DNA of 64,000 bases from an uncultured Bacteroidota bacterium (GTDB lineage: Bacteria; Bacteroidota; Bacteroidia; 2-12-FULL-35-15), in NCBI GenBank assembly GCA_903847205.1, contig CAINDA010000061.1:1-64000 (forward strand), written 5' to 3'. The notes beneath the pieces are model-generated. The model had not been told where the DNA came from. It saw nothing but the letters and a program-made list of their open reading frames with translations, and did not search any database. A program made the position numbers and the translations under genes. Positions 1 through 64,000 of this stretch are shown one piece after another; the stretch's first letter is position 1, and each line of letters opens with the position of its first letter.

Positions 1-213
1 GGAGATGTGGTTTATACATCTACCGATGGCTTTGCCGACCAGTTTGGAGCCTCTGGTAAAAAAATGATGAAGAAAAAATTTAAAGAAGAGTTGCTTAAAA
101 TTCATCATCAGCCGATGGCCGAACAAAAAGAATACCTGAATAATTTTTTTGAAAACTGGAAAGGCAATACTGAACAGGTGGATGATGTATGTGTTATCGG
201 GATAAAAATATAA
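1..213 (+). CDS. SpoIIE/PP2C-type phosphatase, 3' end only
   Basis: The reading frame is open from base 1 and stops at 211-213, so only the last 70 residues of a larger protein are present. The visible part includes YTSTDGFADQFG and a C-terminal DDVCVIGIKI, almost identical to the ends of the next two genes. That identifies it as the C-terminus of the SpoIIE (PP2C-like) Ser/Thr phosphatase domain. By analogy with its neighbours the missing part should carry a signal peptide, TPR repeats, one membrane helix and a coiled coil. It is the first member of a tandem series of at least three paralogues; the next start codon lies 15 bases after its stop. An internal ATG at 7 is not a real start. Confidence 0.85.
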   Translation, partial: GDVVYTSTDGFADQFGASGKKMMKKKFKEELLKIHHQPMAEQKEYLNNFFENWKGNTEQVDDVCVIGIKI

Positions 214-225
214 TTGTATTTTCGG
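214..225 (+). promoter_or_regulatory. Start-adjacent promoter-like element
   Basis: The sequence TTGTATTTTCGG sits between the stop of the preceding gene and ATG 229. It is repeated exactly before ATG 2446 (2431-2442) and, as TTGTATTTTAG, before the kinase gene starting at 34338 on the minus strand. TATTTTCG resembles the Bacteroidota -7 element TAnnTTTG. If it is used, transcription would start at or very near the ATG. Confidence 0.4.
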
Positions 226-228
226 CGC

Positions 229-2430
229 ATGAAAAAACTCCTGCTCCATTTAATTTTTTATGCGCCCTTACTAAATTTCAATTCGTTTTGTTTTGCCCAA
301 AACAAAAATATTGACTCCCTCGCTGCCCTTATTGAAACTGATAAACCCGATACAAACAAAGTAAATCATTTAAACAAAATATCCCGTGAATATATTAACA
401 TTGGCGACTATGCAAACGGATTGAAATATGGAAATAAAGCACTTGCCTTGGCAAACTCTCTCCCATTCGGAAATAGAAGGGGATGGGCTAAGGGCACTGC
501 CAATTCGTACAACACCATAGGTACTATTTATTTGAGTCAAGGCAATTATTCCCAGGCATTAAAAAATTACCGGATTTCATTAAAGATAAGGGAAGATATT
601 AAGGATAAAAAAGGTATTGCAATATCTTATAACAACATTGGAATAGTGAATATGCATCAGGGAAATGACCCCGAGGCATTGAAAAATTACTATGCATCGC
701 TAAAGATTAGGGAAGAGCTTGGAGATAAACAAGACATTGCAGCTTCTTATAATAATATCGGACTTCTTTTTACTCATCAATTTAATTATTCCGAAGCTTT
801 AAAAAACGACAGCGTTTCATTAAAGATATATGAAGATATTAAGGACAAACATAATATTGCTCTTTCTCACAATAACATCGGAATTATACTTGAGTTACAA
901 AGAAATTTCCAAGAGGCACTGAAAAATTACCTCTGTGCCTTAAAAATATTTGAGGAGACTGGAGACAAACACAGTATTGCATCTTCTTATGGTAATATCG
1001 GAAATCTTTATAAAAATGAAGGCAATTATCAAGAGGAGCAGAAAAACTATTTAGCAGCCTTAAAGATTCAGAAAGAGATTGGAGATAAAAAAGGTATTGC
1101 CAATTCCCTGCTCATTCTTGGCATTGTAGAACTGAAATTGCATAAATTAAAAACTGCTGAAAATTATTTAAACAGTGCACTGCTGATTAGTAATGAAATC
1201 GGAGATTTAGAAAATATTAAGAATAGTCATTCAGGTTTGAATGAATTATACCGCAGTAAGGGGCAATGGAAAGACGCATATATGCATCGCGAGATATCTA
1301 ATGCAATCAAAGATAGTATGGACAATATTGAATCGAAGAAAAAAATCATTGAAAGTACAATTACTAATAAGTTTGAGAAGCAGGAAATTGATGCTAAACA
1401 TGAGCAGGATAAAAAAGATGCAGTAACAGAAGCAGAAAGTAAAAAACAAAAAATAATAATTTTGTCCGTTGCTATTGGCTTGTTAATAGTACTTGTATCA
1501 GCAGTGTTTATTCTTCGATCACTTCGCATTACGCGCCGGCAAAAAAATATAATCGAGTTACAAAAAAATGAAGTCTCCAAACAAAAAGATATTTCAGACA
1601 CTCTGCGCATCATTGCCGAAAAGCAAAAGCACATTGTTGAGGAGAAACAGAAAGAGATTTTAGATTCAATTACCTATGCCAGGCGCATACAAAGAGCACT
1701 GCTCACAAGCGATGAGTATATTAAAAACAACCTTCCGGCAGAGCACTTTATTTTATTTAAACCGAAAGACATTGTAAGCGGTGATTTTTACTGGGCATTA
1801 CGCAATCCGCCTCTTTCAGGCGAAACAAGCAGAGGGCTTTTTTATATTGCCGCAGCCGACTGCACTGGCCATGGTGTTCCCGGAGCTTTTATGAGTATGT
1901 TAAACATTTCCTACTTTAACGAAAATGTGATAGAACGCAGTATACGCATGCCTCACGATATACTTAATGCCCAGCGTACTGAAATTATAAAAGCCCTCAA
2001 CCCTCCCGGCAGCACCGAGGTTTCGAAAGACGGGATGGACTGCATATTATGTGTTTATGATTTTGATAAAATGCTGTTACATTTTGCGGCCGCAAACAAT
2101 CCTTTATGGTTAGTTCGTAATAGTGAACTGATAGAATACAAAGGCGATAAAATGCCCGTAGGTAAATACACCGAAGAAATGCTCCCCTTTACTTTGCAGA
2201 CAATTGAACTGCAAAAAGGCGACATTATTTATACTTCTACCGATGGCTTTGCCGACCAGTTCGGCACTAATGGTAAAAAAATGATGAAGAAAACCTTCAA
2301 AGAGGAGTTGCTGAAGATTCACCAGAGTCCAATGAAGGAGCAGAAAGAATACCTGAATAATTTTTTCGAAAGCTGGAAAGGCAATACTGAACAGGTGGAC
2401 GATGTGTGTATAATCGGAGTGAAAATATAA
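229..2430 (+). CDS. TPR-repeat membrane protein with SpoIIE/PP2C phosphatase domain
   Basis: A 733-residue membrane sensor-phosphatase. An N-terminal signal sequence ends near FCFAQ. At least six TPR-like repeats of about 40 residues follow (about 60-370, recurring YNNIG and GNYxxALKNY). A charged linker leads to one membrane helix at about 407-430, then a coiled coil and a SpoIIE-type domain from about 474 containing GDFYWAL, ADCTGHGVPGAFMS and STDGFADQF. The family dephosphorylates Ser/Thr in partner-switching pathways, with the TPR part outside the membrane as a likely sensor; the substrate here is unknown. I chose ATG 229 because the signal peptide begins there; an upstream in-frame TTG at 214 adds only MYFRR and overlaps a promoter-like element. 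No anti-sigma or anti-anti-sigma partner is visible nearby. Confidence 0.85.
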   Translation: MKKLLLHLIFYAPLLNFNSFCFAQNKNIDSLAALIETDKPDTNKVNHLNKISREYINIGDYANGLKYGNKALALANSLPFGNRRGWAKGTANSYNTIGTIYLSQGNYSQALKNYRISLKIREDIKDKKGIAISYNNIGIVNMHQGNDPEALKNYYASLKIREELGDKQDIAASYNNIGLLFTHQFNYSEALKNDSVSLKIYEDIKDKHNIALSHNNIGIILELQRNFQEALKNYLCALKIFEETGDKHSIASSYGNIGNLYKNEGNYQEEQKNYLAALKIQKEIGDKKGIANSLLILGIVELKLHKLKTAENYLNSALLISNEIGDLENIKNSHSGLNELYRSKGQWKDAYMHREISNAIKDSMDNIESKKKIIESTITNKFEKQEIDAKHEQDKKDAVTEAESKKQKIIILSVAIGLLIVLVSAVFILRSLRITRRQKNIIELQKNEVSKQKDISDTLRIIAEKQKHIVEEKQKEILDSITYARRIQRALLTSDEYIKNNLPAEHFILFKPKDIVSGDFYWALRNPPLSGETSRGLFYIAAADCTGHGVPGAFMSMLNISYFNENVIERSIRMPHDILNAQRTEIIKALNPPGSTEVSKDGMDCILCVYDFDKMLLHFAAANNPLWLVRNSELIEYKGDKMPVGKYTEEMLPFTLQTIELQKGDIIYTSTDGFADQFGTNGKKMMKKTFKEELLKIHQSPMKEQKEYLNNFFESWKGNTEQVDDVCIIGVKI

Positions 2431-2442
2431 TTGTATTTTCGG
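2431..2442 (+). promoter_or_regulatory. Start-adjacent promoter-like element, second copy
   Basis: An exact repeat of the element at 214-225, in the 15-base gap between two tandem phosphatase genes. A copy in each gap could let each paralogue be transcribed separately despite the tight spacing. Confidence 0.4.
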
Positions 2443-2445
2443 TAG

Positions 2446-4953
2446 ATGAAAAAACTCCTGCTGCCTGCTGTTTTATTCTTTTGTCTTTTATCTTTAAATT
2501 GTTTTGCTCAAAACAAAAACATTGTTTCCCTGCTTACACTGATAAAAAAAGATAAGGAGGATACTCTTAAAGTAATCCGTTTTAATGATTTATGCAGGGA
2601 ATATGCACAAATTGGTCTTTTCGATACTGCAATTCGGTATGTTAATGCTTCATTGAAACTAGCTGAGCAATTATTACAGCGAAGTAAAAATTCTTCAGAA
2701 GCCGGAAGAGTTAAAATATTGATTGCTGATTCATATGGAAGCATCGGAATTATAAACCGAATAAGGGGCAATTATTCTCAATCATTAGAATATAATTTTA
2801 AGGCTCTGAATATTGATGAAGAACTTGGAAATAAAAACGATATTATAGCCAGGCTTGGCAATATAGGAAATGTATATTACGATAAAGGAGATTACCCTAT
2901 TGCGTTGGATTATCTTTTCAAGGCCCTGAAGCTGGCTGCGGAAATTAAAAATAAAAATTACATCTCAACCAACCTGGGTAACATCGGTAATGTATATTCC
3001 AGCCAGGGAAATTACCCCCAGGCGCTGTATTATCATTTGAAGACATTAGAAATGGATGAAGAACGGGGGGATAAAAATGACATTGCGGGGGATTTTTGCA
3101 ACATTGGGGATATCTATGAAAGGCAAGCAGATTACTCTAAAGCATTGAACTACTTCAATAAGGCTTTAAAATTAGGAAAGGAGATCGGAAATAAAACGTA
3201 TATTGAAATATTTCTCGGCGACATAGGTAATGTTTATAAGCTGCTAGCACAATTAATATTGACTCCAGCAAAGGCCGGATCTTCTGGAGCCCCCACAAAA
3301 TCAGAGCTCTTATCCAAATCATTAGATTATTATTTCAAGGCATTGAAAATGGCCCAGGAGCTTGGAGACAAAAATGGAGTTGTAAGGCATCTCGACAACA
3401 TTGGAACTGTTTATGCAGAACAAAAAGATTATCCCAAAGCACTTGATTATTTTTTCATGGGATTAAAGAGGGCAGAAGAAATTGGAGAAAAGGGCAGTAT
3501 TGCCGACTGTCTGAACAATATTGGTTCTGCTTATAGCTCTTTAAAAAAATATAATGAGGCATTTAATTATACTTACAAAGCCTTAGCGCTTTCCGATAGC
3601 ATTGGGGCAAAAAATAGTGTTAAAGATTGTTATTCCAATTTAAGCGATCTCTATAAACAAGCAAATGTTCCACTGCCAGACACCATTGGCAGTAAGCTTT
3701 TAACATTGGAGCAGATGCGCTTACGCTCACTTTATTATTTCAAAAGGTCTATTGAAATACGCGATACTCTTTTTAGCCAAGAGAACAAAAAACAATTGGT
3801 GCAGAGTGCAATGACCTACGAATTCGATAAAAAAGAACTCGCATCCAAGGCTGAGCAGGATAAAAAAGATGCGATAACAGCTTCAGAAAGTAAAAAACAA
3901 AAAATCATTATCATATCAGTTGCCGGCGGTTTATTGCTGGTGATGATATTTGCCGGCCTCATTTTCCGCTCCCTTCGGATAACACGGCGGCAAAAAAACA
4001 TTATTGAGCTTCAGAAAAATGAAGTAATTGAACAAAAAAACGAAGTAACAAAACAAAAAGATATAGCCGACAGCCAGCGGATTATAGCTGTTGAGCTTCG
4101 TGAAATTGCTGAAAATCAAAAACACATTGTTGAAGAAAAACAGAAAGAAATATTAGATTCCATTACCTATGCAAGGCGCATACAAAGGGCTTTGCTTACC
4201 AGCGATGAGTATATTAAAAACAATTTCACGGCAGACCTCTCAAAAGGCGAAGGCGGAGCTTCCGAATATTTTATTTTGTTTAAACCCAAAGATATTGTAA
4301 GCGGTGATTTTTACTGGGCATTGCGTACACCGCCTCCTTTAGGGGAAACAGGAAGAGGGCTTTTTTATATCGCTGCCGCCGACTGCACCGGACATGGGGT
4401 TCCCGGCGCTTTTATGAGCATGTTAAACATTTCTTATTTTAACGAAAATGTCATAGAGCGTGGTATCCGCCTGCCGCATGATATACTTAATGCCCAGCGC
4501 ACTGAAATTATAAAGGCTCTCAATCCCCTTGGAAGCAAAGAGGTTTCTAAAGACGGCATGGACTGTATACTCTGCGCCTATGATCTTGATAAAAAACTTC
4601 TGCACTTCGCGGCAGCGAATAATCCTTTGTGGCTTGTGCGAAACGGTGAACTCATAGAATACAAAGCGGATAAAATGCCGGTAGGGAAATATATGGATGA
4701 TGTGGAGTCGTTTACCCTGCAGAAAATAGAACTCCAAAAAGGTGATATTATTTATACCTCCACTGATGGCTTTGCCGATCAGTTCGGTACCAACGGTAAA
4801 AAAATGATGAAGAAAACATTCAAAGAGGAGTTGCTAAAGATTCACCAGAGTCCAATGAAGGAGCAGAAAGAATACCTGAATAATTTTTTCGAAAGCTGGA
4901 AAGGCAATACTGAACAGGTGGATGATGTTTGTGTTATCGGGGTGAGAATATAA
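2446..4953 (+). CDS. TPR-repeat membrane protein with SpoIIE/PP2C phosphatase domain, paralogue
   Basis: An 835-residue paralogue of the preceding gene. A signal peptide (cleavage near NCFAQ) is followed by TPR repeats to about residue 400, a membrane helix at about 485-507, a coiled coil with EQKNEVTKQK-type heptads and a SpoIIE/PP2C domain from about 567. The domain has the same GDFYWAL, ADCTGHGVPGAFMS and STDGFADQF motifs. The last 50 residues are nearly identical to the upstream copy, which suggests recent duplication or gene conversion. Two stretches are absent from the upstream copy: one between TPR units (about residues 267-287) and one ending GEGGAS at the start of the catalytic domain. 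The start is unambiguous because the in-frame TAG at 2443 immediately precedes ATG 2446. Confidence 0.85.
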   Translation: MKKLLLPAVLFFCLLSLNCFAQNKNIVSLLTLIKKDKEDTLKVIRFNDLCREYAQIGLFDTAIRYVNASLKLAEQLLQRSKNSSEAGRVKILIADSYGSIGIINRIRGNYSQSLEYNFKALNIDEELGNKNDIIARLGNIGNVYYDKGDYPIALDYLFKALKLAAEIKNKNYISTNLGNIGNVYSSQGNYPQALYYHLKTLEMDEERGDKNDIAGDFCNIGDIYERQADYSKALNYFNKALKLGKEIGNKTYIEIFLGDIGNVYKLLAQLILTPAKAGSSGAPTKSELLSKSLDYYFKALKMAQELGDKNGVVRHLDNIGTVYAEQKDYPKALDYFFMGLKRAEEIGEKGSIADCLNNIGSAYSSLKKYNEAFNYTYKALALSDSIGAKNSVKDCYSNLSDLYKQANVPLPDTIGSKLLTLEQMRLRSLYYFKRSIEIRDTLFSQENKKQLVQSAMTYEFDKKELASKAEQDKKDAITASESKKQKIIIISVAGGLLLVMIFAGLIFRSLRITRRQKNIIELQKNEVIEQKNEVTKQKDIADSQRIIAVELREIAENQKHIVEEKQKEILDSITYARRIQRALLTSDEYIKNNFTADLSKGEGGASEYFILFKPKDIVSGDFYWALRTPPPLGETGRGLFYIAAADCTGHGVPGAFMSMLNISYFNENVIERGIRLPHDILNAQRTEIIKALNPLGSKEVSKDGMDCILCAYDLDKKLLHFAAANNPLWLVRNGELIEYKADKMPVGKYMDDVESFTLQKIELQKGDIIYTSTDGFADQFGTNGKKMMKKTFKEELLKIHQSPMKEQKEYLNNFFESWKGNTEQVDDVCVIGVRI

Positions 4954-5046
4954 ATGGGAAAACAGCTCAAAATAGTTTTCCCGCTTATTCTTGCATCTGA
5001 CACATAGTTCCAACGCATTCTAAATAGAGTGCATTGCTTAGAAGCC

Positions 5047-7275
5047 TTACCATTGTTTATTAAATTGCAGAATACCCCATGCCAGGGCATAAAACAATAT
5101 ACTGCATAGCAGCGCAGTGCTTAATCCATAAGTAAATGCGAGCAGCAGCACCAGTGAAGATCCGCCAACGCTGGCAATCCCGTTAAAGGCAAAACCCCAG
5201 TCAACAAGCTCTCCTACTCTCTTTACAGCAAACGGAAAAGGCATGCCCATGAAAAAACCTAATGGCAGCAGAAAAATTACCGAAAGCGAAACACGCATTC
5301 CAAACTCCAGCGAGGATGCGGAAGACCGGATGTTCTTAAAAACAAATACTTCTGCCAGTACCCATAGAATAATCAGAATGAAAGGAAAATATTCTTTTAC
5401 CCTTCCCGAAAATTTGCTGCCGATTCCTGCGCCAACAAGCAATGGGAGAAGTACTGTCATAAAGCTGTAAACAGACGCTCCAAGGAATAAAGTATAACGT
5501 TGAATCAATACTACTTCTATCATCATGAAACCGGCACCTATGGCAATAAAATACAAGCAAGCACTCAGGTTCAGCTTTCCGCCGCTTTTAAAAAAGAAAG
5601 ACAGCAGGTACAGCAGCAAAAGAAGAACTATGCTCAGAGAAAGTAAAATGCTGACAATTATTTTTGAGAGCGGAAAACCATAAATTTCAAGCGGGATGAT
5701 ATGTTTCATATTTTCAGCGCTTAGGTTTTTCAACAGCCCCATCTGTGCGATAAATGGGTGGTCATCTGTGGAGGGAGAAAGGTTTGTTTTTGATTCCTGC
5801 GCAACGGCCATCCAGCCTTTGGTAACAATCTGGTTTATTTTATTTCCTGCAATAGAATCCACGGCAGGGTATACAAGGTGGGCAGAAGTATAGGTTTCAG
5901 GTGTAATTGCTCCAATTGCATTGTTCATCATTTCGGTGCTCAATTCATTTTTTGAAAACAGCAGAACATGTCTATGCATCTGAGGCAGCGCAATAACCGC
6001 AATGTGTTTCTCCGGATTTTTAATTCCTTCTGCTTTCAAAGCATCCAGGGCTTCTGTCACAGCACGGGGAATATAAAACTGGTGTTCCATTATTAATATT
6101 CCTTTGTCCGACAAGGCGCGATAATAATCCCTGAAAGCATCGGTAGTAAATACGTAAGTTTCCGACATTGCAAATGCACCTGAAACCATAGAAGCAAAAG
6201 TATTGGTACTTACTGAAATCATCAGGTCGAACGTATTGTTAAACCTATGCACATAAGGCCTTACATCTTCTGTAATTACTTTCACGCGCGGGTCTTTGTA
6301 AATGTTTCCTGAAAAGGAAGACAGCTCACCAACGGTCATCATTCGGTTTATTTCCGGAATCACTTCTACTGCGTGAACTTCTTTCGCCCCCAGGCTGAGC
6401 GCCTGCAATACATCAACTCCTCCGCCTGCGCCCATTACCAGTACTTTTGCATTTGGTGTTTTGGTTAAAACATATTCAAAGTCGAGCAGAAAATTTTTCT
6501 TCAAAGAATCTTTCTGACTCCAGTCTCCATTAAAGCCAATTACAGGGGCATTGGCAGCATTATCAATTTGTATTCCCCTATCGGCAGCGTCATATTCAAA
6601 TACTTTCAGCTTTGCCATCGCATCCCAATGTTTTAAAATTACAGGGGCATGTTCTTCTTTAACAGGATCAAGGAGCGTGTTTGAATAAAATGAAAAAACA
6701 AAAAACAGGGCGAGTAATAAAAACGGCACAATCCGCCATTTATTAAAAGCAAAAAAGCAGGCGGCTATTAACGGCAGTATAATCAGGAAGGCAGCAATGG
6801 CAGTTCCAGCTATATTCATGGCCGCTACTGCGAACACCACACCAATGCCGGCGCCGATAAGATCAGCCATATACAAGCTGTTCATCTCCGAATAATTTTC
6901 CCTGAAAAGTTTGGTGATGACAATTCCGCCGGAATAAAAAGGTAGCGATAGTAATACAATCAACCCTGAAAATTTCAACTGCTGCATGTGAGAAATATAC
7001 AGTTTGGAAAAATCAAGGTTTAAGCGCATCGCAATAGACGGGCCGATAAGAGCAAATACAACTGTGAGAGAAAGCAGGAGAGGTGTTGTGTTTTTTTTTG
7101 CGAGAGCCTGGAAAATGCGCAGCGACAAGGCTCCGAGCCCCATGCCGAAGATGGCCAAGGAAAGGATAAGAAAAGCAAATGTATAAAAATATTCAGCGGA
7201 TAAAATACGCGTCCACGTTAATTCAAGTGACAGCAGGCTGAGAGAAAGAAGGGAAACAATAATTTTATTTTTCAT
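5047..7275 (-). CDS. Membrane spermidine-synthase-like protein (fused methyltransferase-fold domain)
   Basis: A 742-residue polytopic membrane protein. About six hydrophobic helices occupy the first 215 residues. A soluble Rossmann domain follows, with VLVMGAGGGVDVLQAL, the acidic strand end AVEVIPE and a later EDVRPYVH. About seven more helices follow from residue 530. This layout is that of the spermidine synthase-like integral membrane proteins, whose soluble domain has an aminopropyltransferase/methyltransferase fold that binds S-adenosylmethionine or its decarboxylated form. The actual substrate is unknown, and the name does not prove polyamine synthesis. The gene converges with the phosphatase genes and stands alone on its strand. 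Confidence 0.75.
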   Translation of the reverse strand: MKNKIIVSLLSLSLLSLELTWTRILSAEYFYTFAFLILSLAIFGMGLGALSLRIFQALAKKNTTPLLLSLTVVFALIGPSIAMRLNLDFSKLYISHMQQLKFSGLIVLLSLPFYSGGIVITKLFRENYSEMNSLYMADLIGAGIGVVFAVAAMNIAGTAIAAFLIILPLIAACFFAFNKWRIVPFLLLALFFVFSFYSNTLLDPVKEEHAPVILKHWDAMAKLKVFEYDAADRGIQIDNAANAPVIGFNGDWSQKDSLKKNFLLDFEYVLTKTPNAKVLVMGAGGGVDVLQALSLGAKEVHAVEVIPEINRMMTVGELSSFSGNIYKDPRVKVITEDVRPYVHRFNNTFDLMISVSTNTFASMVSGAFAMSETYVFTTDAFRDYYRALSDKGILIMEHQFYIPRAVTEALDALKAEGIKNPEKHIAVIALPQMHRHVLLFSKNELSTEMMNNAIGAITPETYTSAHLVYPAVDSIAGNKINQIVTKGWMAVAQESKTNLSPSTDDHPFIAQMGLLKNLSAENMKHIIPLEIYGFPLSKIIVSILLSLSIVLLLLLYLLSFFFKSGGKLNLSACLYFIAIGAGFMMIEVVLIQRYTLFLGASVYSFMTVLLPLLVGAGIGSKFSGRVKEYFPFILIILWVLAEVFVFKNIRSSASSLEFGMRVSLSVIFLLPLGFFMGMPFPFAVKRVGELVDWGFAFNGIASVGGSSLVLLLAFTYGLSTALLCSILFYALAWGILQFNKQW

Positions 7276-7589
7276 ATTTATTTTTGAATAAATTATGTTT
7301 ATCGGATTAAAAAAAATCCTGTAACAAGTTTACACATTTAATTTAATCCGGTAAAACTGATGCGATTTAAGTGCTTTCGTCATTACGTTTTTTATCTCAC
7401 GCAGATGGCGAAGATTCGCGCAGATTAATAAACAGCTTTGAAAATCTTGTTGTCTGCAGAGAGCCTTAAACACCCCAAACAAATAATTGCCAAATCCCCG
7501 CACTTAATAAATAGAGAACCGCATACGATAAAACATCCGCTTGTTTGCTTTTTAATGCATGCACATTTGTGTCATAAATTATAAACCAA
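7276..7589. other. Intergenic region between divergent genes
   Basis: A 314-base gap between divergent starts. At about 7395-7430 there is a short stretch of phased repeats (CTCACGCAGATGGCG followed by ATTCGCGCAGATT), of the same general style as the repeats near 19.8 and 40.2 kb. CACATTTG at 7562-7569 is a weak match to the Bacteroidota -7 element for the downstream macroglobulin gene. No RNA gene is recognisable. Confidence 0.4.
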
Positions 7590-10500
7590 ATGAAAACTAA
7601 AAACAAAATCCAGCTATTATTATCAGCAGCTGTTCTGATCTTCATCACCCTGTTGAGCGCCTGTTACAGCTCCAGGCCGAAAATGATTAATCCTAACCCC
7701 GCTTTTGCGAAATACATTTCGGGTTATACTTCCGGTATGGTTTCCCGAAAGTCAAGCATCCGCATTGAGCTTGCGCATGGCTTGAATGAAAATCAGGCTG
7801 TGAAACCCGCAGTAAATTCAGTCGCTCCCGTTGCAAATGCCGCTGCTGCCCGCATTGCAGCACTGCCTGATTCATCTTTATTGAAAGATGCATTTTCTTT
7901 TGAACCAAAAATTAAAGGACACGCTATATGGATCAGCGACCGTGTCATTGAATTTATCCCGGCAGAGGAGCTTCCTTCTAATCAGTTTTATGATGTTGCT
8001 TTTAATCTTAAAAATGTTGCGACTGTTAAAAATGATTTGGAAACATTCAATTTTCAGATGTCAACCTATCCGCAGAATTTATTTGTAAGTCTTGACGGCC
8101 TTCGCAGTTATGACAATGACGATATTGAATGGGAAAAATTAACAGGAAAAATTACAACTTCTGACTTTGTTGATACCGCCTGCATCAGAAAAGTATTAAC
8201 TGTTACACAGAATGGTAAACCCCTGCAGGTGCAATTAAGTTATGCTTACAACAATGAGTTTTATTTTTTTGTTGACAGTGTGGAAAGAAAAGAACAGGCC
8301 GGAAAGCTTGTTGTCAGCTGGACAGGAGAGCCTATCAAAAGCATCAGCTCAGGAATGCAGGAAATCTCTATTCCCGCACTTGGCAATTTTTCAGTATCAA
8401 ATGCGCAGGTGATTGACGACGGTGACCAGTATGTAGATTTAACTTTCAGCGATCCTATTCAGTACAATCAAAATTTTAAAGGGATTATCAATATTCAGGG
8501 AGAAGATAATCTGACCTACACTGCAGAGGTGAATCACGTAAAAATATTTTTGAAAAACCGCACTGTCGGCGATAAGCTGATAACAGTAACAACGGGCATC
8601 AAAAACTTTAAGGGATATAAAATGAGCCTTCCTTACAGCGACAGCCTGCACTTTGAAGAACCGCATCCTTTAGTGCGCATCAAAGGAAACGGATGTATTC
8701 TTCCGAACTCAAACGGATTAATTTTTCCATTCGAAGCAATCGGCCTTAAATCAGCAGATGTACGCGTCATTAAAATTTTTGATAATAACGTGCACCAATT
8801 TTTACAGACAAATAATTTAGACGGTGAAGACGGATTAACCCGTGTAGGTAAGGTTGTTGCAAAGAAAAAAATTGCTTTGAATTATGATAAAAAAATGAAT
8901 TTGAAACAATGGAATACATTTGTTATTGATCTCGGAAAACTCATTGCCCCCGACCCGGGTGCTATCTACAGAGTAAGTATAAAGTTTAAAAAGAGCTATG
9001 CATTATGCGACTGCGCGGGAGTGGCTGATGAGGACGCCGGAAATAATGATGAGCAGTTTCGTTTAGATGAGGCAGAGGAAAATAATAATGAACAAGCCCA
9101 CGCTGCCGTGGAGAAAGACTGGAATGAAAATGACTGGAACCGATACAGCTATTTCGACGGCGGTTATGAGCATTGGAACAATTATAATGACGGTTATTCC
9201 CCATGCAGTAAGGAATATTACAGAGGCAAAGGCGTAAGCAGAAATATTCTTGCATCCGATCTTGGTTTGATTTATAAGTTAGACGACAATAAAATGTCGC
9301 ATGCTTTTGTGAGTAATATGATTACCGCCAAACCATTAGCTGGAGCCATAGTTGAATATTACGATTATACCAAACAAGTAATTGCTTCCGGAGTAACGGA
9401 CGCAGAAGGCATGCTGGATATACAATTAAAACGCAAACCCTTTCTGATGCTTGCTAAATCTGGCAAACAGCGCGGTTATTTAAAGCTGCTGGACGGCAAT
9501 GTAAATTCATTAAGCAAGTTTGATGTGGAAGGAGAAGTAGTACAAAAAGGCGTGAAAGGCTTTATCTATGGGGAGCGCGGTGTTTGGCGTCCCGGCGATT
9601 CGCTGTACTTAAATTTTATTATGGAAGATAAAGACAAACGTCTGCCTCCAAATCATCCAGTGAAGTTTGAGTTGAAAGACCCTAACGGACAGGTTGTATA
9701 CCAAACTACAAAAACAAAAAATGTAAACGGCAACTATGATTTCCGCACTGCAACAGCTGTTGAAGCGCCCACTGGAAATTATAATGCAACCGCAACTGTA
9801 GGTAACCGAATTTTTACTGAAGATTTTAAAATTGAAACTGTAAAGCCTAACCGTTTAAAAATTGCATTGAACTTTGATAAAGACACAACGGCTAAAATGG
9901 CTGTAAAGTGGCTTCACGGGGCCATTGCAAAAAATTTACACGCAATGGTAAGTGTAAGTGTAAACCAATCGAAAACTTCTTTCCCTAAATATAAAGCCTA
10001 CGAATTCGATTCGCCGATAAGAAATTACAGCTCCAATACCGAAAGTGTTTTTGACGGAAATCTTGATGAAAAAGGAGAAGCTGAATTGGATACGAAGCTG
10101 AACACAGGGCAGACAGCCCCTGGCATGTTACGCGCAACTTATATTTCCAAAGTGTTTGAAGAAGGCGGTGATTTCAGCATCGACCGTTACAGTGTGCCTT
10201 ATTCTCCTTACAAAACATACATAGGCCTGCATGCACCTGAAACAAAGGGTTACGACAATGCATTTGAAACAGATCATGCTTATAAATTTGATGTGGTAAC
10301 CATTGATGATAAAGGAACTTTGGTAAATGCCAATAAACTGCAGGTGAAAATATATAAAATGCAGTGGCGCTGGTGGTATGAAAAAGATCAGGAAGATCTT
10401 GCACATTATATTTCACGTTCAGGCACAATAGTATTAAAAGATACCACCATCAAGACAAACCAGGGCAGAGGCGAATTTAAATTTAAAGTTAATTATCCCG

Positions 10501-13265
10501 ATTACGGACGTTATTTAATTACTGTTACTGACCCTATCGGCGGGCATCAGACAGGTAAAATAATTTACATCGACTGGCCTTATTGGAGCAGGGCAAACAG
10601 AAGCAGCAACGAAAATGCAAACATGCTCAACTTTGCCTGCAACAAAGAAAAATATACTTCGGGCGAAAATGTAAAACTGTCTTTCCCTTCGCCATCCAAT
10701 GGTATGGCGCTGGTGAGTATTGAAACAGGAACAAAAGTGGTGAAGAAATTCTGGATACCAACTAAAAAAGGCGAGACTGTTTATGAATTCCCGACAACGG
10801 CCGAAATGGCTCCCAATGCTTATGTTCACGTAACATTGATACAGCCTCATGCAAATACAAAAAATGACCTTCCTATCAGGATGTACGGCGTTGTTCCTAT
10901 TCTGGTGGATGAACCATTAACACATTTAGATCCGGAAATTAAAATGCCCGATGTTGTAAAACCAGAGTCCTTTACTTCAATAAAAGTAAAAGAAAAATCT
11001 GGAAGAAAAATGACCTACACGCTTGCTATGGTAGATGAAGGCCTGCTTGATCTTACCCGCTTTAAAACTCCTCAGCCCTGGAATACTTTTTATGCAAGAG
11101 AAGCATTGGGTGTAAAAACATGGGACATGTACGACCAGGTGATAGGTGCTTTCGCCGGGAAATTAGATAAGCTTTTAAGTCTTGGCGGAGACGGTTCAGG
11201 AGCTGAAGGCAAAGGTTTGAAGGCAAACAGGTTTAAACCGATGGTGAAATTTTTAGGCCCCTATACTCTTGAAGCAGGACAAGAGAAAACTCATACTATT
11301 CAAATCCCGAATTATGTAGGTTCGGTAAGGGTAATGGTGGTTGCTGAAAACAGCGGTGCTTACGGCTGTTCCGAAAAAGCTGTAGCTGTGAGGAAACCGC
11401 TGATGGTGCTTGCAACCCTGCCCCGCGTATTAGGTCCGGGAGAAGATGTGTATTTACCGGTTGATATTTTTGCGATGGAAAAGCATGTGAAGGATGTGAA
11501 GATTGACGTTGAAGTAAATGATTTTTTGACTATCAACGGCAGTCATCAGCAGAGCATGCACTTTTCTGAAATAGGAGATGAGGTGATTAATTTCAAATTA
11601 AATGTTGCACAAAAAGTGGGCATCGCAAAAGTGAAAATCACGGCCGTAAGCGGGAAAGAAAGATCTGTTCAGGAAATTGAACTGGATGTGCGCACGCCTA
11701 ATCCTAAAGTTGTTGACGGACAGGATTTAGTTTTAGAGCCCGGAAAAGAAATGGATGCAGCTATTAATTTCACTGGCGTTGCCGGTACAAACAAAGCAAC
11801 TGTTGAGTTGTCAAGCATCCCGTCAATGGGCTTGGAGAAACGTTTGGAGTATTTGATTGAATATCCTCACGGCTGCATTGAGCAGACAACCTCCTCGGTT
11901 TTCCCTCAGTTGTTTGTAAGCAATTTAACAGAGATTAAAGAAGCGCAGAAAAATAAAATATCTGATAATATCAAAGCTGGATTAAAACGCCTGCAGTTAT
12001 TCCAGACAGCAAACGGCGGATTCTCTTATTGGCCGGGAGAATCCGAAGACAGCGAATGGGGAAGCAATTATGCGGGTCACTTTTTTATTGAAGCAGAAAA
12101 GCAAGGTTACAGTCTGCCGGGAAACCTTAAATCAAGATGGCTGAAGTATCAGCAGCAGCAGGCAAAAAATTGGTATTCTAATAACGGAATTTATACGCAT
12201 CCCCATGGATCCACTACAAATGAAGAGATACAAGCCTACCGTTTATTTGTGCTCGCACTTTGCAATAACCCGGAATTAGGCGCAATGAACAGGATGCGTG
12301 AAGAGAAAAATCTTTCGGCGGAAGCAAAATGGAGACTGGCCGCAGCTTATAAACTGGTCGGTCAGAAAGAAGCAGCAATGCAGTTAATTGCAGGTTTATC
12401 AACTGTTGTAGCTCCTTACAAAGAATTATCTTATAGTTACGGTTCTGATACAAGGGATGAAGCAATGATACTTGAAACGCTTAGTCTGTTAGATGAAAAA
12501 ACAAAAGCAGGACAGCTTGCAAAAGAAGTTGCTAAAGGTTTAAGTTCAAATATTTGGATGAGCACCCAGGAAACTGCTTACAGCCTATTGGCAATGTGCG
12601 AATACACAGGCGTGAAGGAAAACAACCGTGAAATAAATTTTTCATATTCATTGAACGGGCTGGAAAACAAAGCACAGAACAGTAAAAAAACAATGGTGCA
12701 GCTGAAATACAACGACAAAGATTTTTCAAAAAAAGCGGGCATCTCCTTAAAGAATAACGGCAAATCAACATTGTTTGCAAAAGTGATTGTGGAAGGAATT
12801 CCTTTGATAGGGGATAAAACGGCATCTGCAAAGGATTTAAAGATGGAGGTGAAGTATAAAGATATGAAAGGAGAAGAAATAGAACCCGACAAATTACTTC
12901 AGGGAACTGATTTTACGGCTGAGGTAACCGTTACAAACCCCGGTACAAAGGGGTATTTGAAAGAGATGGCATTGAACCAGATATTTCCTAGCGGCTGGGA
13001 AATTCACAACTCCCGCATGGACGGCACCGGAAAAACAAATGCTGCGCGTTACCAGGATATCAGGGATGACAGGGTGTACAGCTATTATGAATTAGTTAAT
13101 GCATCCACTAAAACGTTTGTGATTCAGCTTAACGCAACTTACTTAGGCAAGTTTTATCTGCCTACTGTTTACAGCGAAGCTATGTATGACAATACCATCA
13201 ATGCCCGTGTTCCGGGGCGCTGGGTAGAGGTGGTGAAGGAGATACCTGCAGTGGCGAAAAAATAA
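7590..13265 (+). CDS. Alpha-2-macroglobulin family lipoprotein with thioester motif
   Basis: An 1891-residue lipoprotein; the lipobox LLSAC follows a hydrophobic signal. The series of macroglobulin domains includes FIYGERGVWRPGDSLYLNF, typical of the MG2 region, and AMVDEGLLDLTRFKTP before the bait/MG7 part. The thioester motif GCIEQ has Cys1429 and Gln1432, followed by an alpha/alpha thioester domain (YPHGCIEQTTSSVFPQL, NGGFSYWPGE). Bacterial homologues such as YfhM of Escherichia coli trap proteases in the periplasm by covalent linkage through the thioester and are thought to protect the cell envelope. An acidic insert lies at about 475-515. Its usual partner PBP1C is encoded at 20004, about 6.7 kb downstream, rather than adjacent. 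Confidence 0.92.
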   Translation: MKTKNKIQLLLSAAVLIFITLLSACYSSRPKMINPNPAFAKYISGYTSGMVSRKSSIRIELAHGLNENQAVKPAVNSVAPVANAAAARIAALPDSSLLKDAFSFEPKIKGHAIWISDRVIEFIPAEELPSNQFYDVAFNLKNVATVKNDLETFNFQMSTYPQNLFVSLDGLRSYDNDDIEWEKLTGKITTSDFVDTACIRKVLTVTQNGKPLQVQLSYAYNNEFYFFVDSVERKEQAGKLVVSWTGEPIKSISSGMQEISIPALGNFSVSNAQVIDDGDQYVDLTFSDPIQYNQNFKGIINIQGEDNLTYTAEVNHVKIFLKNRTVGDKLITVTTGIKNFKGYKMSLPYSDSLHFEEPHPLVRIKGNGCILPNSNGLIFPFEAIGLKSADVRVIKIFDNNVHQFLQTNNLDGEDGLTRVGKVVAKKKIALNYDKKMNLKQWNTFVIDLGKLIAPDPGAIYRVSIKFKKSYALCDCAGVADEDAGNNDEQFRLDEAEENNNEQAHAAVEKDWNENDWNRYSYFDGGYEHWNNYNDGYSPCSKEYYRGKGVSRNILASDLGLIYKLDDNKMSHAFVSNMITAKPLAGAIVEYYDYTKQVIASGVTDAEGMLDIQLKRKPFLMLAKSGKQRGYLKLLDGNVNSLSKFDVEGEVVQKGVKGFIYGERGVWRPGDSLYLNFIMEDKDKRLPPNHPVKFELKDPNGQVVYQTTKTKNVNGNYDFRTATAVEAPTGNYNATATVGNRIFTEDFKIETVKPNRLKIALNFDKDTTAKMAVKWLHGAIAKNLHAMVSVSVNQSKTSFPKYKAYEFDSPIRNYSSNTESVFDGNLDEKGEAELDTKLNTGQTAPGMLRATYISKVFEEGGDFSIDRYSVPYSPYKTYIGLHAPETKGYDNAFETDHAYKFDVVTIDDKGTLVNANKLQVKIYKMQWRWWYEKDQEDLAHYISRSGTIVLKDTTIKTNQGRGEFKFKVNYPDYGRYLITVTDPIGGHQTGKIIYIDWPYWSRANRSSNENANMLNFACNKEKYTSGENVKLSFPSPSNGMALVSIETGTKVVKKFWIPTKKGETVYEFPTTAEMAPNAYVHVTLIQPHANTKNDLPIRMYGVVPILVDEPLTHLDPEIKMPDVVKPESFTSIKVKEKSGRKMTYTLAMVDEGLLDLTRFKTPQPWNTFYAREALGVKTWDMYDQVIGAFAGKLDKLLSLGGDGSGAEGKGLKANRFKPMVKFLGPYTLEAGQEKTHTIQIPNYVGSVRVMVVAENSGAYGCSEKAVAVRKPLMVLATLPRVLGPGEDVYLPVDIFAMEKHVKDVKIDVEVNDFLTINGSHQQSMHFSEIGDEVINFKLNVAQKVGIAKVKITAVSGKERSVQEIELDVRTPNPKVVDGQDLVLEPGKEMDAAINFTGVAGTNKATVELSSIPSMGLEKRLEYLIEYPHGCIEQTTSSVFPQLFVSNLTEIKEAQKNKISDNIKAGLKRLQLFQTANGGFSYWPGESEDSEWGSNYAGHFFIEAEKQGYSLPGNLKSRWLKYQQQQAKNWYSNNGIYTHPHGSTTNEEIQAYRLFVLALCNNPELGAMNRMREEKNLSAEAKWRLAAAYKLVGQKEAAMQLIAGLSTVVAPYKELSYSYGSDTRDEAMILETLSLLDEKTKAGQLAKEVAKGLSSNIWMSTQETAYSLLAMCEYTGVKENNREINFSYSLNGLENKAQNSKKTMVQLKYNDKDFSKKAGISLKNNGKSTLFAKVIVEGIPLIGDKTASAKDLKMEVKYKDMKGEEIEPDKLLQGTDFTAEVTVTNPGTKGYLKEMALNQIFPSGWEIHNSRMDGTGKTNAARYQDIRDDRVYSYYELVNASTKTFVIQLNATYLGKFYLPTVYSEAMYDNTINARVPGRWVEVVKEIPAVAKK

Positions 13266-13274
13266 ATTTAATTT

Positions 13275-13305
13275 CCCCTGATAGGGCTTTAAGCTCTGTC
13301 AGGGG
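13275..13305 (+). terminator. Palindromic hairpin after the macroglobulin gene
   Basis: A near-perfect palindrome with arms CCCCTGATAG and CTGTCAGGGG extending inward through GGGCTTTAAGCT, then TTTATT. It starts 10 bases after the stop, so it may terminate transcription. It also resembles the REP-like hairpins at 54665-54756, which share a CTTTAA-type loop. Confidence 0.6.
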
Positions 13306-13379
13306 TTTATTACAATCATTTATTTTTACCTTTAACGGGTTTGTGCTCGTTAGAGGTTTTATTTTAATTTATATTTACC

Positions 13380-13410
13380 CCTTACAGGGGAAGAAACCCT
13401 GAAAGGGAAA
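13380..13410. repeat. Imperfect inverted repeat upstream of the DUF4431-like gene
   Basis: CCCTTACAGGG and CCCTGAAAGGG form an 11-base inverted repeat with one mismatch around a short loop. It lies 15-45 bases before ATG 13425, so it would be in the leader if transcription starts upstream. It may be another unit of the local palindromic repeat cluster. Confidence 0.4.
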
Positions 13411-13424
13411 ATCATATAAACATA

Positions 13425-13895
13425 ATGAAAGCACTAAAACAATTGGCAGCTATATTAATCAGCATTTATCTGCTTACAAGCTGTAACAGCGGATCAGGTA
13501 ATTCAACGCAGACGAATAATGCCGGTTCAATTAAAATCGATTCAGCCGCAAAAAAAGATTCGGCAAAAGAAAGTAAAGACCTCGTTGAATTAAAAGGTGA
13601 GGTTATAACAGAGCTTCATTACGGCCCTCCCGGATTTGGAGAGGATACTGTAAATGAAAAAGTTTATCCCTATATATTGCTTTTAGAAAATAAAATAGAA
13701 AACAAATGGGCTTCTGAAAGTGATGAAGAAAAATATGTTAACAAAATTCAGCTTGCATTTCCTGAGGAATTAAGTGCGAAAGTGAAAAAATTAAAAAACA
13801 AAAAAGTGATTGTTAAAGGGGAATTATATCATTGGGATAACGGAACACAATATACGCCGGTTCTTATCTGGCTAATAAAAATTGACGAGCAGTAA
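13425..13895 (+). CDS. Small lipoprotein, DUF4431-like
   Basis: A 156-residue lipoprotein; the signal sequence ends in the lipobox LLTSC, followed by a Ser/Asn/Lys-rich linker to about residue 55. The rest reads as a small beta-rich domain: LKGEVITELHYGPPGFG, YPYILLLENKI, KIQLAFPEE and KKVIVKGELYHWDNGTQYTPVLI. The last segment, a GELYH..NGxxYTPVL pattern, is the part I associate with DUF4431, an uncharacterised periplasmic domain related to OB folds. The assignment is from memory and no function is known. It is probably anchored in the outer membrane facing the periplasm. Confidence 0.6.
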   Translation: MKALKQLAAILISIYLLTSCNSGSGNSTQTNNAGSIKIDSAAKKDSAKESKDLVELKGEVITELHYGPPGFGEDTVNEKVYPYILLLENKIENKWASESDEEKYVNKIQLAFPEELSAKVKKLKNKKVIVKGELYHWDNGTQYTPVLIWLIKIDEQ

Positions 13896-14001
13896 GTGTA
13901 ATCTTACCGGAGTTTAGAAAGTTTATTTTATTTTCGGCTCTGTAAGTAAAAATTTTAATTCCACAGTTAAGCTTTAAAAAACCAATTCAGAAAAACGGAA
14001 T

Positions 14002-14622
14002 ATGGAAAATCCAAACTCCCGGCTAGAAGCCTTTTGCGACGGCGTATTTGCAATAGCACTTACCTTGTTGATTATAGAAATTAAAATCCCTCCTCTGGAA
14101 AGTGTTCACACTAAAAACGAATTATGGGCGGCGTTTGCAAAAGCGTGGCCTTCCTGGCTGGCATTTTTAGTCAGTTTTATTACTATATTAATTTCATGGG
14201 TAAATCATTCACATGCCTTAAAATTAATCGGTAAGTACTCCACTAAATTTACTTATTCGAACGGCTTATTGCTCCTGTCGATTATCATACTGCCTTTCCC
14301 TACGGCAGCTGTTGCCGAATATTTTCAAACTGATTTAGTGCAGCCAGCTGTTACATTGTATTGCGCTGTTTCTTTATTAAACAATGCCGGATGGCTGGTT
14401 CTGCAGCATGCAGCATTACATCCTAAACCATTATATAAATCAGGGATTGACAGCAATAAAATAAAAACAGCAGCTCATTACACCAGAATAGGATTTGTTT
14501 TATACGTTTTTGCTTTTGTCCTTTCGTTTTGGTTTCCGATAGCAGCTTTTTTGATTATTGGCTTTTCGTTTATCGCATGGCTGATACTGGGGATAATCCT
14601 AAAAGAGGAAGATGAAAATTAA
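14002..14622 (+). CDS. TMEM175-like (DUF1211) potassium channel
   Basis: A 206-residue protein with six hydrophobic helices. It begins RLEAFCDGVFAIALTLLIIEIKIP, a version of the RxxxFSDGVFAIAxTL signature of the first helix of TMEM175-family channels. Bacterial members form tetramers of six-helix subunits whose first helix lines the potassium pore. Here the usual Ser of FSDG is Cys. Length and layout fit the single-repeat bacterial form. No operon partner is evident; it is followed 57 bases later by the thioredoxin-fold gene. Confidence 0.85.
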   Translation: MENPNSRLEAFCDGVFAIALTLLIIEIKIPPLESVHTKNELWAAFAKAWPSWLAFLVSFITILISWVNHSHALKLIGKYSTKFTYSNGLLLLSIIILPFPTAAVAEYFQTDLVQPAVTLYCAVSLLNNAGWLVLQHAALHPKPLYKSGIDSNKIKTAAHYTRIGFVLYVFAFVLSFWFPIAAFLIIGFSFIAWLILGIILKEEDEN

Positions 14623-14679
14623 AAGCAGATTGAAATTTCTTGTATATTTAGATTGGTAATTAACCGAAAATTAAAATCA

Positions 14680-15963
14680 ATGAGCGCAAATAACTATCTT
14701 GTATGTATTATGTTTATGGCCTCTTACTGCACTGCGCAGACAAAAGAGATTTCTTCGTCATTTAAATCGGTTAAAACAAATGAGATAATTTTCGAAAAAT
14801 CGTCCTTCGAGGAGATTAAGGCAAAAGCCAAAAGGGAAAAAAAATTAGTATTTATTAATATTTATAATAAAGCCTGCATACCATGCAGGGAAATGGAAAA
14901 GAACGTATTTACAAATACCCGTGTGGCCGACTATTATAATCCTAGTTTTATTAACGCATCCTATGATTATGACGGTAAGGAAGGCCAGGAGATCTCGGAA
15001 ATTTATCAGGTGCAGTGTTTTCCAAATTATTTATTTATGAATGGAGACGGCAAAATTGTGTTTAGACGGGTTGGAGCGATGGGACCGGAAGATTTTGTGA
15101 AATTGGCGGAAACAGCTGCTGACCCGAAACAATGGCTATCATATTACGAAGAAGAGTATCCGAAAAAAAAATCTGATCCGGAGTTTTTATTAAAATACCT
15201 TCGGGTACTCGACAAAGCGAGCTGTATGAATCTTGTCAATTTTTTTCCAATCGAAAGCGAAATGGAACAGTTCAAAAAAAGAGACAGTTTATTAAAAGGA
15301 TATTTTGCTTTACAGACAGATGAAATGCTTATCAGTAATGCAAATTGGAATGTAATAAAAGAGTTTACCTATGATTACAAAAGCAGAGAGTTTTCTTATC
15401 TGCTGAAGAATGCAGCCGCCTATAAAAAATTATATACTGCAGATTCTGTTTCAATTAAAATTAAGGATGTACTTATAAATAGCAGAGGATTATTTTGCTT
15501 TAATAAGGGTTATACTGAGGCGAACGAAACGGCGTATATTAATGAAGTTAAAAAGCTAAACTCATTGGAAGCTGAACCAGCTGTTTTTTGGCTTACGCTG
15601 GATTGTTATAAAGGGAGTAAAAAATGGCAAAACTATATCGGATTAGTTGATGAGTCCGGGGATAAATATATCCTTTCTTCACAAGAAAAAGAAAGTGTAT
15701 CAAAAGTAATTTATGAAAATATACATGATAATGCCTCTTTACTAAAGGCAGAACAAATGATGAAAACTGCAGCTGAAAAGGATCCAAGCTGGCTGGTTTA
15801 TGAGACGTATGCAAATGTATTGTATGAAGAAAATAAAAAAAGTGAAGCCAAATCAATAGCACTGAAAGCCTTGGAAACAGCCAAACAAATTGGAGCTAAG
15901 CCTAAAAATTATGAAAGCGTTAATTATCTATTGGAGAAAATAGAAAAACTAAAAACGCCGTAA
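14680..15963 (+). CDS. Secreted thioredoxin-fold protein with CIPC motif
   Basis: A 427-residue protein with a signal peptide ending near YCTAQ. A thioredoxin-like domain at about 40-150 has KLVFINIYNKACIPCREMEK, where CIPC is the candidate redox pair, and the cis-Pro region VQCFPNYLFMNGDGKIV. The remaining 280 residues are mostly helical, with a TPR-like C-terminus (DPSWLVYETYANVLYEE). Such proteins act in the Bacteroidota periplasm as thiol reductases or isomerases, but the partner is unknown. ATG 14680 is preferred to an in-frame TTG at 14653, because the signal peptide follows it and TATATTTAG at 14643-14651 looks like a promoter. Confidence 0.75.
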   Translation: MSANNYLVCIMFMASYCTAQTKEISSSFKSVKTNEIIFEKSSFEEIKAKAKREKKLVFINIYNKACIPCREMEKNVFTNTRVADYYNPSFINASYDYDGKEGQEISEIYQVQCFPNYLFMNGDGKIVFRRVGAMGPEDFVKLAETAADPKQWLSYYEEEYPKKKSDPEFLLKYLRVLDKASCMNLVNFFPIESEMEQFKKRDSLLKGYFALQTDEMLISNANWNVIKEFTYDYKSREFSYLLKNAAAYKKLYTADSVSIKIKDVLINSRGLFCFNKGYTEANETAYINEVKKLNSLEAEPAVFWLTLDCYKGSKKWQNYIGLVDESGDKYILSSQEKESVSKVIYENIHDNASLLKAEQMMKTAAEKDPSWLVYETYANVLYEENKKSEAKSIALKALETAKQIGAKPKNYESVNYLLEKIEKLKTP

Positions 15964-15982
15964 AGCCTTGTGAACAATGAAT

Positions 15983-16726
15983 TTAAAGCTCCTCCAGCAT
16001 TTTCATTACTTCAGGACGCTTGCGTGTAGAAACAGGTATTGTGCTTCCGTCGTTCATCAGCAAATAACCGCCGTCAGTTTTTATAAACTCTTTAATGAAT
16101 TTTGTATTTAGTAAATGTGATTGATGAACGCGGTAAAAACCCTGGTCGTTCAGGAGATCTTCAAAATCTTTCAGCGTTTTCGTTACTAATAATTTTTTTC
16201 CTGTTGTAAAATAAAACTCAGTGTAGTTGACGCTGCTTTCACAGCGGATGATGTCGCATATATTTACAATATGTATTTTATCCTGTGTGTGCAAAGCAAT
16301 CCGTTCATGCGTTTTTCGATTGTTCTTCAGCGAATCATTGAGCAGTTTATATTTTTCATTTTCATTTAATTTCTGTTCTCTGAACTTTGTCAAAGCGCTT
16401 GTCAGTTCATCGGGGTCAACGGGTTTTAATAAATAATCTATGGCGGCATAACGGAAAGCTTTGATAGCATGTGCGTCCGATGCAGTAATAAAAATAATTT
16501 TAAAAGGAATATCTTTTAAAATATCAAGCAGGTCAAAACCGCTTCCGTCCTGCATTTGAATATCTAAGAACAAAATATCAGGCAGCACTGATTTTAATAA
16601 TTTCGCGCCTTCGATTACGCCGTTTGCTTCTCCTATAACGGTCACATCAGGGGCATACACCTGCAGGTCTTTTTTCAGAGTGATGCGCGCCTGTTCAATG
16701 TCGTCGATTATTATTGCTTTTATCAT
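15983..16726 (-). CDS. LytTR-family response regulator
   Basis: A 247-residue two-component regulator. The receiver domain has the acidic pair D8-D9, phosphoacceptor D55 (PDILFLDIQMQDGSG), the ITAS switch and LLKPVD lysine. A LytTR DNA-binding domain follows from about 145 (CDIIRCESSVNYTEFYFTTGKKLLV, FYRVHQSHLLNTKFI). LytTR domains bind pairs of about 9-bp direct repeats 12-13 bp apart. The gene lies 17 bases downstream of the propeller sensor kinase on the same strand, so the two form an operon and a cognate pair. It converges with the thioredoxin-fold gene. Confidence 0.93.
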   Translation of the reverse strand: MIKAIIIDDIEQARITLKKDLQVYAPDVTVIGEANGVIEGAKLLKSVLPDILFLDIQMQDGSGFDLLDILKDIPFKIIFITASDAHAIKAFRYAAIDYLLKPVDPDELTSALTKFREQKLNENEKYKLLNDSLKNNRKTHERIALHTQDKIHIVNICDIIRCESSVNYTEFYFTTGKKLLVTKTLKDFEDLLNDQGFYRVHQSHLLNTKFIKEFIKTDGGYLLMNDGSTIPVSTRKRPEVMKMLEEL

Positions 16727-16743
16727 TTGAGTATAATTATTTT

Positions 16744-19700
16744 TTATCCAATTGGTATTCTCACAATTACTTTAGTTCCAAGTGCATTCTGCTGTTCGTC
16801 ATATAAATCAATGATCTCCAGCGATTTTATATTTTTATTTTCCTGCAGCAGATCAAGTCGTTCCTGAGTTACAATCAATGCAGTGGAGGTATGATACGTT
16901 TCTTTACTGCTTTTATTGAGCTCATCAGCTTTTATTCTGCCGATGCCGTTATCCTTTACTGAACACTCTAGAACGTTGTTCTTCTCTGTAAAATCAACTT
17001 CAATCAATCCCCTTTTACCATCAATATATTTCAATCCGTGCTTGATTGCATTTTCAACAAAGGGCTGCAGCAGCATTGGAGGAATTTTTATATAATCTTT
17101 CTCGATAGCGGCATCAACATTAATTTTATAATCAAAGCGGTCGCCGTTACAGAATTTTTCTATCAGTAAATAATTTTCAAGAGTGTTCGCTTCTTCTTCC
17201 AAAGTGATTGCCGCATTTCGCGAGTTATCTAATATCTGCCTCATCAGGCGGGAGAACTTCGCGAGGTAATACCTCGCAGATTGCTCGTTATCCGTTCCTA
17301 TCTGAGATTGAATAGAATTCAATGCGTTGAAAATAAAATGAGGATTCATCTGCAGACGCAACGCTTTTTGTTCGAGTTCAACAACATCTTTTTCGAGTTG
17401 CAATTTCCGCTGTTCCTCAGCAGCCTTGGCTTTGAGGATGCTCTTCTGCTTGTTAAAAATAAAAAAGATACCGCCGGATGCAATAAGCAGCATTAACGTA
17501 ATAAACCACCAGCGCTGCCATATTGCCGGAGAAATATGGAATTGCAGCATAACAGGATTCTTGTTCCACACCCCATCTTCATTGCAGGCTTTAACCATAA
17601 AAGTGTATGCGCCTGCACCAAGATTCGAATATAAAATACTGTGATTATTGGATACTGGCGACCAGTCTTTATCGAATCCATCCAGCTTCCATTGATATTT
17701 CACAGCATCGGGATTGCTGAAATTAACAGCTGAAAAATCGAATGTTAAATGGTTTTGGTTATACGGTAATTCAAGATGTGAAATAGTATTCCAATCTCCT
17801 GCGAAGTTTTTATACTTTGTATCTGCAATGCTTTCGTAAAACAATTTTACATCGCCGATGCTTGTTACAGGCTCGTTTTCATTCTTCACTAAGTTTTCAG
17901 GATTGTATTTAGCCAGACCGTTGATGGTGCCGAACCACATGGTGCCGTCCGCATCTTTGAACACCGAATTCTGGCAGGTTTCAATTCCGGTAAAACCCTC
18001 ACCTTTGCTGTAATGCTTTATTTTAGAGGGTGTGCGGTCTTTATCAAGATATACATAATCCAAGCCCGTTTCGGTGCCTACAAATAAATTATTGTTTTTA
18101 TCCATACTCATCAGATAAATATTTGAGGAGGTTAAACCGCTGCTGTGGTTATAAGAGCTCACCTTTATATCCCCTTGGTAGAGCGGGAATGAGGCTATAC
18201 CGTATCCCGCAGTGCCTATCCATAAATAACCGCTTTCATCCTCCGTAATACAGCGGATGGTGTTGGAGGGCAGACCGTCTTTTTTACTGATGAATTTTTT
18301 TTGAACAGCATCAACTATTAAAAAACCTATGCCGTTATTTTCTGTGCCGTACCATAATCTTCCCTGCTTATCGCTGTGCAGGCAGGTTAAGCGGTTATGA
18401 AGGAGGCCTTCTTCTTCAGTGAAATGCTGCAGTTTTGTTTTTGATTTAGCACTACTGAGTTTATATAAACCATTGCCGGCTGTAGCAATCCATAAGCTGC
18501 CGGCTTTATCTTTTTCTATTGCACGGATATATTTTTTTGTTAACCCTGCGAAAGGCTTGAAATCAATGCCGTTGAAAACAAATACTCCCTGCCCGTCGGT
18601 GCCGATATAAATATTTCCTTCGTTATCTTCATTCACAGCTTTTACTTTTACATCCTCGAAACCATTGTCAGCAGTGTAGTTGTGAAATTTCAAGCTGTCG
18701 AACACACACACTCCTTTATCGGATGTGCCTATCCACAAACGCTGCCGGCTGTCCCTGAAAATGCTGTAGATAAAGCTTCCCGAAAGGCCGGAAGATTTGT
18801 CGTAATTGATAAACTGTTTCCCGAAATAATTGCAGACGCCTCCACCTGAAGTTCCAAACCAGTAACTGCCGCTTTTATCCTGGATGATGCACTGCACATG
18901 GTTGTTGCTCAACCCCTCATTTTCTGTTAAGCGGTTAAATGTTTTTGCAGCAGTATTATACTGCACCACCCCGTTTGAAAGAGTTGCCAGCCATACATTG
19001 TCATGATGATCAAAATAAATATCTAAAACCGTCTGCTTGTACAATTCCAAATGGAAATCTATTCTTGAAAATTTTCTGCTTTCGTATTTATAAACACCGT
19101 CGCCGTAAGTCCCGATCCACAAAGCACCTTTAGGATCTTCCTTGATAGAAGTAATTGAGTTGGTCATGAAGCCGGCAGCTTTGCCATATTTCGAGGAAGT
19201 GAACAAACCATTTTTCTCAGTAATTTTAAATAGACCTTCGCCGTTGCCGTACCAGATGCTTCCCGCTTTATCAACAAGAACAGCATTAATCACGGATCGG
19301 TTTTCTTTTAATAGGTCTGTTACATTGGTGAAAATATTATTGCTGTCGAGCATTAAAACGCCGATGTTTGTGGCCAGCCATTTTCTTCCTTTCAAATCAA
19401 AATCCAAATCCTGTATCCAGACTTGCGCAGAGTCATTTGCAGGCAGATAATTCTGAAATTTTATTCCGTTGTATTTCGAAAGCCCGTTATTAGTACCTAT
19501 CCAGAGGTTATGCTTCTGATCTTCTTTTATGCAGAATACATAGTTATTTATCAGTCCGTCGTTGACAGTAAACGTTTTAAAATTTACTCCGTCAAATCGG
19601 GAGATTCCTCCTCCGCGTGTTCCCATCCATAAATAACCACGGCTGTCCTGAAGCAGGCTGTACACCTGCGATTGAGCCACACCGTCTTTTACAGAATAGT

Positions 19701-19779
19701 TGTGGAAATTATACTGCTGTGAAAAACCGGCAGAAATAATCAGGAAAAAATAAAGAAATGCGAATTGTGTTTTTTTCAA
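16744..19779 (-). CDS. Sensor histidine kinase with two-component regulator propeller and LytS-type kinase domain
   Basis: A 1011-residue sensor. A signal peptide is followed by about a dozen Reg_prop beta-propeller repeats (recurring GxxWIGTxxxGLxxY, about 30-640), a Y_Y_Y domain (about 680-750) and a membrane helix at about 758-777. A coiled coil leads to a LytS-type His_kinase domain with NPHFIFNALNSI (His814) and an ATPase domain with LLQPFVENAIKHGL and DNGIG. There is no C-terminal receiver or HTH, so it is a classical kinase rather than a hybrid. It should sense a periplasmic ligand and phosphorylate the LytTR regulator encoded just downstream. In Bacteroidota, propeller sensors often detect polysaccharide fragments, but no polysaccharide locus is present here. 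Confidence 0.92.
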   Translation of the reverse strand: MKKTQFAFLYFFLIISAGFSQQYNFHNYSVKDGVAQSQVYSLLQDSRGYLWMGTRGGGISRFDGVNFKTFTVNDGLINNYVFCIKEDQKHNLWIGTNNGLSKYNGIKFQNYLPANDSAQVWIQDLDFDLKGRKWLATNIGVLMLDSNNIFTNVTDLLKENRSVINAVLVDKAGSIWYGNGEGLFKITEKNGLFTSSKYGKAAGFMTNSITSIKEDPKGALWIGTYGDGVYKYESRKFSRIDFHLELYKQTVLDIYFDHHDNVWLATLSNGVVQYNTAAKTFNRLTENEGLSNNHVQCIIQDKSGSYWFGTSGGGVCNYFGKQFINYDKSSGLSGSFIYSIFRDSRQRLWIGTSDKGVCVFDSLKFHNYTADNGFEDVKVKAVNEDNEGNIYIGTDGQGVFVFNGIDFKPFAGLTKKYIRAIEKDKAGSLWIATAGNGLYKLSSAKSKTKLQHFTEEEGLLHNRLTCLHSDKQGRLWYGTENNGIGFLIVDAVQKKFISKKDGLPSNTIRCITEDESGYLWIGTAGYGIASFPLYQGDIKVSSYNHSSGLTSSNIYLMSMDKNNNLFVGTETGLDYVYLDKDRTPSKIKHYSKGEGFTGIETCQNSVFKDADGTMWFGTINGLAKYNPENLVKNENEPVTSIGDVKLFYESIADTKYKNFAGDWNTISHLELPYNQNHLTFDFSAVNFSNPDAVKYQWKLDGFDKDWSPVSNNHSILYSNLGAGAYTFMVKACNEDGVWNKNPVMLQFHISPAIWQRWWFITLMLLIASGGIFFIFNKQKSILKAKAAEEQRKLQLEKDVVELEQKALRLQMNPHFIFNALNSIQSQIGTDNEQSARYYLAKFSRLMRQILDNSRNAAITLEEEANTLENYLLIEKFCNGDRFDYKINVDAAIEKDYIKIPPMLLQPFVENAIKHGLKYIDGKRGLIEVDFTEKNNVLECSVKDNGIGRIKADELNKSSKETYHTSTALIVTQERLDLLQENKNIKSLEIIDLYDEQQNALGTKVIVRIPIG

Positions 19780-19811
19780 TTTATATCTGGATATTCTTTA
19801 CTAGCAGTGAT

Positions 19812-19883
19812 TTTTTTTAACCACATAGAAACATAGAAAATTTTAATGGTTAAAAAAACTATGTTTCTATGTGGTTAAAAAAA
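19812..19883. repeat. 25-bp perfect inverted repeat with 22-bp spacer
   Basis: The arm at 19812-19836 (starting TTTTTTTAACCACATAG) is the exact reverse complement of 19859-19883. It lies between two divergent start codons (kinase and PBP1C), so a role as an ordinary terminator is not expected. The ACATAGAAACATAG content is itself a short direct repetition. It looks like a mobile palindromic intergenic element or a strong hairpin. Confidence 0.8.
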
Positions 19884-19991
19884 CAGCGTTCATTTAACCG
19901 GCCCCTTAATCACTTAATCAAAGATAAAAAACACTTCCGATTAAAATGGCCGCGAATAATAAAATGGTTAATACAGTCAAAAGATGCCGCT

Positions 19992-19999
19992 TAATTTTG
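19992..19999 (+). promoter_or_regulatory. -7 element before pbpC
   Basis: TAATTTTG matches TAnnTTTG exactly and ends only 4 bases before ATG 20004. A transcript from it would have almost no leader. No clear TTG is seen at the -33 position. Confidence 0.4.
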
Positions 20000-20003
20000 G
20001 TGT

Positions 20004-22409
20004 ATGAAAAAGTCAAAGCTTAATACTATTGCAATCTCAGCCCGGCAGGCATTTTCTAAATATGTCACAAGAAAAGTATTCAAAAAAATAATTGTTTTAA
20101 GCATTATCATGTTTACAGTTTGGTATGTAAACTGCCTTCCAAAGCGCCTTTTCCGCGATAACACCTCAACAGTACTTCTGGATAAAAACGGTGTTTTATT
20201 AGGTGCTAAAATAGCTCCTGACGGACAATGGCGTTTCAGTCCATCCGACAGCATTCCTAAAAAATTTGAAACCTGCCTTATCCAATTTGAGGACAGAAAC
20301 TTTTACAAACACCCCGGCATCAGTATTAACGGACTTAGCAGAGCTGTGGTTCAGAACTTTAAAAACCAAAGAATAGTAAGCGGAGGAAGCACACTTACCA
20401 TGCAGCTGGCACGTATTGCAAGAAAAAATCCGCCCCGCACTATTTTTGAAAAAGTTCTCGAAATGATTTTAGCAACACGCATGGAAATACGTTTTACTAA
20501 AAAAGAAATTCTGAATTACTACGCCTCTCATGCGCCTTTCGGTAATAATGTGGTTGGTCTTGAAGCTGCATCCTGGAGATATTTTGGAAGATCTCCTAAC
20601 TCGCTCAGCTGGGCAGAGAGCGCTGCATTGGCTGTGCTGCCGAACGCTCCGGGACTAATCTATCCCGGCAAAAATCATCAGCGCTTATTGGATAAACGCA
20701 ACCGTTTATTGAAACGTTTATACGACATAAAAACCTTAGATGAAACAAGCTATCAATTGGCGCTTTCAGAGCCCTTGCCTGATAAGCCTCTGAAACTGGC
20801 ACAAAGCGCTCCGCATCTCTTGGATAAATTTATCAAAGAAGGTTTCAAAGGAAAAATAATCAGAAGTCCTATCGACAATAACCTGCAGTTAAAGGCTATG
20901 CAGCAGCTGCAGACGCACAGTGAACTGCTTCAGGAAAATAAAATATTTAACGGAGCAATTATGATTACTTCCGTGAAAACTGGGCAGGTGCTGGCTTACG
21001 TTGGAAACACAGAGGCTTCAGGCGATGAGCACAGCTCTGATGTGGATTGCATTTCCGCTCCGCGAAGCACGGGAAGCATATTAAAACCTTTTTTGTATGC
21101 GAAGAGTTTGGAGGACGGATTAATTACTCCCTCAATGTTATTAGCAGATATCCCGACACAGTTCGGAAGCTTTTCCCCTAAAAATTTTTCGCAGCAGTAC
21201 GACGGTGCTGTGCCGGCTAATCAGGCTTTATCAAGGAGTTTAAATATTCCGATGGTGAGGTTATTAAATGAATACGGCTTGGAAAAATTTTACCGCGATC
21301 TTAAAAATTACGGACTTACCACCTTAAATAATCCCGCCCGTTATTATGGATTGTCGCTTATACTGGGCGGTGCAGAAGCAAAGCTCTTCGATTTGAATAC
21401 TGCATATACTCAGATGGCTCAGGAATTAGAATTTGCTGAATCTATGCCGATTGAATTGACTTCAGAACCTCAGTCAGCTAAAAAAAAGAAAAACGAAGCG
21501 GCTGCATCGCATTATGCAATGAAAACCAACAGAGCCTGCATCTTCAGCGCTTTTGAAGCGATGGTGGAAGTGAACAGACCGGATGATGACGGTAACTGGA
21601 AAGCGTTTGCATCGGCACAGAAAATTGCATGGAAAACGGGAACCAGCTTTGGTTTCAGGGATGCCTGGGCAATAGGCATTACACCCGATTATGTGGTATC
21701 TGTCTGGGTAGGTAATGCTGACGGCGAAGGGCGTCCGGGTTTAACAGGGATAAAAGCCGCTGCGCCGATATTATTTGATATGTTTGATCAGCTTCCGAAA
21801 TCAGCTGCATGGTTTAGGGCGCCGGCTGAAGAGCAGTGTAAAGTATCAATCTGCAAAGAAAGCGGGCAGAGAGCTTCTGACCTCTGCGAAAATAAAGTTT
21901 CGGTATTGCTGCCTAAAACCTGCCTGAACACCACGTCCTGCCCCTATCATCAAACAGTTCATTTAACAAAAAACAATAAATTTCGTGTTGACAGCGACTG
22001 CGAATCGGTATATAATATGAAAAATGTTACCTGGTTTGTACTGCCTCCTCTAATTGAAAAGTATTATAAATTCAATCATCCGAATTATAAAGTGCTGCCT
22101 GATTTTAAACCGGAGTGCCTTGCTAAAATATCCGACAAGGCAATAGCAGTAATGTATCCCAAACCTAACAGCAAAATTTATGTTCCTCTTGATATTGACG
22201 GCAGCATAGGGAGAACAGTATTTGAAGCCGCTCATAGGAATGTAAATACAAAGATTTACTGGCATTTGGATGATGAGTATATCGGCGAAACAAAAGAAAT
22301 TCATCAGTTGGCTTTAAACCCTGCTGTGGGCAAGCATAAGCTGAAGCTGATTGATGAAAACGGGATTGCTGTAATGGTAAAATTTGAGGTGATGGGGAAG
22401 GAGAATTGA
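20004..22409 (+). CDS. pbpC: Penicillin-binding protein 1C
   Basis: An 801-residue bifunctional peptidoglycan synthase homologue. An N-terminal membrane anchor at about 29-47 is followed by a GT51 glycosyltransferase domain (FEDRNFYKHPGI, GGSTLTMQLAR, KKEILNYYASHAPFG). The transpeptidase domain has Ser358-I-L-K, S412-L-N and K544-T-G, and a cysteine-containing C-terminal BiPBP_C domain follows from about 720. PBP1C makes glycan strands at the outer face of the inner membrane and is often encoded beside a bacterial alpha-2-macroglobulin. Here that gene is at 7590. All catalytic motifs are intact. It converges with the aldo/keto reductase gene, with 9 bases between the stops. Confidence 0.95.
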   Translation: MKKSKLNTIAISARQAFSKYVTRKVFKKIIVLSIIMFTVWYVNCLPKRLFRDNTSTVLLDKNGVLLGAKIAPDGQWRFSPSDSIPKKFETCLIQFEDRNFYKHPGISINGLSRAVVQNFKNQRIVSGGSTLTMQLARIARKNPPRTIFEKVLEMILATRMEIRFTKKEILNYYASHAPFGNNVVGLEAASWRYFGRSPNSLSWAESAALAVLPNAPGLIYPGKNHQRLLDKRNRLLKRLYDIKTLDETSYQLALSEPLPDKPLKLAQSAPHLLDKFIKEGFKGKIIRSPIDNNLQLKAMQQLQTHSELLQENKIFNGAIMITSVKTGQVLAYVGNTEASGDEHSSDVDCISAPRSTGSILKPFLYAKSLEDGLITPSMLLADIPTQFGSFSPKNFSQQYDGAVPANQALSRSLNIPMVRLLNEYGLEKFYRDLKNYGLTTLNNPARYYGLSLILGGAEAKLFDLNTAYTQMAQELEFAESMPIELTSEPQSAKKKKNEAAASHYAMKTNRACIFSAFEAMVEVNRPDDDGNWKAFASAQKIAWKTGTSFGFRDAWAIGITPDYVVSVWVGNADGEGRPGLTGIKAAAPILFDMFDQLPKSAAWFRAPAEEQCKVSICKESGQRASDLCENKVSVLLPKTCLNTTSCPYHQTVHLTKNNKFRVDSDCESVYNMKNVTWFVLPPLIEKYYKFNHPNYKVLPDFKPECLAKISDKAIAVMYPKPNSKIYVPLDIDGSIGRTVFEAAHRNVNTKIYWHLDDEYIGETKEIHQLALNPAVGKHKLKLIDENGIAVMVKFEVMGKEN

Positions 22410-22418
22410 ACTGAAGTT

Positions 22419-23438
22419 TTATTTCTTCCGGTCCCCGCCTTGCCGTTCCAGCATCCAGCCGGGGTATTCAGGAGAAAGGCGGCTTACCTCATCCAGCCTT
22501 TTTAATTCATCTTCTGTAAGCATTACCTGCACTGCTTTAAGATTATCCTCGAGTTGAGATAGCTCTTTTACCCCGATGATAACGCTTGTAACAGCAGGCT
22601 GATGAAGCAGCCACGCCAATGCAAGTTGTGAAGCGGTGGATTGTTTTTCTTCAGCAATTTTACACAGGACATCAATCACATCAAAAGCTTTTTCTTTATT
22701 TACTGGCGGGAAATCAAAGGATGCGCGCCTTCCGCCTGCTCCTGCTTCACCATTCCGTTTGTATTTACCGCTCAGCAAACCGCCGGCCAATGGACTCCAA
22801 ACCATTAATCCCAGGTTTTGGTCTTTTAACAGCGGAATAATTTCCCGTTCCAAATCTCTTCCTGCCAAGGTATAATAGGCCTGCAGCGAAACAAATTTAG
22901 ATAGGCGGTTATAATTTGAATAAGCCAATGCTTTCATTATATGCCATGATGCAAGATTGCTGCATCCTATATATCGTACTTTACCGCTTTTGACCAATGA
23001 ATCAAGCGTATCAATGGTTTCTTCAATGGGTGTAGATTCATCGTAACCATGAATTTTATACAAATCAATATAGTCGGTATTGAGGCGCTTAAGGCTGGCT
23101 TCTACTTCATGCAGAATGTGCTTACGGCTGAGGCCTGACCCATTTGGCGTATCGTTCATTTTCCCGCGGACCTTGGTTGCAATTACCAGGTCATTTCTTT
23201 TTAATTCCAGATTACGAATTGCCCTGCCGGTCATTTCTTCGGATACACCTTCTGAATATACATTAGCTGTATCAATAAAATTGATGCCGGAATCAACTGC
23301 TTTGCCAACAAGATTATCGGCAGACTGCTGGTCTAAACTGCCGATGGAAGTCCAAAATCCTTTCCCGCCGAAGGTCATAGTGCCCAGGCATAGTTCCGAT
23401 ACTTTGAGGCCGGTATTTCCTAATAGTTTATATTTCAT
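22419..23438 (-). CDS. Aldo/keto reductase
   Basis: A 339-residue NADPH-dependent oxidoreductase with a TIM-barrel fold. The catalytic tetrad is visible: Asp and Tyr in FIDTANVYSEG, Lys in ATKVRG and His in LYKIHGYDE. The C-terminal cofactor-binding part includes SVIIGVKELSQLEDNLKAV. It starts LGNTGLKVSELCLGTMTFGG, typical of the YajO/Tas-like subfamily that reduces aldehydes and ketones in the cytoplasm. The natural substrate cannot be told. The gene is monocistronic, with the metallo-beta-lactamase gene upstream on the same strand 113 bases away. Confidence 0.92.
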   Translation of the reverse strand: MKYKLLGNTGLKVSELCLGTMTFGGKGFWTSIGSLDQQSADNLVGKAVDSGINFIDTANVYSEGVSEEMTGRAIRNLELKRNDLVIATKVRGKMNDTPNGSGLSRKHILHEVEASLKRLNTDYIDLYKIHGYDESTPIEETIDTLDSLVKSGKVRYIGCSNLASWHIMKALAYSNYNRLSKFVSLQAYYTLAGRDLEREIIPLLKDQNLGLMVWSPLAGGLLSGKYKRNGEAGAGGRRASFDFPPVNKEKAFDVIDVLCKIAEEKQSTASQLALAWLLHQPAVTSVIIGVKELSQLEDNLKAVQVMLTEDELKRLDEVSRLSPEYPGWMLERQGGDRKK

Positions 23439-23551
23439 ACTGCTTTATATTTATAAAAATGAATGGACAAAGATTAATATTTAAAACCTTAAGACACATT
23501 TTAGATAAATTATTTCTACCACACAAATTTGAGCGTTTTACTTAGATTATC

Positions 23552-24403
23552 CTATTGGGGATTGCGTATTTTATTTCCGATAAAACTCACAGTAGCGTTG
23601 GGCGACATAAAAACAGGTATCTGGCCCCAGTCTTTATACTTTGCAGTAAGTTCATCTTTTTTAGTGCCGTCAATAGCGGCTGCTCTCATGTCAGTAAAGT
23701 ATTGGCGGAAGCTGTCTATTATTTCTGTACCGCCTATGGCGCCGTGTCCCGGAACTATTTTTTGAATATCAAATAATTTAGGAAGCTGATCAAATGCTGC
23801 CATGTAGGCATCAGGGTCTGCGATACCCATAAGTACTGGACACTGTTTGTTGAGTATTATATCTCCGGCAAATAACATTTTACGTTTATGCAGATACACC
23901 ACTATATCACTTGCAGTATGGATATTTTTAGCCATGTTGAGTACTGTTACTGTATCATCGCCTAATTGAATATCCATTTTAGCTTTTAACCATTCTGTAG
24001 GCATGGCATCTTCGCCGGCTTCGCCTTTCCAGAAGTCTTTGGTGTAGCTGCCGCCTGCAATAATTGTCGCGCCTTTGTATAGCTTATTGCCTTCGGTATG
24101 ATCTGGGTGGGCGTGGGTATTAATAACTAAAATATGTTTTGTACCTGCCAGCTCTTTCACCTTTTTGTAAAGCTGTTCGGCCGCTTCGCCCATTTTGGTA
24201 TCAATGACAATAACCAGGCTGTCGGAAACCAATATGCCGCTGTTACCGCCGCCGCCTAAAACAATGGTAAGTTCTTTATCATACTGCACCGTGCTTGTTT
24301 CTTTCATCTTCTGAGTGAAGGGGCGGACATATATCAAATATAATACATATGCTCCCGCCAGCGCGAGCAGCAGAACTATCCCAATCCATTTAAGTACTTT
24401 CAT
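23552..24403 (-). CDS. Metallo-beta-lactamase-fold hydrolase
   Basis: A 283-residue MBL-fold enzyme with an N-terminal hydrophobic helix (about 5-27) that probably anchors it to the membrane with the catalytic domain in the periplasm. The metal-binding motif is INTHAHPDHTEGNKLY (HxHxDH). Further ligands are in FAGDIILN and in KIVPGHGAIGG. The substrate is unknown; the family includes lactonases, glyoxalase II-like thioesterases and beta-lactamases. A -7-like TAATTTTG on the minus strand (24433-24440) lies about 30 bases upstream of the start. Confidence 0.85.
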   Translation of the reverse strand: MKVLKWIGIVLLLALAGAYVLYLIYVRPFTQKMKETSTVQYDKELTIVLGGGGNSGILVSDSLVIVIDTKMGEAAEQLYKKVKELAGTKHILVINTHAHPDHTEGNKLYKGATIIAGGSYTKDFWKGEAGEDAMPTEWLKAKMDIQLGDDTVTVLNMAKNIHTASDIVVYLHKRKMLFAGDIILNKQCPVLMGIADPDAYMAAFDQLPKLFDIQKIVPGHGAIGGTEIIDSFRQYFTDMRAAAIDGTKKDELTAKYKDWGQIPVFMSPNATVSFIGNKIRNPQ

Positions 24404-24432
24404 AATTTATTTTTTGTTTTTTTTTACGGGTA

Positions 24433-24440
24433 CAAAATTA
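24433..24440 (-). promoter_or_regulatory. -7 element for the MBL-fold gene
   Basis: Read on the minus strand this is TAATTTTG, an exact match to TAnnTTTG, 29 bases before the start codon. No TTG is seen at the expected -33 distance, so the call rests on one element. Confidence 0.4.
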
Positions 24441-24541
24441 AGGTTTATAAATGAGTTTTGAGAAGGGTAGGAGAGGGGATTTAATTTAATTACGGGGATT
24501 AGAAGGGGAGGCAGGACCTAAAGTCTTTCTTTCTTCTTTGT

Positions 24542-24557
24542 TTTACTATGTAGTAAA
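24542..24557. repeat. Small perfect hairpin
   Basis: TTTACTA, two bases, TAGTAAA: a 7-base perfect inverted repeat in the gap between divergent genes. Its role is unknown. Confidence 0.4.
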
Positions 24558-24605
24558 GAATTTTCACTTCGCTTAAGGAATTTTATCCCGATTAAAAAAA
24601 TTTAT

Positions 24606-24772
24606 AGGGCATTTAAAAAATAAACAGGGCCTTTTCAATAAAAGAATAATTCACTCAATTATATAAACAATTCACGCAGCAGTATAAACAGTTCGCGCAT
24701 CTGTATAAAACTTCACGGAGCTATGTAAACAGTTCGCGGAATGATGTAAATACTTCACTCAATGATATAAAC
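24606..24772. repeat. Degenerate tandem array, 21-bp period (array A)
   Basis: From 24648 there are six consecutive units: 24648-24668, 24669-24689, 24690-24709 (one base short), 24710-24730, 24731-24751 and 24752-24772. Fixed in all six are A1, T3-T4-C5, C7, A10, T15 and T17-A18-A19-A20; the positions between vary. Two weaker units (about 24606-24647) probably precede them. The array lies upstream of the putative outer-membrane protein gene at 24999 and contains stop codons in the frames I followed. The rest of the 24404-24998 gap shows no recognisable RNA or gene. Confidence 0.8.
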
Positions 24773-24998
24773 ACTGTAATGATAGTGTGTCTTTCTGCAT
24801 TTTCTTATGCCGGATAAACTTTGCATTATCTCGGCAAATCCCCATCTACAGGAAAAGCAATGCGTCAGGTCAGGTTGTCGCTCATTGATATTAATTTCAG
24901 AACAATTGTATCTATTTTCAAAACAAAACGTATTCATCAGCCGAAATACAATAAAAAGGATATTTTTGAAAGCTGGTTTAACAAACAAATAGAACTAT

Positions 24999-25790
24999 AT
25001 GCGGCAGCTGCTCTTGTTTTATATTATGTCTTTTATAGTGCAGCCTGTATTTGCACAGCCTCTGGCTGTAAAGCCTGCTGCTGATGATGAAAAAAACTGG
25101 TCCTGGGATATACAAATTGACCAGCGGAATACTATTTATCTTAATAAAAATCTTTTAGGAACTGATGTTTCGGCAGGAGTAAGCGGTCTTGCAGCTGGCT
25201 TTACTTATCAAGATAGGTTTAGGTTTGGCCTGGGTGGATATTTCTCAAATGCCCAAAGCGCTTCAGCATCTTTTATAACCAATCAGCTTTATTTTGATAA
25301 AATAAAATTACTTGCACCTGGGGCAGTTACAATTACTAAAAAGGGAAAAAAGGGCTATCTGGTAAATACCACCTTAAACATGTATTATGTAACCCCGAGT
25401 TTTGAATATACTTTTTTTGAATCTAAGTGGCTTGATCTTAGTATTCCTGTGGAAGCGGGTGTTGGCTTTAGCAAATTGGTGCGGACTGATTTTTTTAGTG
25501 ATGCACCCATACCAATTATCAGCAAAACAGGCAAAGTACTTAAAGGAGGCGACATACTGCTTCCGGCAATGATAGGATTTACTGCTATGATCAATCTTTC
25601 GCCTGATGTAGGTTTTGCCGGTACAATAGGATACAGAAAAATACTTAAAGAAGTAGGTATCAGTCAAAATTTTGACGGTTTATATTATTCAGTAGGTTTA
25701 GCGCTTGTGCCGGAAAACATTATTGCTGCAATTAAGAAGGATTTTAAAGACAGGAAAAAGAAAGGAAAAGATAAAGAGGCGGCTAAATAA
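24999..25790 (+). CDS. Putative outer-membrane beta-barrel protein
   Basis: A 263-residue protein that I do not recognise by family. A signal peptide (MRQLLLFYIMSFIVQPVFAQ) is followed by alternating hydrophobic and polar strands rich in Gly and aromatic residues (WSWDIQIDQRNTIYL, GLAAGFTYQDRFRFGLGGYF, LNMYYVTPSFEYTFF, FAGTIGYRKIL, LYYSVGLALVP), the pattern of an outer-membrane barrel of perhaps 10-12 strands. The C-terminal 25 residues are Lys-rich (KDFKDRKKKGKDKEAAK), unlike a canonical barrel end, so a soluble tail may extend into the periplasm. The 21-bp array lies about 230 bases upstream. Confidence 0.6.
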   Translation: MRQLLLFYIMSFIVQPVFAQPLAVKPAADDEKNWSWDIQIDQRNTIYLNKNLLGTDVSAGVSGLAAGFTYQDRFRFGLGGYFSNAQSASASFITNQLYFDKIKLLAPGAVTITKKGKKGYLVNTTLNMYYVTPSFEYTFFESKWLDLSIPVEAGVGFSKLVRTDFFSDAPIPIISKTGKVLKGGDILLPAMIGFTAMINLSPDVGFAGTIGYRKILKEVGISQNFDGLYYSVGLALVPENIIAAIKKDFKDRKKKGKDKEAAK

Positions 25791-25848
25791 GTTTCTGAAA
25801 GTTGGGAAGCACTGCATCGGCATCTCAATATTCGCATTGGCACCTTAA

Positions 25849-28542
25849 TCACTTTACAACAAAATTGCGCACCCCGCTGTAATTTTTACTTTTAATTTTA
25901 GCGTAATACATTCCTGAAGTAAGATTCAGTGTCTGGCTGTATTTGCTTTGTCCGCTTAAAACAGCTGAATAAACAAGCCTTCCGGTAATATCAACAACTT
26001 CTAATTTAAAAGTTTCGCTGCTTAAGTCCGGTGAAACAGCCAGCGTGAATGAGCCGTTATTAGGCGAAGGAAATATGTCGAAATCAACATTATTATTTTT
26101 CTTCTCGCTGATACCTGCAGTATTAACAAGGCTTCCTTCCCAAACGCCTCTTCCGAAAGTAGAAATGTATACTTTATTAAGAGCAGTATTAAATTCAATA
26201 TCGGTAGTAATTACATTGGGCAGTCCCTGGCTTTCGTTTATCCAGCTGGTTGTTCCGGCATCAAACCTGTAAATGCCCAAATCTGTTGCAAGCCATACAT
26301 CGCCGGTAACAGGCTCTGTTTTAACACAGTTTACAGGTACATTAGGGAGATTTAAAGAGATGTTCTGCCAGCTTGTTCCGCCGTTAATTGTTTTATATAC
26401 CTTAATACCGGGAGTAAGTCCGGCCATTGAAACATAAGCAGTGTTTGCATCTGTCTGGCTTACATCCATGCTGGTGTAATACAAGCTGTCAGGCAGATTT
26501 GAGGTAATGTCTGTAAAGTTTACGCCTGCATCAATACTTTTGTATGCACCCGGAGGCGAGTTATAATCAAAGCGGATTCTACGGGCAGCATAGATTATAT
26601 TAGGGTTTGAGTTAGATACAGCCACTGCCGAAATTTCATTGTCGTAGATGCCGTTAAACGGGAATGGATTTGAATTGCTCCAGTTTACGCCGCCGTCGGT
26701 TGATTTGGCAACATTTGTAAAACCGCAGTATAAAGTGCCGTAGTTAACGTAGTCTGCAGCGATGGGACTTGTCCATTCGGCAGGTTCGTTATTTACATTC
26801 GGGTATGAATTAATAGTGGAAACGGCGTTAGTCTGTGATATATAAAAAGTCCCAAACTGGGATGAACCTATTACATTATTATCATCCACGGGGTCTAAAT
26901 AATTATCCATGCCGTCTCCGCCGAAAACGGTATTCCATGTGCCGCCGTCGTAATACATACTGGCATTGTCCTGCGCGCCTGCTATAATCCTTCCGGTTAC
27001 ATTTCTTGAACTTGAAATGCGGTAAAAAGAAGAAATGGCTAAGCCGTTGCTTATTGTTGACCAGCTTGTAGGCCATGGAGAGCCGAGATTAGCTGCGGCC
27101 CATGTCTGCGATGTTATTCCGGTTGTTTTGTAAAGCCCGCCGTCGCTGCAAACAAAAATATTTCCGGTGTTTTTCTGTGTTTCAATAAAATGAATATCGC
27201 CGTGTATGGTAGGCCCGTATGATAATGTCCAATGGCTTACAGGATTAAAGGTCAGCGCTCCATCAGTAGAAGCCCATAAATTTACGCCGCCTGTATATAC
27301 TGTGTTTTTATCAGCTGCATTCACAGTAAAGCCGAGATCATAAGTGCCTTGTCCGCCGGCAGAGGTGCCGTCTCCGGCTTCAAGCACATTTACCCCGGGA
27401 TTAATAAACTGCCAGGCTCCGCCTGCATTAATAGATTTATAAATACCCTTCATGCCCTCCTGCGCGTTCACTGCAAAGGCATAAATATAATTGGGGTCGG
27501 AAGGTGCAATAGCAAGTTTTATTCTTTGAATAGAATCTGAGGGCTGAATATTGGTTGGCAGCAAAGTCCAGGAAGCGCCGAAATTAGTCGATTTATATAT
27601 TCCGGCAGTACCGATGCGGGCATACACAAGCCATCCAGTGGCAGCATATAAAATATTCGAATTCACCGGATCCTGCACCATGTCCCAGAATAATGAGTCA
27701 AGTGTATGCGTCCATGTAAGGCCCGCATTTGCTGAGGTATACATACCGCTTACGCCGCAGGCAACAAGCTGATTACTGTTTGCAGGATTTACAAGCACCT
27801 TGCGGATTAAGGATGCATCGCCGTTTGTTAACTGAAAACTTAATCCGGTAGGAGCCCATGTTGTTCCGCCATCAGTAGTTTTATAAACGCCTAATCCGTA
27901 ATGTGTATTCCGCTTTCTTCCATCCAGCTTCAGCGATACATCAATGTATTCAAAATCGCAGAGTGATATATACATCACATTGGTATTGTTGGGATCAATA
28001 GTAATATCGCTTACGCGGATGATAGGTAAATTATCCGTTAAAGGAATCCATGAAACACCGTTGTTTGTTGTTTTCCATACTCCGCCCTGCGCAACACCGA
28101 CAAAATAAGTATTAGGGTCGGTAGGATGAAATGCAATGCAGTTGATGCGTCCGATGCCGTTCTGCATATATCCGGTTTCATTGCCTGGTAATGTAAATGG
28201 CCCTGCAGGCGACCATCCGATAGAATTAAATGATTTTGATTTTGCTTTATTATTTTTATCGTTTGCGACTTTTACTGCTTCATTAATATAAATGGCCGGA
28301 TCGCCGGGTTCGCCTTTGCCATTGGTTTTAAACTGCATATCGTTTTCCCAGCGTTTATAGTATTTCCAGTGTTTTGTTTTTTTAAGATCTGTTGTTTTCG
28401 ACCAGTCATCAAAACGTTTCTGCATTTCAACAAACGTTAATTTTTTTGCGGAGGTGTTTTTTTCAAGGAAAGCTTGAGCGCTGGAAAAGGTTATACAGAA
28501 AGCAGTTGCAGCGATAGTTAAATATATTTTTAATGCTTTCAT
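25849..28542 (-). CDS. Secreted BNR/sortilin-type beta-propeller protein with T9SS sorting domain
   Basis: An 897-residue secreted protein. A signal peptide ending near FSSAQ is followed by many BNR/VPS10-like propeller repeats (recurring GVYKTTDGGTTW, SADGGxxW and DPxNxNxxY patterns) from about 110 to 790. The C-terminus, from about 820 (DIFPSPNNGSFTLAV, LEVVDITGRLVYS, LNLTSGMYYAKI), is a type A T9SS sorting domain. It should be exported through the type IX system and attached to or released from the surface. Such propellers bind carbohydrates or act as adhesins; no catalytic motif is visible. Confidence 0.88.
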   Translation of the reverse strand: MKALKIYLTIAATAFCITFSSAQAFLEKNTSAKKLTFVEMQKRFDDWSKTTDLKKTKHWKYYKRWENDMQFKTNGKGEPGDPAIYINEAVKVANDKNNKAKSKSFNSIGWSPAGPFTLPGNETGYMQNGIGRINCIAFHPTDPNTYFVGVAQGGVWKTTNNGVSWIPLTDNLPIIRVSDITIDPNNTNVMYISLCDFEYIDVSLKLDGRKRNTHYGLGVYKTTDGGTTWAPTGLSFQLTNGDASLIRKVLVNPANSNQLVACGVSGMYTSANAGLTWTHTLDSLFWDMVQDPVNSNILYAATGWLVYARIGTAGIYKSTNFGASWTLLPTNIQPSDSIQRIKLAIAPSDPNYIYAFAVNAQEGMKGIYKSINAGGAWQFINPGVNVLEAGDGTSAGGQGTYDLGFTVNAADKNTVYTGGVNLWASTDGALTFNPVSHWTLSYGPTIHGDIHFIETQKNTGNIFVCSDGGLYKTTGITSQTWAAANLGSPWPTSWSTISNGLAISSFYRISSSRNVTGRIIAGAQDNASMYYDGGTWNTVFGGDGMDNYLDPVDDNNVIGSSQFGTFYISQTNAVSTINSYPNVNNEPAEWTSPIAADYVNYGTLYCGFTNVAKSTDGGVNWSNSNPFPFNGIYDNEISAVAVSNSNPNIIYAARRIRFDYNSPPGAYKSIDAGVNFTDITSNLPDSLYYTSMDVSQTDANTAYVSMAGLTPGIKVYKTINGGTSWQNISLNLPNVPVNCVKTEPVTGDVWLATDLGIYRFDAGTTSWINESQGLPNVITTDIEFNTALNKVYISTFGRGVWEGSLVNTAGISEKKNNNVDFDIFPSPNNGSFTLAVSPDLSSETFKLEVVDITGRLVYSAVLSGQSKYSQTLNLTSGMYYAKIKSKNYSGVRNFVVK

Positions 28543-28564
28543 TTGGGGGAGAAGGTTTGTATTA

Positions 28565-28572
28565 CAAATATA
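28565..28572 (-). promoter_or_regulatory. -7 element for the BNR-propeller gene
   Basis: On the minus strand the sequence is TATATTTG, an exact TAnnTTTG match 22 bases before the start codon. No clear -33 TTG was found. Confidence 0.45.
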
Positions 28573-28759
28573 AAGAAATTTAAATAGGCGCTTTGGGGTT
28601 GGTTACGGCCAGCTGCCTTCCCGCAAAATTATCTTGCATGTTTATTCTCTGCAGTTCGAAATCATCTTATGAAAACGCGCGTGAGGCTTGAATAAACGCG
28701 ATGCGGTTCTGCCCGTGGGGAGCAGCCGTTTGTTCTTGAAGGTCCAGCACCGGCTGACT

Positions 28760-28811
28760 CAAATGTGTCCCACACATTTGCCCTGTTTCTTTTGTATTAG
28801 GACAAAAGAAA
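28760..28811. repeat. Two adjacent perfect hairpins in a 540-base gap
   Basis: CAAATGTGT, three bases, ACACATTTG forms a 9-bp perfect stem (28760-28780). Five bases later TTTCTTTTGT, six bases, ACAAAAGAAA forms a 10-bp perfect stem (28786-28811). The gap 28543-29083 is GC-richer in its first 200 bases than its surroundings. It may be a structured RNA or a mobile repeat; no gene is visible in it. Confidence 0.55.
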
Positions 28812-28993
28812 GAATTAAACTTTTGAAGCGGAATCAAACAAATAATTTAAATCCATTTTAATTTGTTTTACTATTCCGATTTTTAAATTTCCAATTAAAA
28901 TCAATCCAAGCCCCAGTACTTGTGTTTAATTCCCTCGCTTCAAAATCATCTTTTGGAACCGCACTAAATCCATTTAATCAGTATAATTTTTAA

Positions 28994-29023
28994 TTGGACG
29001 AAAGAATATAAATTTTAGTTTTG
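28994..29023 (+). promoter_or_regulatory. Complete Bacteroidota-type promoter
   Basis: TTG (28994-28996) and TAGTTTTG (29016-29023) are separated by exactly 19 bases, matching the TTG-N19-TAnnTTTG consensus. It points towards the lipoprotein gene at 29084, giving a leader of about 55 bases. Confidence 0.65.
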
Positions 29024-29083
29024 TAAAAAAGCGGCAAGGTTTATGTTTTGCAATAAAAATCATAGCTAATCAGGTACTAACAA

Positions 29084-30142
29084 ATGCTTAAAATTATGAA
29101 ACATTCAATTACAAATTATTTATCTGCCGGGGCAGTTCTTCTTCTGCTTTCATCCTGCAAAATGTCTTATGTCAGCATAAATGCAATGCGGCCTGCAGAT
29201 ATAACTGTAAGTGAGCACATTCAAAAAGTCACAGTTGCAGAACGGATAAAACCTGCCAAAGGCTATAAGTTAGCCAATGCAGTTGAAGGGATTTTATCAG
29301 GAGAAGGCTTATTTGAAGACAGGGAAGCCGCCCCTGAGGCCGTGAGCGGTTTGGTGAATGCCCTAGTTACTACGCCAAGGTTTAAATGTACTATAATGCC
29401 CGGAGAATTATTAGGTACCGGAGGCAGTATTTTGCCGCCTGCATTGGGCTGGGACGAAGTAAAAAGAATATGCTATGAAAATAATTCGGATGCCTTAATC
29501 ACCTTAGATATATTTGATTCAGACCAATCCACAAGTATTATTGAGGGGACCAGAGAAACAAAAAATAAAGAAGGAGTTGTTAAAAAGGTTCCGGAGTTTA
29601 CTGCCCAAATGAATATAACAGTAACCTGCGGCTGGAGAATTTACGATACCTTAACCCAGACAATTGTTGATGAAGCAAGAAATGTAGATTCGAAAATGTT
29701 TGAAGCAAAAGGCGATACCAGGCGTGCCGCTGAAATGGGACTTCCATTAAAAAGAGAGGCAGTAAAACAAACCGGTTATTATTCAGGTAACAAATACGGC
29801 AGCCGGATTTCTCCTTCATGGATTGTTCTCACCAGAACATATTACAAAAAAGGAACCGACAATTTTGTTATGGCAAAACGGTTTGTGCGGTCTCAAAACT
29901 GGGACAGCGCAGCTGAAGCATGGAAAAAAGAATTGAATAACCCCAATAAAAAATTGGGCGGATACGCAGCTTATAACATGGCCTTAGCTTCTGAAATACA
30001 AGGAAAAATAGACTTGGCAATTGATTGGGCGGATAAAGCGTATGAGGATTACGGCAATAAAAAAGCAAATTATTATGCAGCGCAGTTAAGAGCACGTAAG
30101 GCAGATGAAGCCCTTTTAGATATACAGTTAAAAGGTAAATAG
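29084..30142 (+). CDS. Lipoprotein, possibly DUF6340 family, with TPR-like C-terminus
   Basis: A 352-residue lipoprotein; the lipobox LLSSC follows a hydrophobic signal. The N-terminal part (MRPADITVSEHIQKVTVAERIKP) and the central GWDEVKRICYENNSDALITLDIFDSD are typical of Bacteroidota lipoproteins that I associate with DUF6340. The C-terminal 80 residues (DSAAEAWKKELNN, AAYNMALASEIQGKIDLAIDWADKAY) look like two TPR units. Function is unknown. Either ATG 29084 or ATG 29096 could be the start; both leave an intact lipoprotein signal. A consensus promoter lies upstream and a strong terminator downstream. Confidence 0.7.
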   Translation: MLKIMKHSITNYLSAGAVLLLLSSCKMSYVSINAMRPADITVSEHIQKVTVAERIKPAKGYKLANAVEGILSGEGLFEDREAAPEAVSGLVNALVTTPRFKCTIMPGELLGTGGSILPPALGWDEVKRICYENNSDALITLDIFDSDQSTSIIEGTRETKNKEGVVKKVPEFTAQMNITVTCGWRIYDTLTQTIVDEARNVDSKMFEAKGDTRRAAEMGLPLKREAVKQTGYYSGNKYGSRISPSWIVLTRTYYKKGTDNFVMAKRFVRSQNWDSAAEAWKKELNNPNKKLGGYAAYNMALASEIQGKIDLAIDWADKAYEDYGNKKANYYAAQLRARKADEALLDIQLKGK

Positions 30143-30251
30143 TCGTGTTTGAATTATATCTCGGGAAAATTGTCAGCGACTGAATGATGATTATACAAGT
30201 ATCCGGATTTGAAAAACAGAAAAGAATTTTAAGTCTTCTATATCTATAATA

Positions 30252-30286
30252 AAAAAGAGCGGCACCGATTCGGTGCCGCTCTTTTT
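30252..30286. terminator. Strong bidirectional terminator
   Basis: A perfect stem AAAAAGAGCGGCACCGA / its complement around a TT centre, flanked by A and T runs on the two sides. It lies between two converging lipoprotein genes and can serve both strands. Confidence 0.92.
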
Positions 30287-30344
30287 GTTATTGAAAAACA
30301 ATTTAATATTAAGCAGCCGGCTTTCTTTGCTTATGGAAGCCTTC

Positions 30345-31223
30345 TTACAATGCTCCTGCCCAAAAAGTATAGCTGTAATTGGCTGTTGCAAGAAACTCTG
30401 AGATGGAATTTTTGCTGGCTTGAGTAATTGTTAAGCTGTTAATCGTAAGCAAAAACCCATGAGTATATTGGCTGACAGCAGCGGCACTCATCGATTGACC
30501 ATTTATATCCATATATGAACAATACTGTTTAACAACATTAAAAACTTGTAAGCTGACCTTCCCTGCATTATAGAAATTAGTAAGCAAACCTACAGATGTT
30601 GTGCTGCCTCTTTCGGCAGAGGTAATAAAATTTACTGTGTTCAGGTATGAAGTTAAAGAGGGGTAATTTACTGCGGTGTAAAATCCTCCTCTTGCAAGTA
30701 TATCTGCTTTTTGGGCCGGATAAAAAGCTGCAGCATTAAAGCCTGAAGTTGTGAATAAATTAGGGATAGTAAATGCTATATTACAATTACTATTATGCAT
30801 AATGCCCCAATTGTTAAAGCCATTATTGGGATCAGGAGTTGGGTTAGGCCCATGATATACTGAGAACCATTGTCCCCATTTAAGATCTGCATACATAATT
30901 AATGTTGCGGCTCCCCCAGATTCCGGCCCGCCAAGACAGCCAACGGCATCGGCCAGATAGCATCTTTTCAGCTCTGCAGTGGTGAGATCATGGCGATCAG
31001 AAGAATTAATTTCATTAGACTGCAAAAAACTTGCATTGTAAGTATTTATTTTTGACATATCTGCAGCACTTACATCTGCCGAATTTACATCCGCTGTTTC
31101 CATCCGAGGATTTACTAATGCTTCTTTTTTGCAGCTTGCAAAGGTTACTGTTAAACATACTAACACTGCACTTGAATAAAGCGCTAACCTTTTTGTTTCT
31201 GAGGTAACATTTTGAGTTTTCAT
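30345..31223 (-). CDS. Lipoprotein of unknown function
   Basis: A 292-residue lipoprotein with a long signal region and lipobox FASC followed by KK. The acidic, Ser/Ala-rich linker (about 35-75) leads to a domain with CYLADAVGCLGGPESGGAA, KWGQWFSVYHGPNPTP and WGIMHNSNCNIAF; the Cys residues in the first and last of these could form disulphides. I recognise no family. It is probably anchored in the outer membrane. Its minus-strand promoter (31281-31308) has a LytTR-like direct repeat directly upstream, and a LytTR regulator gene lies on the same strand 334 bases further up. It is therefore a good candidate target of that two-component system. Confidence 0.65.
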   Translation of the reverse strand: MKTQNVTSETKRLALYSSAVLVCLTVTFASCKKEALVNPRMETADVNSADVSAADMSKINTYNASFLQSNEINSSDRHDLTTAELKRCYLADAVGCLGGPESGGAATLIMYADLKWGQWFSVYHGPNPTPDPNNGFNNWGIMHNSNCNIAFTIPNLFTTSGFNAAAFYPAQKADILARGGFYTAVNYPSLTSYLNTVNFITSAERGSTTSVGLLTNFYNAGKVSLQVFNVVKQYCSYMDINGQSMSAAAVSQYTHGFLLTINSLTITQASKNSISEFLATANYSYTFWAGAL

Positions 31224-31280
31224 GGCTTTTGGTTTTTAATTGTTAATATTAATTGTGATTGTTAGTTTTAATTTCTACAA

Positions 31281-31308
31281 CAAATTTAAACCAAGAATAA
31301 ACGCTCAA
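31281..31308 (-). promoter_or_regulatory. Promoter of the 30345-31223 lipoprotein gene
   Basis: On the minus strand TTG (31308-31306) and TAAATTTG (31288-31281) are 17 bases apart. TAAATTTG is an exact TAnnTTTG match, 57 bases before the start codon. The spacing is two bases shorter than the usual 19. Confidence 0.6.
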
Positions 31309-31320
31309 TTTTAGAAAAGG

Positions 31321-31383
31321 GTGAACGCTGGGGAATATTTAGTTAACGTTTGAGAATTTATAGTTAACGTTTTAAAGTTTGGA
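31321..31383. promoter_or_regulatory. LytTR-type direct repeats, 21 bp apart
   Basis: GTTAACGTT occurs at 31342-31350 and again at 31363-31371, with exactly 12 bases between; a weaker GTGAACGCT lies one step earlier at 31321. On the minus strand the unit reads AACGTTAAC, fitting the LytTR consensus [TA][AC][CA]GTTN[AG][TG] at 8 of 9 positions. The block begins 12 bases upstream of the -33 TTG of the lipoprotein promoter, a typical activator position. Confidence 0.6.
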
Positions 31384-31556
31384 GAAAATCAAGGAAAATA
31401 TGGATGAAAAAGGTAAGGCAGATATAATAATTGATATAAATTTGCACAGGAGCAGCCGATAAACACTATATCACAGTTGATTAATAGGGGTTTTAATAAT
31501 TTGAACAAATTATTATTAGCGCTAAAACAGCTCATGTTTCATTACTATGGAGAGTG

Positions 31557-32309
31557 TTAATGAAGGCCGGTCTCATTTATAAGCTGAATCAAAGCATCTT
31601 TTTTTCTTACAGATACAGGAATCATTTTCCCGTTTTTTAATACCACACATCCGCCGTCCTCATTAGTATAGCGGGTTATAAATTTAAAATTTACTAAATG
31701 AGATTTGTGGGTTCTGAAAAAATGGTGATCGTGTAATATTTCCTCGAAATCTTTTAATGTTCTTGGAACAAGTATCCTTGTTTCATTTGCAAGATAAAAC
31801 ATTGTATAATTATCTTCGGCATCACAGCAAATTATATCGTCAAGATCAACAACATAAAGGTTGTTATGGGTTGCAAGTACAATCTTTTTTAAAGTGCCTT
31901 CCGGATGGTTCATTGTGTTTTCTAAAAAGTCGAGTTTTACAGCGCTGTCGGCTGCGGTTAATAATTTAAGTCTTTCAATAACAGTGAGCAATTCGTCAAT
32001 GTCAATAGGTTTCAAAAGATAATCAAAAGCGCTGTATCTAAAGGCCTTTATTGCATACTGGCTGTATGATGTAACAAAAATTATTTTAAAGTCTATTTGT
32101 TTAAACCGCTTCAGTAAATTAAATCCGCTTCCGTCAGAAAGCATTATATCAAGAAAAACAACATCGGGTTTATGCAGATTAATCGCTTGAAATCCCGTTT
32201 CTACGCTTTCGGCCTCGGCTGCAATATCTATTTCAGGACAATAGGTTTTAATATAATTAGCTAACGTTATTCTTGCCTTTTCTTCGTCATCAATAATTAT
32301 AACTCGCAT
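31557..32309 (-). CDS. LytTR-family response regulator
   Basis: A 250-residue regulator paralogous to the one at 15983. The receiver has D7-D8, phosphoacceptor D54 (PDVVFLDIMLSDGSG), the VTSYSQ switch region and LLKPID. The LytTR domain from about 140 has DDIICCDAEDNYTMFYLANETRILV and FFRTHKSHLVNFKFI. It lies 145 bases downstream of the TPR sensor kinase on the same strand, so the two are a likely cognate pair, though the gap allows a separate promoter. The direct repeats at 31342-31371 downstream are a candidate binding site. Confidence 0.93.
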   Translation of the reverse strand: MRVIIIDDEEKARITLANYIKTYCPEIDIAAEAESVETGFQAINLHKPDVVFLDIMLSDGSGFNLLKRFKQIDFKIIFVTSYSQYAIKAFRYSAFDYLLKPIDIDELLTVIERLKLLTAADSAVKLDFLENTMNHPEGTLKKIVLATHNNLYVVDLDDIICCDAEDNYTMFYLANETRILVPRTLKDFEEILHDHHFFRTHKSHLVNFKFITRYTNEDGGCVVLKNGKMIPVSVRKKDALIQLINETGLH

Positions 32310-32454
32310 TGTTTACGGGGGTTCTAAAAAATTAAATTTAATATTAACAGAAGCCGAAGTAAATTCAAGTACAATCTTATTTGTAATCGGTTTTAGGCTT
32401 TACTCCAGCAGGTATAAAAATAATTAAAAATCAATACAAAGGCATACCGATATA

Positions 32455-34338
32455 TTAGATCTGTAATTGAAGTTTCATTTTTCTCAAAGGGATACTCAAT
32501 TCAACTGTAGTTCCGATAGGAAGATTATTTTTATCTTCCACATCTTTAATATCAGCACGAATATCAATATTCTCTTTCGCACTGATCAGTTCGAGCCTTT
32601 CATGAAGAATTGACATACCCATGGATTTATGAGTAAGCTCCGTCATTTTTTTGATTTCCATTGCCTTTTTTCTTCCAACGCCGTTATCACTGATTTTACA
32701 GATAAGCACATTGTTTATTATTTTAAATCCGATTTTGATTTGCCCATCATCATCTCTTCTGGGCGCAATGCCGTGTATAATAGCGTTTTCAATATACGGC
32801 TGAATAAGCATGGAGGGGATTTCTATTATTTCAGTATCAATTATCGGATCGATTGAAATTGTATAACTGAATTTTTTACCGAAACGTAATTTTTCGAGTT
32901 CTAAATAATCTTCCAGCATTTTTATCTCAGACTCCAGTGAAATAAAAGCATGATCAGAATTTTCGAGAGTTGCGCGAATAAGTCTGGCAAATTTTGATAA
33001 AAATTTAGCCGCAGATACCGAATCGTTTTGAGTCATAAAGCTTTGAATTGACGCCATGCAATTAAAAATAAAATGAGGATTCATCTGTGATCGCAAGGCT
33101 TTAAGCTCGGCATTAAACCATTTGCCTTCCAGTTCAAACTTCTTTTTTTCTGTGTCGGTTTTTTCCTGAAGCGATTTTATATTTTCCGTTTTCCTTCTTT
33201 GTATTAAAATCCAGATGATGGCACCGGCGAGCAATGCGAGAAATACAAGTAATACATAAGCCGCTTTTTTTTCACTTCTCTCTCTTTGTAAACTAAGCTC
33301 TTTTATTGCCTGTTCGGTTTTAATAGCAGCTTCTTTTTTATCAAACTCATAATTCATTTCTTTACGCACCAATTGCTTTTTGTTTTCCTGGCTGAAAAGC
33401 GTATCCTTCAGTGCGACTGCTTTTTTAAAATGTAAGAGAGCTTCTTTGTGTCTCCCAATTGTATCGTACAGCTTTGAGAGCAGCTTTTCCGACTGCATTA
33501 AGTCATTCATAAAGCCGATGCTGTCATTCATCCTTAAAGCTTTTTTTAAATATTGTTCTGCTTCTTTAAATTTTCCGGTAGTAGTATAAAGTGAACCTAT
33601 ATTTCCTAATGTTGTGGCAATTTGATTTTTATTTCCGGCCTTTTCTGAGGCCTTTAAAGCTTGAAAATAGAAATCTAAAGCCTGCGGATAATCCTTCAGC
33701 TGATTATAGGCAGCACCGATATTGCCAAGCCAGATTTCATTTTTTTCCCTTTGTCCTTCAGACATTTTTAAGGCTTTGAAATAATATTCCAGTGCTTTGG
33801 GATAGTCGGATTGATCTGCATATACGCTTCCAATGTTGCCAAGCCAGGTTTCAATATTGTTTTTATCTCCAAGTTCTTTCGACATTTTCAAAGCCTCGAA
33901 ATAATAATTCAAAGCCCTGGTATAATCGCTTTGATATAAATAAACATTTCCAATATTTCCGAGCCGGGTTGCTATTCCTTTTTTATTTTTAATGTCTTCG
34001 TCTATTCTCAAAGCTTTTAGATAAAAATCCAGAGCAAGCGGATAGTCAGCCTGAAGACGATAAATATTTCCGATATTATTGCTTGCCTGCGCCGTACCTT
34101 TTTTAAAATCTAATTTGCCGGCAAGCTTTAATGCGTCTTCCCCGCATCGCAAACCTTTTTCAAAATTCCCTGTAAGCTGATATTCATGCGTTAATTGATA
34201 AAGGTGAATAACTTTGAGAGTATCCGGTTTTTCCGTTTTGATAAGAGTTAGAAGTGAATCAATGTTTTTGTTTTGGCCAAAACAACTTAAAATTAAAAGT
34301 CCGGAATTTAAAATTGTGAGGAGAAGAAATTTTTTCAT
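32455..34338 (-). CDS. TPR-repeat sensor histidine kinase, LytS type
   Basis: A 627-residue kinase. A signal peptide (ending near SCFGQ) is followed by seven or so TPR repeats (recurring ATRLGNIGNVY and DYPxALxYYFKALK; about 55-310). A membrane helix at about 352-373, a coiled coil and a LytS-type kinase domain follow, with NPHFIFNCMASI (His422), LIQPYIENAIIHGI and SDNGVGR. The sensing half closely resembles that of the SpoIIE-type proteins at 229-4953, so the same sensor module is joined to two different output domains in one region. ATG 34338 is preferred over an in-frame TTG at 34353 for the signal peptide; the TTG is part of a promoter-like element. Confidence 0.9.
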   Translation of the reverse strand: MKKFLLLTILNSGLLILSCFGQNKNIDSLLTLIKTEKPDTLKVIHLYQLTHEYQLTGNFEKGLRCGEDALKLAGKLDFKKGTAQASNNIGNIYRLQADYPLALDFYLKALRIDEDIKNKKGIATRLGNIGNVYLYQSDYTRALNYYFEALKMSKELGDKNNIETWLGNIGSVYADQSDYPKALEYYFKALKMSEGQREKNEIWLGNIGAAYNQLKDYPQALDFYFQALKASEKAGNKNQIATTLGNIGSLYTTTGKFKEAEQYLKKALRMNDSIGFMNDLMQSEKLLSKLYDTIGRHKEALLHFKKAVALKDTLFSQENKKQLVRKEMNYEFDKKEAAIKTEQAIKELSLQRERSEKKAAYVLLVFLALLAGAIIWILIQRRKTENIKSLQEKTDTEKKKFELEGKWFNAELKALRSQMNPHFIFNCMASIQSFMTQNDSVSAAKFLSKFARLIRATLENSDHAFISLESEIKMLEDYLELEKLRFGKKFSYTISIDPIIDTEIIEIPSMLIQPYIENAIIHGIAPRRDDDGQIKIGFKIINNVLICKISDNGVGRKKAMEIKKMTELTHKSMGMSILHERLELISAKENIDIRADIKDVEDKNNLPIGTTVELSIPLRKMKLQLQI

Positions 34339-34341
34339 CAA

Positions 34342-34353
34342 TCTAAAATACAA
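34342..34353 (-). promoter_or_regulatory. Start-adjacent promoter-like element, third copy
   Basis: On the minus strand this reads TTGTATTTTAGA, almost the same as the elements before ATG 229 and ATG 2446. It ends 3 bases before the start codon of the TPR kinase. Confidence 0.35.
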
Positions 34354-34610
34354 TTATATTCTTAAATCGTTAACACAAATTTCTGCTGCTTGTTCTTGGC
34401 TTTGCCGGTGTTTTAGAATTTTTTTATAAAACAGCTGAACAATGGCTGCCCGGCAATTTTTCTTTAATGAACCAGCTGAATAATCTAATTCAATTACGGA
34501 TACAAATTTTCTATTACGCCAGCCTGATGTAATTAACTGACAGCCCATCACCTTCTAATAACAGCGTGCACTAAATTAGTTTTAGTGTAGCTTTTATATT
34601 TTAAAAAACT

Positions 34611-34618
34611 TAAATTTG
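34611..34618 (+). promoter_or_regulatory. -7 element before the 34626 gene
   Basis: TAAATTTG is an exact TAnnTTTG match ending 7 bases before the ATG. Transcription would begin about at the start codon, so the mRNA may be leaderless. Confidence 0.45.
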
Positions 34619-34625
34619 TTTTAGG

Positions 34626-36761
34626 ATGAAACATTCATTAAAATATCTGATACTTTTATTTTCATCGTTTCATTTTAATTTCAATTTTTCACAGACGCTG
34701 CATTTACCGCCCAGGGCTTCAAACGCTTTAACCGGAAGCCAGTTTGTTGTTACAATAAATTCCGGCAGTCTAAGCCTTTCTTCACGCGAAAATTTAATAT
34801 TTTCTGAAATCAGTAACGGCAATGTTCCTGATTTTTACCGGACCCTTATTCCTGTTACATCTACAGCGGTTATCGGCGGCATTACTCAAAGTGCCGTTTA
34901 TTTTGTTATTCCTGATTACCTTGCTGTGGGCTGTGATACAGATTATTTTCTCTGCCCGATGAGCCCGATGCTTGCGTCAGAGATAGGGGCTTTAGCCGGC
35001 TGTACGCTGCCAACCAGAAAAATGGTAAATGATATCTGGACAGCAGCTACAGTGCATCTCACCCCGTCGCCGATTCCTCCCAGCCCAAGCATGACAACCG
35101 TTCCGGTGTTCGATCAGCACAATACAACTGTGAAAGGACAGCGTGCGGGCTTTATTGCACAGCATCCATTAGGTGAGTTAGTCAGCGGTGATAAAAAAGA
35201 TGTAATCATTTCGAATCAGATTTATTCCATCGCAAACCGCGTAATCATCTATGGATGGCTTCAAACAAACGGAACACCAATTCAGCCTTTAACCAATGTG
35301 CATGCGGATACTTATATGGATTACAGCCACGGCATACGCCTTGTTCAGGACAGCTGTATGCTCAATGGAACGACTCCTTCATCGGTGAAATCGATATTAA
35401 AGTCGGCATCATTAAATCCGATATTAAGTGATGAAGGGCCGATTTCACAGCCATGGTATCCATACAACCAGCCTGTAACACAGCTTTCGAAACCTGTTTC
35501 ATTTGCTGTACTGCAAAACACTTCTTCGTCATTAAAAATTAAAGCCGCAAATGATTTAGATGTCAGCGATTATAAAGTTTATACAAGTGCCGACGGATTA
35601 ACATTTAATCCGCCTATTACACTTCCAAAAACAAATCTCATTGTAAACGGTTTAAGCACAAACACAATTTGTTATATTAAAATTGCTGCTTATAATACAG
35701 CGTATAATATTACTTCCTCTATGTCGGAAGTGCTTGCCGCTGTTCCTTCTGCAGTAAACGATAGTGTATTAATTGTGAATGGCTTCGACAGGGCTGTTAC
35801 AGGCAACACCTATAATTTTATACGGCAGCACGGCTCTTCATTTTATAATAATCAGCATTATTATGAGTCCGCCACAAACGAAGCAGTAACGGATGGTTTG
35901 GTTAATTTAAGCGATTATAAAACGGTTGATTATATTTTAGGAAAAGAAAGTTCTGCTGATGAAACATTCAGCAATGCGGAGCAGACATTTGTTTCTGATT
36001 ATTTAAAACAAGGCGGCCATTTATTTGTATCGGGCTCTGAGATAGCCTGGGACCTCGATCATTTGGGAAGTGCAGCGGACAAAGCCTTTTTTAATAATTA
36101 TTTAAAAGCAGCATATACGTTTGATGCTCCCAATAACTCAGCATCCTCTTTTTACACCGCTTACAATTCAGGTATGAGCTCTTCTATATTCAATGGCATT
36201 GATTCTGTTAACTTCGATAATGGAAGCAGCGGCACTTACAATGTTGATTATCCCGATGTAATAAATACTCTCAATGGCAGTAACGCTGATCTCCATTATG
36301 CCTCTAATTCAAATGATATTTCCGCAATACATTACCGGGGAGTGTTTACCGGAGGCAGTCAGGAGGGCCGGTTGGTATATTTATGTTTCCCTTTCGAAAC
36401 CATTTATAATCAAGCTAAGCGCGATTCATTAATGAACCGCATCATTTATTTTTTCGACAATCAACAGCTTACAACAGGTGTCGCAAGTATTGAAAACAGT
36501 GATGATTTTGGACTTGCCGTTTTTCCAAATCCAATAAATTCAAACGGAACCATTGATCTTAATTTTAATAAACAGGAGGCGGTATCTATTGATTTATATG
36601 ACATTCAGGGCAATAAAGTGTTTTCAAAAACAAACCAGCCTTTTGACGCCGGCCGTCGCTTCATTTCTTTTAACGGATATGATTTAGCTTCTGGAATTTA
36701 TCTCTTATCTGTCAAAACGAAAAACGCTGAAAAAAATATCCGGATAGCGATTATTAATTAA
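34626..36761 (+). CDS. Secreted T9SS protein with fibronectin-III-like and GATase-like regions
   Basis: A 711-residue secreted protein. A signal peptide (ending near NFNFSQ) precedes a 270-residue N-terminal domain that I do not recognise, with VGCDTDYFLCPMSPM, AGCTLPTRKMVNDIW, VPVFDQHNTT and NVHADTYMDYSHGIRLVQ; the conserved His, Asp and Glu hint at an enzyme. A fibronectin-III-like segment lies at about 290-375. A domain with VLIVNGFDRAV and FVSDYLKQGGHLFVSGSEIAWDLDH resembles the glutamine-amidotransferase-like fold of xanthan-lyase-type proteins. A type A T9SS sorting domain ends it (VFPNPINSNGTIDLNF, SIDLYDIQGNKVF). The substrate is unknown. Confidence 0.75.
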   Translation: MKHSLKYLILLFSSFHFNFNFSQTLHLPPRASNALTGSQFVVTINSGSLSLSSRENLIFSEISNGNVPDFYRTLIPVTSTAVIGGITQSAVYFVIPDYLAVGCDTDYFLCPMSPMLASEIGALAGCTLPTRKMVNDIWTAATVHLTPSPIPPSPSMTTVPVFDQHNTTVKGQRAGFIAQHPLGELVSGDKKDVIISNQIYSIANRVIIYGWLQTNGTPIQPLTNVHADTYMDYSHGIRLVQDSCMLNGTTPSSVKSILKSASLNPILSDEGPISQPWYPYNQPVTQLSKPVSFAVLQNTSSSLKIKAANDLDVSDYKVYTSADGLTFNPPITLPKTNLIVNGLSTNTICYIKIAAYNTAYNITSSMSEVLAAVPSAVNDSVLIVNGFDRAVTGNTYNFIRQHGSSFYNNQHYYESATNEAVTDGLVNLSDYKTVDYILGKESSADETFSNAEQTFVSDYLKQGGHLFVSGSEIAWDLDHLGSAADKAFFNNYLKAAYTFDAPNNSASSFYTAYNSGMSSSIFNGIDSVNFDNGSSGTYNVDYPDVINTLNGSNADLHYASNSNDISAIHYRGVFTGGSQEGRLVYLCFPFETIYNQAKRDSLMNRIIYFFDNQQLTTGVASIENSDDFGLAVFPNPINSNGTIDLNFNKQEAVSIDLYDIQGNKVFSKTNQPFDAGRRFISFNGYDLASGIYLLSVKTKNAEKNIRIAIIN

Positions 36762-36959
36762 TCCGCCAAAATCACCGCTCCAGCTCTTTATAGCAGCAAT
36801 AAATACTTCTGAATAAGATTAAAATATACGGTAGAAATCCCAAACTCCGAAAGTGTGAATGATGCAGCTAGTTTCTGAAATTATGTAATGTATCCTGTTT
36901 AAAGAGCGGCCACCTTTGCACCCGCTATTTAGAACTCATTCACACTTAAAATAAATCAC

Positions 36960-37250
36960 ATGAAAAAATTAATTTTTTTAAGCAGTCTGTCTGTGATGGC
37001 ACTCTTCTCTGAAGGATGTATGCCTGCTTATATAAGCATAGTTCCCGAATACTCAGAGCCAGTAAGGCCTCTGCGTCCAAGCGACGACCATATCTGGATT
37101 GACGGCGATTGGGTTTGGAGCCGCCAGACACGCTCTTATACCAGGAGAACTGGCAGCTGGGAAGTGCCTCACCACGGGCGAACATATACGAAAGGGAGCT
37201 GGGAGAAAACACCTCGCGGCAGCCATTGGGTGCAGGGCCGCTGGCGATAG
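36960..37250 (+). CDS. YXWGXW-repeat small lipoprotein
   Basis: A 96-residue protein with a lipoprotein signal (lipobox FSEGC). The mature part repeats aromatic-Gly motifs: HIWIDGDWVW, GSWEVPHHGRTYTKGSWE and SHWVQGRWR. This is the YXWGXW repeat pattern found in short proteobacterial and Bacteroidota envelope proteins of unknown role. CACCTTTG at about 36911-36918 is a one-mismatch -7 candidate. Confidence 0.75.
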   Translation: MKKLIFLSSLSVMALFSEGCMPAYISIVPEYSEPVRPLRPSDDHIWIDGDWVWSRQTRSYTRRTGSWEVPHHGRTYTKGSWEKTPRGSHWVQGRWR

Positions 37251-37614
37251 GATTACTGCAGTATGAACCCTGTTAAATTGGCTTTATGCTGATTTAATAT
37301 GGCTCATGAACTTAAATTGTAGAAATAAGAAGCAATAAATTGAGCAGTTTCTCTTTCAGCTTTTTAAAAAATAATTGACCTTTCCTTTTAATTTTATGCA
37401 GCAATACTGCCACGGAAAATAAAGTATCGGTATTAATGTTTTTTTTCGCACCGAAACTTCCGATAATATTGAATAAGGTATCAGCAGGCAAAAAGAAAAT
37501 GAGTCAAAAGACTTGATCTTCTTTGATTCCGAGCAGTCTATTTATGATCAGGAACAAAATAGTATATTTGCAGTCAGCGAATTATTTAATCACAAACAAT
37601 TAAATTAAAACGAT
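37251..37614. other. Intergenic region
   Basis: A 364-base AT-rich gap. The only recognisable element is TATATTTG at 37563-37570, an exact -7 match about 45 bases before the beta-barrel gene. No repeats, RNA or open frames worth reporting. Confidence 0.5.
37563..37570 (+). promoter_or_regulatory. -7 element for the beta-barrel gene
   Basis: TATATTTG matches TAnnTTTG exactly and lies 44 bases before ATG 37615. The -33 region reads TTTATG rather than TTG. Confidence 0.5.
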
Positions 37615-38226
37615 ATGAAAAAAAAATTACTACAAATCACAATTGCTCTTTTTGCAGGCGGGGTATTTACAGTTAATGCGCAATCATTTGTTAAAGGGCA
37701 GAAAGACCTTAACATTGGAATAGGTTTAGGCGGCGGTTATGGAAGCACCGTTTCGGGAACACTTTATGCCGGCGAAACACAAAGCTCTACTCCCCCTATC
37801 AGTGCCTCTTTAGATTTTGGAATAACGGATGCTATAAGTCTGGGCGGATACGTGGGTTATACAGGTACAAAATGGACATATACCGGTACTGATTTCTATA
37901 ATGGAGCCTATGTTAATTATACAAATACTGAGTCGTGGACGTATTACATTATAGGAGTAAGGGGCGCATACCACTTTTCTAAATTTATTTCAAATGAGAA
38001 AGTGGACTTATATGCAGGGATAATGCTTGGTGATGCAATTGCAACAAATACATTTACAACAACCGACCCTAACCCTTCTTATGTGCACACTACTTCAACT
38101 GGCGGCGGAGGTGTTTTTTCAGGATTTGCTGGCTGCAGATATAGATTTAGTGACCATGTGGGAGCTTTTGGTGAGATAGGTTATGGGATTTCATATTTAA
38201 ATTTAGGATTGAATTTAAAATTCTAA
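37615..38226 (+). CDS. Outer-membrane beta-barrel protein (porin-like family)
   Basis: A 203-residue protein with a signal peptide (ending near TVNAQ) and about eight amphipathic strands: DLNIGIGLGGGYGSTV, ISASLDFGITDAISLGGYVGY, YYIIGVRGAYHFSKF, VDLYAGIMLGDAIA, GVFSGFAGCRYRF and HVGAFGEIGYGISYLNLGLNLKF. It ends in a Phe, as outer-membrane barrels usually do. The size fits the eight-stranded OmpW/OmpX-like proteins of Bacteroidota. No specific function can be given. A perfect terminator follows the stop codon. Confidence 0.8.
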   Translation: MKKKLLQITIALFAGGVFTVNAQSFVKGQKDLNIGIGLGGGYGSTVSGTLYAGETQSSTPPISASLDFGITDAISLGGYVGYTGTKWTYTGTDFYNGAYVNYTNTESWTYYIIGVRGAYHFSKFISNEKVDLYAGIMLGDAIATNTFTTTDPNPSYVHTTSTGGGGVFSGFAGCRYRFSDHVGAFGEIGYGISYLNLGLNLKF

Positions 38227-38267
38227 ACCACCTCTTCTTAAACCATTAATAAAATCTTACAGAATAG

Positions 38268-38291
38268 ACGTCCCGCAATATTGCGGGACGT
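38268..38291 (+). terminator. Terminator after the beta-barrel gene
   Basis: A perfect 24-base palindrome (ACGTCCCGCAAT and its complement) followed by TTTTTG, starting 42 bases after the stop codon. Confidence 0.9.
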
Positions 38292-38349
38292 TTTTGTTTA
38301 GAAATTTCGGGATTAGGATTAAAAGTAAAGAACCCCATTTCCTTAGAGT

Positions 38350-38685
38350 AAAGAAATGACTCAGGAAAGTGAGAAATGGCTCCTCACACGTGAGAAATCG
38401 TATCTGACACTTGAGAAATTGCATCTCACGATTAAGAAATAGCTCCACACACCAGAGAAATGGCATCTGACACTTGAGAAATCGCATCTCACTATTAAGA
38501 AATCGCATCTGACACTTAAGAAATCGCTCCTCTCACCTGAGAAATGGCATTTCACTATCGAGAAACCACATCTGACACATGAGAAATCGCATTTGACACT
38601 TGAGAAATCGCATCGGACTATCAAGAAATAGTTCCTTGCACTTGGGAAATCGGATCTGACAAATGAGAAATTACCTCCTCCTACT
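38350..38685. repeat. Degenerate tandem array, 21-bp period, 15 units (array B)
   Basis: Fifteen units of exactly 21 bp run from 38371 to 38685 without an indel (unit starts 38371, 38392, 38413 and so on in steps of 21). A 20-base unit precedes them at 38351, and a looser one may start near 38327. GAAA at unit positions 3-6 is invariant in all fifteen; position 1 is G or A, and a TGACACTT-like end recurs. Positions 7-15 vary most. Minus-strand frames through the array stay open only because 21 is a multiple of three. The array fills much of the 877-base gap between the beta-barrel and lamin-tail genes. Confidence 0.92.
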
Positions 38686-38797
38686 AAATTGCAACAGAAT
38701 ATAAAAATAGTTTTGAACTCATTTGGAAAGGAGATAACCCAAAGAAAACAATACGCCGCAGAAAATTTGTTGAAAACTCTATTATTTAATCAGAGTT

Positions 38798-38825
38798 TTG
38801 ACAAACGAAAAAAGCAGTACATTTG
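38798..38825 (+). promoter_or_regulatory. Promoter candidate
   Basis: TTG (38798-38800) and TACATTTG (38818-38825) are separated by 17 bases. It points at the lamin-tail gene, but the implied leader is about 270 bases. It is the only full promoter match in this gap. Confidence 0.4.
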
Positions 38826-39103
38826 AACTCCTAAAATCAGTAATTTAAATTTTTATCGTAAAGCGGTGTTAATTAATTCTTAATCTCTGCTTAATTATTT
38901 TGCAGCATGCATTAATTAGTTTTGCTGAATATTATATTAAAAAAGTACTAATCTAAAAACAAAAATCTTTTCAAAAACAAAAAACGTATCATTCAGCACC
39001 CGAAACGAATACCCTGCAGGAACCGGCATCTCAAATGCCCTAAACAATCCGAAACCGTTTCTAATTAAAAATCAAAACATAAAAAAATCTTAACTTAAAA
39101 AAC

Positions 39104-40165
39104 ATGAAAAAACTTTTACTCTCTGCACTTACGTTATCTGCTTATTTAACTGTTAATGCACAATGCACTGAATTATTTTTCTCAGAATACCTTGAAGGCG
39201 GCGGAGAAAACCATGCCATAGAAATTTACAACCCCACAGCAAATACTGTTGACCTTAGTAAGTACGTGGTGAGAAGATATTCTGACGGACACTCGTATTA
39301 CACAGAAACGTTGCACTTTACCGACAGTAACCGTGTGGGAATGCATACCACCGCGTTTATCCCGCCTTATGGAACGTATGTTATTGTAAGCGGTTTCCTA
39401 ATTCCTCAAGGAAGTCTGCCGGCATGCGATACTATTTTAACCAATAAAATACTGCATGGCAGCCTCAATGGTATGCTTGATTCTTGCTGCCATAACGGAA
39501 CCAATGTTGAACAGGCTGGTATCATGGTTTATAATGGCGACGATGCCCTTACCATCGAAAAACATAACCAGGATGGTACCTTCACCAAAGTTGATATTTT
39601 TGGCTGCATAGGTGAAAGGCCTACGAATTCTGCGGGAGGTACAAGCCCTACCGGCGGCTGGGTGGCTGCACCGCCTTTTAATAATGGAGTAGGAGGAAAT
39701 TACCTTTCAAGAAATTACAGCTTGCGGAGAAAGGCCTCCATTAAAGCTGGTGTAACAACTAATCCGCTTCCCGGCACATTCAATATATTAGCTGCTTACG
39801 ATACTGTTGCTTCTAATAATTTCGGTAATCCCCCAGTGTATAACGAAAATTACACAGATTTAGGCCACCATACCTGCGATTGCAATCCAGCTGGTATTGC
39901 CGAAATTAATGGGGTGCGTGTAAATGTTAATGTTTACCCCAACCCTTCCAACGGACAATCTATTGCGATATCAGCCATGGAAATTATTGAAAATATAGAA
40001 ATTGTAAACCTTTTGGGTCAGCCGATATTACCGGTTGTTGAAGAGCGTCATACTACATTCGTAAAATACAGTTATGGTTCTTTTACAAAAGGAATTTATT
40101 TCGCTAAGGTTACTTTTAAGGATAAAAGCTACCAAACTGCAGTTAAGCGCATAGTAATTGAATAG
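39104..40165 (+). CDS. Lamin-tail-domain T9SS secreted protein
   Basis: A 353-residue secreted protein. The signal peptide (ending near TVNAQ) leads straight into a lamin-tail (LTD) domain: CTELFFSEYLEGGGENHAIEIYN, VDLSKYVVRRYSDG and DALTIEKHNQDGTFTKVDIFG (about 20-175). A linker and a type A T9SS sorting domain (VNVYPNPSNGQSIAI, IENIEIVNLLGQPI, GSFTKGIYFAKV) follow. LTD domains often accompany secreted nucleases and phosphatases and probably bind DNA or surfaces. No catalytic domain is present. It lies 204 bases upstream of the TonB receptor. Confidence 0.88.
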   Translation: MKKLLLSALTLSAYLTVNAQCTELFFSEYLEGGGENHAIEIYNPTANTVDLSKYVVRRYSDGHSYYTETLHFTDSNRVGMHTTAFIPPYGTYVIVSGFLIPQGSLPACDTILTNKILHGSLNGMLDSCCHNGTNVEQAGIMVYNGDDALTIEKHNQDGTFTKVDIFGCIGERPTNSAGGTSPTGGWVAAPPFNNGVGGNYLSRNYSLRRKASIKAGVTTNPLPGTFNILAAYDTVASNNFGNPPVYNENYTDLGHHTCDCNPAGIAEINGVRVNVNVYPNPSNGQSIAISAMEIIENIEIVNLLGQPILPVVEERHTTFVKYSYGSFTKGIYFAKVTFKDKSYQTAVKRIVIE

Positions 40166-40193
40166 AGTAGTTCCAAAAATTCAAAAAAGAACT

Positions 40194-40302
40194 TAACCGC
40201 AAAGAACATAAAGAATGCGCAAAGCTCGCTAAGTAATGATTTCATTTATTTCTTTGCGAACTTTGCGTTTTTGTGTTTGCGGACTTTGTGGTAAAAAAAT
40301 AA
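40194..40302. repeat. Imperfect inverted repeat of phased GCAAAG motifs
   Basis: The left side (AACCGCAAAGAACATAAAG, then GCGCAAAGCTCGC) and the right side (CTTTGCGAACTTTGCG, then TTTGCGGACTTTGTGGT) are inversely related, each made of roughly 10-base steps ending in AAAG. It lies just upstream of the TonB receptor gene. Confidence 0.55.
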
Positions 40303-40369
40303 TTTTTGGAACCGCCCTTAAATTACTAAAGAAACTTTAATAAGGGAAAAATTGAATAAACAAGTACCA

Positions 40370-43300
40370 ATGAGTCAATTTAAAGATTTTAAAACGAAAA
40401 AAAACAGCAGTTTCAAAGTAACCTTGTTTTGCATATTACTTATTCAGCTTTTGGCGTTCACAGCCTCATTCGCACAAACAACTCCAGCAGCCGAAACAAC
40501 CCCGGCAGCCCCGGCAACGCAGATAGTAAAGGGCAGTATTAAAGACAATGCCACGGGCGAAACCCTTATCGGCGCCAATGTATTATATGCCGAAGGCAAA
40601 GGAGTAATAACCGATATTGACGGCAACTTTGAACTTAAATTACCTGACGGCGATTACACATTAACAATTTCTTATGTAGGTTATGCCCCAATAACTCAAA
40701 AAATAAAAGTTGCCGGAAAGCCCGTCACTGTTCCGTCTTTAAGCATGGCGTCCACTACGCTGACAACTGTGGAAGTTGTGGCGGATATTGCTAAAGAACG
40801 TGAAACCCCCGTTGCCGTGAGCAGCGTAAATGCTTTAAAATTAAAAGAAGAATTAGCAGGCAGGGATATCCCTATGGTACTTAACTCCACGCCAGGTGTA
40901 TATGCAACCCAATCGGGCGGCGGTGCCGGCGATGCCCGGATTACTATCAGGGGATTCAATCAGGCAAACATTGCCGTGCTGATTGACGGTATTCCTGTAA
41001 ACGATATGGAAAACGGTGCGGTATATTGGAGCAACTGGAGCGGCTTAGGAGGCATTACCAGAAGCATACAGGTGCAGCGTGGTTTGGGAGCTTCCAAATT
41101 AGCTATAGGGTCGGTAGGCGGTACTATGAATACAATAACCAAAGGTATTGAAGATAAAGCCGGCATAAGTGTTCAGGAAGACATTGGCAGTTTTAATTCC
41201 AACAAACAAACCTTTTCATTTAATACAGGGCGTTTAAAACACGGCTGGGGAGTAACCGGTGCCGTATCTAAAGAAAGCAGCGACGGCTATGCCGATGAAA
41301 CATGGAGTAAAATTACCTCCTATTTCTTTAAAGTTGAAAAACAACTGGGTAATCACATGCTGAGCTTCAACACCAGCGGTGCGCCTCAGAGTCATGGGCA
41401 GCGCTCATCTGCCATGCCGGTGCAGGTGTACGATAAAAAATTTGCCGCACAGCACGGAGGCGATACTGTTACTTATGCTGCATCATCCAGCCTTAACACG
41501 GTAGAAAGAGGTTTGAAATTTAACCAGGATTGGGGCTATGCCGGACTGGGCGTGGTAAACACCAAAGTAAACAAGTTCTATAAGCCTCTTTACAGCCTGC
41601 GGGATTTTTGGACAGTCAATGATAAACTGTATATCTCCACAGTTGCCTATGCGTCTTTCGGTACGGGAGGAGGGACAAGCAACGCCTTTACCACCAATTC
41701 TTTAGGGGATTTTGATAAAAACGGGCAGCAAAATTATACCTACTCCTTTCAAAAAAACACCGGCTCTATACCCGGAACAACTGCCATAGATCAAACCTAC
41801 AGCCCTACCCTGAATAAAAGCACCAATTATATTCAACTAGCGGAAAATAATCATAAATGGTTTGGTGTTTTATCCTCGGCCAACTATAAGATAAACAGTA
41901 ATCTTACCTATACCGGGGGACTTGATTTGAGAACCTATACAGGATACCATGATTACAGGGTTTATAACCTTATCGGCGGAGATTATGTGGTGGATAGTAA
42001 AAACAAGAACATGCCCCAGTTAACATATACATTAAATCCGGATGGAACCTACAGCTATCAAAATGCAAGCTACGTTATGAAGCAGGTGGGTGATAAAGTT
42101 GGAAGCACTTATTATACGGATTATGAGGGACATGTAAACTGGGCAGGAGTCTTCAATCAATTGGAATATAAAAAGGATAAATGGAGTGCTTTTATTACGG
42201 CTTCTTTTTCCGAAACAGGTTATATGCGTGTTGACAATGCAGCCAGGAAAGATTTACAATTAGACAACGGCAACAATTATTATCAGGCTCTTGGCTGGGG
42301 CGATACGGCCTATTATGACGCCTCAAAAAATAAATTAGTAATTAATGCTTTCAATAAAACAGCAGGAACGCTTGCAAATACTCATTACACTAATGTGCAT
42401 ACTATCGGCGACACCACTTACATCGGTACTCAAAAATTATATAAAGCGCAAACGTATACAGGCAGCTCTAAAGAAGCCAAAACATCAGCCAGTAAATGGA
42501 ACTATTATTTGGGATATGTAATAAAAGGCGGAGCCAACTATAATATAAATAAGATGATGAACGTGTACGCCAATTTTGGCACTATAAGTAAAGTACAGCC
42601 GTTCAATAATGTTTTCGGCGATTACAACAAACCCCTCGCAGACGTTAAAAATCAGAACATTATGTCGGTTGAAGTAGGATATGGAGCAAGATACAAACTC
42701 TTCGCAGCCAATGTAAATACCTATTATACCAAATGGCTTAATAAACCATTGGACTTTCCGGGTACTTTTTCTACATCCGATGCTTCTTATGCCTACAACA
42801 TCAACGGTTTAACTGAAATTCATAAAGGCATTGAGGCAGATATTGCTTATAATCCGCTCCCTAATCTTACCATCGAAGGCTTGGCATCCATTGCCGATTG
42901 GCGTTATGCTTCAGCCGATTCAGTAAAAGCTTATGATGCTAATGGAAACAGGGCAGTAACCTTGTATTACAGCGCTATAGGGGTGCATGTGGGAAATGCC
43001 GCGCAATTGCAATACGGAGGAAGTGTGCGTTATACTATTTTTAAAAATTTCTGGGTAAAAGCCCAGTATGTTTACTTTGATAAAAATTATGCTGCATTCA
43101 ACCCGGTAGGTACCGCTGGTCAGGCGCTCACCAATTCACAACCGTCTGCCGATATATCGAAACTCATTCCTTTAACTAACCAGCAGGGTGCACTGATTGA
43201 CAATAGAAACAGGGATTCATGGAGGATGCCCGGTTACGGCATTTTAGATTTACATGCAGGATACAGCTTTAAGTTTCAAGGAGCTAACCTTACTTTGATG

Positions 43301-43462
43301 TTACATGTGCTGAATGCTTTAAATACTGTTTATATAGCGGATGCTACAAATAATTATTATCCTTCAAGAGTTGGAGGCAACTATGATTTCAGTATTAATA
43401 ATGCATCCGTATTTTTTGGCTTACCCCGGAGATACATGGCTTCTATAAGAGTAGATTTTTAA
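40370..43462 (+). CDS. TonB-dependent outer-membrane receptor
   Basis: A 1030-residue receptor. A signal peptide (ending near TASFAQ) and a Pro/Ala/Thr-rich linker precede a carboxypeptidase-regulatory-like domain (VKGSIKDNATGETLIGANVLY). The plug follows (VNALKLKEELAGRDIPMVLNSTPGVYA split by a Gly-rich loop, then DARITIRGFNQANIAVLIDGIPVNDME), then a 22-strand barrel ending RRYMASIRVDF. No SusD-type partner is encoded beside it, so it is not a classic polysaccharide utilisation locus. Its neighbours suggest nucleotides, phosphate esters or metals as possible ligands, but this is inference. ATG 40370 was preferred over TTG 40352. Confidence 0.93.
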   Translation: MSQFKDFKTKKNSSFKVTLFCILLIQLLAFTASFAQTTPAAETTPAAPATQIVKGSIKDNATGETLIGANVLYAEGKGVITDIDGNFELKLPDGDYTLTISYVGYAPITQKIKVAGKPVTVPSLSMASTTLTTVEVVADIAKERETPVAVSSVNALKLKEELAGRDIPMVLNSTPGVYATQSGGGAGDARITIRGFNQANIAVLIDGIPVNDMENGAVYWSNWSGLGGITRSIQVQRGLGASKLAIGSVGGTMNTITKGIEDKAGISVQEDIGSFNSNKQTFSFNTGRLKHGWGVTGAVSKESSDGYADETWSKITSYFFKVEKQLGNHMLSFNTSGAPQSHGQRSSAMPVQVYDKKFAAQHGGDTVTYAASSSLNTVERGLKFNQDWGYAGLGVVNTKVNKFYKPLYSLRDFWTVNDKLYISTVAYASFGTGGGTSNAFTTNSLGDFDKNGQQNYTYSFQKNTGSIPGTTAIDQTYSPTLNKSTNYIQLAENNHKWFGVLSSANYKINSNLTYTGGLDLRTYTGYHDYRVYNLIGGDYVVDSKNKNMPQLTYTLNPDGTYSYQNASYVMKQVGDKVGSTYYTDYEGHVNWAGVFNQLEYKKDKWSAFITASFSETGYMRVDNAARKDLQLDNGNNYYQALGWGDTAYYDASKNKLVINAFNKTAGTLANTHYTNVHTIGDTTYIGTQKLYKAQTYTGSSKEAKTSASKWNYYLGYVIKGGANYNINKMMNVYANFGTISKVQPFNNVFGDYNKPLADVKNQNIMSVEVGYGARYKLFAANVNTYYTKWLNKPLDFPGTFSTSDASYAYNINGLTEIHKGIEADIAYNPLPNLTIEGLASIADWRYASADSVKAYDANGNRAVTLYYSAIGVHVGNAAQLQYGGSVRYTIFKNFWVKAQYVYFDKNYAAFNPVGTAGQALTNSQPSADISKLIPLTNQQGALIDNRNRDSWRMPGYGILDLHAGYSFKFQGANLTLMLHVLNALNTVYIADATNNYYPSRVGGNYDFSINNASVFFGLPRRYMASIRVDF

Positions 43463-43665
43463 TCCAAGAATAATCAGGAATAAATATAATATTCCAATAT
43501 TAAACAACTTATTTTCGGGTTAAGGAAAACGTTCAAATTAAACGGCCTCGAATTAAGCTGACGAGGTATTAAACAAAAGCTGACACTGAAATTATAAAAC
43601 AGCAAAGTGTTTTATAAAAAAGGAATAGGATTACGAACCGCTTTTATCAGGGACAAATATATACA

Positions 43666-44898
43666 TTGAAAACAAAATTACTCTTAGCAGCATCCCTGAC
43701 TTTCAATCTTTGCCTTGAAACGCATAGTTCTTTCGCTCAATTCAGTTTTGTTCATATTTCCGACCTCCACGTTTCCAGTGTTGCTTCTTCAGTAAATGCA
43801 TGTGACCTTCATGGTTTAAAGGCCCAGTGTTATTTGAAAGAATTTGCTCAGATCAATCCTAAACCGGCTTTTGTGCTTGCCACAGGAGATATTTCAAATG
43901 TAGGAAACAGCAATCCTGGGATGTATAATGTGCTTACTCAGTTTTTATTCCCGTCAGCTGTTGTCAATCCAAGTCCTGGCGCTTATTTTATTGATTCGGC
44001 GCAGACGGTGCCAATTTATTTTACACCCGGCAACCATGATTATTATACCACACTTTATCCTCCGGGCAGCCTCACTCAGTTAAATCATGTAAGCAATTAT
44101 GCCCAATACATTGCACCAGATACTGATTATGCGGTTACAACAAACATCTCTGTTATTTTATTTGTGCGGTCGGGATACGATATACCTTATTGGAGTCAGC
44201 CAGACCCAATAACTCCTGCAGGAGCAGGGATTACGAATGCACAATGCAGCTGGATCAGAAATCAGCTGAGCCAGAACAGCAGCAAAAGAAAGATTATTGT
44301 AATGCATCATCCCGCAGTAAACATTGCCGGTACAAACTGTGATGGAACAGCTTATACAACCGAAACTATTTTAAGCCCTTCCGCGGGCACCTGGCTGGCT
44401 AATAGAACTGCATTTCTTAATATCTGCGATTCAAACCAGGTAGATGTGGTTCTGGCAGGGCATCAGCACCAAAACGTAGTTGCCGACAGGGCAGGAAATG
44501 TGATTAATGAAAATTGTACCACCTGCGGCACCCGCTATGTTCAAACGGGTGCGGCATTTAATGGCTGCTTCCGGGTTATTACTGTTGACTCATCATTTAT
44601 TAATGTAAGTTCTCCATTACAAAGCTGTGCAGCCGTGGCAGGAGTGGACGAATTGAGCAATTCATTGAACATTACTGTTTTCCCAAATCCGTCCGGCGGA
44701 GAATTGAATTTAACTATGAGTCAATCGGGAAGCGTGCCCATGAAAATTTACAATGTACTTGGAGAATGCATTCAACAGAATACTGTTACAGCTTCAAACT
44801 TTAGAATTGATTTAAGTTCTCAGCCGAACGGGGTTTATTTTATGCACCTGCAAACTGAATACGGCAGAGTTATTAAAAAAATATTCATTAATAAGTGA
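43666..44898 (+). CDS. Secreted calcineurin-like phosphoesterase with T9SS sorting domain
   Basis: A 410-residue secreted metallophosphoesterase. All metal-binding blocks are present: HISDLHV, ATGDISNVG, TPGNHDYY, VMHHPAV and AGHQHQN, within about residues 28-270. Paired Cys residues (DGTAY region and NCTTCGT) may form disulphides. A type A T9SS domain ends it (VFPNPSGGELNLTM, MKIYNVLGE, LSSQPNGVYFMHL). The start is TTG at 43666: no ATG precedes the signal peptide, and the first codons match those of the next gene (KTKLL), which uses ATG. It probably cleaves phosphomono- or diesters outside the cell. Confidence 0.88.
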   Translation: MKTKLLLAASLTFNLCLETHSSFAQFSFVHISDLHVSSVASSVNACDLHGLKAQCYLKEFAQINPKPAFVLATGDISNVGNSNPGMYNVLTQFLFPSAVVNPSPGAYFIDSAQTVPIYFTPGNHDYYTTLYPPGSLTQLNHVSNYAQYIAPDTDYAVTTNISVILFVRSGYDIPYWSQPDPITPAGAGITNAQCSWIRNQLSQNSSKRKIIVMHHPAVNIAGTNCDGTAYTTETILSPSAGTWLANRTAFLNICDSNQVDVVLAGHQHQNVVADRAGNVINENCTTCGTRYVQTGAAFNGCFRVITVDSSFINVSSPLQSCAAVAGVDELSNSLNITVFPNPSGGELNLTMSQSGSVPMKIYNVLGECIQQNTVTASNFRIDLSSQPNGVYFMHLQTEYGRVIKKIFINK

Positions 44899-45026
44899 CC
44901 TGTTTATTTTTAGATAATCAGCCGGGGCGCAAACATAGTTGACGGATATTAAAAATTAAAGAATACATTAGATTTAATAAATAATAAGCAATAGTAAAAA
45001 CCAATAGTAAACAACAAATAAAACAA

Positions 45027-47282
45027 ATGAAAACCAAATTACTTACACTAACGGCAGCAGCATGTTTTGCGATTCAGCTGAATGCCCAAACAATCGCAAC
45101 GGAAAGGGCTGCAGCAGTAGGCAGTACAGTAACAATTAAAGGCATTGTGCTCAACGGCTCTGAATTAGGAAATATAAGATATGTGCAGGATGCTACAGGA
45201 GGTATTTCTCTTTATGGCACCAATATGTCAACTGTTAACAGAGGCGACTCCGTTAATTCAGTTGGAACCCTTACCAGTTATAGTAATTTGTTGGAAGTTT
45301 CTCCGGTTACTACTGTAGGTGTTATATCATCCGCACACGCACTTCCTACACCTGCACTCATCACTCCAAATCAAATGGGCGAAACTTATGAAGGGGAGTT
45401 GATAAAGCTTAACGGCTGTACTTTTGCTTTGGGCGGAGGTACTTTCACCGCTAATACTTCTTATACCTTCACCAGCGGAGGTCAGACAGGAACAGTGTTT
45501 GTTTCAAACACTAACCTTTTGATTGCCGGAACAATCATTCCGAGCACTCCGGTTAATTTAGTCGGAATTATGTCTCAGCACTGCACAACCCCTGCAACAG
45601 GCTGTACAACAGGTTACCAAATGCTGTTAAGAGACCCTAATGATATCCTTAATACTGCTTCTATATATTTAACTGCTCAGCCTTCGCCGGCAAATATTGC
45701 AGCAACAAGCATTGACATTAACTGGACTACAAACATTGCCGGTTCAGGAATTTCGTATATTAAATACGGTAAAACACCGGCTTTAGAATTAGGTACTCTT
45801 ACAGCTACCAATTCAACAGTTAACCACACTGCTACTATTACAGGTGCAACTGCAGCAACTATTTATTATGCACGTGTATATTCAATTAACCTGCCTGATA
45901 CTGCAAGTTCTGCTGTAAAAGTATTTTGTACTAAATCTAACTCAACAGGTACTATTAAAGCCTTTTTCGACCGCAGTGTTAATCTTGCTGTTTCAAGCGG
46001 ACCCAGCAATAACGCTTCATACTTAAGCAACGGCACTATTGCAGATACTATTGCTGCATATATTAACCGCGCTCATGCAACATTAGATATTGCAATTTAT
46101 GACTGGGACAATGCAACAGGAGGGGCTAAAATAACTACGGCAGTAAATGCTGCAGCCACCAGAGGCGTTAAAGTAAGAGTTGTTTATGACGGATCTACAA
46201 CACAATCTGGCTCAGCGGGATTAATTGCAGCGGTTAAAAAAGTAGCAAGTCCGCAGGGGGTAAGCTACACCATTATGCATAATAAATTTATTATTATTGA
46301 TGCGAATTCATCCAACCCTAATCTTCCTTTCGTTTGGACAGGTTCAACTAACTGGACAAGCAGCCAATTAGCAACTGATGCCAACAACGCAATTGTTTTT
46401 CAGGATCAAAGTATGGCACGCGGATATAAATTAGAATTTGACGAAATGTGGGGAGATACCAGCCAGACATCAAGTGCTAATACTACACTTGGTAAATTCG
46501 GGCAGTTTAAAGCAGATAATACTCCTCATGAGTATATGGTAGGTTCAAAGAGAGTTGAATCATATTTCAGCCCTTCTGACGGAACTACAACACATATAAT
46601 CGCAACTATCGGAACAGCTAATTCTGATTTTGAATTTGGTTCGATGTTAATTACCCGCTCTGATATTGCAAACAAAATTGCAAGCCAGACAACAACAATC
46701 GGCGTTGGTAATTCAAAAGGAATTGTAGATGACACAGCTGCTGCAAGTTCACAATGGTATATTATGCATAATGTGATGGCTGCCAATGTTATAATAAGCC
46801 AATTTTCCTGGATATTCCATCATAAATACCTAATTGTAGATCAGTCTAACACAGCTTCTGACCCAACAGTATTAACAGGTTCTCATAACTGGTCAACTGC
46901 AGGTGAAACTAAAAATGACGAGAACACCGTTATTGTTCATGATGCAGCCATTGCGAATCAGTATTACCAGGAGTTTTCTCAGCGCTGGATTGATGAAACC
47001 ACTACCGGAATTAATACTTATAATTACGAAAATTTGAATGCAGTAATTTATCCTAACCCAAACAATGGTTCGTTTATGTTAAATTATACTGCTAAACAAA
47101 ATGAAAAAGTAAGTGTAAAATTATATGACCTTATCGGCCATTTAGTTTATGATAATGAATTAAAAGTAAACAGCGGTTTTAACCCGATTGAAATGAATAT
47201 ACCAAACCTGAATAAAGGAATCTATTTATTCGAAATGGTAACAGAAAACGGAAGACAGACAAATAAGCTGGTGATTCAATAA
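45027..47282 (+). CDS. Secreted phospholipase-D-type protein with OB-fold, FN3 and T9SS domains
   Basis: A 751-residue secreted protein. A signal peptide (ending near QLNAQ) is followed by an OB-fold region (about 20-205, VTIKGIVLNGSELGNIRYVQ), a fibronectin-III-like domain (about 215-305) and a phospholipase-D-type region with two HKD motifs: MHNKFIIID (His418, Lys420, Asp425) and HHKYLIVD (His598, Lys600, Asp605). Each motif is followed by TGSTNW or TGSHNW. A type A T9SS domain ends it. The PLD superfamily includes nucleases and phospholipases, and the OB fold favours nucleic acid as the substrate. Both half-sites are intact. It lies 128 bases after the phosphoesterase. Confidence 0.9.
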   Translation: MKTKLLTLTAAACFAIQLNAQTIATERAAAVGSTVTIKGIVLNGSELGNIRYVQDATGGISLYGTNMSTVNRGDSVNSVGTLTSYSNLLEVSPVTTVGVISSAHALPTPALITPNQMGETYEGELIKLNGCTFALGGGTFTANTSYTFTSGGQTGTVFVSNTNLLIAGTIIPSTPVNLVGIMSQHCTTPATGCTTGYQMLLRDPNDILNTASIYLTAQPSPANIAATSIDINWTTNIAGSGISYIKYGKTPALELGTLTATNSTVNHTATITGATAATIYYARVYSINLPDTASSAVKVFCTKSNSTGTIKAFFDRSVNLAVSSGPSNNASYLSNGTIADTIAAYINRAHATLDIAIYDWDNATGGAKITTAVNAAATRGVKVRVVYDGSTTQSGSAGLIAAVKKVASPQGVSYTIMHNKFIIIDANSSNPNLPFVWTGSTNWTSSQLATDANNAIVFQDQSMARGYKLEFDEMWGDTSQTSSANTTLGKFGQFKADNTPHEYMVGSKRVESYFSPSDGTTTHIIATIGTANSDFEFGSMLITRSDIANKIASQTTTIGVGNSKGIVDDTAAASSQWYIMHNVMAANVIISQFSWIFHHKYLIVDQSNTASDPTVLTGSHNWSTAGETKNDENTVIVHDAAIANQYYQEFSQRWIDETTTGINTYNYENLNAVIYPNPNNGSFMLNYTAKQNEKVSVKLYDLIGHLVYDNELKVNSGFNPIEMNIPNLNKGIYLFEMVTENGRQTNKLVIQ

Positions 47283-47300
47283 TAAAACAGCATCATTGCT

Positions 47301-47338
47301 AAAAAGCCGGCAGTCCTGAAGGACGGCCGGCTTTTTTT
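47301..47338. terminator. Bidirectional terminator
   Basis: Stem AAAAAGCCGGC with GTCC/GGAC inner pairing and a TGAA tetraloop, followed by seven T. It separates the converging PLD and SPFH genes and overlaps the last codon of the latter. Confidence 0.92.
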
Positions 47339-48293
47339 ATTTTGTTTCATCTCTTAATGAAAGCGGTGTTTTTCCATCGGTTATAATAACCTTGGTATTC
47401 GGCGAGGCCGACAGCGCTTTTAATGCATCAATTGATTTGTATTGTATCAGCAGAGGTGTAAGTGAGGGGGCAATAAGTTCCTGCGCCTTTTTAGCGGCTT
47501 CCGCTTCCATGATTATCCGCTCCGATTCCTTTTTTTGTTTTTCTATTGCAAAATCAACCTGCATGCGCTCCTGCTCAATGGCTGCCGATTTTGACCGCTT
47601 TTCTTTTTCAAAGTTAAATTCCATTTCCAGTCTCTGTTTTTCTATTGATGCCTGTGTTTTTATTTTCTCAATCTGATTATCTACCTCCTGCTGTTTAGCT
47701 TCCTGCTCTAGGAACACTTTCTTTTCAATGGCGCGGTCAATGGTATCGGGCACATCAATATCGCGCACCAATACTTGGTCCATCACAAAACCGTAACGCC
47801 CAATATCGGTATTCATATTATCGAAAATGGCTTTCTCCAATGAATCGCGCTGCACCATCAAATCCATGGCCTTATAGTTTAAACAGGTTTCCCTGGCTGT
47901 CGCTTCAAAGTTGTTTTTTACGATGGCGTTCTCATAATTTAAGCCCAGGGTTTGATAAATATCATGTATTGCATCGGGTTTGATGTGATAAAGAAGAGTA
48001 ATGTCTGCTTTAGCCTCCAAACCTTCCTTTGTGGGCAGAGTCATTTTTATAGAAAGCTCTTTGATACGGATATTAAACTTAACATAGTGCATTCCTATGC
48101 CTGAATAGTGCCAGCCTTGAGCATAAACCCCGGATTTCAGTTTTCCGTGAACAACCTTTAGTCCAAGTTCACCCGGCCGGATGGTGGAGCAGCTCTCAAT
48201 CGTAAGTAATGGGATAGTGAATGCAAAAAAGATTAGTACTGCTCCGGCAGAATCTTTGATTCTTTTTCGGATAAAGGGTAACGCTGTTTCCAT
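47337..48293 (-). CDS. SPFH/prohibitin-family membrane protein
   Basis: A 318-residue protein. A membrane helix or lipoprotein-like signal at about 15-35 (FFAFTIPLLTIESC) is followed by an SPFH domain (IRPGELGLKVVHGKLKSGVYAQGWH, TKEGLEAKADITLLYHI, RDIDVPDTIDRAIEKKVFLEQEA) and a long charged coiled coil with EKQR and EAEAAKKAQEL repeats. Prohibitin-type proteins form ring scaffolds in the membrane and often control proteases. The start is taken at ATG 48293 (METALPF), because the upstream extension to TTG 48353 has no conserved character. The 21-bp array C begins about 155 bases upstream. Confidence 0.88.
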   Translation of the reverse strand: METALPFIRKRIKDSAGAVLIFFAFTIPLLTIESCSTIRPGELGLKVVHGKLKSGVYAQGWHYSGIGMHYVKFNIRIKELSIKMTLPTKEGLEAKADITLLYHIKPDAIHDIYQTLGLNYENAIVKNNFEATARETCLNYKAMDLMVQRDSLEKAIFDNMNTDIGRYGFVMDQVLVRDIDVPDTIDRAIEKKVFLEQEAKQQEVDNQIEKIKTQASIEKQRLEMEFNFEKEKRSKSAAIEQERMQVDFAIEKQKKESERIIMEAEAAKKAQELIAPSLTPLLIQYKSIDALKALSASPNTKVIITDGKTPLSLRDETK

Positions 48294-48447
48294 GGTTTTT
48301 AAGAATTTAAGGAAGATGAAATTAATTGTATTAAAATCATCCCTCTTAATCAAAAAACCGGAGGGAGAATTTTATAAACTGATACCATCAATCCCTAAGC
48401 CGTTGTTCTTAAATAAAAAAAGCTTAACAAATATTAACGCTTTAATT

Positions 48448-48741
48448 GGTTTTATAATGCATCCAAATGGTTTTGGAAAGTTTCCGGATGGTTTTTTTAT
48501 AAAACCATTTGGCCGAATTCATAAACCAGCGGGCACAGCTGTTTTATCAACTGTTTTTATAATAAAGCCATTTGGTTTTATTATAGATACGGCTGTATTT
48601 ATAATAAATCCGATTGGTTTAAAAGCAGAGCCGGTTGTTTTTATTTAATATCCGATTGGTTAAATAATAAATCCCGTTGTTTTTATTTAGAATCCAAATG
48701 GTTTTATAAAGAAACCATCAGGCATTATATTAAAACCAATC
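48448..48741. repeat. Degenerate tandem array, 21-bp period, 14 units (array C)
   Basis: Fourteen units of exactly 21 bp run without indel (starts 48448, 48469, 48490 and so on to 48721). G1 and C17 are invariant; C16-C17 is CC in 12 of 14. The consensus has GG-TTTT at 1-6, an AT-rich centre, CC at 16-17 and four variable bases, giving a recurring dyad CC-N4-GG across unit borders. Looser units probably extend the array back to about 48340 and forward to 48762. Several units have stop codons in the frame open in the others. The gap 48294-49136 otherwise holds only a 10-bp perfect hairpin at 48831. Confidence 0.9.
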
Positions 48742-48830
48742 ATTCGCAGGGCTTTGGTGTTCAAAAAAGCTTCCGTGTTGATCAGTTATGAGTTTTTGAG
48801 GATCATTTTTGAATGAATGATAATCCTCTT

Positions 48831-48855
48831 ACTGATTCTGCTTTTCAGAATCAGT
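48831..48855. repeat. Perfect 10-bp hairpin
   Basis: ACTGATTCTG, CTTTT, CAGAATCAGT. No T run follows on either strand, so it is not an obvious intrinsic terminator. Confidence 0.5.
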
Positions 48856-49136
48856 GGGATGATTAACGGGCTTATTAAATTTTCGGCACAAAGTATGTTT
48901 ATGTTCATTGAATTCAAGAATTGATTCATCAGCAAAACAATAAAAAGAAACATTATTTGTTTTCCTATAAGCATCGGCTATTAGCGGCGCATAAAAAATT
49001 CAAGGGACATGATAATAAACCTACACAGTATAAAAACAATAAATAATTTATTAATCAGCAGCGGATAGTTTTTGTTCAAAGGTGTATCCGGAATAGTTTA
49101 GATTAAAACATTTTCGCTGCGCTAAAAACAAAAGCT

Positions 49137-49760
49137 ATGAAAAATTTAATTAAAACACGGTTCAGTCATTATTCTGCTGTTAAATTATGGGCATTGAACG
49201 ACAAGGTTATTAAGTGCATGACAGATAACCCTGATTTTGCTGGTTGCCAGGACGCCCTTATTCCTCTTAAAAAGGCAGGGGGTGAATTAAGTGGTGCCAT
49301 TTCAGATGCAAAAGGCGGAGGAACCAAGGAAACGGAGATTCTGAAAAATAAAAAAGCAGCGATTATTCCGCTTCTTGATAAACTTGCATCTGATGTTGAA
49401 TTCATCTGCAAAGGAGACCGGGGGAAAGCTATTGGTTCGGGCTTCGATATGACAAAAGAAAAGGCCGAAAAAAAGGGAAAAACCGAAAAGGTACTAGGTG
49501 TGGAAGCCGAGGCGAATAGAACATCGGGCATTATTGATGTAAGCTGGGCCGAGGATAAAAACAGGGTAATGTATCTTATCGAAAAGGCTGTTGTTATTGA
49601 AGGTGCCATTCCTCAATTTGTTACAGCCGGCTTCACCACCTGCATTAAATTCAAAGTAAAGGGGCTTACCCCCGGTTTGATTTATCAATTCAGAATAATT
49701 TCAATTAACAATCTTGGATTAAGTGATCCCAGCGATATTGCAACAGCAATGAGTTTGTAA
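49137..49760 (+). CDS. Fibronectin type III domain protein, cytoplasmic-looking
   Basis: A 207-residue protein without a signal peptide. The N-terminal 120 residues are helical (KLWALNDKVIKCMTDNPDF, ALIPLKKAGGELSGAI) and end in a Lys-rich segment (KEKAEKKGKTEK). The C-terminal part, about 120-207, is a single FN3 domain (ANRTSGIIDVSWAEDKN, MYLIEKAVV, IKFKVKGLTPGLIYQFRII, NNLGLSDPSDIATAMSL). Proteins of this build recur in Bacteroidota as isolated genes of unknown function. Nothing in the sequence indicates secretion. It converges with the zincin gene. Confidence 0.75.
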   Translation: MKNLIKTRFSHYSAVKLWALNDKVIKCMTDNPDFAGCQDALIPLKKAGGELSGAISDAKGGGTKETEILKNKKAAIIPLLDKLASDVEFICKGDRGKAIGSGFDMTKEKAEKKGKTEKVLGVEAEANRTSGIIDVSWAEDKNRVMYLIEKAVVIEGAIPQFVTAGFTTCIKFKVKGLTPGLIYQFRIISINNLGLSDPSDIATAMSL

Positions 49761-49811
49761 AACTATTCCAATAATTATACAAGAGTGATTTTTTCAGCCG
49801 AATAATTTACT

Positions 49812-50963
49812 CTACTCTTTAATAAACTTCTGCACTGCTTTAGAATCACTGGAAGTAAGCACAACAAAATAAATCCCTTTCGGCAGCATCGAAACATCGT
49901 TGTCTGCATTGTTTTCCAATGAGGCAATTGTTTCGCCCAAAACATTTTTCAGTTCAATACTTTTTATTTTTTCTTTCGGGACAGAACTGGAGAAGTATAT
50001 AAAATCATGCGAAGGGTTTGGATAAACAGAAATAACATTTTGGCTGCCTGAAATTTCTTTGATGCCGTTCGGGTTCATATTCCAGCCTATATCTTTTAAA
50101 ATTCCTATACATATAGGCCCCGGGTTATGCAGTGAATAGCCGGTGGAGCCATTCGGAGTCATAAGCTCATTCGGATTTCCATCGGGATAAGTTGCTTCAT
50201 TCAAATGTGTGATGCTGGAGCCCAAAGAAAAAGCTCCGGGAGCATTTATTCTTGGCTTTACTCCTGCGTTTGCTGCCATTGCATTAGGGCCGTTGAAATA
50301 AACGGCGTTGCTGATAAACTTTGAACCTAGCGTTACTGAAGGATTTGGAATGGTATCTAATGTCTGCCCGGTATTAGTAACCAAATAGCGGTCGAAAGCC
50401 GAAGGCATTGTATCCAGATTCGGCCATGGGTAAGAAGTAGTGAGCGGTGCAAAGTCAGATGCAAGAAGCATCCCGAATGAACCGGAAGTACCCGTCCTTT
50501 TTGCAAGGCTTATAAAGCCGAGCCCGTGACAGAGCTCATGTATTGCAATTGTTGCAAAATCGTACTGGCCTGCAGGTACTGTTCCTGTTGAATCGAAATA
50601 CCACGCAACTGTACTGTTGAGATACATTTCAATATCCACTTCGCCGGTATTCAGTTCATGCCCTGCAATAGCATTCGCAAGCGCTGTGGAATACCATGTA
50701 TCAGTGAGCGGGGCGCCTGCAAAATTCTTTCTTCCATTCGGAAAAGTAATGCCTAATAAACCCGATGGAAGAGGTGTATAATGTACGAGAACTTTAATTG
50801 GAACAGTTGACACAAGAGTGTTCGCCCATACGCCGGCAGCGTATTGATAAGCGGCCTGTGCCTGTGCTGTAAAGCCGGTATTGGTAATAGTGAAAGAAGC
50901 TGTCTGCGCATTTGCGGCGATTGAAAAACAAAAAATAAACAGGGACAGGTATAATTTCTTCAT
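49812..50963 (-). CDS. Secreted zincin-like metalloprotease candidate with T9SS sorting domain
   Basis: A 383-residue secreted protein with a signal peptide (ending near AANAQ). The zinc motif IAIHELCHGLGFISL has the HExxHxxG core; the third ligand is not obvious. The preceding region (VDIEMYLNSTVAWYFDSTG) and the later EATYPDGNPNELMTPNG resemble PA-domain/matrixin-like Bacteroidota peptidases. A type A T9SS domain ends it (VYPNPSHDFIYFSSS, IELKNVLGETIAS, MLPKGIYFVVL). It is probably an extracellular protease, but the substrate is unknown. Confidence 0.8.
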   Translation of the reverse strand: MKKLYLSLFIFCFSIAANAQTASFTITNTGFTAQAQAAYQYAAGVWANTLVSTVPIKVLVHYTPLPSGLLGITFPNGRKNFAGAPLTDTWYSTALANAIAGHELNTGEVDIEMYLNSTVAWYFDSTGTVPAGQYDFATIAIHELCHGLGFISLAKRTGTSGSFGMLLASDFAPLTTSYPWPNLDTMPSAFDRYLVTNTGQTLDTIPNPSVTLGSKFISNAVYFNGPNAMAANAGVKPRINAPGAFSLGSSITHLNEATYPDGNPNELMTPNGSTGYSLHNPGPICIGILKDIGWNMNPNGIKEISGSQNVISVYPNPSHDFIYFSSSVPKEKIKSIELKNVLGETIASLENNADNDVSMLPKGIYFVVLTSSDSKAVQKFIKE

Positions 50964-51038
50964 GAGATTTTTTTTAATGAAATTAGCAATAAATTTCGGA
51001 TTTGTAAATAACAGTTCAAATAGTACAAGGCTGTACCA

Positions 51039-53192
51039 TCAATTATTAACTTCGCTGTACTGCCCGTTCTTCTCCAGATAAGCCAATGCCAGCCTTATTT
51101 TATGATAGTCAATCTGGCCATTTAAAAAATCAAAAACCGTTTTCAGTTTCTGAACTTTCCCGATACTTTTTAAAGTAGTTTTTACATGGTTGATTTCTTC
51201 CATGCTCACAAACTGATCAATACTTGTAATGTCGCCGTTCATGTATAGATGAGCTATGTGAGAATAAATAGTTGCCGCACTTAAATTCCGTTTCAGTGCA
51301 ATCTGCCCGGGAAGAAAATGCTGCTTGTAAAGCTGAAGTGTTTCTTCGTAAGTGCTGGCTTTAGGCGCTTTTGCCGAAATGCCGTAACACATTTCATGAA
51401 TAAGCGTCAGGAAGGCCTGCCCGTATTTTTCAAATTTATGCTGCCCTACTCCGGAAACGGCAAGCATCTCTTCTTCTGTTAAAGGCTTCTCCGAAGCCAT
51501 TTCTCGCAATGTTGCATCACTGAAAATAATATATGCAGGCAGTTTTTCTGCGTCGGCAAACTGTTTACGAAGTTTGCGAAGTGCTTCAAACAGATTGCTG
51601 CCAGCGCCTGATTCAGCGTGAAGCTCTCGTTTTGATTTATGTGTTGCAGCAGGCTCAATAGTTTCAATTTTTTTAACCTGGGGCTGCACCAAATCAATTT
51701 TATGTTTACCCGATAATACTTCTTTACCCGGTTCGGTTACCTTTAAAGTGAATCCTTCATCGTAGGCAATTTCAATTAAACCAAGGTTCAGCATCTGCAG
51801 AATATACTGTTCCCAGTTTGCAAAGCTTACATCGGCTCCGGCACCGTAAGTTTTTATTTTATTGTAGCCATGTTCAATCAGTTCGCCTTTTGTTGAACCT
51901 CTCAGAACATCTATCAGCATTGTTGTGCCGACCTTTTCTCCCATACGCATCAATGCGGATAATGCTTTTTGAACAAGTATTGTCCCATCGAAATGTTTGC
52001 GCGGATTTTGGCAGACGTCGCAGTTACCGCAGTTTTCCTGCGGTGTTTCACCAAAATAACTCAGCAGAATTTTTCGCCTGCACATGTCTGCTTCAGCAAA
52101 CTGCTGCATGCGTTTCAGCTTTTCTAAATTTATTTTAGCAAGATTTCCTTCCTGCGCAAACTTGGTTAACAAAACCAAATCAGCAATGTTATAATAGAGT
52201 ATTGTATCGCTGTCAACGCCGTCGCGCCCGGCTCTGCCGATCTCTTGGTAGTAGCCTTCAATATTTTTAGGAAGGTTAAAATGGATCACCCAGCGCACAT
52301 TCGATTTATCGATACCCATTCCAAAAGCCACTGTAGCGCAGACTACCAGAAGTTTGTCATTTATAAAATCGTCCTGTGTTTTGCTGCGCTCTTCGCCGGG
52401 CAGACCTGCATGATAACAGCCGGCTTTAATACCTTTTGCACGGAGTGCTGCTGCAACTTTTTCGGTTGTCTGCCTGCTCAGGCAGTATATAATTCCCGCT
52501 TCATTTTTGCGCCTTGCAATAAATGAAATAATATCTTTAATACGCTCTTTCGGTTTTATACCCGCCTTAACGGAAAGGCTTAAATTAGGCCGGTTGAAGG
52601 ATGCAACAAATATTTCAGGGCTGGGTAAATTGAGCTGTTTAACAATATCCCGCCGTGTAGTTTTATCGGCAGTAGCTGTTAAAGCAATTACAGGAATTGC
52701 AGGAAAATGTTCTTTTAATAATTTCAGCTGTGTATATTCAGGCCTGAAATCATGCCCCCAGGAAGAGATACAGTGTGCCTCATCAATAGCAAATAAATGA
52801 ACAGGTAGTTTTTTCAGCAGGCGGTTCATTTCCTGCACCATCCTTTCGGGAGAAATATACAACAGCTTTATCTGCCCCTGGAGGCAGCGCGTAATAATAT
52901 TTTCTTCTTCGCCGGAACTCAAACTGCTGTTGAGATATGCTGCAGGAATATCATTGGAATTAAGCGCATCCACCTGATCTTTCATCAATGAAATTAAAGG
53001 AGAAACTACAATACATAATCCGGGTAATATCAATGCCGGTATCTGAAAACAGACTGATTTTCCTCCGCCAGTAGGCATAAGCACAAGCGCATCTTTATTA
53101 TCCAGCACACATTGAATTACTTCAGCCTGCATAGGGCGGAACTTATCATAACCGTAATGTTTTTTGAGTAAAGACGCTGCCTGCGAAATCAT
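51039..53192 (-). CDS. recQ: ATP-dependent DNA helicase RecQ
   Basis: A 717-residue 3'-5' helicase. Walker A is PTGGGKSVCFQIPAL and Walker B DEAHCISSWGHDFRPEY. Motif VI is GRAGRDG. A zinc-binding set of Cys residues (MCRRKILLSYFGE, ENCGNCDVCQNP), an RQC winged helix, an HRDC domain (about 520-600) and a C-terminal helicase helix-turn-helix domain follow. RecQ unwinds recombination and replication intermediates and prepares ends for repair. Domains are complete and length is normal for Bacteroidota RecQ. Confidence 0.96.
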   Translation of the reverse strand: MISQAASLLKKHYGYDKFRPMQAEVIQCVLDNKDALVLMPTGGGKSVCFQIPALILPGLCIVVSPLISLMKDQVDALNSNDIPAAYLNSSLSSGEEENIITRCLQGQIKLLYISPERMVQEMNRLLKKLPVHLFAIDEAHCISSWGHDFRPEYTQLKLLKEHFPAIPVIALTATADKTTRRDIVKQLNLPSPEIFVASFNRPNLSLSVKAGIKPKERIKDIISFIARRKNEAGIIYCLSRQTTEKVAAALRAKGIKAGCYHAGLPGEERSKTQDDFINDKLLVVCATVAFGMGIDKSNVRWVIHFNLPKNIEGYYQEIGRAGRDGVDSDTILYYNIADLVLLTKFAQEGNLAKINLEKLKRMQQFAEADMCRRKILLSYFGETPQENCGNCDVCQNPRKHFDGTILVQKALSALMRMGEKVGTTMLIDVLRGSTKGELIEHGYNKIKTYGAGADVSFANWEQYILQMLNLGLIEIAYDEGFTLKVTEPGKEVLSGKHKIDLVQPQVKKIETIEPAATHKSKRELHAESGAGSNLFEALRKLRKQFADAEKLPAYIIFSDATLREMASEKPLTEEEMLAVSGVGQHKFEKYGQAFLTLIHEMCYGISAKAPKASTYEETLQLYKQHFLPGQIALKRNLSAATIYSHIAHLYMNGDITSIDQFVSMEEINHVKTTLKSIGKVQKLKTVFDFLNGQIDYHKIRLALAYLEKNGQYSEVNN

Positions 53193-53312
53193 GATTATGT
53201 TTTAATTCCAATGATTATTGGATTAATAAATTATAGAATTACAAAGTTAAAAAATTATGGGGGATGAGGCTTGGATTAGAGATCAAATATTCTTATTGAC
53301 CCATATAACAGC

Positions 53313-53347
53313 TAGACCTGACAGGTTTTTAAAACCTGTCAGGTCTA
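53313..53347. repeat. REP-like palindrome
   Basis: Arms of 16 bases (TAGACCTGACAGGTTT and its complement) around a three-base centre. It lies in the 200-base gap between recQ and the flavoprotein gene, both on the minus strand, where it could also end the flavoprotein transcript's upstream neighbour or act as an mRNA hairpin. I recall such AGACCTGACAGG palindromes as common in Bacteroidota intergenic DNA. Confidence 0.8.
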
Positions 53348-53394
53348 ATAGTAAAACACTTCGCCCCTCATAAAAAACAATTGCGAATTTTATT

Positions 53395-54606
53395 TCATTG
53401 CTTTATGTCATTCAAATTTTTCGCCAGGCAATAACCCATGCTGAAACATCCCTGAAGCAGATACCCTCCTGTAGGAGCGTCCCAGTCAAGCATTTCACCG
53501 ATAACATAATGATTAGGCATTTTTTTTAATTGAAAAGTATTGTCAATTTCCTTCAATGAAATTCCGCCGGCAGTTGAAATGGCTTCATCAATAGGTGCTG
53601 CGGAGGTGACAACAAGAGGAACGCTTTTAATTTTTTCAGAAAGCAGATCTATGCTGGTAAACTCCTGCTTGTTCAAAATAGCCTTGAGCAGGGCTGATTG
53701 GACTTTGTTGATGTTCAATACATTTTCCAGATGGCTGCTTAATGATTTATTTCCTTTGCCGTTTATTTTATTTTTTATTTCCAAAACAGTAAGCGAAGGT
53801 TTCAAATCTAAAAACAATTCAGCACTTCCATTTGCATGCAGCTGTTTCCTTATTGCGGGACTCAAAGCATACACCGCTCCGCCTTCCAGGCCGAATTTTG
53901 TAATTACGAGTTCGCCTTTTTTTTCGCGATCGCCGCATTTTAAGGAAATATTTTTTAATGATTTCCCTTCAGCAATTGCGATAAATTCTTTGCTCCATTT
54001 TATTTCATAAGCGCAGTTAGAGGCTTCAAAGGGTGTGATTTCAACATCTTTATTTTTAAAAAACTCAGTCCAGCTTCCGTCAGAACCTGTTACTTTCCAG
54101 CTGGCACCGCCTAAAGCAAACACAGCTACATCTGCTTTTACCGCTTCAGTTTTATTATTTGTTTCGAAAACAAGTTTATCAGCATCCCAGCCTTTCCAAT
54201 TAAATTGTGTTTTTAGCAGAACATTTTTTTTCTTCAATTCATTTAAAACAGCATTCAGCACATCAATTGGTTTTATGCCCTTAATGGGAAATACACGTTT
54301 GCTGCTTCCGATAAATGTTTCAATGCCTATCTTCGACAGCCAGCTTCGCAAATCATTATTCGTAAATGATGAAATTATATTTTCAAAAAAAGAAGAGGGT
54401 GTATAACGCGAAATGAACTGCTCCGTATTTTCTGAATGTGTTAAATTAAAACCACCGTCGCCGGCTACTAAAAATTTTCTGCCTGCTGAAGCATTCTTTT
54501 CGTAAATGGTAACATCAAACTTTTGCTCATCGAGGTTTGCGGCAAGCATCAGTGCTGCTGGCCCGCCTCCTATTATTGCGATGGATTTCTTTGTTTTATT
54601 TTCCAA
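53395..54606 (-). CDS. FAD-dependent flavoprotein, HI0933/TIGR03862-like
   Basis: A 403-residue flavoprotein. The dinucleotide-binding motif is IAIIGGGPAALMLAANL. The motif GRKFLVAGDGGFNLTHSE is the signature of the HI0933-like oxidoreductases, and TGGYLLQGCFSMGYCLAKNL at the C-terminus matches their FAD-binding end. The subfamily with NLTHSE is what I know as TIGR03862. The reaction is unknown. The protein is cytoplasmic and the gene appears monocistronic. Confidence 0.88.
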   Translation of the reverse strand: MENKTKKSIAIIGGGPAALMLAANLDEQKFDVTIYEKNASAGRKFLVAGDGGFNLTHSENTEQFISRYTPSSFFENIISSFTNNDLRSWLSKIGIETFIGSSKRVFPIKGIKPIDVLNAVLNELKKKNVLLKTQFNWKGWDADKLVFETNNKTEAVKADVAVFALGGASWKVTGSDGSWTEFFKNKDVEITPFEASNCAYEIKWSKEFIAIAEGKSLKNISLKCGDREKKGELVITKFGLEGGAVYALSPAIRKQLHANGSAELFLDLKPSLTVLEIKNKINGKGNKSLSSHLENVLNINKVQSALLKAILNKQEFTSIDLLSEKIKSVPLVVTSAAPIDEAISTAGGISLKEIDNTFQLKKMPNHYVIGEMLDWDAPTGGYLLQGCFSMGYCLAKNLNDIKQ

Positions 54607-54664
54607 TTGGCATTAATCAGATTTTGGTGTTTTTTTATTAACGGTTTTGTACTTTTTTTATTTC

Positions 54665-54756
54665 AGGGCTAAAGCCCTTTATCAGCAGGTTTTTGAATAA
54701 CCCCGCCTTTAAAGGCGGGGTTACATCGAAACCAAGAACAGGGGGACTTTAGTCCC
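54665..54756. repeat. Cluster of three REP-like hairpins
   Basis: AGGGCTAAAGCCCT (54665-54678), a perfect 24-base palindrome with CCCCGCCTTTAAAGGCGGGG as its core (54699-54722) and GGGACTTTAGTCCC (54743-54756). All have a TTTA- or TAAA-containing centre, as does the hairpin at 13275-13305. They fill the gap between the YfhO-like and flavoprotein genes. Confidence 0.85.
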
Positions 54757-54881
54757 TGAGCGTAAAAAATACCGAACCATTTTTTATCGCAATTGCACTT
54801 AAACTAATCTTTGAGAATAACTTTCAGTTTTAAAATATTTGTAAAACAGTTTATAGTCAATCAAGGTGAAACGGCTCTGTT

Positions 54882-57764
54882 TTATTGATAATAAACGCAG
54901 TTAAACTCTTTCAGAAAAACATTTTTTTTCGTCTGATTCATTATAAATAATTTAATTTCATCACCCGGAAAAATACTCTTTTCAGTTTCAAAAAAGCAGA
55001 AAACTTTTTGATAGGTATTGTCTTCTATTAAATATTTGTTGAGGGCAAAATACTTCTGCTCTTCCCTGCCGTCTTTGTGTTTTATAGAACATACTGCAAC
55101 CGCATTAGCCCCTTTTGCGGTTCTTAATTTTACAAAACCGTAAATGTTTTTTTTCATAAGTTTTATAGGATCTATCAATTCTGACTTTGAATAAGGATTC
55201 TGTTTTGAATTTAAGATCATTGAATAATCATTGTTTGTAGTGTCGATGAACTTCTTATCAGGAAATACGGAGTTATAAAGATCGTCAAAAAGCAATTTTG
55301 TGACGGGTTTATTCATATTGCTTATACTCATACTTCCTGATTTAACAGATTGCACTTTGTCTGCGCTGTTATAATTTATTGAATGTAAAAATTCGGGAGA
55401 ATTATAAAAATTTCCCCATGAATAATTTAGAATAACCGGCTGAATTGTGTCGCACAAATTCCAGAAATCTCTATAGTTAGATTTACTGCTAAAGTCAGAT
55501 TTGAATTGTTTTGTTTTTTGATTTTTATCTGTAAATGTAAACGTGTTTTCACTTGTAGAATTAGTGTGTTGAGCGTTTGTTTTCATTAAAAACAGAAGGG
55601 ATATTGAAAACAGGGTGAGAAAAACACATAATAAAAGTTTTTTGCTTTTAAGTAAGCGGCATAAAAAAACTAAAGTAATAAGTATGATAAACAAGGCACC
55701 ATAACTTATCATTAACGAATATTCAAATACAGGATCAGCATAAATAAATTCGACAGTGTGTTTTCCTTTTGTCAGCTCCACCGACATTAATAATGATGCA
55801 TTCCATAATAAAGCAGCTGGCTTGCTGTCAATTTCGGCACTCCAGCCATTGTAATAGCTTTGCTGCAGATTTAAAACAAGATCTTTTTCGGCATCACAAT
55901 GAACAACTATATGAGTTGGATTATACTCTGAATATTTATATTCAGCCTCGGCATTTCGAAAGTGAAATGAGCTTTCAAGCCTTTTTACCGTAGTATCAAT
56001 ATCTGATTTGATTAGATACTCTTCCGCATTTTGTTTCGAGAAATATATAAAAGGATAACTTATTAAACTGTCTTTTAAATTAGGGCGATAATCACTCAAG
56101 GTATTATAATTGATAAAAGAAAAGGAGGTGTATTCATCATCGGGCATAGCTTGCTTTTTAAAGCAACCAGTGTTTTTCCAAAAGCCATTGACATAATTAA
56201 ATTTTACTTTGTTAGCAGCAATGGCGTCTTTCGACGGTGCCGGGAAATAGGGTTGAAGTTTATTGAAATTCTCCTGATAAACGCCCGGTTTTACATTTGA
56301 AAAGGCTGTATATTGGCCATATATCAGGATAGTACAAGCCATTTCAATGAAAGTGATCAGGTATAATCTTTTGCAGAATAATTTGAAATTTATTTTTGTA
56401 TTGAGCAGTAATAAAGTCCCAGCTAAAATGGCAACTTGAAAAAGGCCGAAATAAAAGGCAATTTCATAAGGAGAGCTTTGGGTTATTCTATAGTTAAAGC
56501 TTTCGCTTTTAAAACCAAAAAAAGAAAAAGCCGGAGTTTTACTAAATGAGAATATGGTTAAACACAGGGTTGTTAACAAGAAGCCGCCAAGCAGCTCCAG
56601 TTTTATTTTTTGATTATAAAACAATTGTTTAAGAGAATATTTCCAGCTGCCCGCAAAATAAATTATAAGACATAACATTGCCGCAATCCTTATTAAGGAA
56701 GGGAAACGGAACAGATTAAAACCAGGAAAGACATAGTATAAAATTTCCCTGACAGGGGTGTAATCGCCGAAAGAAGCGAAAAGAAAAAGTCCGGCGAAAA
56801 ATAACAATACATACTCGTAAGCTGTTTTGTTTTTTTTTAATAATGAAATGATAATTAACATTAATGGGATTAAGCCCATAAACAAGTTCCGCATACTCAC
56901 ATCGGTTTTAAATAAAGCATCATTCCCAATTGTTAGTATTGGATTAATGCACGATACTAATGAAAACGGCGGGAACGGTTTAAACATAACATCCTCAAGA
57001 GATAAGCCGTTTAACCGCGAAACAAACGGCCTTGATTGTAATTGAGAAATTAAAACAGGACTAAGCAGCAGCACTATAGAAATTATGATTAGGCAGCCAA
57101 ACAGAATATGTTTTTGTAAAAGCCGCCTCTCTTTTTTCTTAAAATTTTGAATCAGCTTTAATACTAATAAACAGAAAAATACCGGCAGTATCATAAAGGC
57201 AAAAGCCTGATAGCCCATTGTAAACAATAAATAGAAAAAAACAGCTGTCAGTAAACTTGTTTTGAGAGATGGCTCATCTAACCATTTTAGAAAGTATAAA
57301 ATGACGTATGGCAGCCAGACTAATCCTAATATTGTTACTAAAGATTGGGAATGTGCTGTAAATAAACCGGATAAGATATAAACTGTTGCGATGTAAAAAG
57401 CAGGAAGAGAATTTTTTGAAACATATTTGATAAGCAGAAACATTCCCAAACTTCCGAGATACAAATAGAACATATAAAGAATATGCAGTGTGGCGTAATC
57501 ATAGCCCCGGGTTAAGCCGATAATGAATACTTCAATGTTCCAATTAGTATATTGTAAATCGGCATGAGCAGGAAAACCAAATATTTGATATGGGTTCCAC
57601 AATGGGAGCATACCATTTTGCAGACAGGAGCCTGCAAAATATTTAGTCGGAAGTGCAACGTCAATGTTATCATACAATAAGGCGCTATGGAAGAATGTAA
57701 ATGGCCAATAACAAAGCAGTACAACAAAAAGTAAATATATTTGAAATTTGTATTTTTGAAACAT
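54882..57764 (-). CDS. YfhO-family multi-spanning membrane protein
   Basis: A 960-residue protein with about a dozen membrane helices over the first 490 residues. The first periplasmic loop has LPTKYFAGSCLQNGMLPLWN and FGFPAHADLQY, as in YfhO-type, GT-C-fold glycosyltransferase-like proteins. A long extracytoplasmic region (about 490-660, including SYYNGWSAEID) and another helix near 680 follow, then a further soluble region to the end. Family members modify cell-wall polymers or lipids with sugars in Gram-positive bacteria; the role in Bacteroidota is unclear. The gene stands alone. Confidence 0.8.
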   Translation of the reverse strand: MFQKYKFQIYLLFVVLLCYWPFTFFHSALLYDNIDVALPTKYFAGSCLQNGMLPLWNPYQIFGFPAHADLQYTNWNIEVFIIGLTRGYDYATLHILYMFYLYLGSLGMFLLIKYVSKNSLPAFYIATVYILSGLFTAHSQSLVTILGLVWLPYVILYFLKWLDEPSLKTSLLTAVFFYLLFTMGYQAFAFMILPVFFCLLVLKLIQNFKKKERRLLQKHILFGCLIIISIVLLLSPVLISQLQSRPFVSRLNGLSLEDVMFKPFPPFSLVSCINPILTIGNDALFKTDVSMRNLFMGLIPLMLIIISLLKKNKTAYEYVLLFFAGLFLFASFGDYTPVREILYYVFPGFNLFRFPSLIRIAAMLCLIIYFAGSWKYSLKQLFYNQKIKLELLGGFLLTTLCLTIFSFSKTPAFSFFGFKSESFNYRITQSSPYEIAFYFGLFQVAILAGTLLLLNTKINFKLFCKRLYLITFIEMACTILIYGQYTAFSNVKPGVYQENFNKLQPYFPAPSKDAIAANKVKFNYVNGFWKNTGCFKKQAMPDDEYTSFSFINYNTLSDYRPNLKDSLISYPFIYFSKQNAEEYLIKSDIDTTVKRLESSFHFRNAEAEYKYSEYNPTHIVVHCDAEKDLVLNLQQSYYNGWSAEIDSKPAALLWNASLLMSVELTKGKHTVEFIYADPVFEYSLMISYGALFIILITLVFLCRLLKSKKLLLCVFLTLFSISLLFLMKTNAQHTNSTSENTFTFTDKNQKTKQFKSDFSSKSNYRDFWNLCDTIQPVILNYSWGNFYNSPEFLHSINYNSADKVQSVKSGSMSISNMNKPVTKLLFDDLYNSVFPDKKFIDTTNNDYSMILNSKQNPYSKSELIDPIKLMKKNIYGFVKLRTAKGANAVAVCSIKHKDGREEQKYFALNKYLIEDNTYQKVFCFFETEKSIFPGDEIKLFIMNQTKKNVFLKEFNCVYYQ

Positions 57765-57849
57765 AAAGGTAGAAATTGAAATTAAATAAGTTGTGGTTCT
57801 TTAATTAGCAGCGTCAGATTCAAATTGTAAATTCAATGATGCCCATTTC

Positions 57850-58596
57850 CTATCCCTCAATATTGTCTTCTAAATACGAAGCCTCTTCGGTTTTAACAGA
57901 ATCAGAAACTAAATTATTAATTATTTTTATTTCATCACTTGTCAAATAACGCCATTTCCCGCTGGCAATACCATCCAACCCAATATTCATAATCCGTATC
58001 CGTTTCAGCTTAGTAACATTGTATCCCAGCACTTCACACATTCTCCTGATCTGCCGGTTTAAGCCCTGCGTTAAAATTATTCTGAATTTGTTTTTATCAA
58101 GCGGTTCAACAAAACATTTTTGAGTTACTGTTTCTAATATAGAAACACCTTTTCCCATTTTTTTTATGAATTCATCCGTTATCGGCCTGTCGACAATAAC
58201 TACATATTCTTTTTCATGATTGTTGCCGGCGCGTAAAATTTTATTTACAATATCACCGTCGTTAGTTAAAAAAATTAATCCTTCTGAAGGCTTGTCTAAT
58301 CTGCCGATGGGAAATATTCGTTTGGGATGGTTGATAAAATCAATGATATTATCTTTATCTTTTAAATCAGTGGTGCAGGTAATGCCGGGCGGTTTATTAA
58401 AGGCTAAGTAAAGAGCTTCTTCTTTTGATTTTAAAGGACGGCCGTCAATTTCAACTTTATCTTCAGGGCTTACTTTTGTTCCCATCTCCGGCTTCTGCCC
58501 ATTAATAGTAACTCTTCCGGCTTCTATCAGTTTGTCGGCCTCTCTGCGTGAGCAAAAGCCCGTTTCGCTGATAAATTTATTTATTCGTTTCTGCAT
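57850..58596 (-). CDS. rluF: 23S rRNA pseudouridine synthase, RluF-like
   Basis: A 248-residue enzyme. An S4 RNA-binding domain ([21 protein letters not shown]) is followed by the RsuA/RluB-type catalytic domain with [17 protein letters not shown], in which the Asp is the catalytic nucleophile. [18 protein letters not shown] follows. [11 protein letters not shown] and the short length fit the RluF group that modifies U2604 of 23S rRNA, but RluB is hard to exclude by eye. ATG 58596 (MQKRIN) is the normal family start; an upstream GTG at 58623 adds nine residues with no support. Confidence 0.88.
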
Positions 58597-58716
58597 ATAT
58601 TCAAAACTAATAAAATTTTGCACATTAAATATTTTTACGAATGTTCAATATTTTTTTAGTTCATATTAAACCTTATTAATATTCATTGGTCACAGATGCA
58701 AACAAAAAAATAAACC

Positions 58717-59136
58717 ATGAAAAAAATAATTTTAATTTCATTTGCAGCAGCACTTGTCTGCGCAAATAGTTTTTCCCAGGAAAAAAAAGCAGGACCGAAA
58801 ACAGCCGAACAGCGGTCAGATCAGATGTTCGCGAAACTCGACAATGAGTTATCATTTAATAATGATCAGAAAGTAAAAGTAAAAGAAGTGATTCTGAAAC
58901 GAGAGCAGCAACGCGATGAGCTTCGAAAACAGTTTAAAAACAGCCATGATGAATTCAAGACTGCAAACAGGAAAAACATGAAGGAATCCAACGATGCACT
59001 AAAAGCCATGCTGACTTCCGATCAGAAAGCAAAGCTGAAGGAATATAGAAAGGCCGCCAGACAGGAGCGGAAAAACAAAATGGGAAATTCTTCACCAGCC
59101 CCTAATGGACAAGACGCGCAGCCGAAAACTAAATAA
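58717..59136 (+). CDS. Periplasmic Spy/CpxP-like helical protein
   Basis: A 139-residue protein with a signal peptide (ending near ANSFSQ). The mature part is helical and highly charged: AEQRSDQMFAKLDNELSFNN, QKVKVKEVILKREQQRDELR and LKAMLTSDQKAKLKEYRKA. LTSDQKAKL is close to the LTxxQ motif of Spy/CpxP-type periplasmic chaperones. The Pro/Gln-rich tail looks disordered. It is probably an envelope-stress chaperone or sensor, but no regulator lies beside it. Confidence 0.7.
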   Translation: MKKIILISFAAALVCANSFSQEKKAGPKTAEQRSDQMFAKLDNELSFNNDQKVKVKEVILKREQQRDELRKQFKNSHDEFKTANRKNMKESNDALKAMLTSDQKAKLKEYRKAARQERKNKMGNSSPAPNGQDAQPKTK

Positions 59137-59171
59137 CGCAGCCTCTTACTTATTTTGATTATAATTTTTTA

Positions 59172-59207
59172 AACGTCCTGCCTGTTAATTCGGGCAGGAC
59201 GTTTTTT
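59172..59207 (+). terminator. Terminator after the Spy-like gene
   Basis: Stem AACGTCCTGCC with GGGCAGGACGTT, then six T. It lies about 35 bases after the stop codon and 22 bases before recG. Confidence 0.9.
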
Positions 59208-59210
59208 GTA

Positions 59211-59218
59211 TTAAATTC
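59211..59218 (+). promoter_or_regulatory. -7-like element before recG
   Basis: TTAAATTCG (TAnnTTcG, one mismatch) lies about 10 bases before ATG 59229, between the terminator and the start. It would give a very short leader. Confidence 0.3.
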
Positions 59219-59228
59219 GCAGATAACT

Positions 59229-61340
59229 ATGTCGAGCCATTTTTTAAATTCACCTGTCGAATACATTAAAGGCGTTGGTCCTTCAAAAGCGGAGCTTCTT
59301 AAAAAAGAGCTTCACATTTTTAAATACTCCGACCTGCTCAGCTTTTATCCTTTCCGTTATGTTGACCGCACAAAGTTTTATAAAGTAAAAGAAATAAATG
59401 CTGATTTACCTTTTGTGCAGCTGCGCGGAAAAATTACGCACACAAAAATGATCGGTGAAAAACGCTCTCAGCGCTTTACTGCAATTTTTGCAGATGAAAC
59501 CGGAACCATTGAACTGGTGTGGTTTCAAGGTGCAAAATGGATGGGTGAAAAAATAAAACCGCATGTAACAAATGAATACATAGTGTTTGGCAAGCCCGGT
59601 GTTTTTAACGGGCACTTTAATATTTCGCATCCCGAAATTGATTTGGTGACAGAAGAGAACACCACATTTGCCAGTGTATTGCAGGCCGTTTACAACAGTA
59701 CGGATAAGCTGCGTACAAGAGGGCTCGACACGAAAGGGATCTCACGGATTCAGAAAGTTTTGGTTTCATTAATCAAAAATAATATCCCCGAAACCCTCTC
59801 TAATATTATCCGCGAGCGGTTTCAAATGATTTCGCGTGAAGAAGCCCTTAAGCAGATTCATTGTCCGAAGAGCCCGGAACTGCTGAAGAAGGCAGAGTTC
59901 CGGTTAAAATTTGAAGAATTATTTTTTATCCAGCTTAAATTATTAAAGCAGAAAGGCCTGCGCGAAAAGACATTCCGGGGTTTTGTGTTTTCGAAAGTAG
60001 GCGATTACTTTAATACTTTTTACAACCATCATTTGCCATTCCAGCTTACAAATGCTCAAAAGCGCGTGATCAAAGAAATTCGGCTTGACATGGGCTCCGG
60101 AAGGCAGATGAACCGCCTCCTGCAGGGCGATGTGGGCAGCGGTAAAACAATGGCTGCCTTAATGAATATTCTTATTTGTCTGGATAACGGATTTCAAGCC
60201 TGCCTGATGGCACCCACCGAAATCCTTGCCAATCAGCATTTCGAAACGATTTCTAAATTATTAAAACCTTTAAATATTAATGTAGGCCTGCTCACCGGTT
60301 CTAAAAAAGTGAAAGAGCGCAGGGTAATTCATGAGCAGCTGCAGAATGGCGAAATGCAGGTTTTAATCGGCACTCATGCCCTGCTGGAGGATGTGGTGCA
60401 GTTTAAAAACATCGGCTTGGTGGTTATTGATGAACAGCACCGGTTCGGAGTAGCACAGCGCGCTAAAATGTGGAATAAAAATACGCTTGCCCCGCACATG
60501 CTTATTATGTCTGCAACACCCATCCCGCGCACGTTAGCAATGACGCTCTACGGCGATTTAGATGTCAGCGTTATTGATGAGCTGCCACCGGGACGAAAGC
60601 CGATACAAACCATTCACCGCTTCGACAGCCACCGGGACAGGGTGTTTGGTTTTATAAAAGAACAGATTGCCAAGGGCAGACAAATTTATATTGTGTATCC
60701 GCTGATCAAAGAATCGGAAACAATGGATTATAAAGATCTGATGGATGGCTATGAAAGCATAACCCGCGCATTTCCGCTGCCCCAGTATAACGTAAGCATT
60801 GTTCATGGTCAGATGAAGGCGGATGCCAAGGAATACGAAATGCAGCGTTTTGTAAAAGGCGATACAAATATTATGGTTGCCACTACTGTGATTGAAGTAG
60901 GCGTGGATGTTCCGAATGCGAGCTTGATGATAATTGAAAGTGCAGAACGTTTCGGCTTATCCCAGCTGCATCAGCTGCGCGGGCGTGTGGGCAGGGGAGC
61001 GGAGCAGTCGTATTGTATTTTAATGACCTCTCATAAATTAAGCAGCGACGGCAAACTTCGCATGGAAACAATGTGCAGAACAAACGATGGTTTCGAAATT
61101 GCTGATGTTGACCTTAAACTGCGCGGTCCCGGTGATATGGCAGGCACTATGCAGAGCGGCGTTCTTGATTTGAATATTGCAGATTTAGCAAAAGATTCGC
61201 AGATTTTGCATGCTGCGCGCAACATGGCGATTGAATTATTATCTGAAGATCCGAATCTTGAAAAGCCCGAAAACAGCAACATTGCATATCAATTTGCTTT
61301 AACCAATAACAGCAGATCTGACTGGAGCAGGATATCATAG
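59229..61340 (+). CDS. recG: ATP-dependent DNA helicase RecG
   Basis: A 703-residue fork-reversal helicase. An N-terminal wedge/OB domain (VEYIKGVGPSKAELLKKEL, FVQLRGKITHTKMIGEKR) is followed by helicase motifs: Walker A LLQGDVGSGKTMAAL, DEQH in VVIDEQHRFGVAQR, SATPIPRTLAMTLYGDLDVSVIDE, and QLRGRVGRG. The C-terminal TRG region (DLKLRGPGDMAGTMQSG) is complete. RecG regresses stalled replication forks and branch-migrates Holliday junctions. It converges with the TatA-like gene. Confidence 0.97.
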   Translation: MSSHFLNSPVEYIKGVGPSKAELLKKELHIFKYSDLLSFYPFRYVDRTKFYKVKEINADLPFVQLRGKITHTKMIGEKRSQRFTAIFADETGTIELVWFQGAKWMGEKIKPHVTNEYIVFGKPGVFNGHFNISHPEIDLVTEENTTFASVLQAVYNSTDKLRTRGLDTKGISRIQKVLVSLIKNNIPETLSNIIRERFQMISREEALKQIHCPKSPELLKKAEFRLKFEELFFIQLKLLKQKGLREKTFRGFVFSKVGDYFNTFYNHHLPFQLTNAQKRVIKEIRLDMGSGRQMNRLLQGDVGSGKTMAALMNILICLDNGFQACLMAPTEILANQHFETISKLLKPLNINVGLLTGSKKVKERRVIHEQLQNGEMQVLIGTHALLEDVVQFKNIGLVVIDEQHRFGVAQRAKMWNKNTLAPHMLIMSATPIPRTLAMTLYGDLDVSVIDELPPGRKPIQTIHRFDSHRDRVFGFIKEQIAKGRQIYIVYPLIKESETMDYKDLMDGYESITRAFPLPQYNVSIVHGQMKADAKEYEMQRFVKGDTNIMVATTVIEVGVDVPNASLMIIESAERFGLSQLHQLRGRVGRGAEQSYCILMTSHKLSSDGKLRMETMCRTNDGFEIADVDLKLRGPGDMAGTMQSGVLDLNIADLAKDSQILHAARNMAIELLSEDPNLEKPENSNIAYQFALTNNSRSDWSRIS

Positions 61341-61409
61341 AGGACAATATGAGTGTTAAAATGGCCGAATGAAGCGGGAATCGGCTTTTATATTAATGAG
61401 CGGATTGAA

Positions 61410-61904
61410 TTATTCCTTCGGAGCCTCTGCTGCGGTTTTTCCTTCTTCACTGATAGGCTTCTCAATATTTGGAACAGGTTTTTCGGTATCAGTAAGCGGT
61501 TTGCCATCATTTGTAATTCGTTTCTTAGAATCGGTAAGTGCATTTTCAGCATCAGTTGCAGCTTTGCTGGATTCTGTTTTTCCGCCTTCAGCAATCGTTT
61601 TCCCGGCATCGTTAATAGTCTGCGATACATCACCGATCTGGCGTTTCATGCTTTGTCCGGCTTGTTCAAACTCACTCTGCATGCCCGAAACATGTTTTTC
61701 TATTTCCTCTTTTATACCGCTGGTGCTTTTTTGAATTTCATTTTGAATCTGGGCCTTTGCTTCATTAATCTCCCTTAAGCCTTTGCCAAGTCCTCTTGCA
61801 AGTTCGGGCAGTTTGTCTTTCCCGAAAAGCATGATAATCACCAGCACAACCATAACAACTTCACCTCCGCCGAGATTTAAAAATAAAAAAATTGAATCAA
61901 TCAT
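61410..61904 (-). CDS. Twin-arginine translocase TatA/TatB-type subunit with long tail
   Basis: A 164-residue protein. The N-terminal helix LGGGEVVMVVLVIIMLFGKDKLPELARGLGKGL is the TatA/B signature: a membrane helix, an FGxxKLPELA hinge and an amphipathic helix. The remaining 100 residues are helical, Lys/Glu/Ala-rich and repetitive (TDTEKPVPNIEKPISEE). TatB has a long tail of this sort but TatA of Bacteroidota also does, so the subunit is not settled. It would be part of the Tat export channel in the inner membrane. No tatC is nearby. Confidence 0.87.
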   Translation of the reverse strand: MIDSIFLFLNLGGGEVVMVVLVIIMLFGKDKLPELARGLGKGLREINEAKAQIQNEIQKSTSGIKEEIEKHVSGMQSEFEQAGQSMKRQIGDVSQTINDAGKTIAEGGKTESSKAATDAENALTDSKKRITNDGKPLTDTEKPVPNIEKPISEEGKTAAEAPKE

Positions 61905-61944
61905 TGTAATAAATATTATGATACAAAGTTACGTAAAAAGAAAA

Positions 61945-61969
61945 GCCCGATGAAGAAAAAACACCGGGC
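61945..61969 (-). terminator. Terminator candidate downstream of the marR remnant
   Basis: On the minus strand GCCCGG pairs with TCGGGC across a 13-base loop, followed by TTTTCTTTTT. It would have ended transcription of the marR-type gene before tatA. Confidence 0.55.
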
Positions 61970-62027
61970 CTTAGTTGGAAAACAAACTGCAAACTTTAAC
62001 AAATCAACGGCAACTATAAAAAACTAA

Positions 62028-62281
62028 TTAATTTCTGATTTTATCTAAAAGCAGATTCAACTGCATAATTTCATTCTCATCTAATGTGCTAAGGCGCCTA
62101 CCCATCCGCTCATTTTCTTTATCTATTTCGCCCAATAAATAAAGCCCCTTCTGGGTGATAATAATATCCATCTTACGTCTGTCTGTCTCGCGCTCTGTTC
62201 TTTCAACAAAACCTTTTTTTCGAGCAGTTCAAAAATTCTTGAGGTATTGCTCATGCGGTCAAGCAAGCATTTTACACTCTC
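62028..62281 (-). pseudogene. MarR-family regulator, truncated and frameshifted
   Basis: The minus strand encodes the C-terminal half of a MarR winged-helix regulator. The first segment contains SVKCLLDRMSNTSRIFELLEK and, after a frameshift, GFVERTERETDRRKMDIII, TQKGLYLLGEID and STLDENEIMQLNLLLDK, ending at the stop at 62028-62030. The shift is at a run of seven T (62214-62220); one more would restore the frame. Upstream of residue S the frame meets a stop (62282-62284) and the N-terminal half is absent. So the gene is broken at its 5' side, where foreign-looking sequence begins. Without the frameshift it would still lack its start. Confidence 0.75.
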
Positions 62282-62310
62282 TTATACGAACCGACGGCCC
62301 CCAACAAAAA

Positions 62311-62339
62311 CCCCTCACAAACTATTGGTCTGTAAGGGG
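62311..62339. terminator. Hairpin beside the tRNA-like remnant
   Basis: CCCCTCACAAAC pairs with GTCTGTAAGGGG (10 of 12 bases), with T runs on both strands (TTTTTG on the minus side). It is placed as a terminator would be for a tRNA transcribed on the minus strand. Confidence 0.55.
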
Positions 62340-62349
62340 TTTGGGCTGT

Positions 62350-62385
62350 TGGCAGAGGTCCCGAGCGGAACTGAACCCTTCCTTC
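62350..62385 (-). other. Degraded tRNA 3'-end-like segment, possible attachment site
   Basis: On the minus strand GGGTTCAGTTCCGCTCGGGACC resembles a tRNA T-arm and acceptor 3' strand, but the T-loop has G in place of the conserved A and the T-stem does not pair. No anticodon arm is visible. It is therefore a remnant, not a tRNA gene. Its place at the break in the marR gene, next to accessory genes, suggests an old integration site. Confidence 0.35.
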
Positions 62386-62603
62386 CAAAGCCGTATTCAG
62401 CAAGCATTTCAATAATTGTAATTTTGAAAACGAAACTAAAGCGAAACAATTTTGGTGTTCGAAATCAGAGTAATTTAATTGGTTATATTCAAAGTCGTGC
62501 CTATAAACATCAACCTTACAATGCAGGAACAAGAAAAATATTTCAATACATTTGTTCATAAAAGTAAGGGAAACGATTGAATAAAACAATAATAAAAAGT
62601 ATT

Positions 62604-63158
62604 ATGGCCATCAAGAAAACAATTAGGGAACAAAGCATTGAAGAGTTGCTTCCTCACCTGCTTGCATTGGGAGACGGCGCACTAACAAAGCTGGAGCAAG
62701 CACTTTTAGAGGAAATCCTTATCAATAACAATACCTTCACTGATCTCACTAAATCTATTCAGCTGCCCACTCTTCGCCAAAAAACTGTTTTTGGCAATGC
62801 TATTAAACAATTAATCAAAACTCTACATGTAGCGAAGGATAGGGTAAACACTTTCAGCATATTGGAGAAAGAACTTGTTACCACCAAAAGGAAACTCGAA
62901 GCTTTGGAGGAAACTATTAACCGAAAAAATAAACTTTCTCCAGAAGTAAAAGAGCTGCTGCCTATTAAAATTGATACACTTGGGTTTTCATCAAGATTAT
63001 TAAACATTTGTTTAAATGCCAATATTAACAAGGTTTCCGATCTTGTATGTCACTCCAGAAGGGGTTTTCTTAATAGTCGTAATTGCGGTAAATTAAGTAT
63101 TGATGAAGTGGATACGTTTTTTAAGAAGAATGGACTTGAATGGGAAATGAAAATCTGA
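62604..63158 (+). CDS. Protein with sigma-4-like N-terminus and RNA polymerase alpha-CTD-like C-terminus
   Basis: A 184-residue soluble protein. Residues about 25-75 (LGDGALTKLEQALLEEILI, FTDLTKSIQLPTLRQKTVFGNAIKQLIK) read like a helix-turn-helix of the sigma-70 region 4 type. A coiled coil follows (about 90-115, EKELVTTKRKLEALEETI). The C-terminal 65 residues (IDTLGFSSRLLNICLNANI, VSDLVCHSRRGFLNSRNCG, KLSIDEVDTFFKKNGL) match the alpha-CTD pattern LxxSxRxxNxLxxxxI...NxGxKSxxEI. It may recruit RNA polymerase or bind DNA as a small regulator. ATG 62604 is preferred to TTG 62577. It lies in the accessory region after the marR break. Confidence 0.65.
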   Translation: MAIKKTIREQSIEELLPHLLALGDGALTKLEQALLEEILINNNTFTDLTKSIQLPTLRQKTVFGNAIKQLIKTLHVAKDRVNTFSILEKELVTTKRKLEALEETINRKNKLSPEVKELLPIKIDTLGFSSRLLNICLNANINKVSDLVCHSRRGFLNSRNCGKLSIDEVDTFFKKNGLEWEMKI

Positions 63159-63188
63159 ATAAAAACAAGTGTTTTAAAGTTTGATGTT

Positions 63189-63506
63189 TTAAGCACCTAC
63201 CTGCTTAGCAATAATAGTAAGTGTTTCAGCTTTGCATTTATAAAATCTTCCAAGATCATCCGCTTCTCCTTCTAAATAAAAATTGAGGTCGTTACTGTAT
63301 TCAATAATTCTTTTTCCAGCTTCTTTATCTGATTGACCTATCAATTTACCTGCTTCATGCAGAAGCTGTTGGAGAAAACCGCTGTTGGCAGAATCTGAGT
63401 GTAAATTTTGAATTTTCTTTTGAATCCCGACAAGAATAATTTTGTGATTAGCGGGCATTGGCTTTACAATACTTCCGTTAGGTGTATGGAAATCTCTGTC
63501 AGTCAT
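63189..63506 (-). CDS. Hypothetical protein, 105 residues
   Basis: I do not recognise this protein. It is soluble, mostly helical in composition (FLQQLLHEAGKLIGQSDKEAGKRII, GRFYKCKAETLTIIAKQVGA) and has no signal peptide or membrane helix. It lies between the sigma/alpha-CTD-like gene (converging) and the XRE gene (same strand, 83 bases upstream). Co-transcription with the XRE regulator is possible. Confidence 0.55.
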   Translation of the reverse strand: MTDRDFHTPNGSIVKPMPANHKIILVGIQKKIQNLHSDSANSGFLQQLLHEAGKLIGQSDKEAGKRIIEYSNDLNFYLEGEADDLGRFYKCKAETLTIIAKQVGA

Positions 63507-63589
63507 TATTCTTTTTTTCTGTTCGTAAATTTAGGAACATTAACCATTACAAAAAAGAATTAATGAATTTTTTAATATTGCAAGGTGCG

Positions 63590-63823
63590 TTATTTCAAAC
63601 CTTTAAAAAATTCCTCTAAAGTAAGTTTATGTATATCCAATACCCTCAAAAGACTGGCAAGGGTTATGTTTGCTCCTTTTTCCATCCTTCCGTACTGTAC
63701 GCGGTTTAATTCATTATCAAAAGAAAAATTCTCATAAGATTTGTATCCAGCTCCTTTCCGGAGTTCTCTGAGCTTATCTCCAATCTTTATAAGCCTTTTT
63801 TCATTCTTTGCTGAAAGTTCCAT
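63590..63823 (-). CDS. XRE-family helix-turn-helix regulator
   Basis: A 77-residue DNA-binding protein from MELSAKNEKR. The HTH domain covers IGDKLRELRKGAGYKSYENFSF, where the first recognition-helix pattern is unusual, then LNRVQYGRMEKGANITLASLLRVLDIHKLTLEEFF. An earlier in-frame ATG at 63874 would add 17 residues, but that ATG lies inside a perfect 10-bp inverted repeat (63868-63897), so I prefer the later start. Such small regulators usually control themselves and a neighbouring gene. Confidence 0.8.
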   Translation of the reverse strand: MELSAKNEKRLIKIGDKLRELRKGAGYKSYENFSFDNELNRVQYGRMEKGANITLASLLRVLDIHKLTLEEFFKGLK

Positions 63824-63867
63824 AATTAATTTATGGGCTAAAGTCCAGCTTTCACCTATTATTATGC

Positions 63868-63897
63868 ACCGCATATATTAGGGTTATTATATGCGGT
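63868..63897. promoter_or_regulatory. Operator candidate, perfect 10-bp inverted repeat
   Basis: ACCGCATATA (63868-63877) and TATATGCGGT (63888-63897) are exact complements, with 10 bases between. The site lies upstream of the XRE gene (minus) and just before the promoter of the next gene (plus), as expected for a repressor operator shared by divergent genes. Confidence 0.6.
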
Positions 63898-63914
63898 TTG
63901 TCGTAAATATTTTA

Positions 63915-63922
63915 TAAATTTG
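63915..63922 (+). promoter_or_regulatory. -7 element for the terminal gene
   Basis: TAAATTTG is an exact TAnnTTTG match, 20 bases before ATG 63943. TTG at 63898-63900 is only 14 bases upstream, shorter than usual. Confidence 0.45.
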
Positions 63923-63942
63923 GTTTCACAAAAAATCTAAAA

Positions 63943-64000
63943 ATGAAAAAACGTAAACTAATTATTGCACTATTATTTGTAGCATCATTTGCAAATGCAC
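63943..64000 (+). CDS. Secreted protein, N-terminus only
   Basis: The window ends after 19 codons. They read as a signal peptide: MKKRKLIIALLFVASFANA, with a basic start, hydrophobic core and an ANA cleavage site at the end. Nothing of the mature protein is visible. Confidence 0.6.
   Translation, partial: MKKRKLIIALLFVASFANA

Follow-up and report, generated by a model that had tools for sequence, protein, structure and literature searches.

How can three loci on one stretch of a bacterial chromosome share a repeat period, and nearly lack insertions and deletions, without sharing a repeat sequence? A first-pass annotation of the 64-kb stretch of DNA analysed here (the window) had claimed this for three arrays, A1, A2 and A3, and had suggested templated or phased amplification, or a structural constraint such as helical phasing, as the cause (Table 1). 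The shared period was confirmed at all three positions, each of them intergenic: lag 21 is the best of lags 15-30, with an autocorrelation identity of 0.58 at A1 (24591-24779; 0.40 at the runner-up lag), 0.66 at A2 (38370-38684; 0.34) and 0.52 at A3 (48442-48756; 0.36), and none of 2,000 shuffled sequences matched any of these signals at whatever lag. The near absence of indels is borne out for the 15 units of A2 and the 14 of A3, one of which is badly degraded, with all units in phase. The claim of differing sequences holds for the most part; the exception is A2, which has two relatives in its own genome (L012:11197-11690 and L017:11399-11797), the three arrays making up a dispersed sequence family.

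Table 1 Arrays, their surroundings and additional array–gene pairs. Positions are those of the window unless a genome (G) and contig (C) are named.
Feature	Location	Strand	Description
Imperfect inverted repeat framing A1, left arm	24579-24601	.	
~20-bp repeat pair ahead of A1 units	24591-24634		flank of A1
Array A1	24654-24779	.	6 in-phase degenerate 21-bp units, ~CGCATTATTATAAAACTTTAC; solo
Imperfect inverted repeat framing A1, right arm	24799-24821	.	
Array A2	38370-38684	.	15 units of TGAGAAATCGCATCTGACACT; indel-free; solo
Array A3	48442-48735	.	14 units of ~CCAATTGGTTTTATAATAAAT; dyad-symmetric; 5' of partner gene
Linker, A3 to partner-gene start codon	48736-49136	+	
Partner gene	49137-49760	+	207 aa; predicted helical N-terminal half, Fn3-like C-terminal half
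Array–gene pair	G000 C5: array 86958-87254, gene 87409		
Array–gene pair	G015 C1: array 23550-23887, gene 24204		
Array–gene pair	G008 C33: array 44988-45242, gene 45365		
Array–gene pair	G005 C136: array 44-172, gene 449		

A1 is the weakest of the three, with six clear units and the flanking pair of roughly 20 bp; the inverted repeat around it was equalled by none of 60 shuffles, a result of modest significance. A2 contains a 63-bp higher-order pattern. Elsewhere in the window, two near-identical 21-bp units in intergenic DNA (31333-31374; GAATATTTAGTTAACGTTTGA and GAATTTATAGTTAACGTTTTA) are possibly a nascent or vestigial array. A strong lag-120 periodicity at 493-3460 and 33621-33900 falls in long open reading frames (ORFs; 214-2430, 2446-4953 and 32455-34353) and corresponds to 40-residue protein repeats.

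The arrays are members of a class with a common period and locus-specific sequences, as had been supposed, and the class is genome-wide. The lag-21 scan of non-coding DNA that the first-pass annotation had suggested was run on 789 kb sampled as stretches from the source genome (G000; 5.49 Mb in 72 contigs, with parts of contig C28 read as N), and it returned 34 periodic segments outside long ORFs. Control lags of 17, 19, 22, 23, 25 and 26 returned none over the same 789 kb and lag 20 returned three, the stretches scanned at that lag including a 20-bp array 5' of a gene of the partner family described below. Signals at 42 and 63 bp are harmonics or higher-order units of 21-bp arrays, and no class with a period of 31-32 bp or any other length appeared in the lag scans of the sampled DNA. 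Other arrays of this genome reach about 25 units, with a consensus that differs from locus to locus. The unit period is 21 bp, rarely 20 or 22, and does not drift, which keeps tandem sites in constant helical phase; 21 bp are two turns of B-DNA, in agreement with the idea of helical phasing.

What the arrays have in common is thus the period rather than a sequence. One small family of related arrays exists (A2, L012b and L017), most others share no sequence, and a single palindrome or sequence common to all was excluded. Coding heptad repeats were rejected as an origin, A3 and L020 being interrupted by stops in all six frames and showing no codon-position bias in their variability. No Rfam family matched in the window, no convincing common motif or leader emerged across the array flanks, and framing inverted repeats accompany a minority of arrays, the clearest being a 31-bp imperfect pair in G015 (L095:16771-16801 and 17025-17055). 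Two other kinds of repeat were seen along the way. Microsatellites of 7-8 bp, which form a class separate from the 21-bp arrays, occur in the same array-bearing genomes (7-bp units such as TGACTAA, AAATAGG and TTTGTTA; L098:11416-11499, L036:16842-16890 and L047:12907-12955), and the G000 samples hold very long coding repeats with a 9-bp period (STGSTGSSG..., collagen-like), for example at L020 just 3' of a partner-family gene, in predicted proteins of more than 2000 aa.

Sampled DNA from 36 genomes of the genus contained arrays in eight cases (G000, G004, G005, G012, G014, G015, G045 and G051). A whole-genome test for six AAA triplets at successive intervals of 21 bp separates the same eight, with 384, 608, 441, 242, 491, 408, 588 and 576 matches, respectively, from the remaining 28, with 0-12 matches each. 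A control spacing of 24 bp, likewise a multiple of three, gave 0-16 matches in all 36 genomes and none in G000. The signal, far beyond chance across the genome, therefore recurs elsewhere in it and in relatives, whereas the first-pass annotation had named its absence there as a sign that the three loci may be chance minisatellites. Outside the genus, one short example was seen, an array of four units of TGCTCGGCCCGTGAGAAGATC in a genome of another family of the same class (G033; L108:971-1054).

A gene that co-occurs with such arrays, for which the first-pass annotation had suggested looking, does exist and encodes a protein of about 205-235 aa. The first-pass annotation had seen no obvious reverse transcriptase, transposase or Cas gene beside any array, but A3 does have a neighbour of note: the gene downstream of it belongs to this family. 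Five array-adjacent proteins, the A3 neighbour included, group into a single family of great divergence, 205-235 aa long, with a helical first half and an Fn3-like second half, and a profile built from these five seeds was searched over the 36 genomes. It gave 20 hits in G000, 17 in G015, 14 in G005, 13 in G051, 8 in G045, 7 in both G012 and G014, and 6 in G004. Among the 28 array-poor genomes, 22 have no hit and four have a few (G008 5, G006 2, G016 1 and G050 1), and two further hits outside the array-rich genomes lie inside giant proteins. Members in other taxonomic families were found in G084, G176, G303, G305 and G242.

The nature of these proteins is only partly visible. The partner protein of the window matches Pfam fn3 weakly, below the cut-off. 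In the A2-alignment subgroup of the family, one member matches Pfam fn3 at 1.4e-7, and the subgroup profile aligns over its C-terminal part with Fn3 chains in the PDB; the A3 subgroup gave no match. Beyond this weak similarity, the family is unmatched in Pfam, NCBIfam and PADLOC. Pfam and NCBIfam gave no known DNA-binding domain in the partner protein, and no match to Rep, ParR, ParB, omega, TubR or ParA/ParM/TubZ. A structure predicted from the window protein alone was uninformative (mean pLDDT of 32). A conserved second gene was not found in these loci; a scan of genome contigs for an SPFH neighbour gave one locus, and homology among the large array-flanking proteins was rejected, as only a T9SS sorting tail is common to them.

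The tie between gene and array is close and one-sided. Upstream DNA of 100 bp or more was readable at 26 family loci, and 25 of these have an array 5' of the family gene (20 of 21 without the five seeds). The distance from array end to start codon is mostly below 500 bp (about 1 kb in one G008 case), and no comparable array was seen 3' of the genes at these 26 loci. Because nearly every family copy has an upstream array, array and gene look like one chromosomal module. Coordinates from independent searches add four pairs (Table 1), whereas around one more member (L008:12733-13386) a stretch of 2.5 kb is free of arrays. With the exception of one in G006, the few members known from G016, G050, G006 and G008 are also accompanied by arrays, and in G008 the phased pattern occurs in a single place, directly 5' of a family gene. 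The Bacteroidetes -7 promoter motif TAnnTTTG, considered as a feature of the DNA between array and gene, was found in 3 of 23 linkers, which is not significant.

Arrays outnumber detectable genes, more than half of them being solo; the surroundings of A1, for instance, contain no match to the family profile. Of about 13 clear arrays in the G000 samples, four stand beside an intact member (A3, L020, L024 and L047) and two beside a short or broken family match (L030, E value of 4e-5, and, more weakly, L036, E value of about 0.01), and the family search of this genome also lists gene fragments and members with internal stops. The simplest reading would be that solo arrays have lost their gene after the array formed.

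Solo arrays are also what one would expect of a selfish or neutral satellite, in which 21-bp repeats spread by slippage and unequal exchange and the link to a gene reflects an insertion-tolerant neighbourhood or co-transfer. Rapid turnover of unit sequences and the presence of microsatellites in the same genomes agree with such an origin, as do the 42- and 63-bp higher-order patterns, which resemble ordinary unequal exchange or slippage; templated amplification is unsupported, no gene capable of it having been found beside the arrays. We nevertheless regard the satellite account as unlikely. It does not predict that arrays should lie on one side of 25 of 26 family genes, that the period should be fixed at 21 bp to the exclusion of other classes, or that the rare family genes of array-poor genomes should have arrays as well. 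Nor does it predict dyad symmetry. Tested by column permutation, 18 of 40 arrays are symmetric at p ≤ 0.05, and the mean z is 1.78 overall, 2.39 for gene-linked arrays and 1.11 for the others; a sizeable minority of arrays shows no symmetry.

The symmetry outlasts the sequence. At orthologous loci the unit has changed symmetrically in both half-sites while period and symmetry were kept, as in L254 and L273, whose proteins are 84% identical and whose units read CTTGAGnCTCAAG and CTTTTGnCAAAAG, respectively; in L248, L250, L252 and L261, a GAA..TT core is kept and the outer bases of the two arms change together. Proteins that are 70-84% identical can thus have clearly different arrays, so that a binder would need to change its specificity quickly.

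Symmetric change of the unit would be expected if a dimer binds it, but also if one strand folds on itself, and the latter leads to an RNA mechanism, in which the transcribed array would work with the protein as a long or repeated hairpin, leader-like or guide-like. Several arrays, including A3 and L030, are indeed predicted to form one long stem with a folding energy far below that of same-period controls, and a few show compensatory changes inside single units. Overall, however, within-unit covariation is weak (mean z of 0.37 ± 0.23, with mirrored deviations in those few arrays only), L012b, L024 and G5c fold no better than controls, and there is no Rfam match in the window. The gene strand has 210 G-U pairs compared to 250 A-C pairs, and the absence of a G-U excess favours DNA over RNA. 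We consider an RNA mechanism distinctly unlikely.

Array and gene could also travel together as a mobile element, the array being a transposition or integration site. Many divergent copies sit between unrelated housekeeping genes, some with broken genes and a minority framed by imperfect inverted repeats, and the distribution is patchy: G000 groups near the array-poor G002 in an rpoB tree, apart from the clade (support 100/100) that unites the other seven array-rich genomes. Against mobility speak the lack of a transposase-like domain, conserved ends or common flanks, and the lack of plasmid, phage or viral-contig relatives in searches with the few queries tried. Arrays at orthologous places in relatives, moreover, suggest vertical descent. 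The porU-porV intergenic gap is 25-170 bp in most relatives and 758 bp, with an array, in G000. We judge a mobile element quite improbable. In the ispF-downstream neighbourhood beside porV (L223, L224, L229, L231, L237 and L226), five clade members have arrays, the units being related in G012 and G014 and unrelated in G004, G015 and G051, and G005 has a partner-family gene there together with its own array.

A process driven by a transposase fares no better, as Y1 transposases occur irrespective of arrays (11 matches in the array-free G016 compared to two each in the array-rich G000 and G004), and RAYT/Y1 enzymes were rejected as their cause. In G004, RAYT-like Y1 relics and REP-like hairpin copies (GCAGGTGnAAAAACACCTGC) surround two arrays (L130:1-570 and L130:1571-1801). 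Finally, intrinsic curvature, by which the period would be maintained since phased units bend DNA, would suit units of exactly two helical turns whose sequence is free to vary between loci, but is scarcely tenable, because predicted curvature, often above that of shuffled DNA, almost never exceeds that of column-permuted arrays of the same period, so that the bending seems to come with the period as a side effect.

We favour, at slightly less than an even chance, the reading that the arrays are part of a two-part chromosomal module and provide a row of putative binding sites for a dimeric protein on DNA. The anatomy was observed directly: a locus-specific array of about 5-25 units of 21 bp lies 5' of a single gene for a protein of about 205-235 aa. 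The array would act as DNA, its dyad-symmetric putative sites lying two helical turns apart and hence all on one face of the helix. A dimeric protein, most likely the one encoded next to the array or a partner of that protein, may occupy these sites cooperatively, which would make each locus a self-contained, operator-like autoregulatory module. Paralogues would then diverge jointly with their own arrays, unequal exchange would homogenise the units, and many modules would later lose the gene and leave a solo array. Our confidence is held back because the partner protein has no recognised DNA-binding domain and its predicted structure is uninformative; for Fn3 domains, moreover, DNA binding would be unusual.

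A bolder form, that each helical-Fn3 protein reads its own 21-bp-phased array, giving in Bacteroidota multi-copy orthogonal pairs whose arrays turn over faster than the proteins, in the manner of an arms race or of a self-propagating element, is less likely than not. If it holds, each genome would have dozens of orthogonal protein–DNA pairs whose specificity shifts between sister species, the evolution of recognition would be directly testable and new DNA-binding parts would become available. If it does not, the arrays would be bacterial satellite DNA of an unusual kind that carries its own ruler. In both cases, they offer a first functional lead for a group of 'hypothetical' genes.

Loci that pair such an array with a gene appear to form a new class, of putative function: the literature searched describes no such arrays or pairs, its coverage being partial and thus weak evidence of absence. 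In mechanism, the closest known systems are iterons and partition centromeres, which we compared by description. Iterons and ParR-, TubR- or omega-type arrays are helically phased direct or dyad-bearing repeats 5' of the gene of their binder, and iterons resemble the 21-bp arrays in unit length and helical phasing. The arrays described here differ in being chromosomal and present in many copies per genome, each with a consensus of its own, and their partner is a helical and Fn3-like protein, with no ParA/ParM/TubZ or Rep seen beside its gene. REP sequences are conserved within one genome; like REP/BIME elements with RAYT, the arrays are numerous, intergenic and in part palindromic, but they differ in sequence between loci and are independent of Y1 numbers. 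With CRISPR they share regular spacing, and L036 resembles fixed anchors with a variable centre, but the whole 21-bp unit repeats, variants are shared between units, there are no unique spacers, and no cas genes were noted among the flanking proteins scanned. In appearance, the closest relatives are the direct repeats of the heptamer TAACTGA, a single 7-bp sequence that abounds between the genes of Beggiatoaceae, Cyanobacteria and some Bacteroidetes, has a patchy distribution among species and is mostly located just 5' of the start codons of varied genes (PMC4679880). The 21-bp arrays are likewise intergenic, direct and patchy, but have longer units of unrelated sequence and one gene family. 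The partner protein thus sets them apart from iterons and centromeres and the unit from heptamer repeats, and the combination of a two-turn period, a free sequence and a one-sided tie to one gene family, common to an entire lineage, is unlike the known bacterial repeat classes compared.
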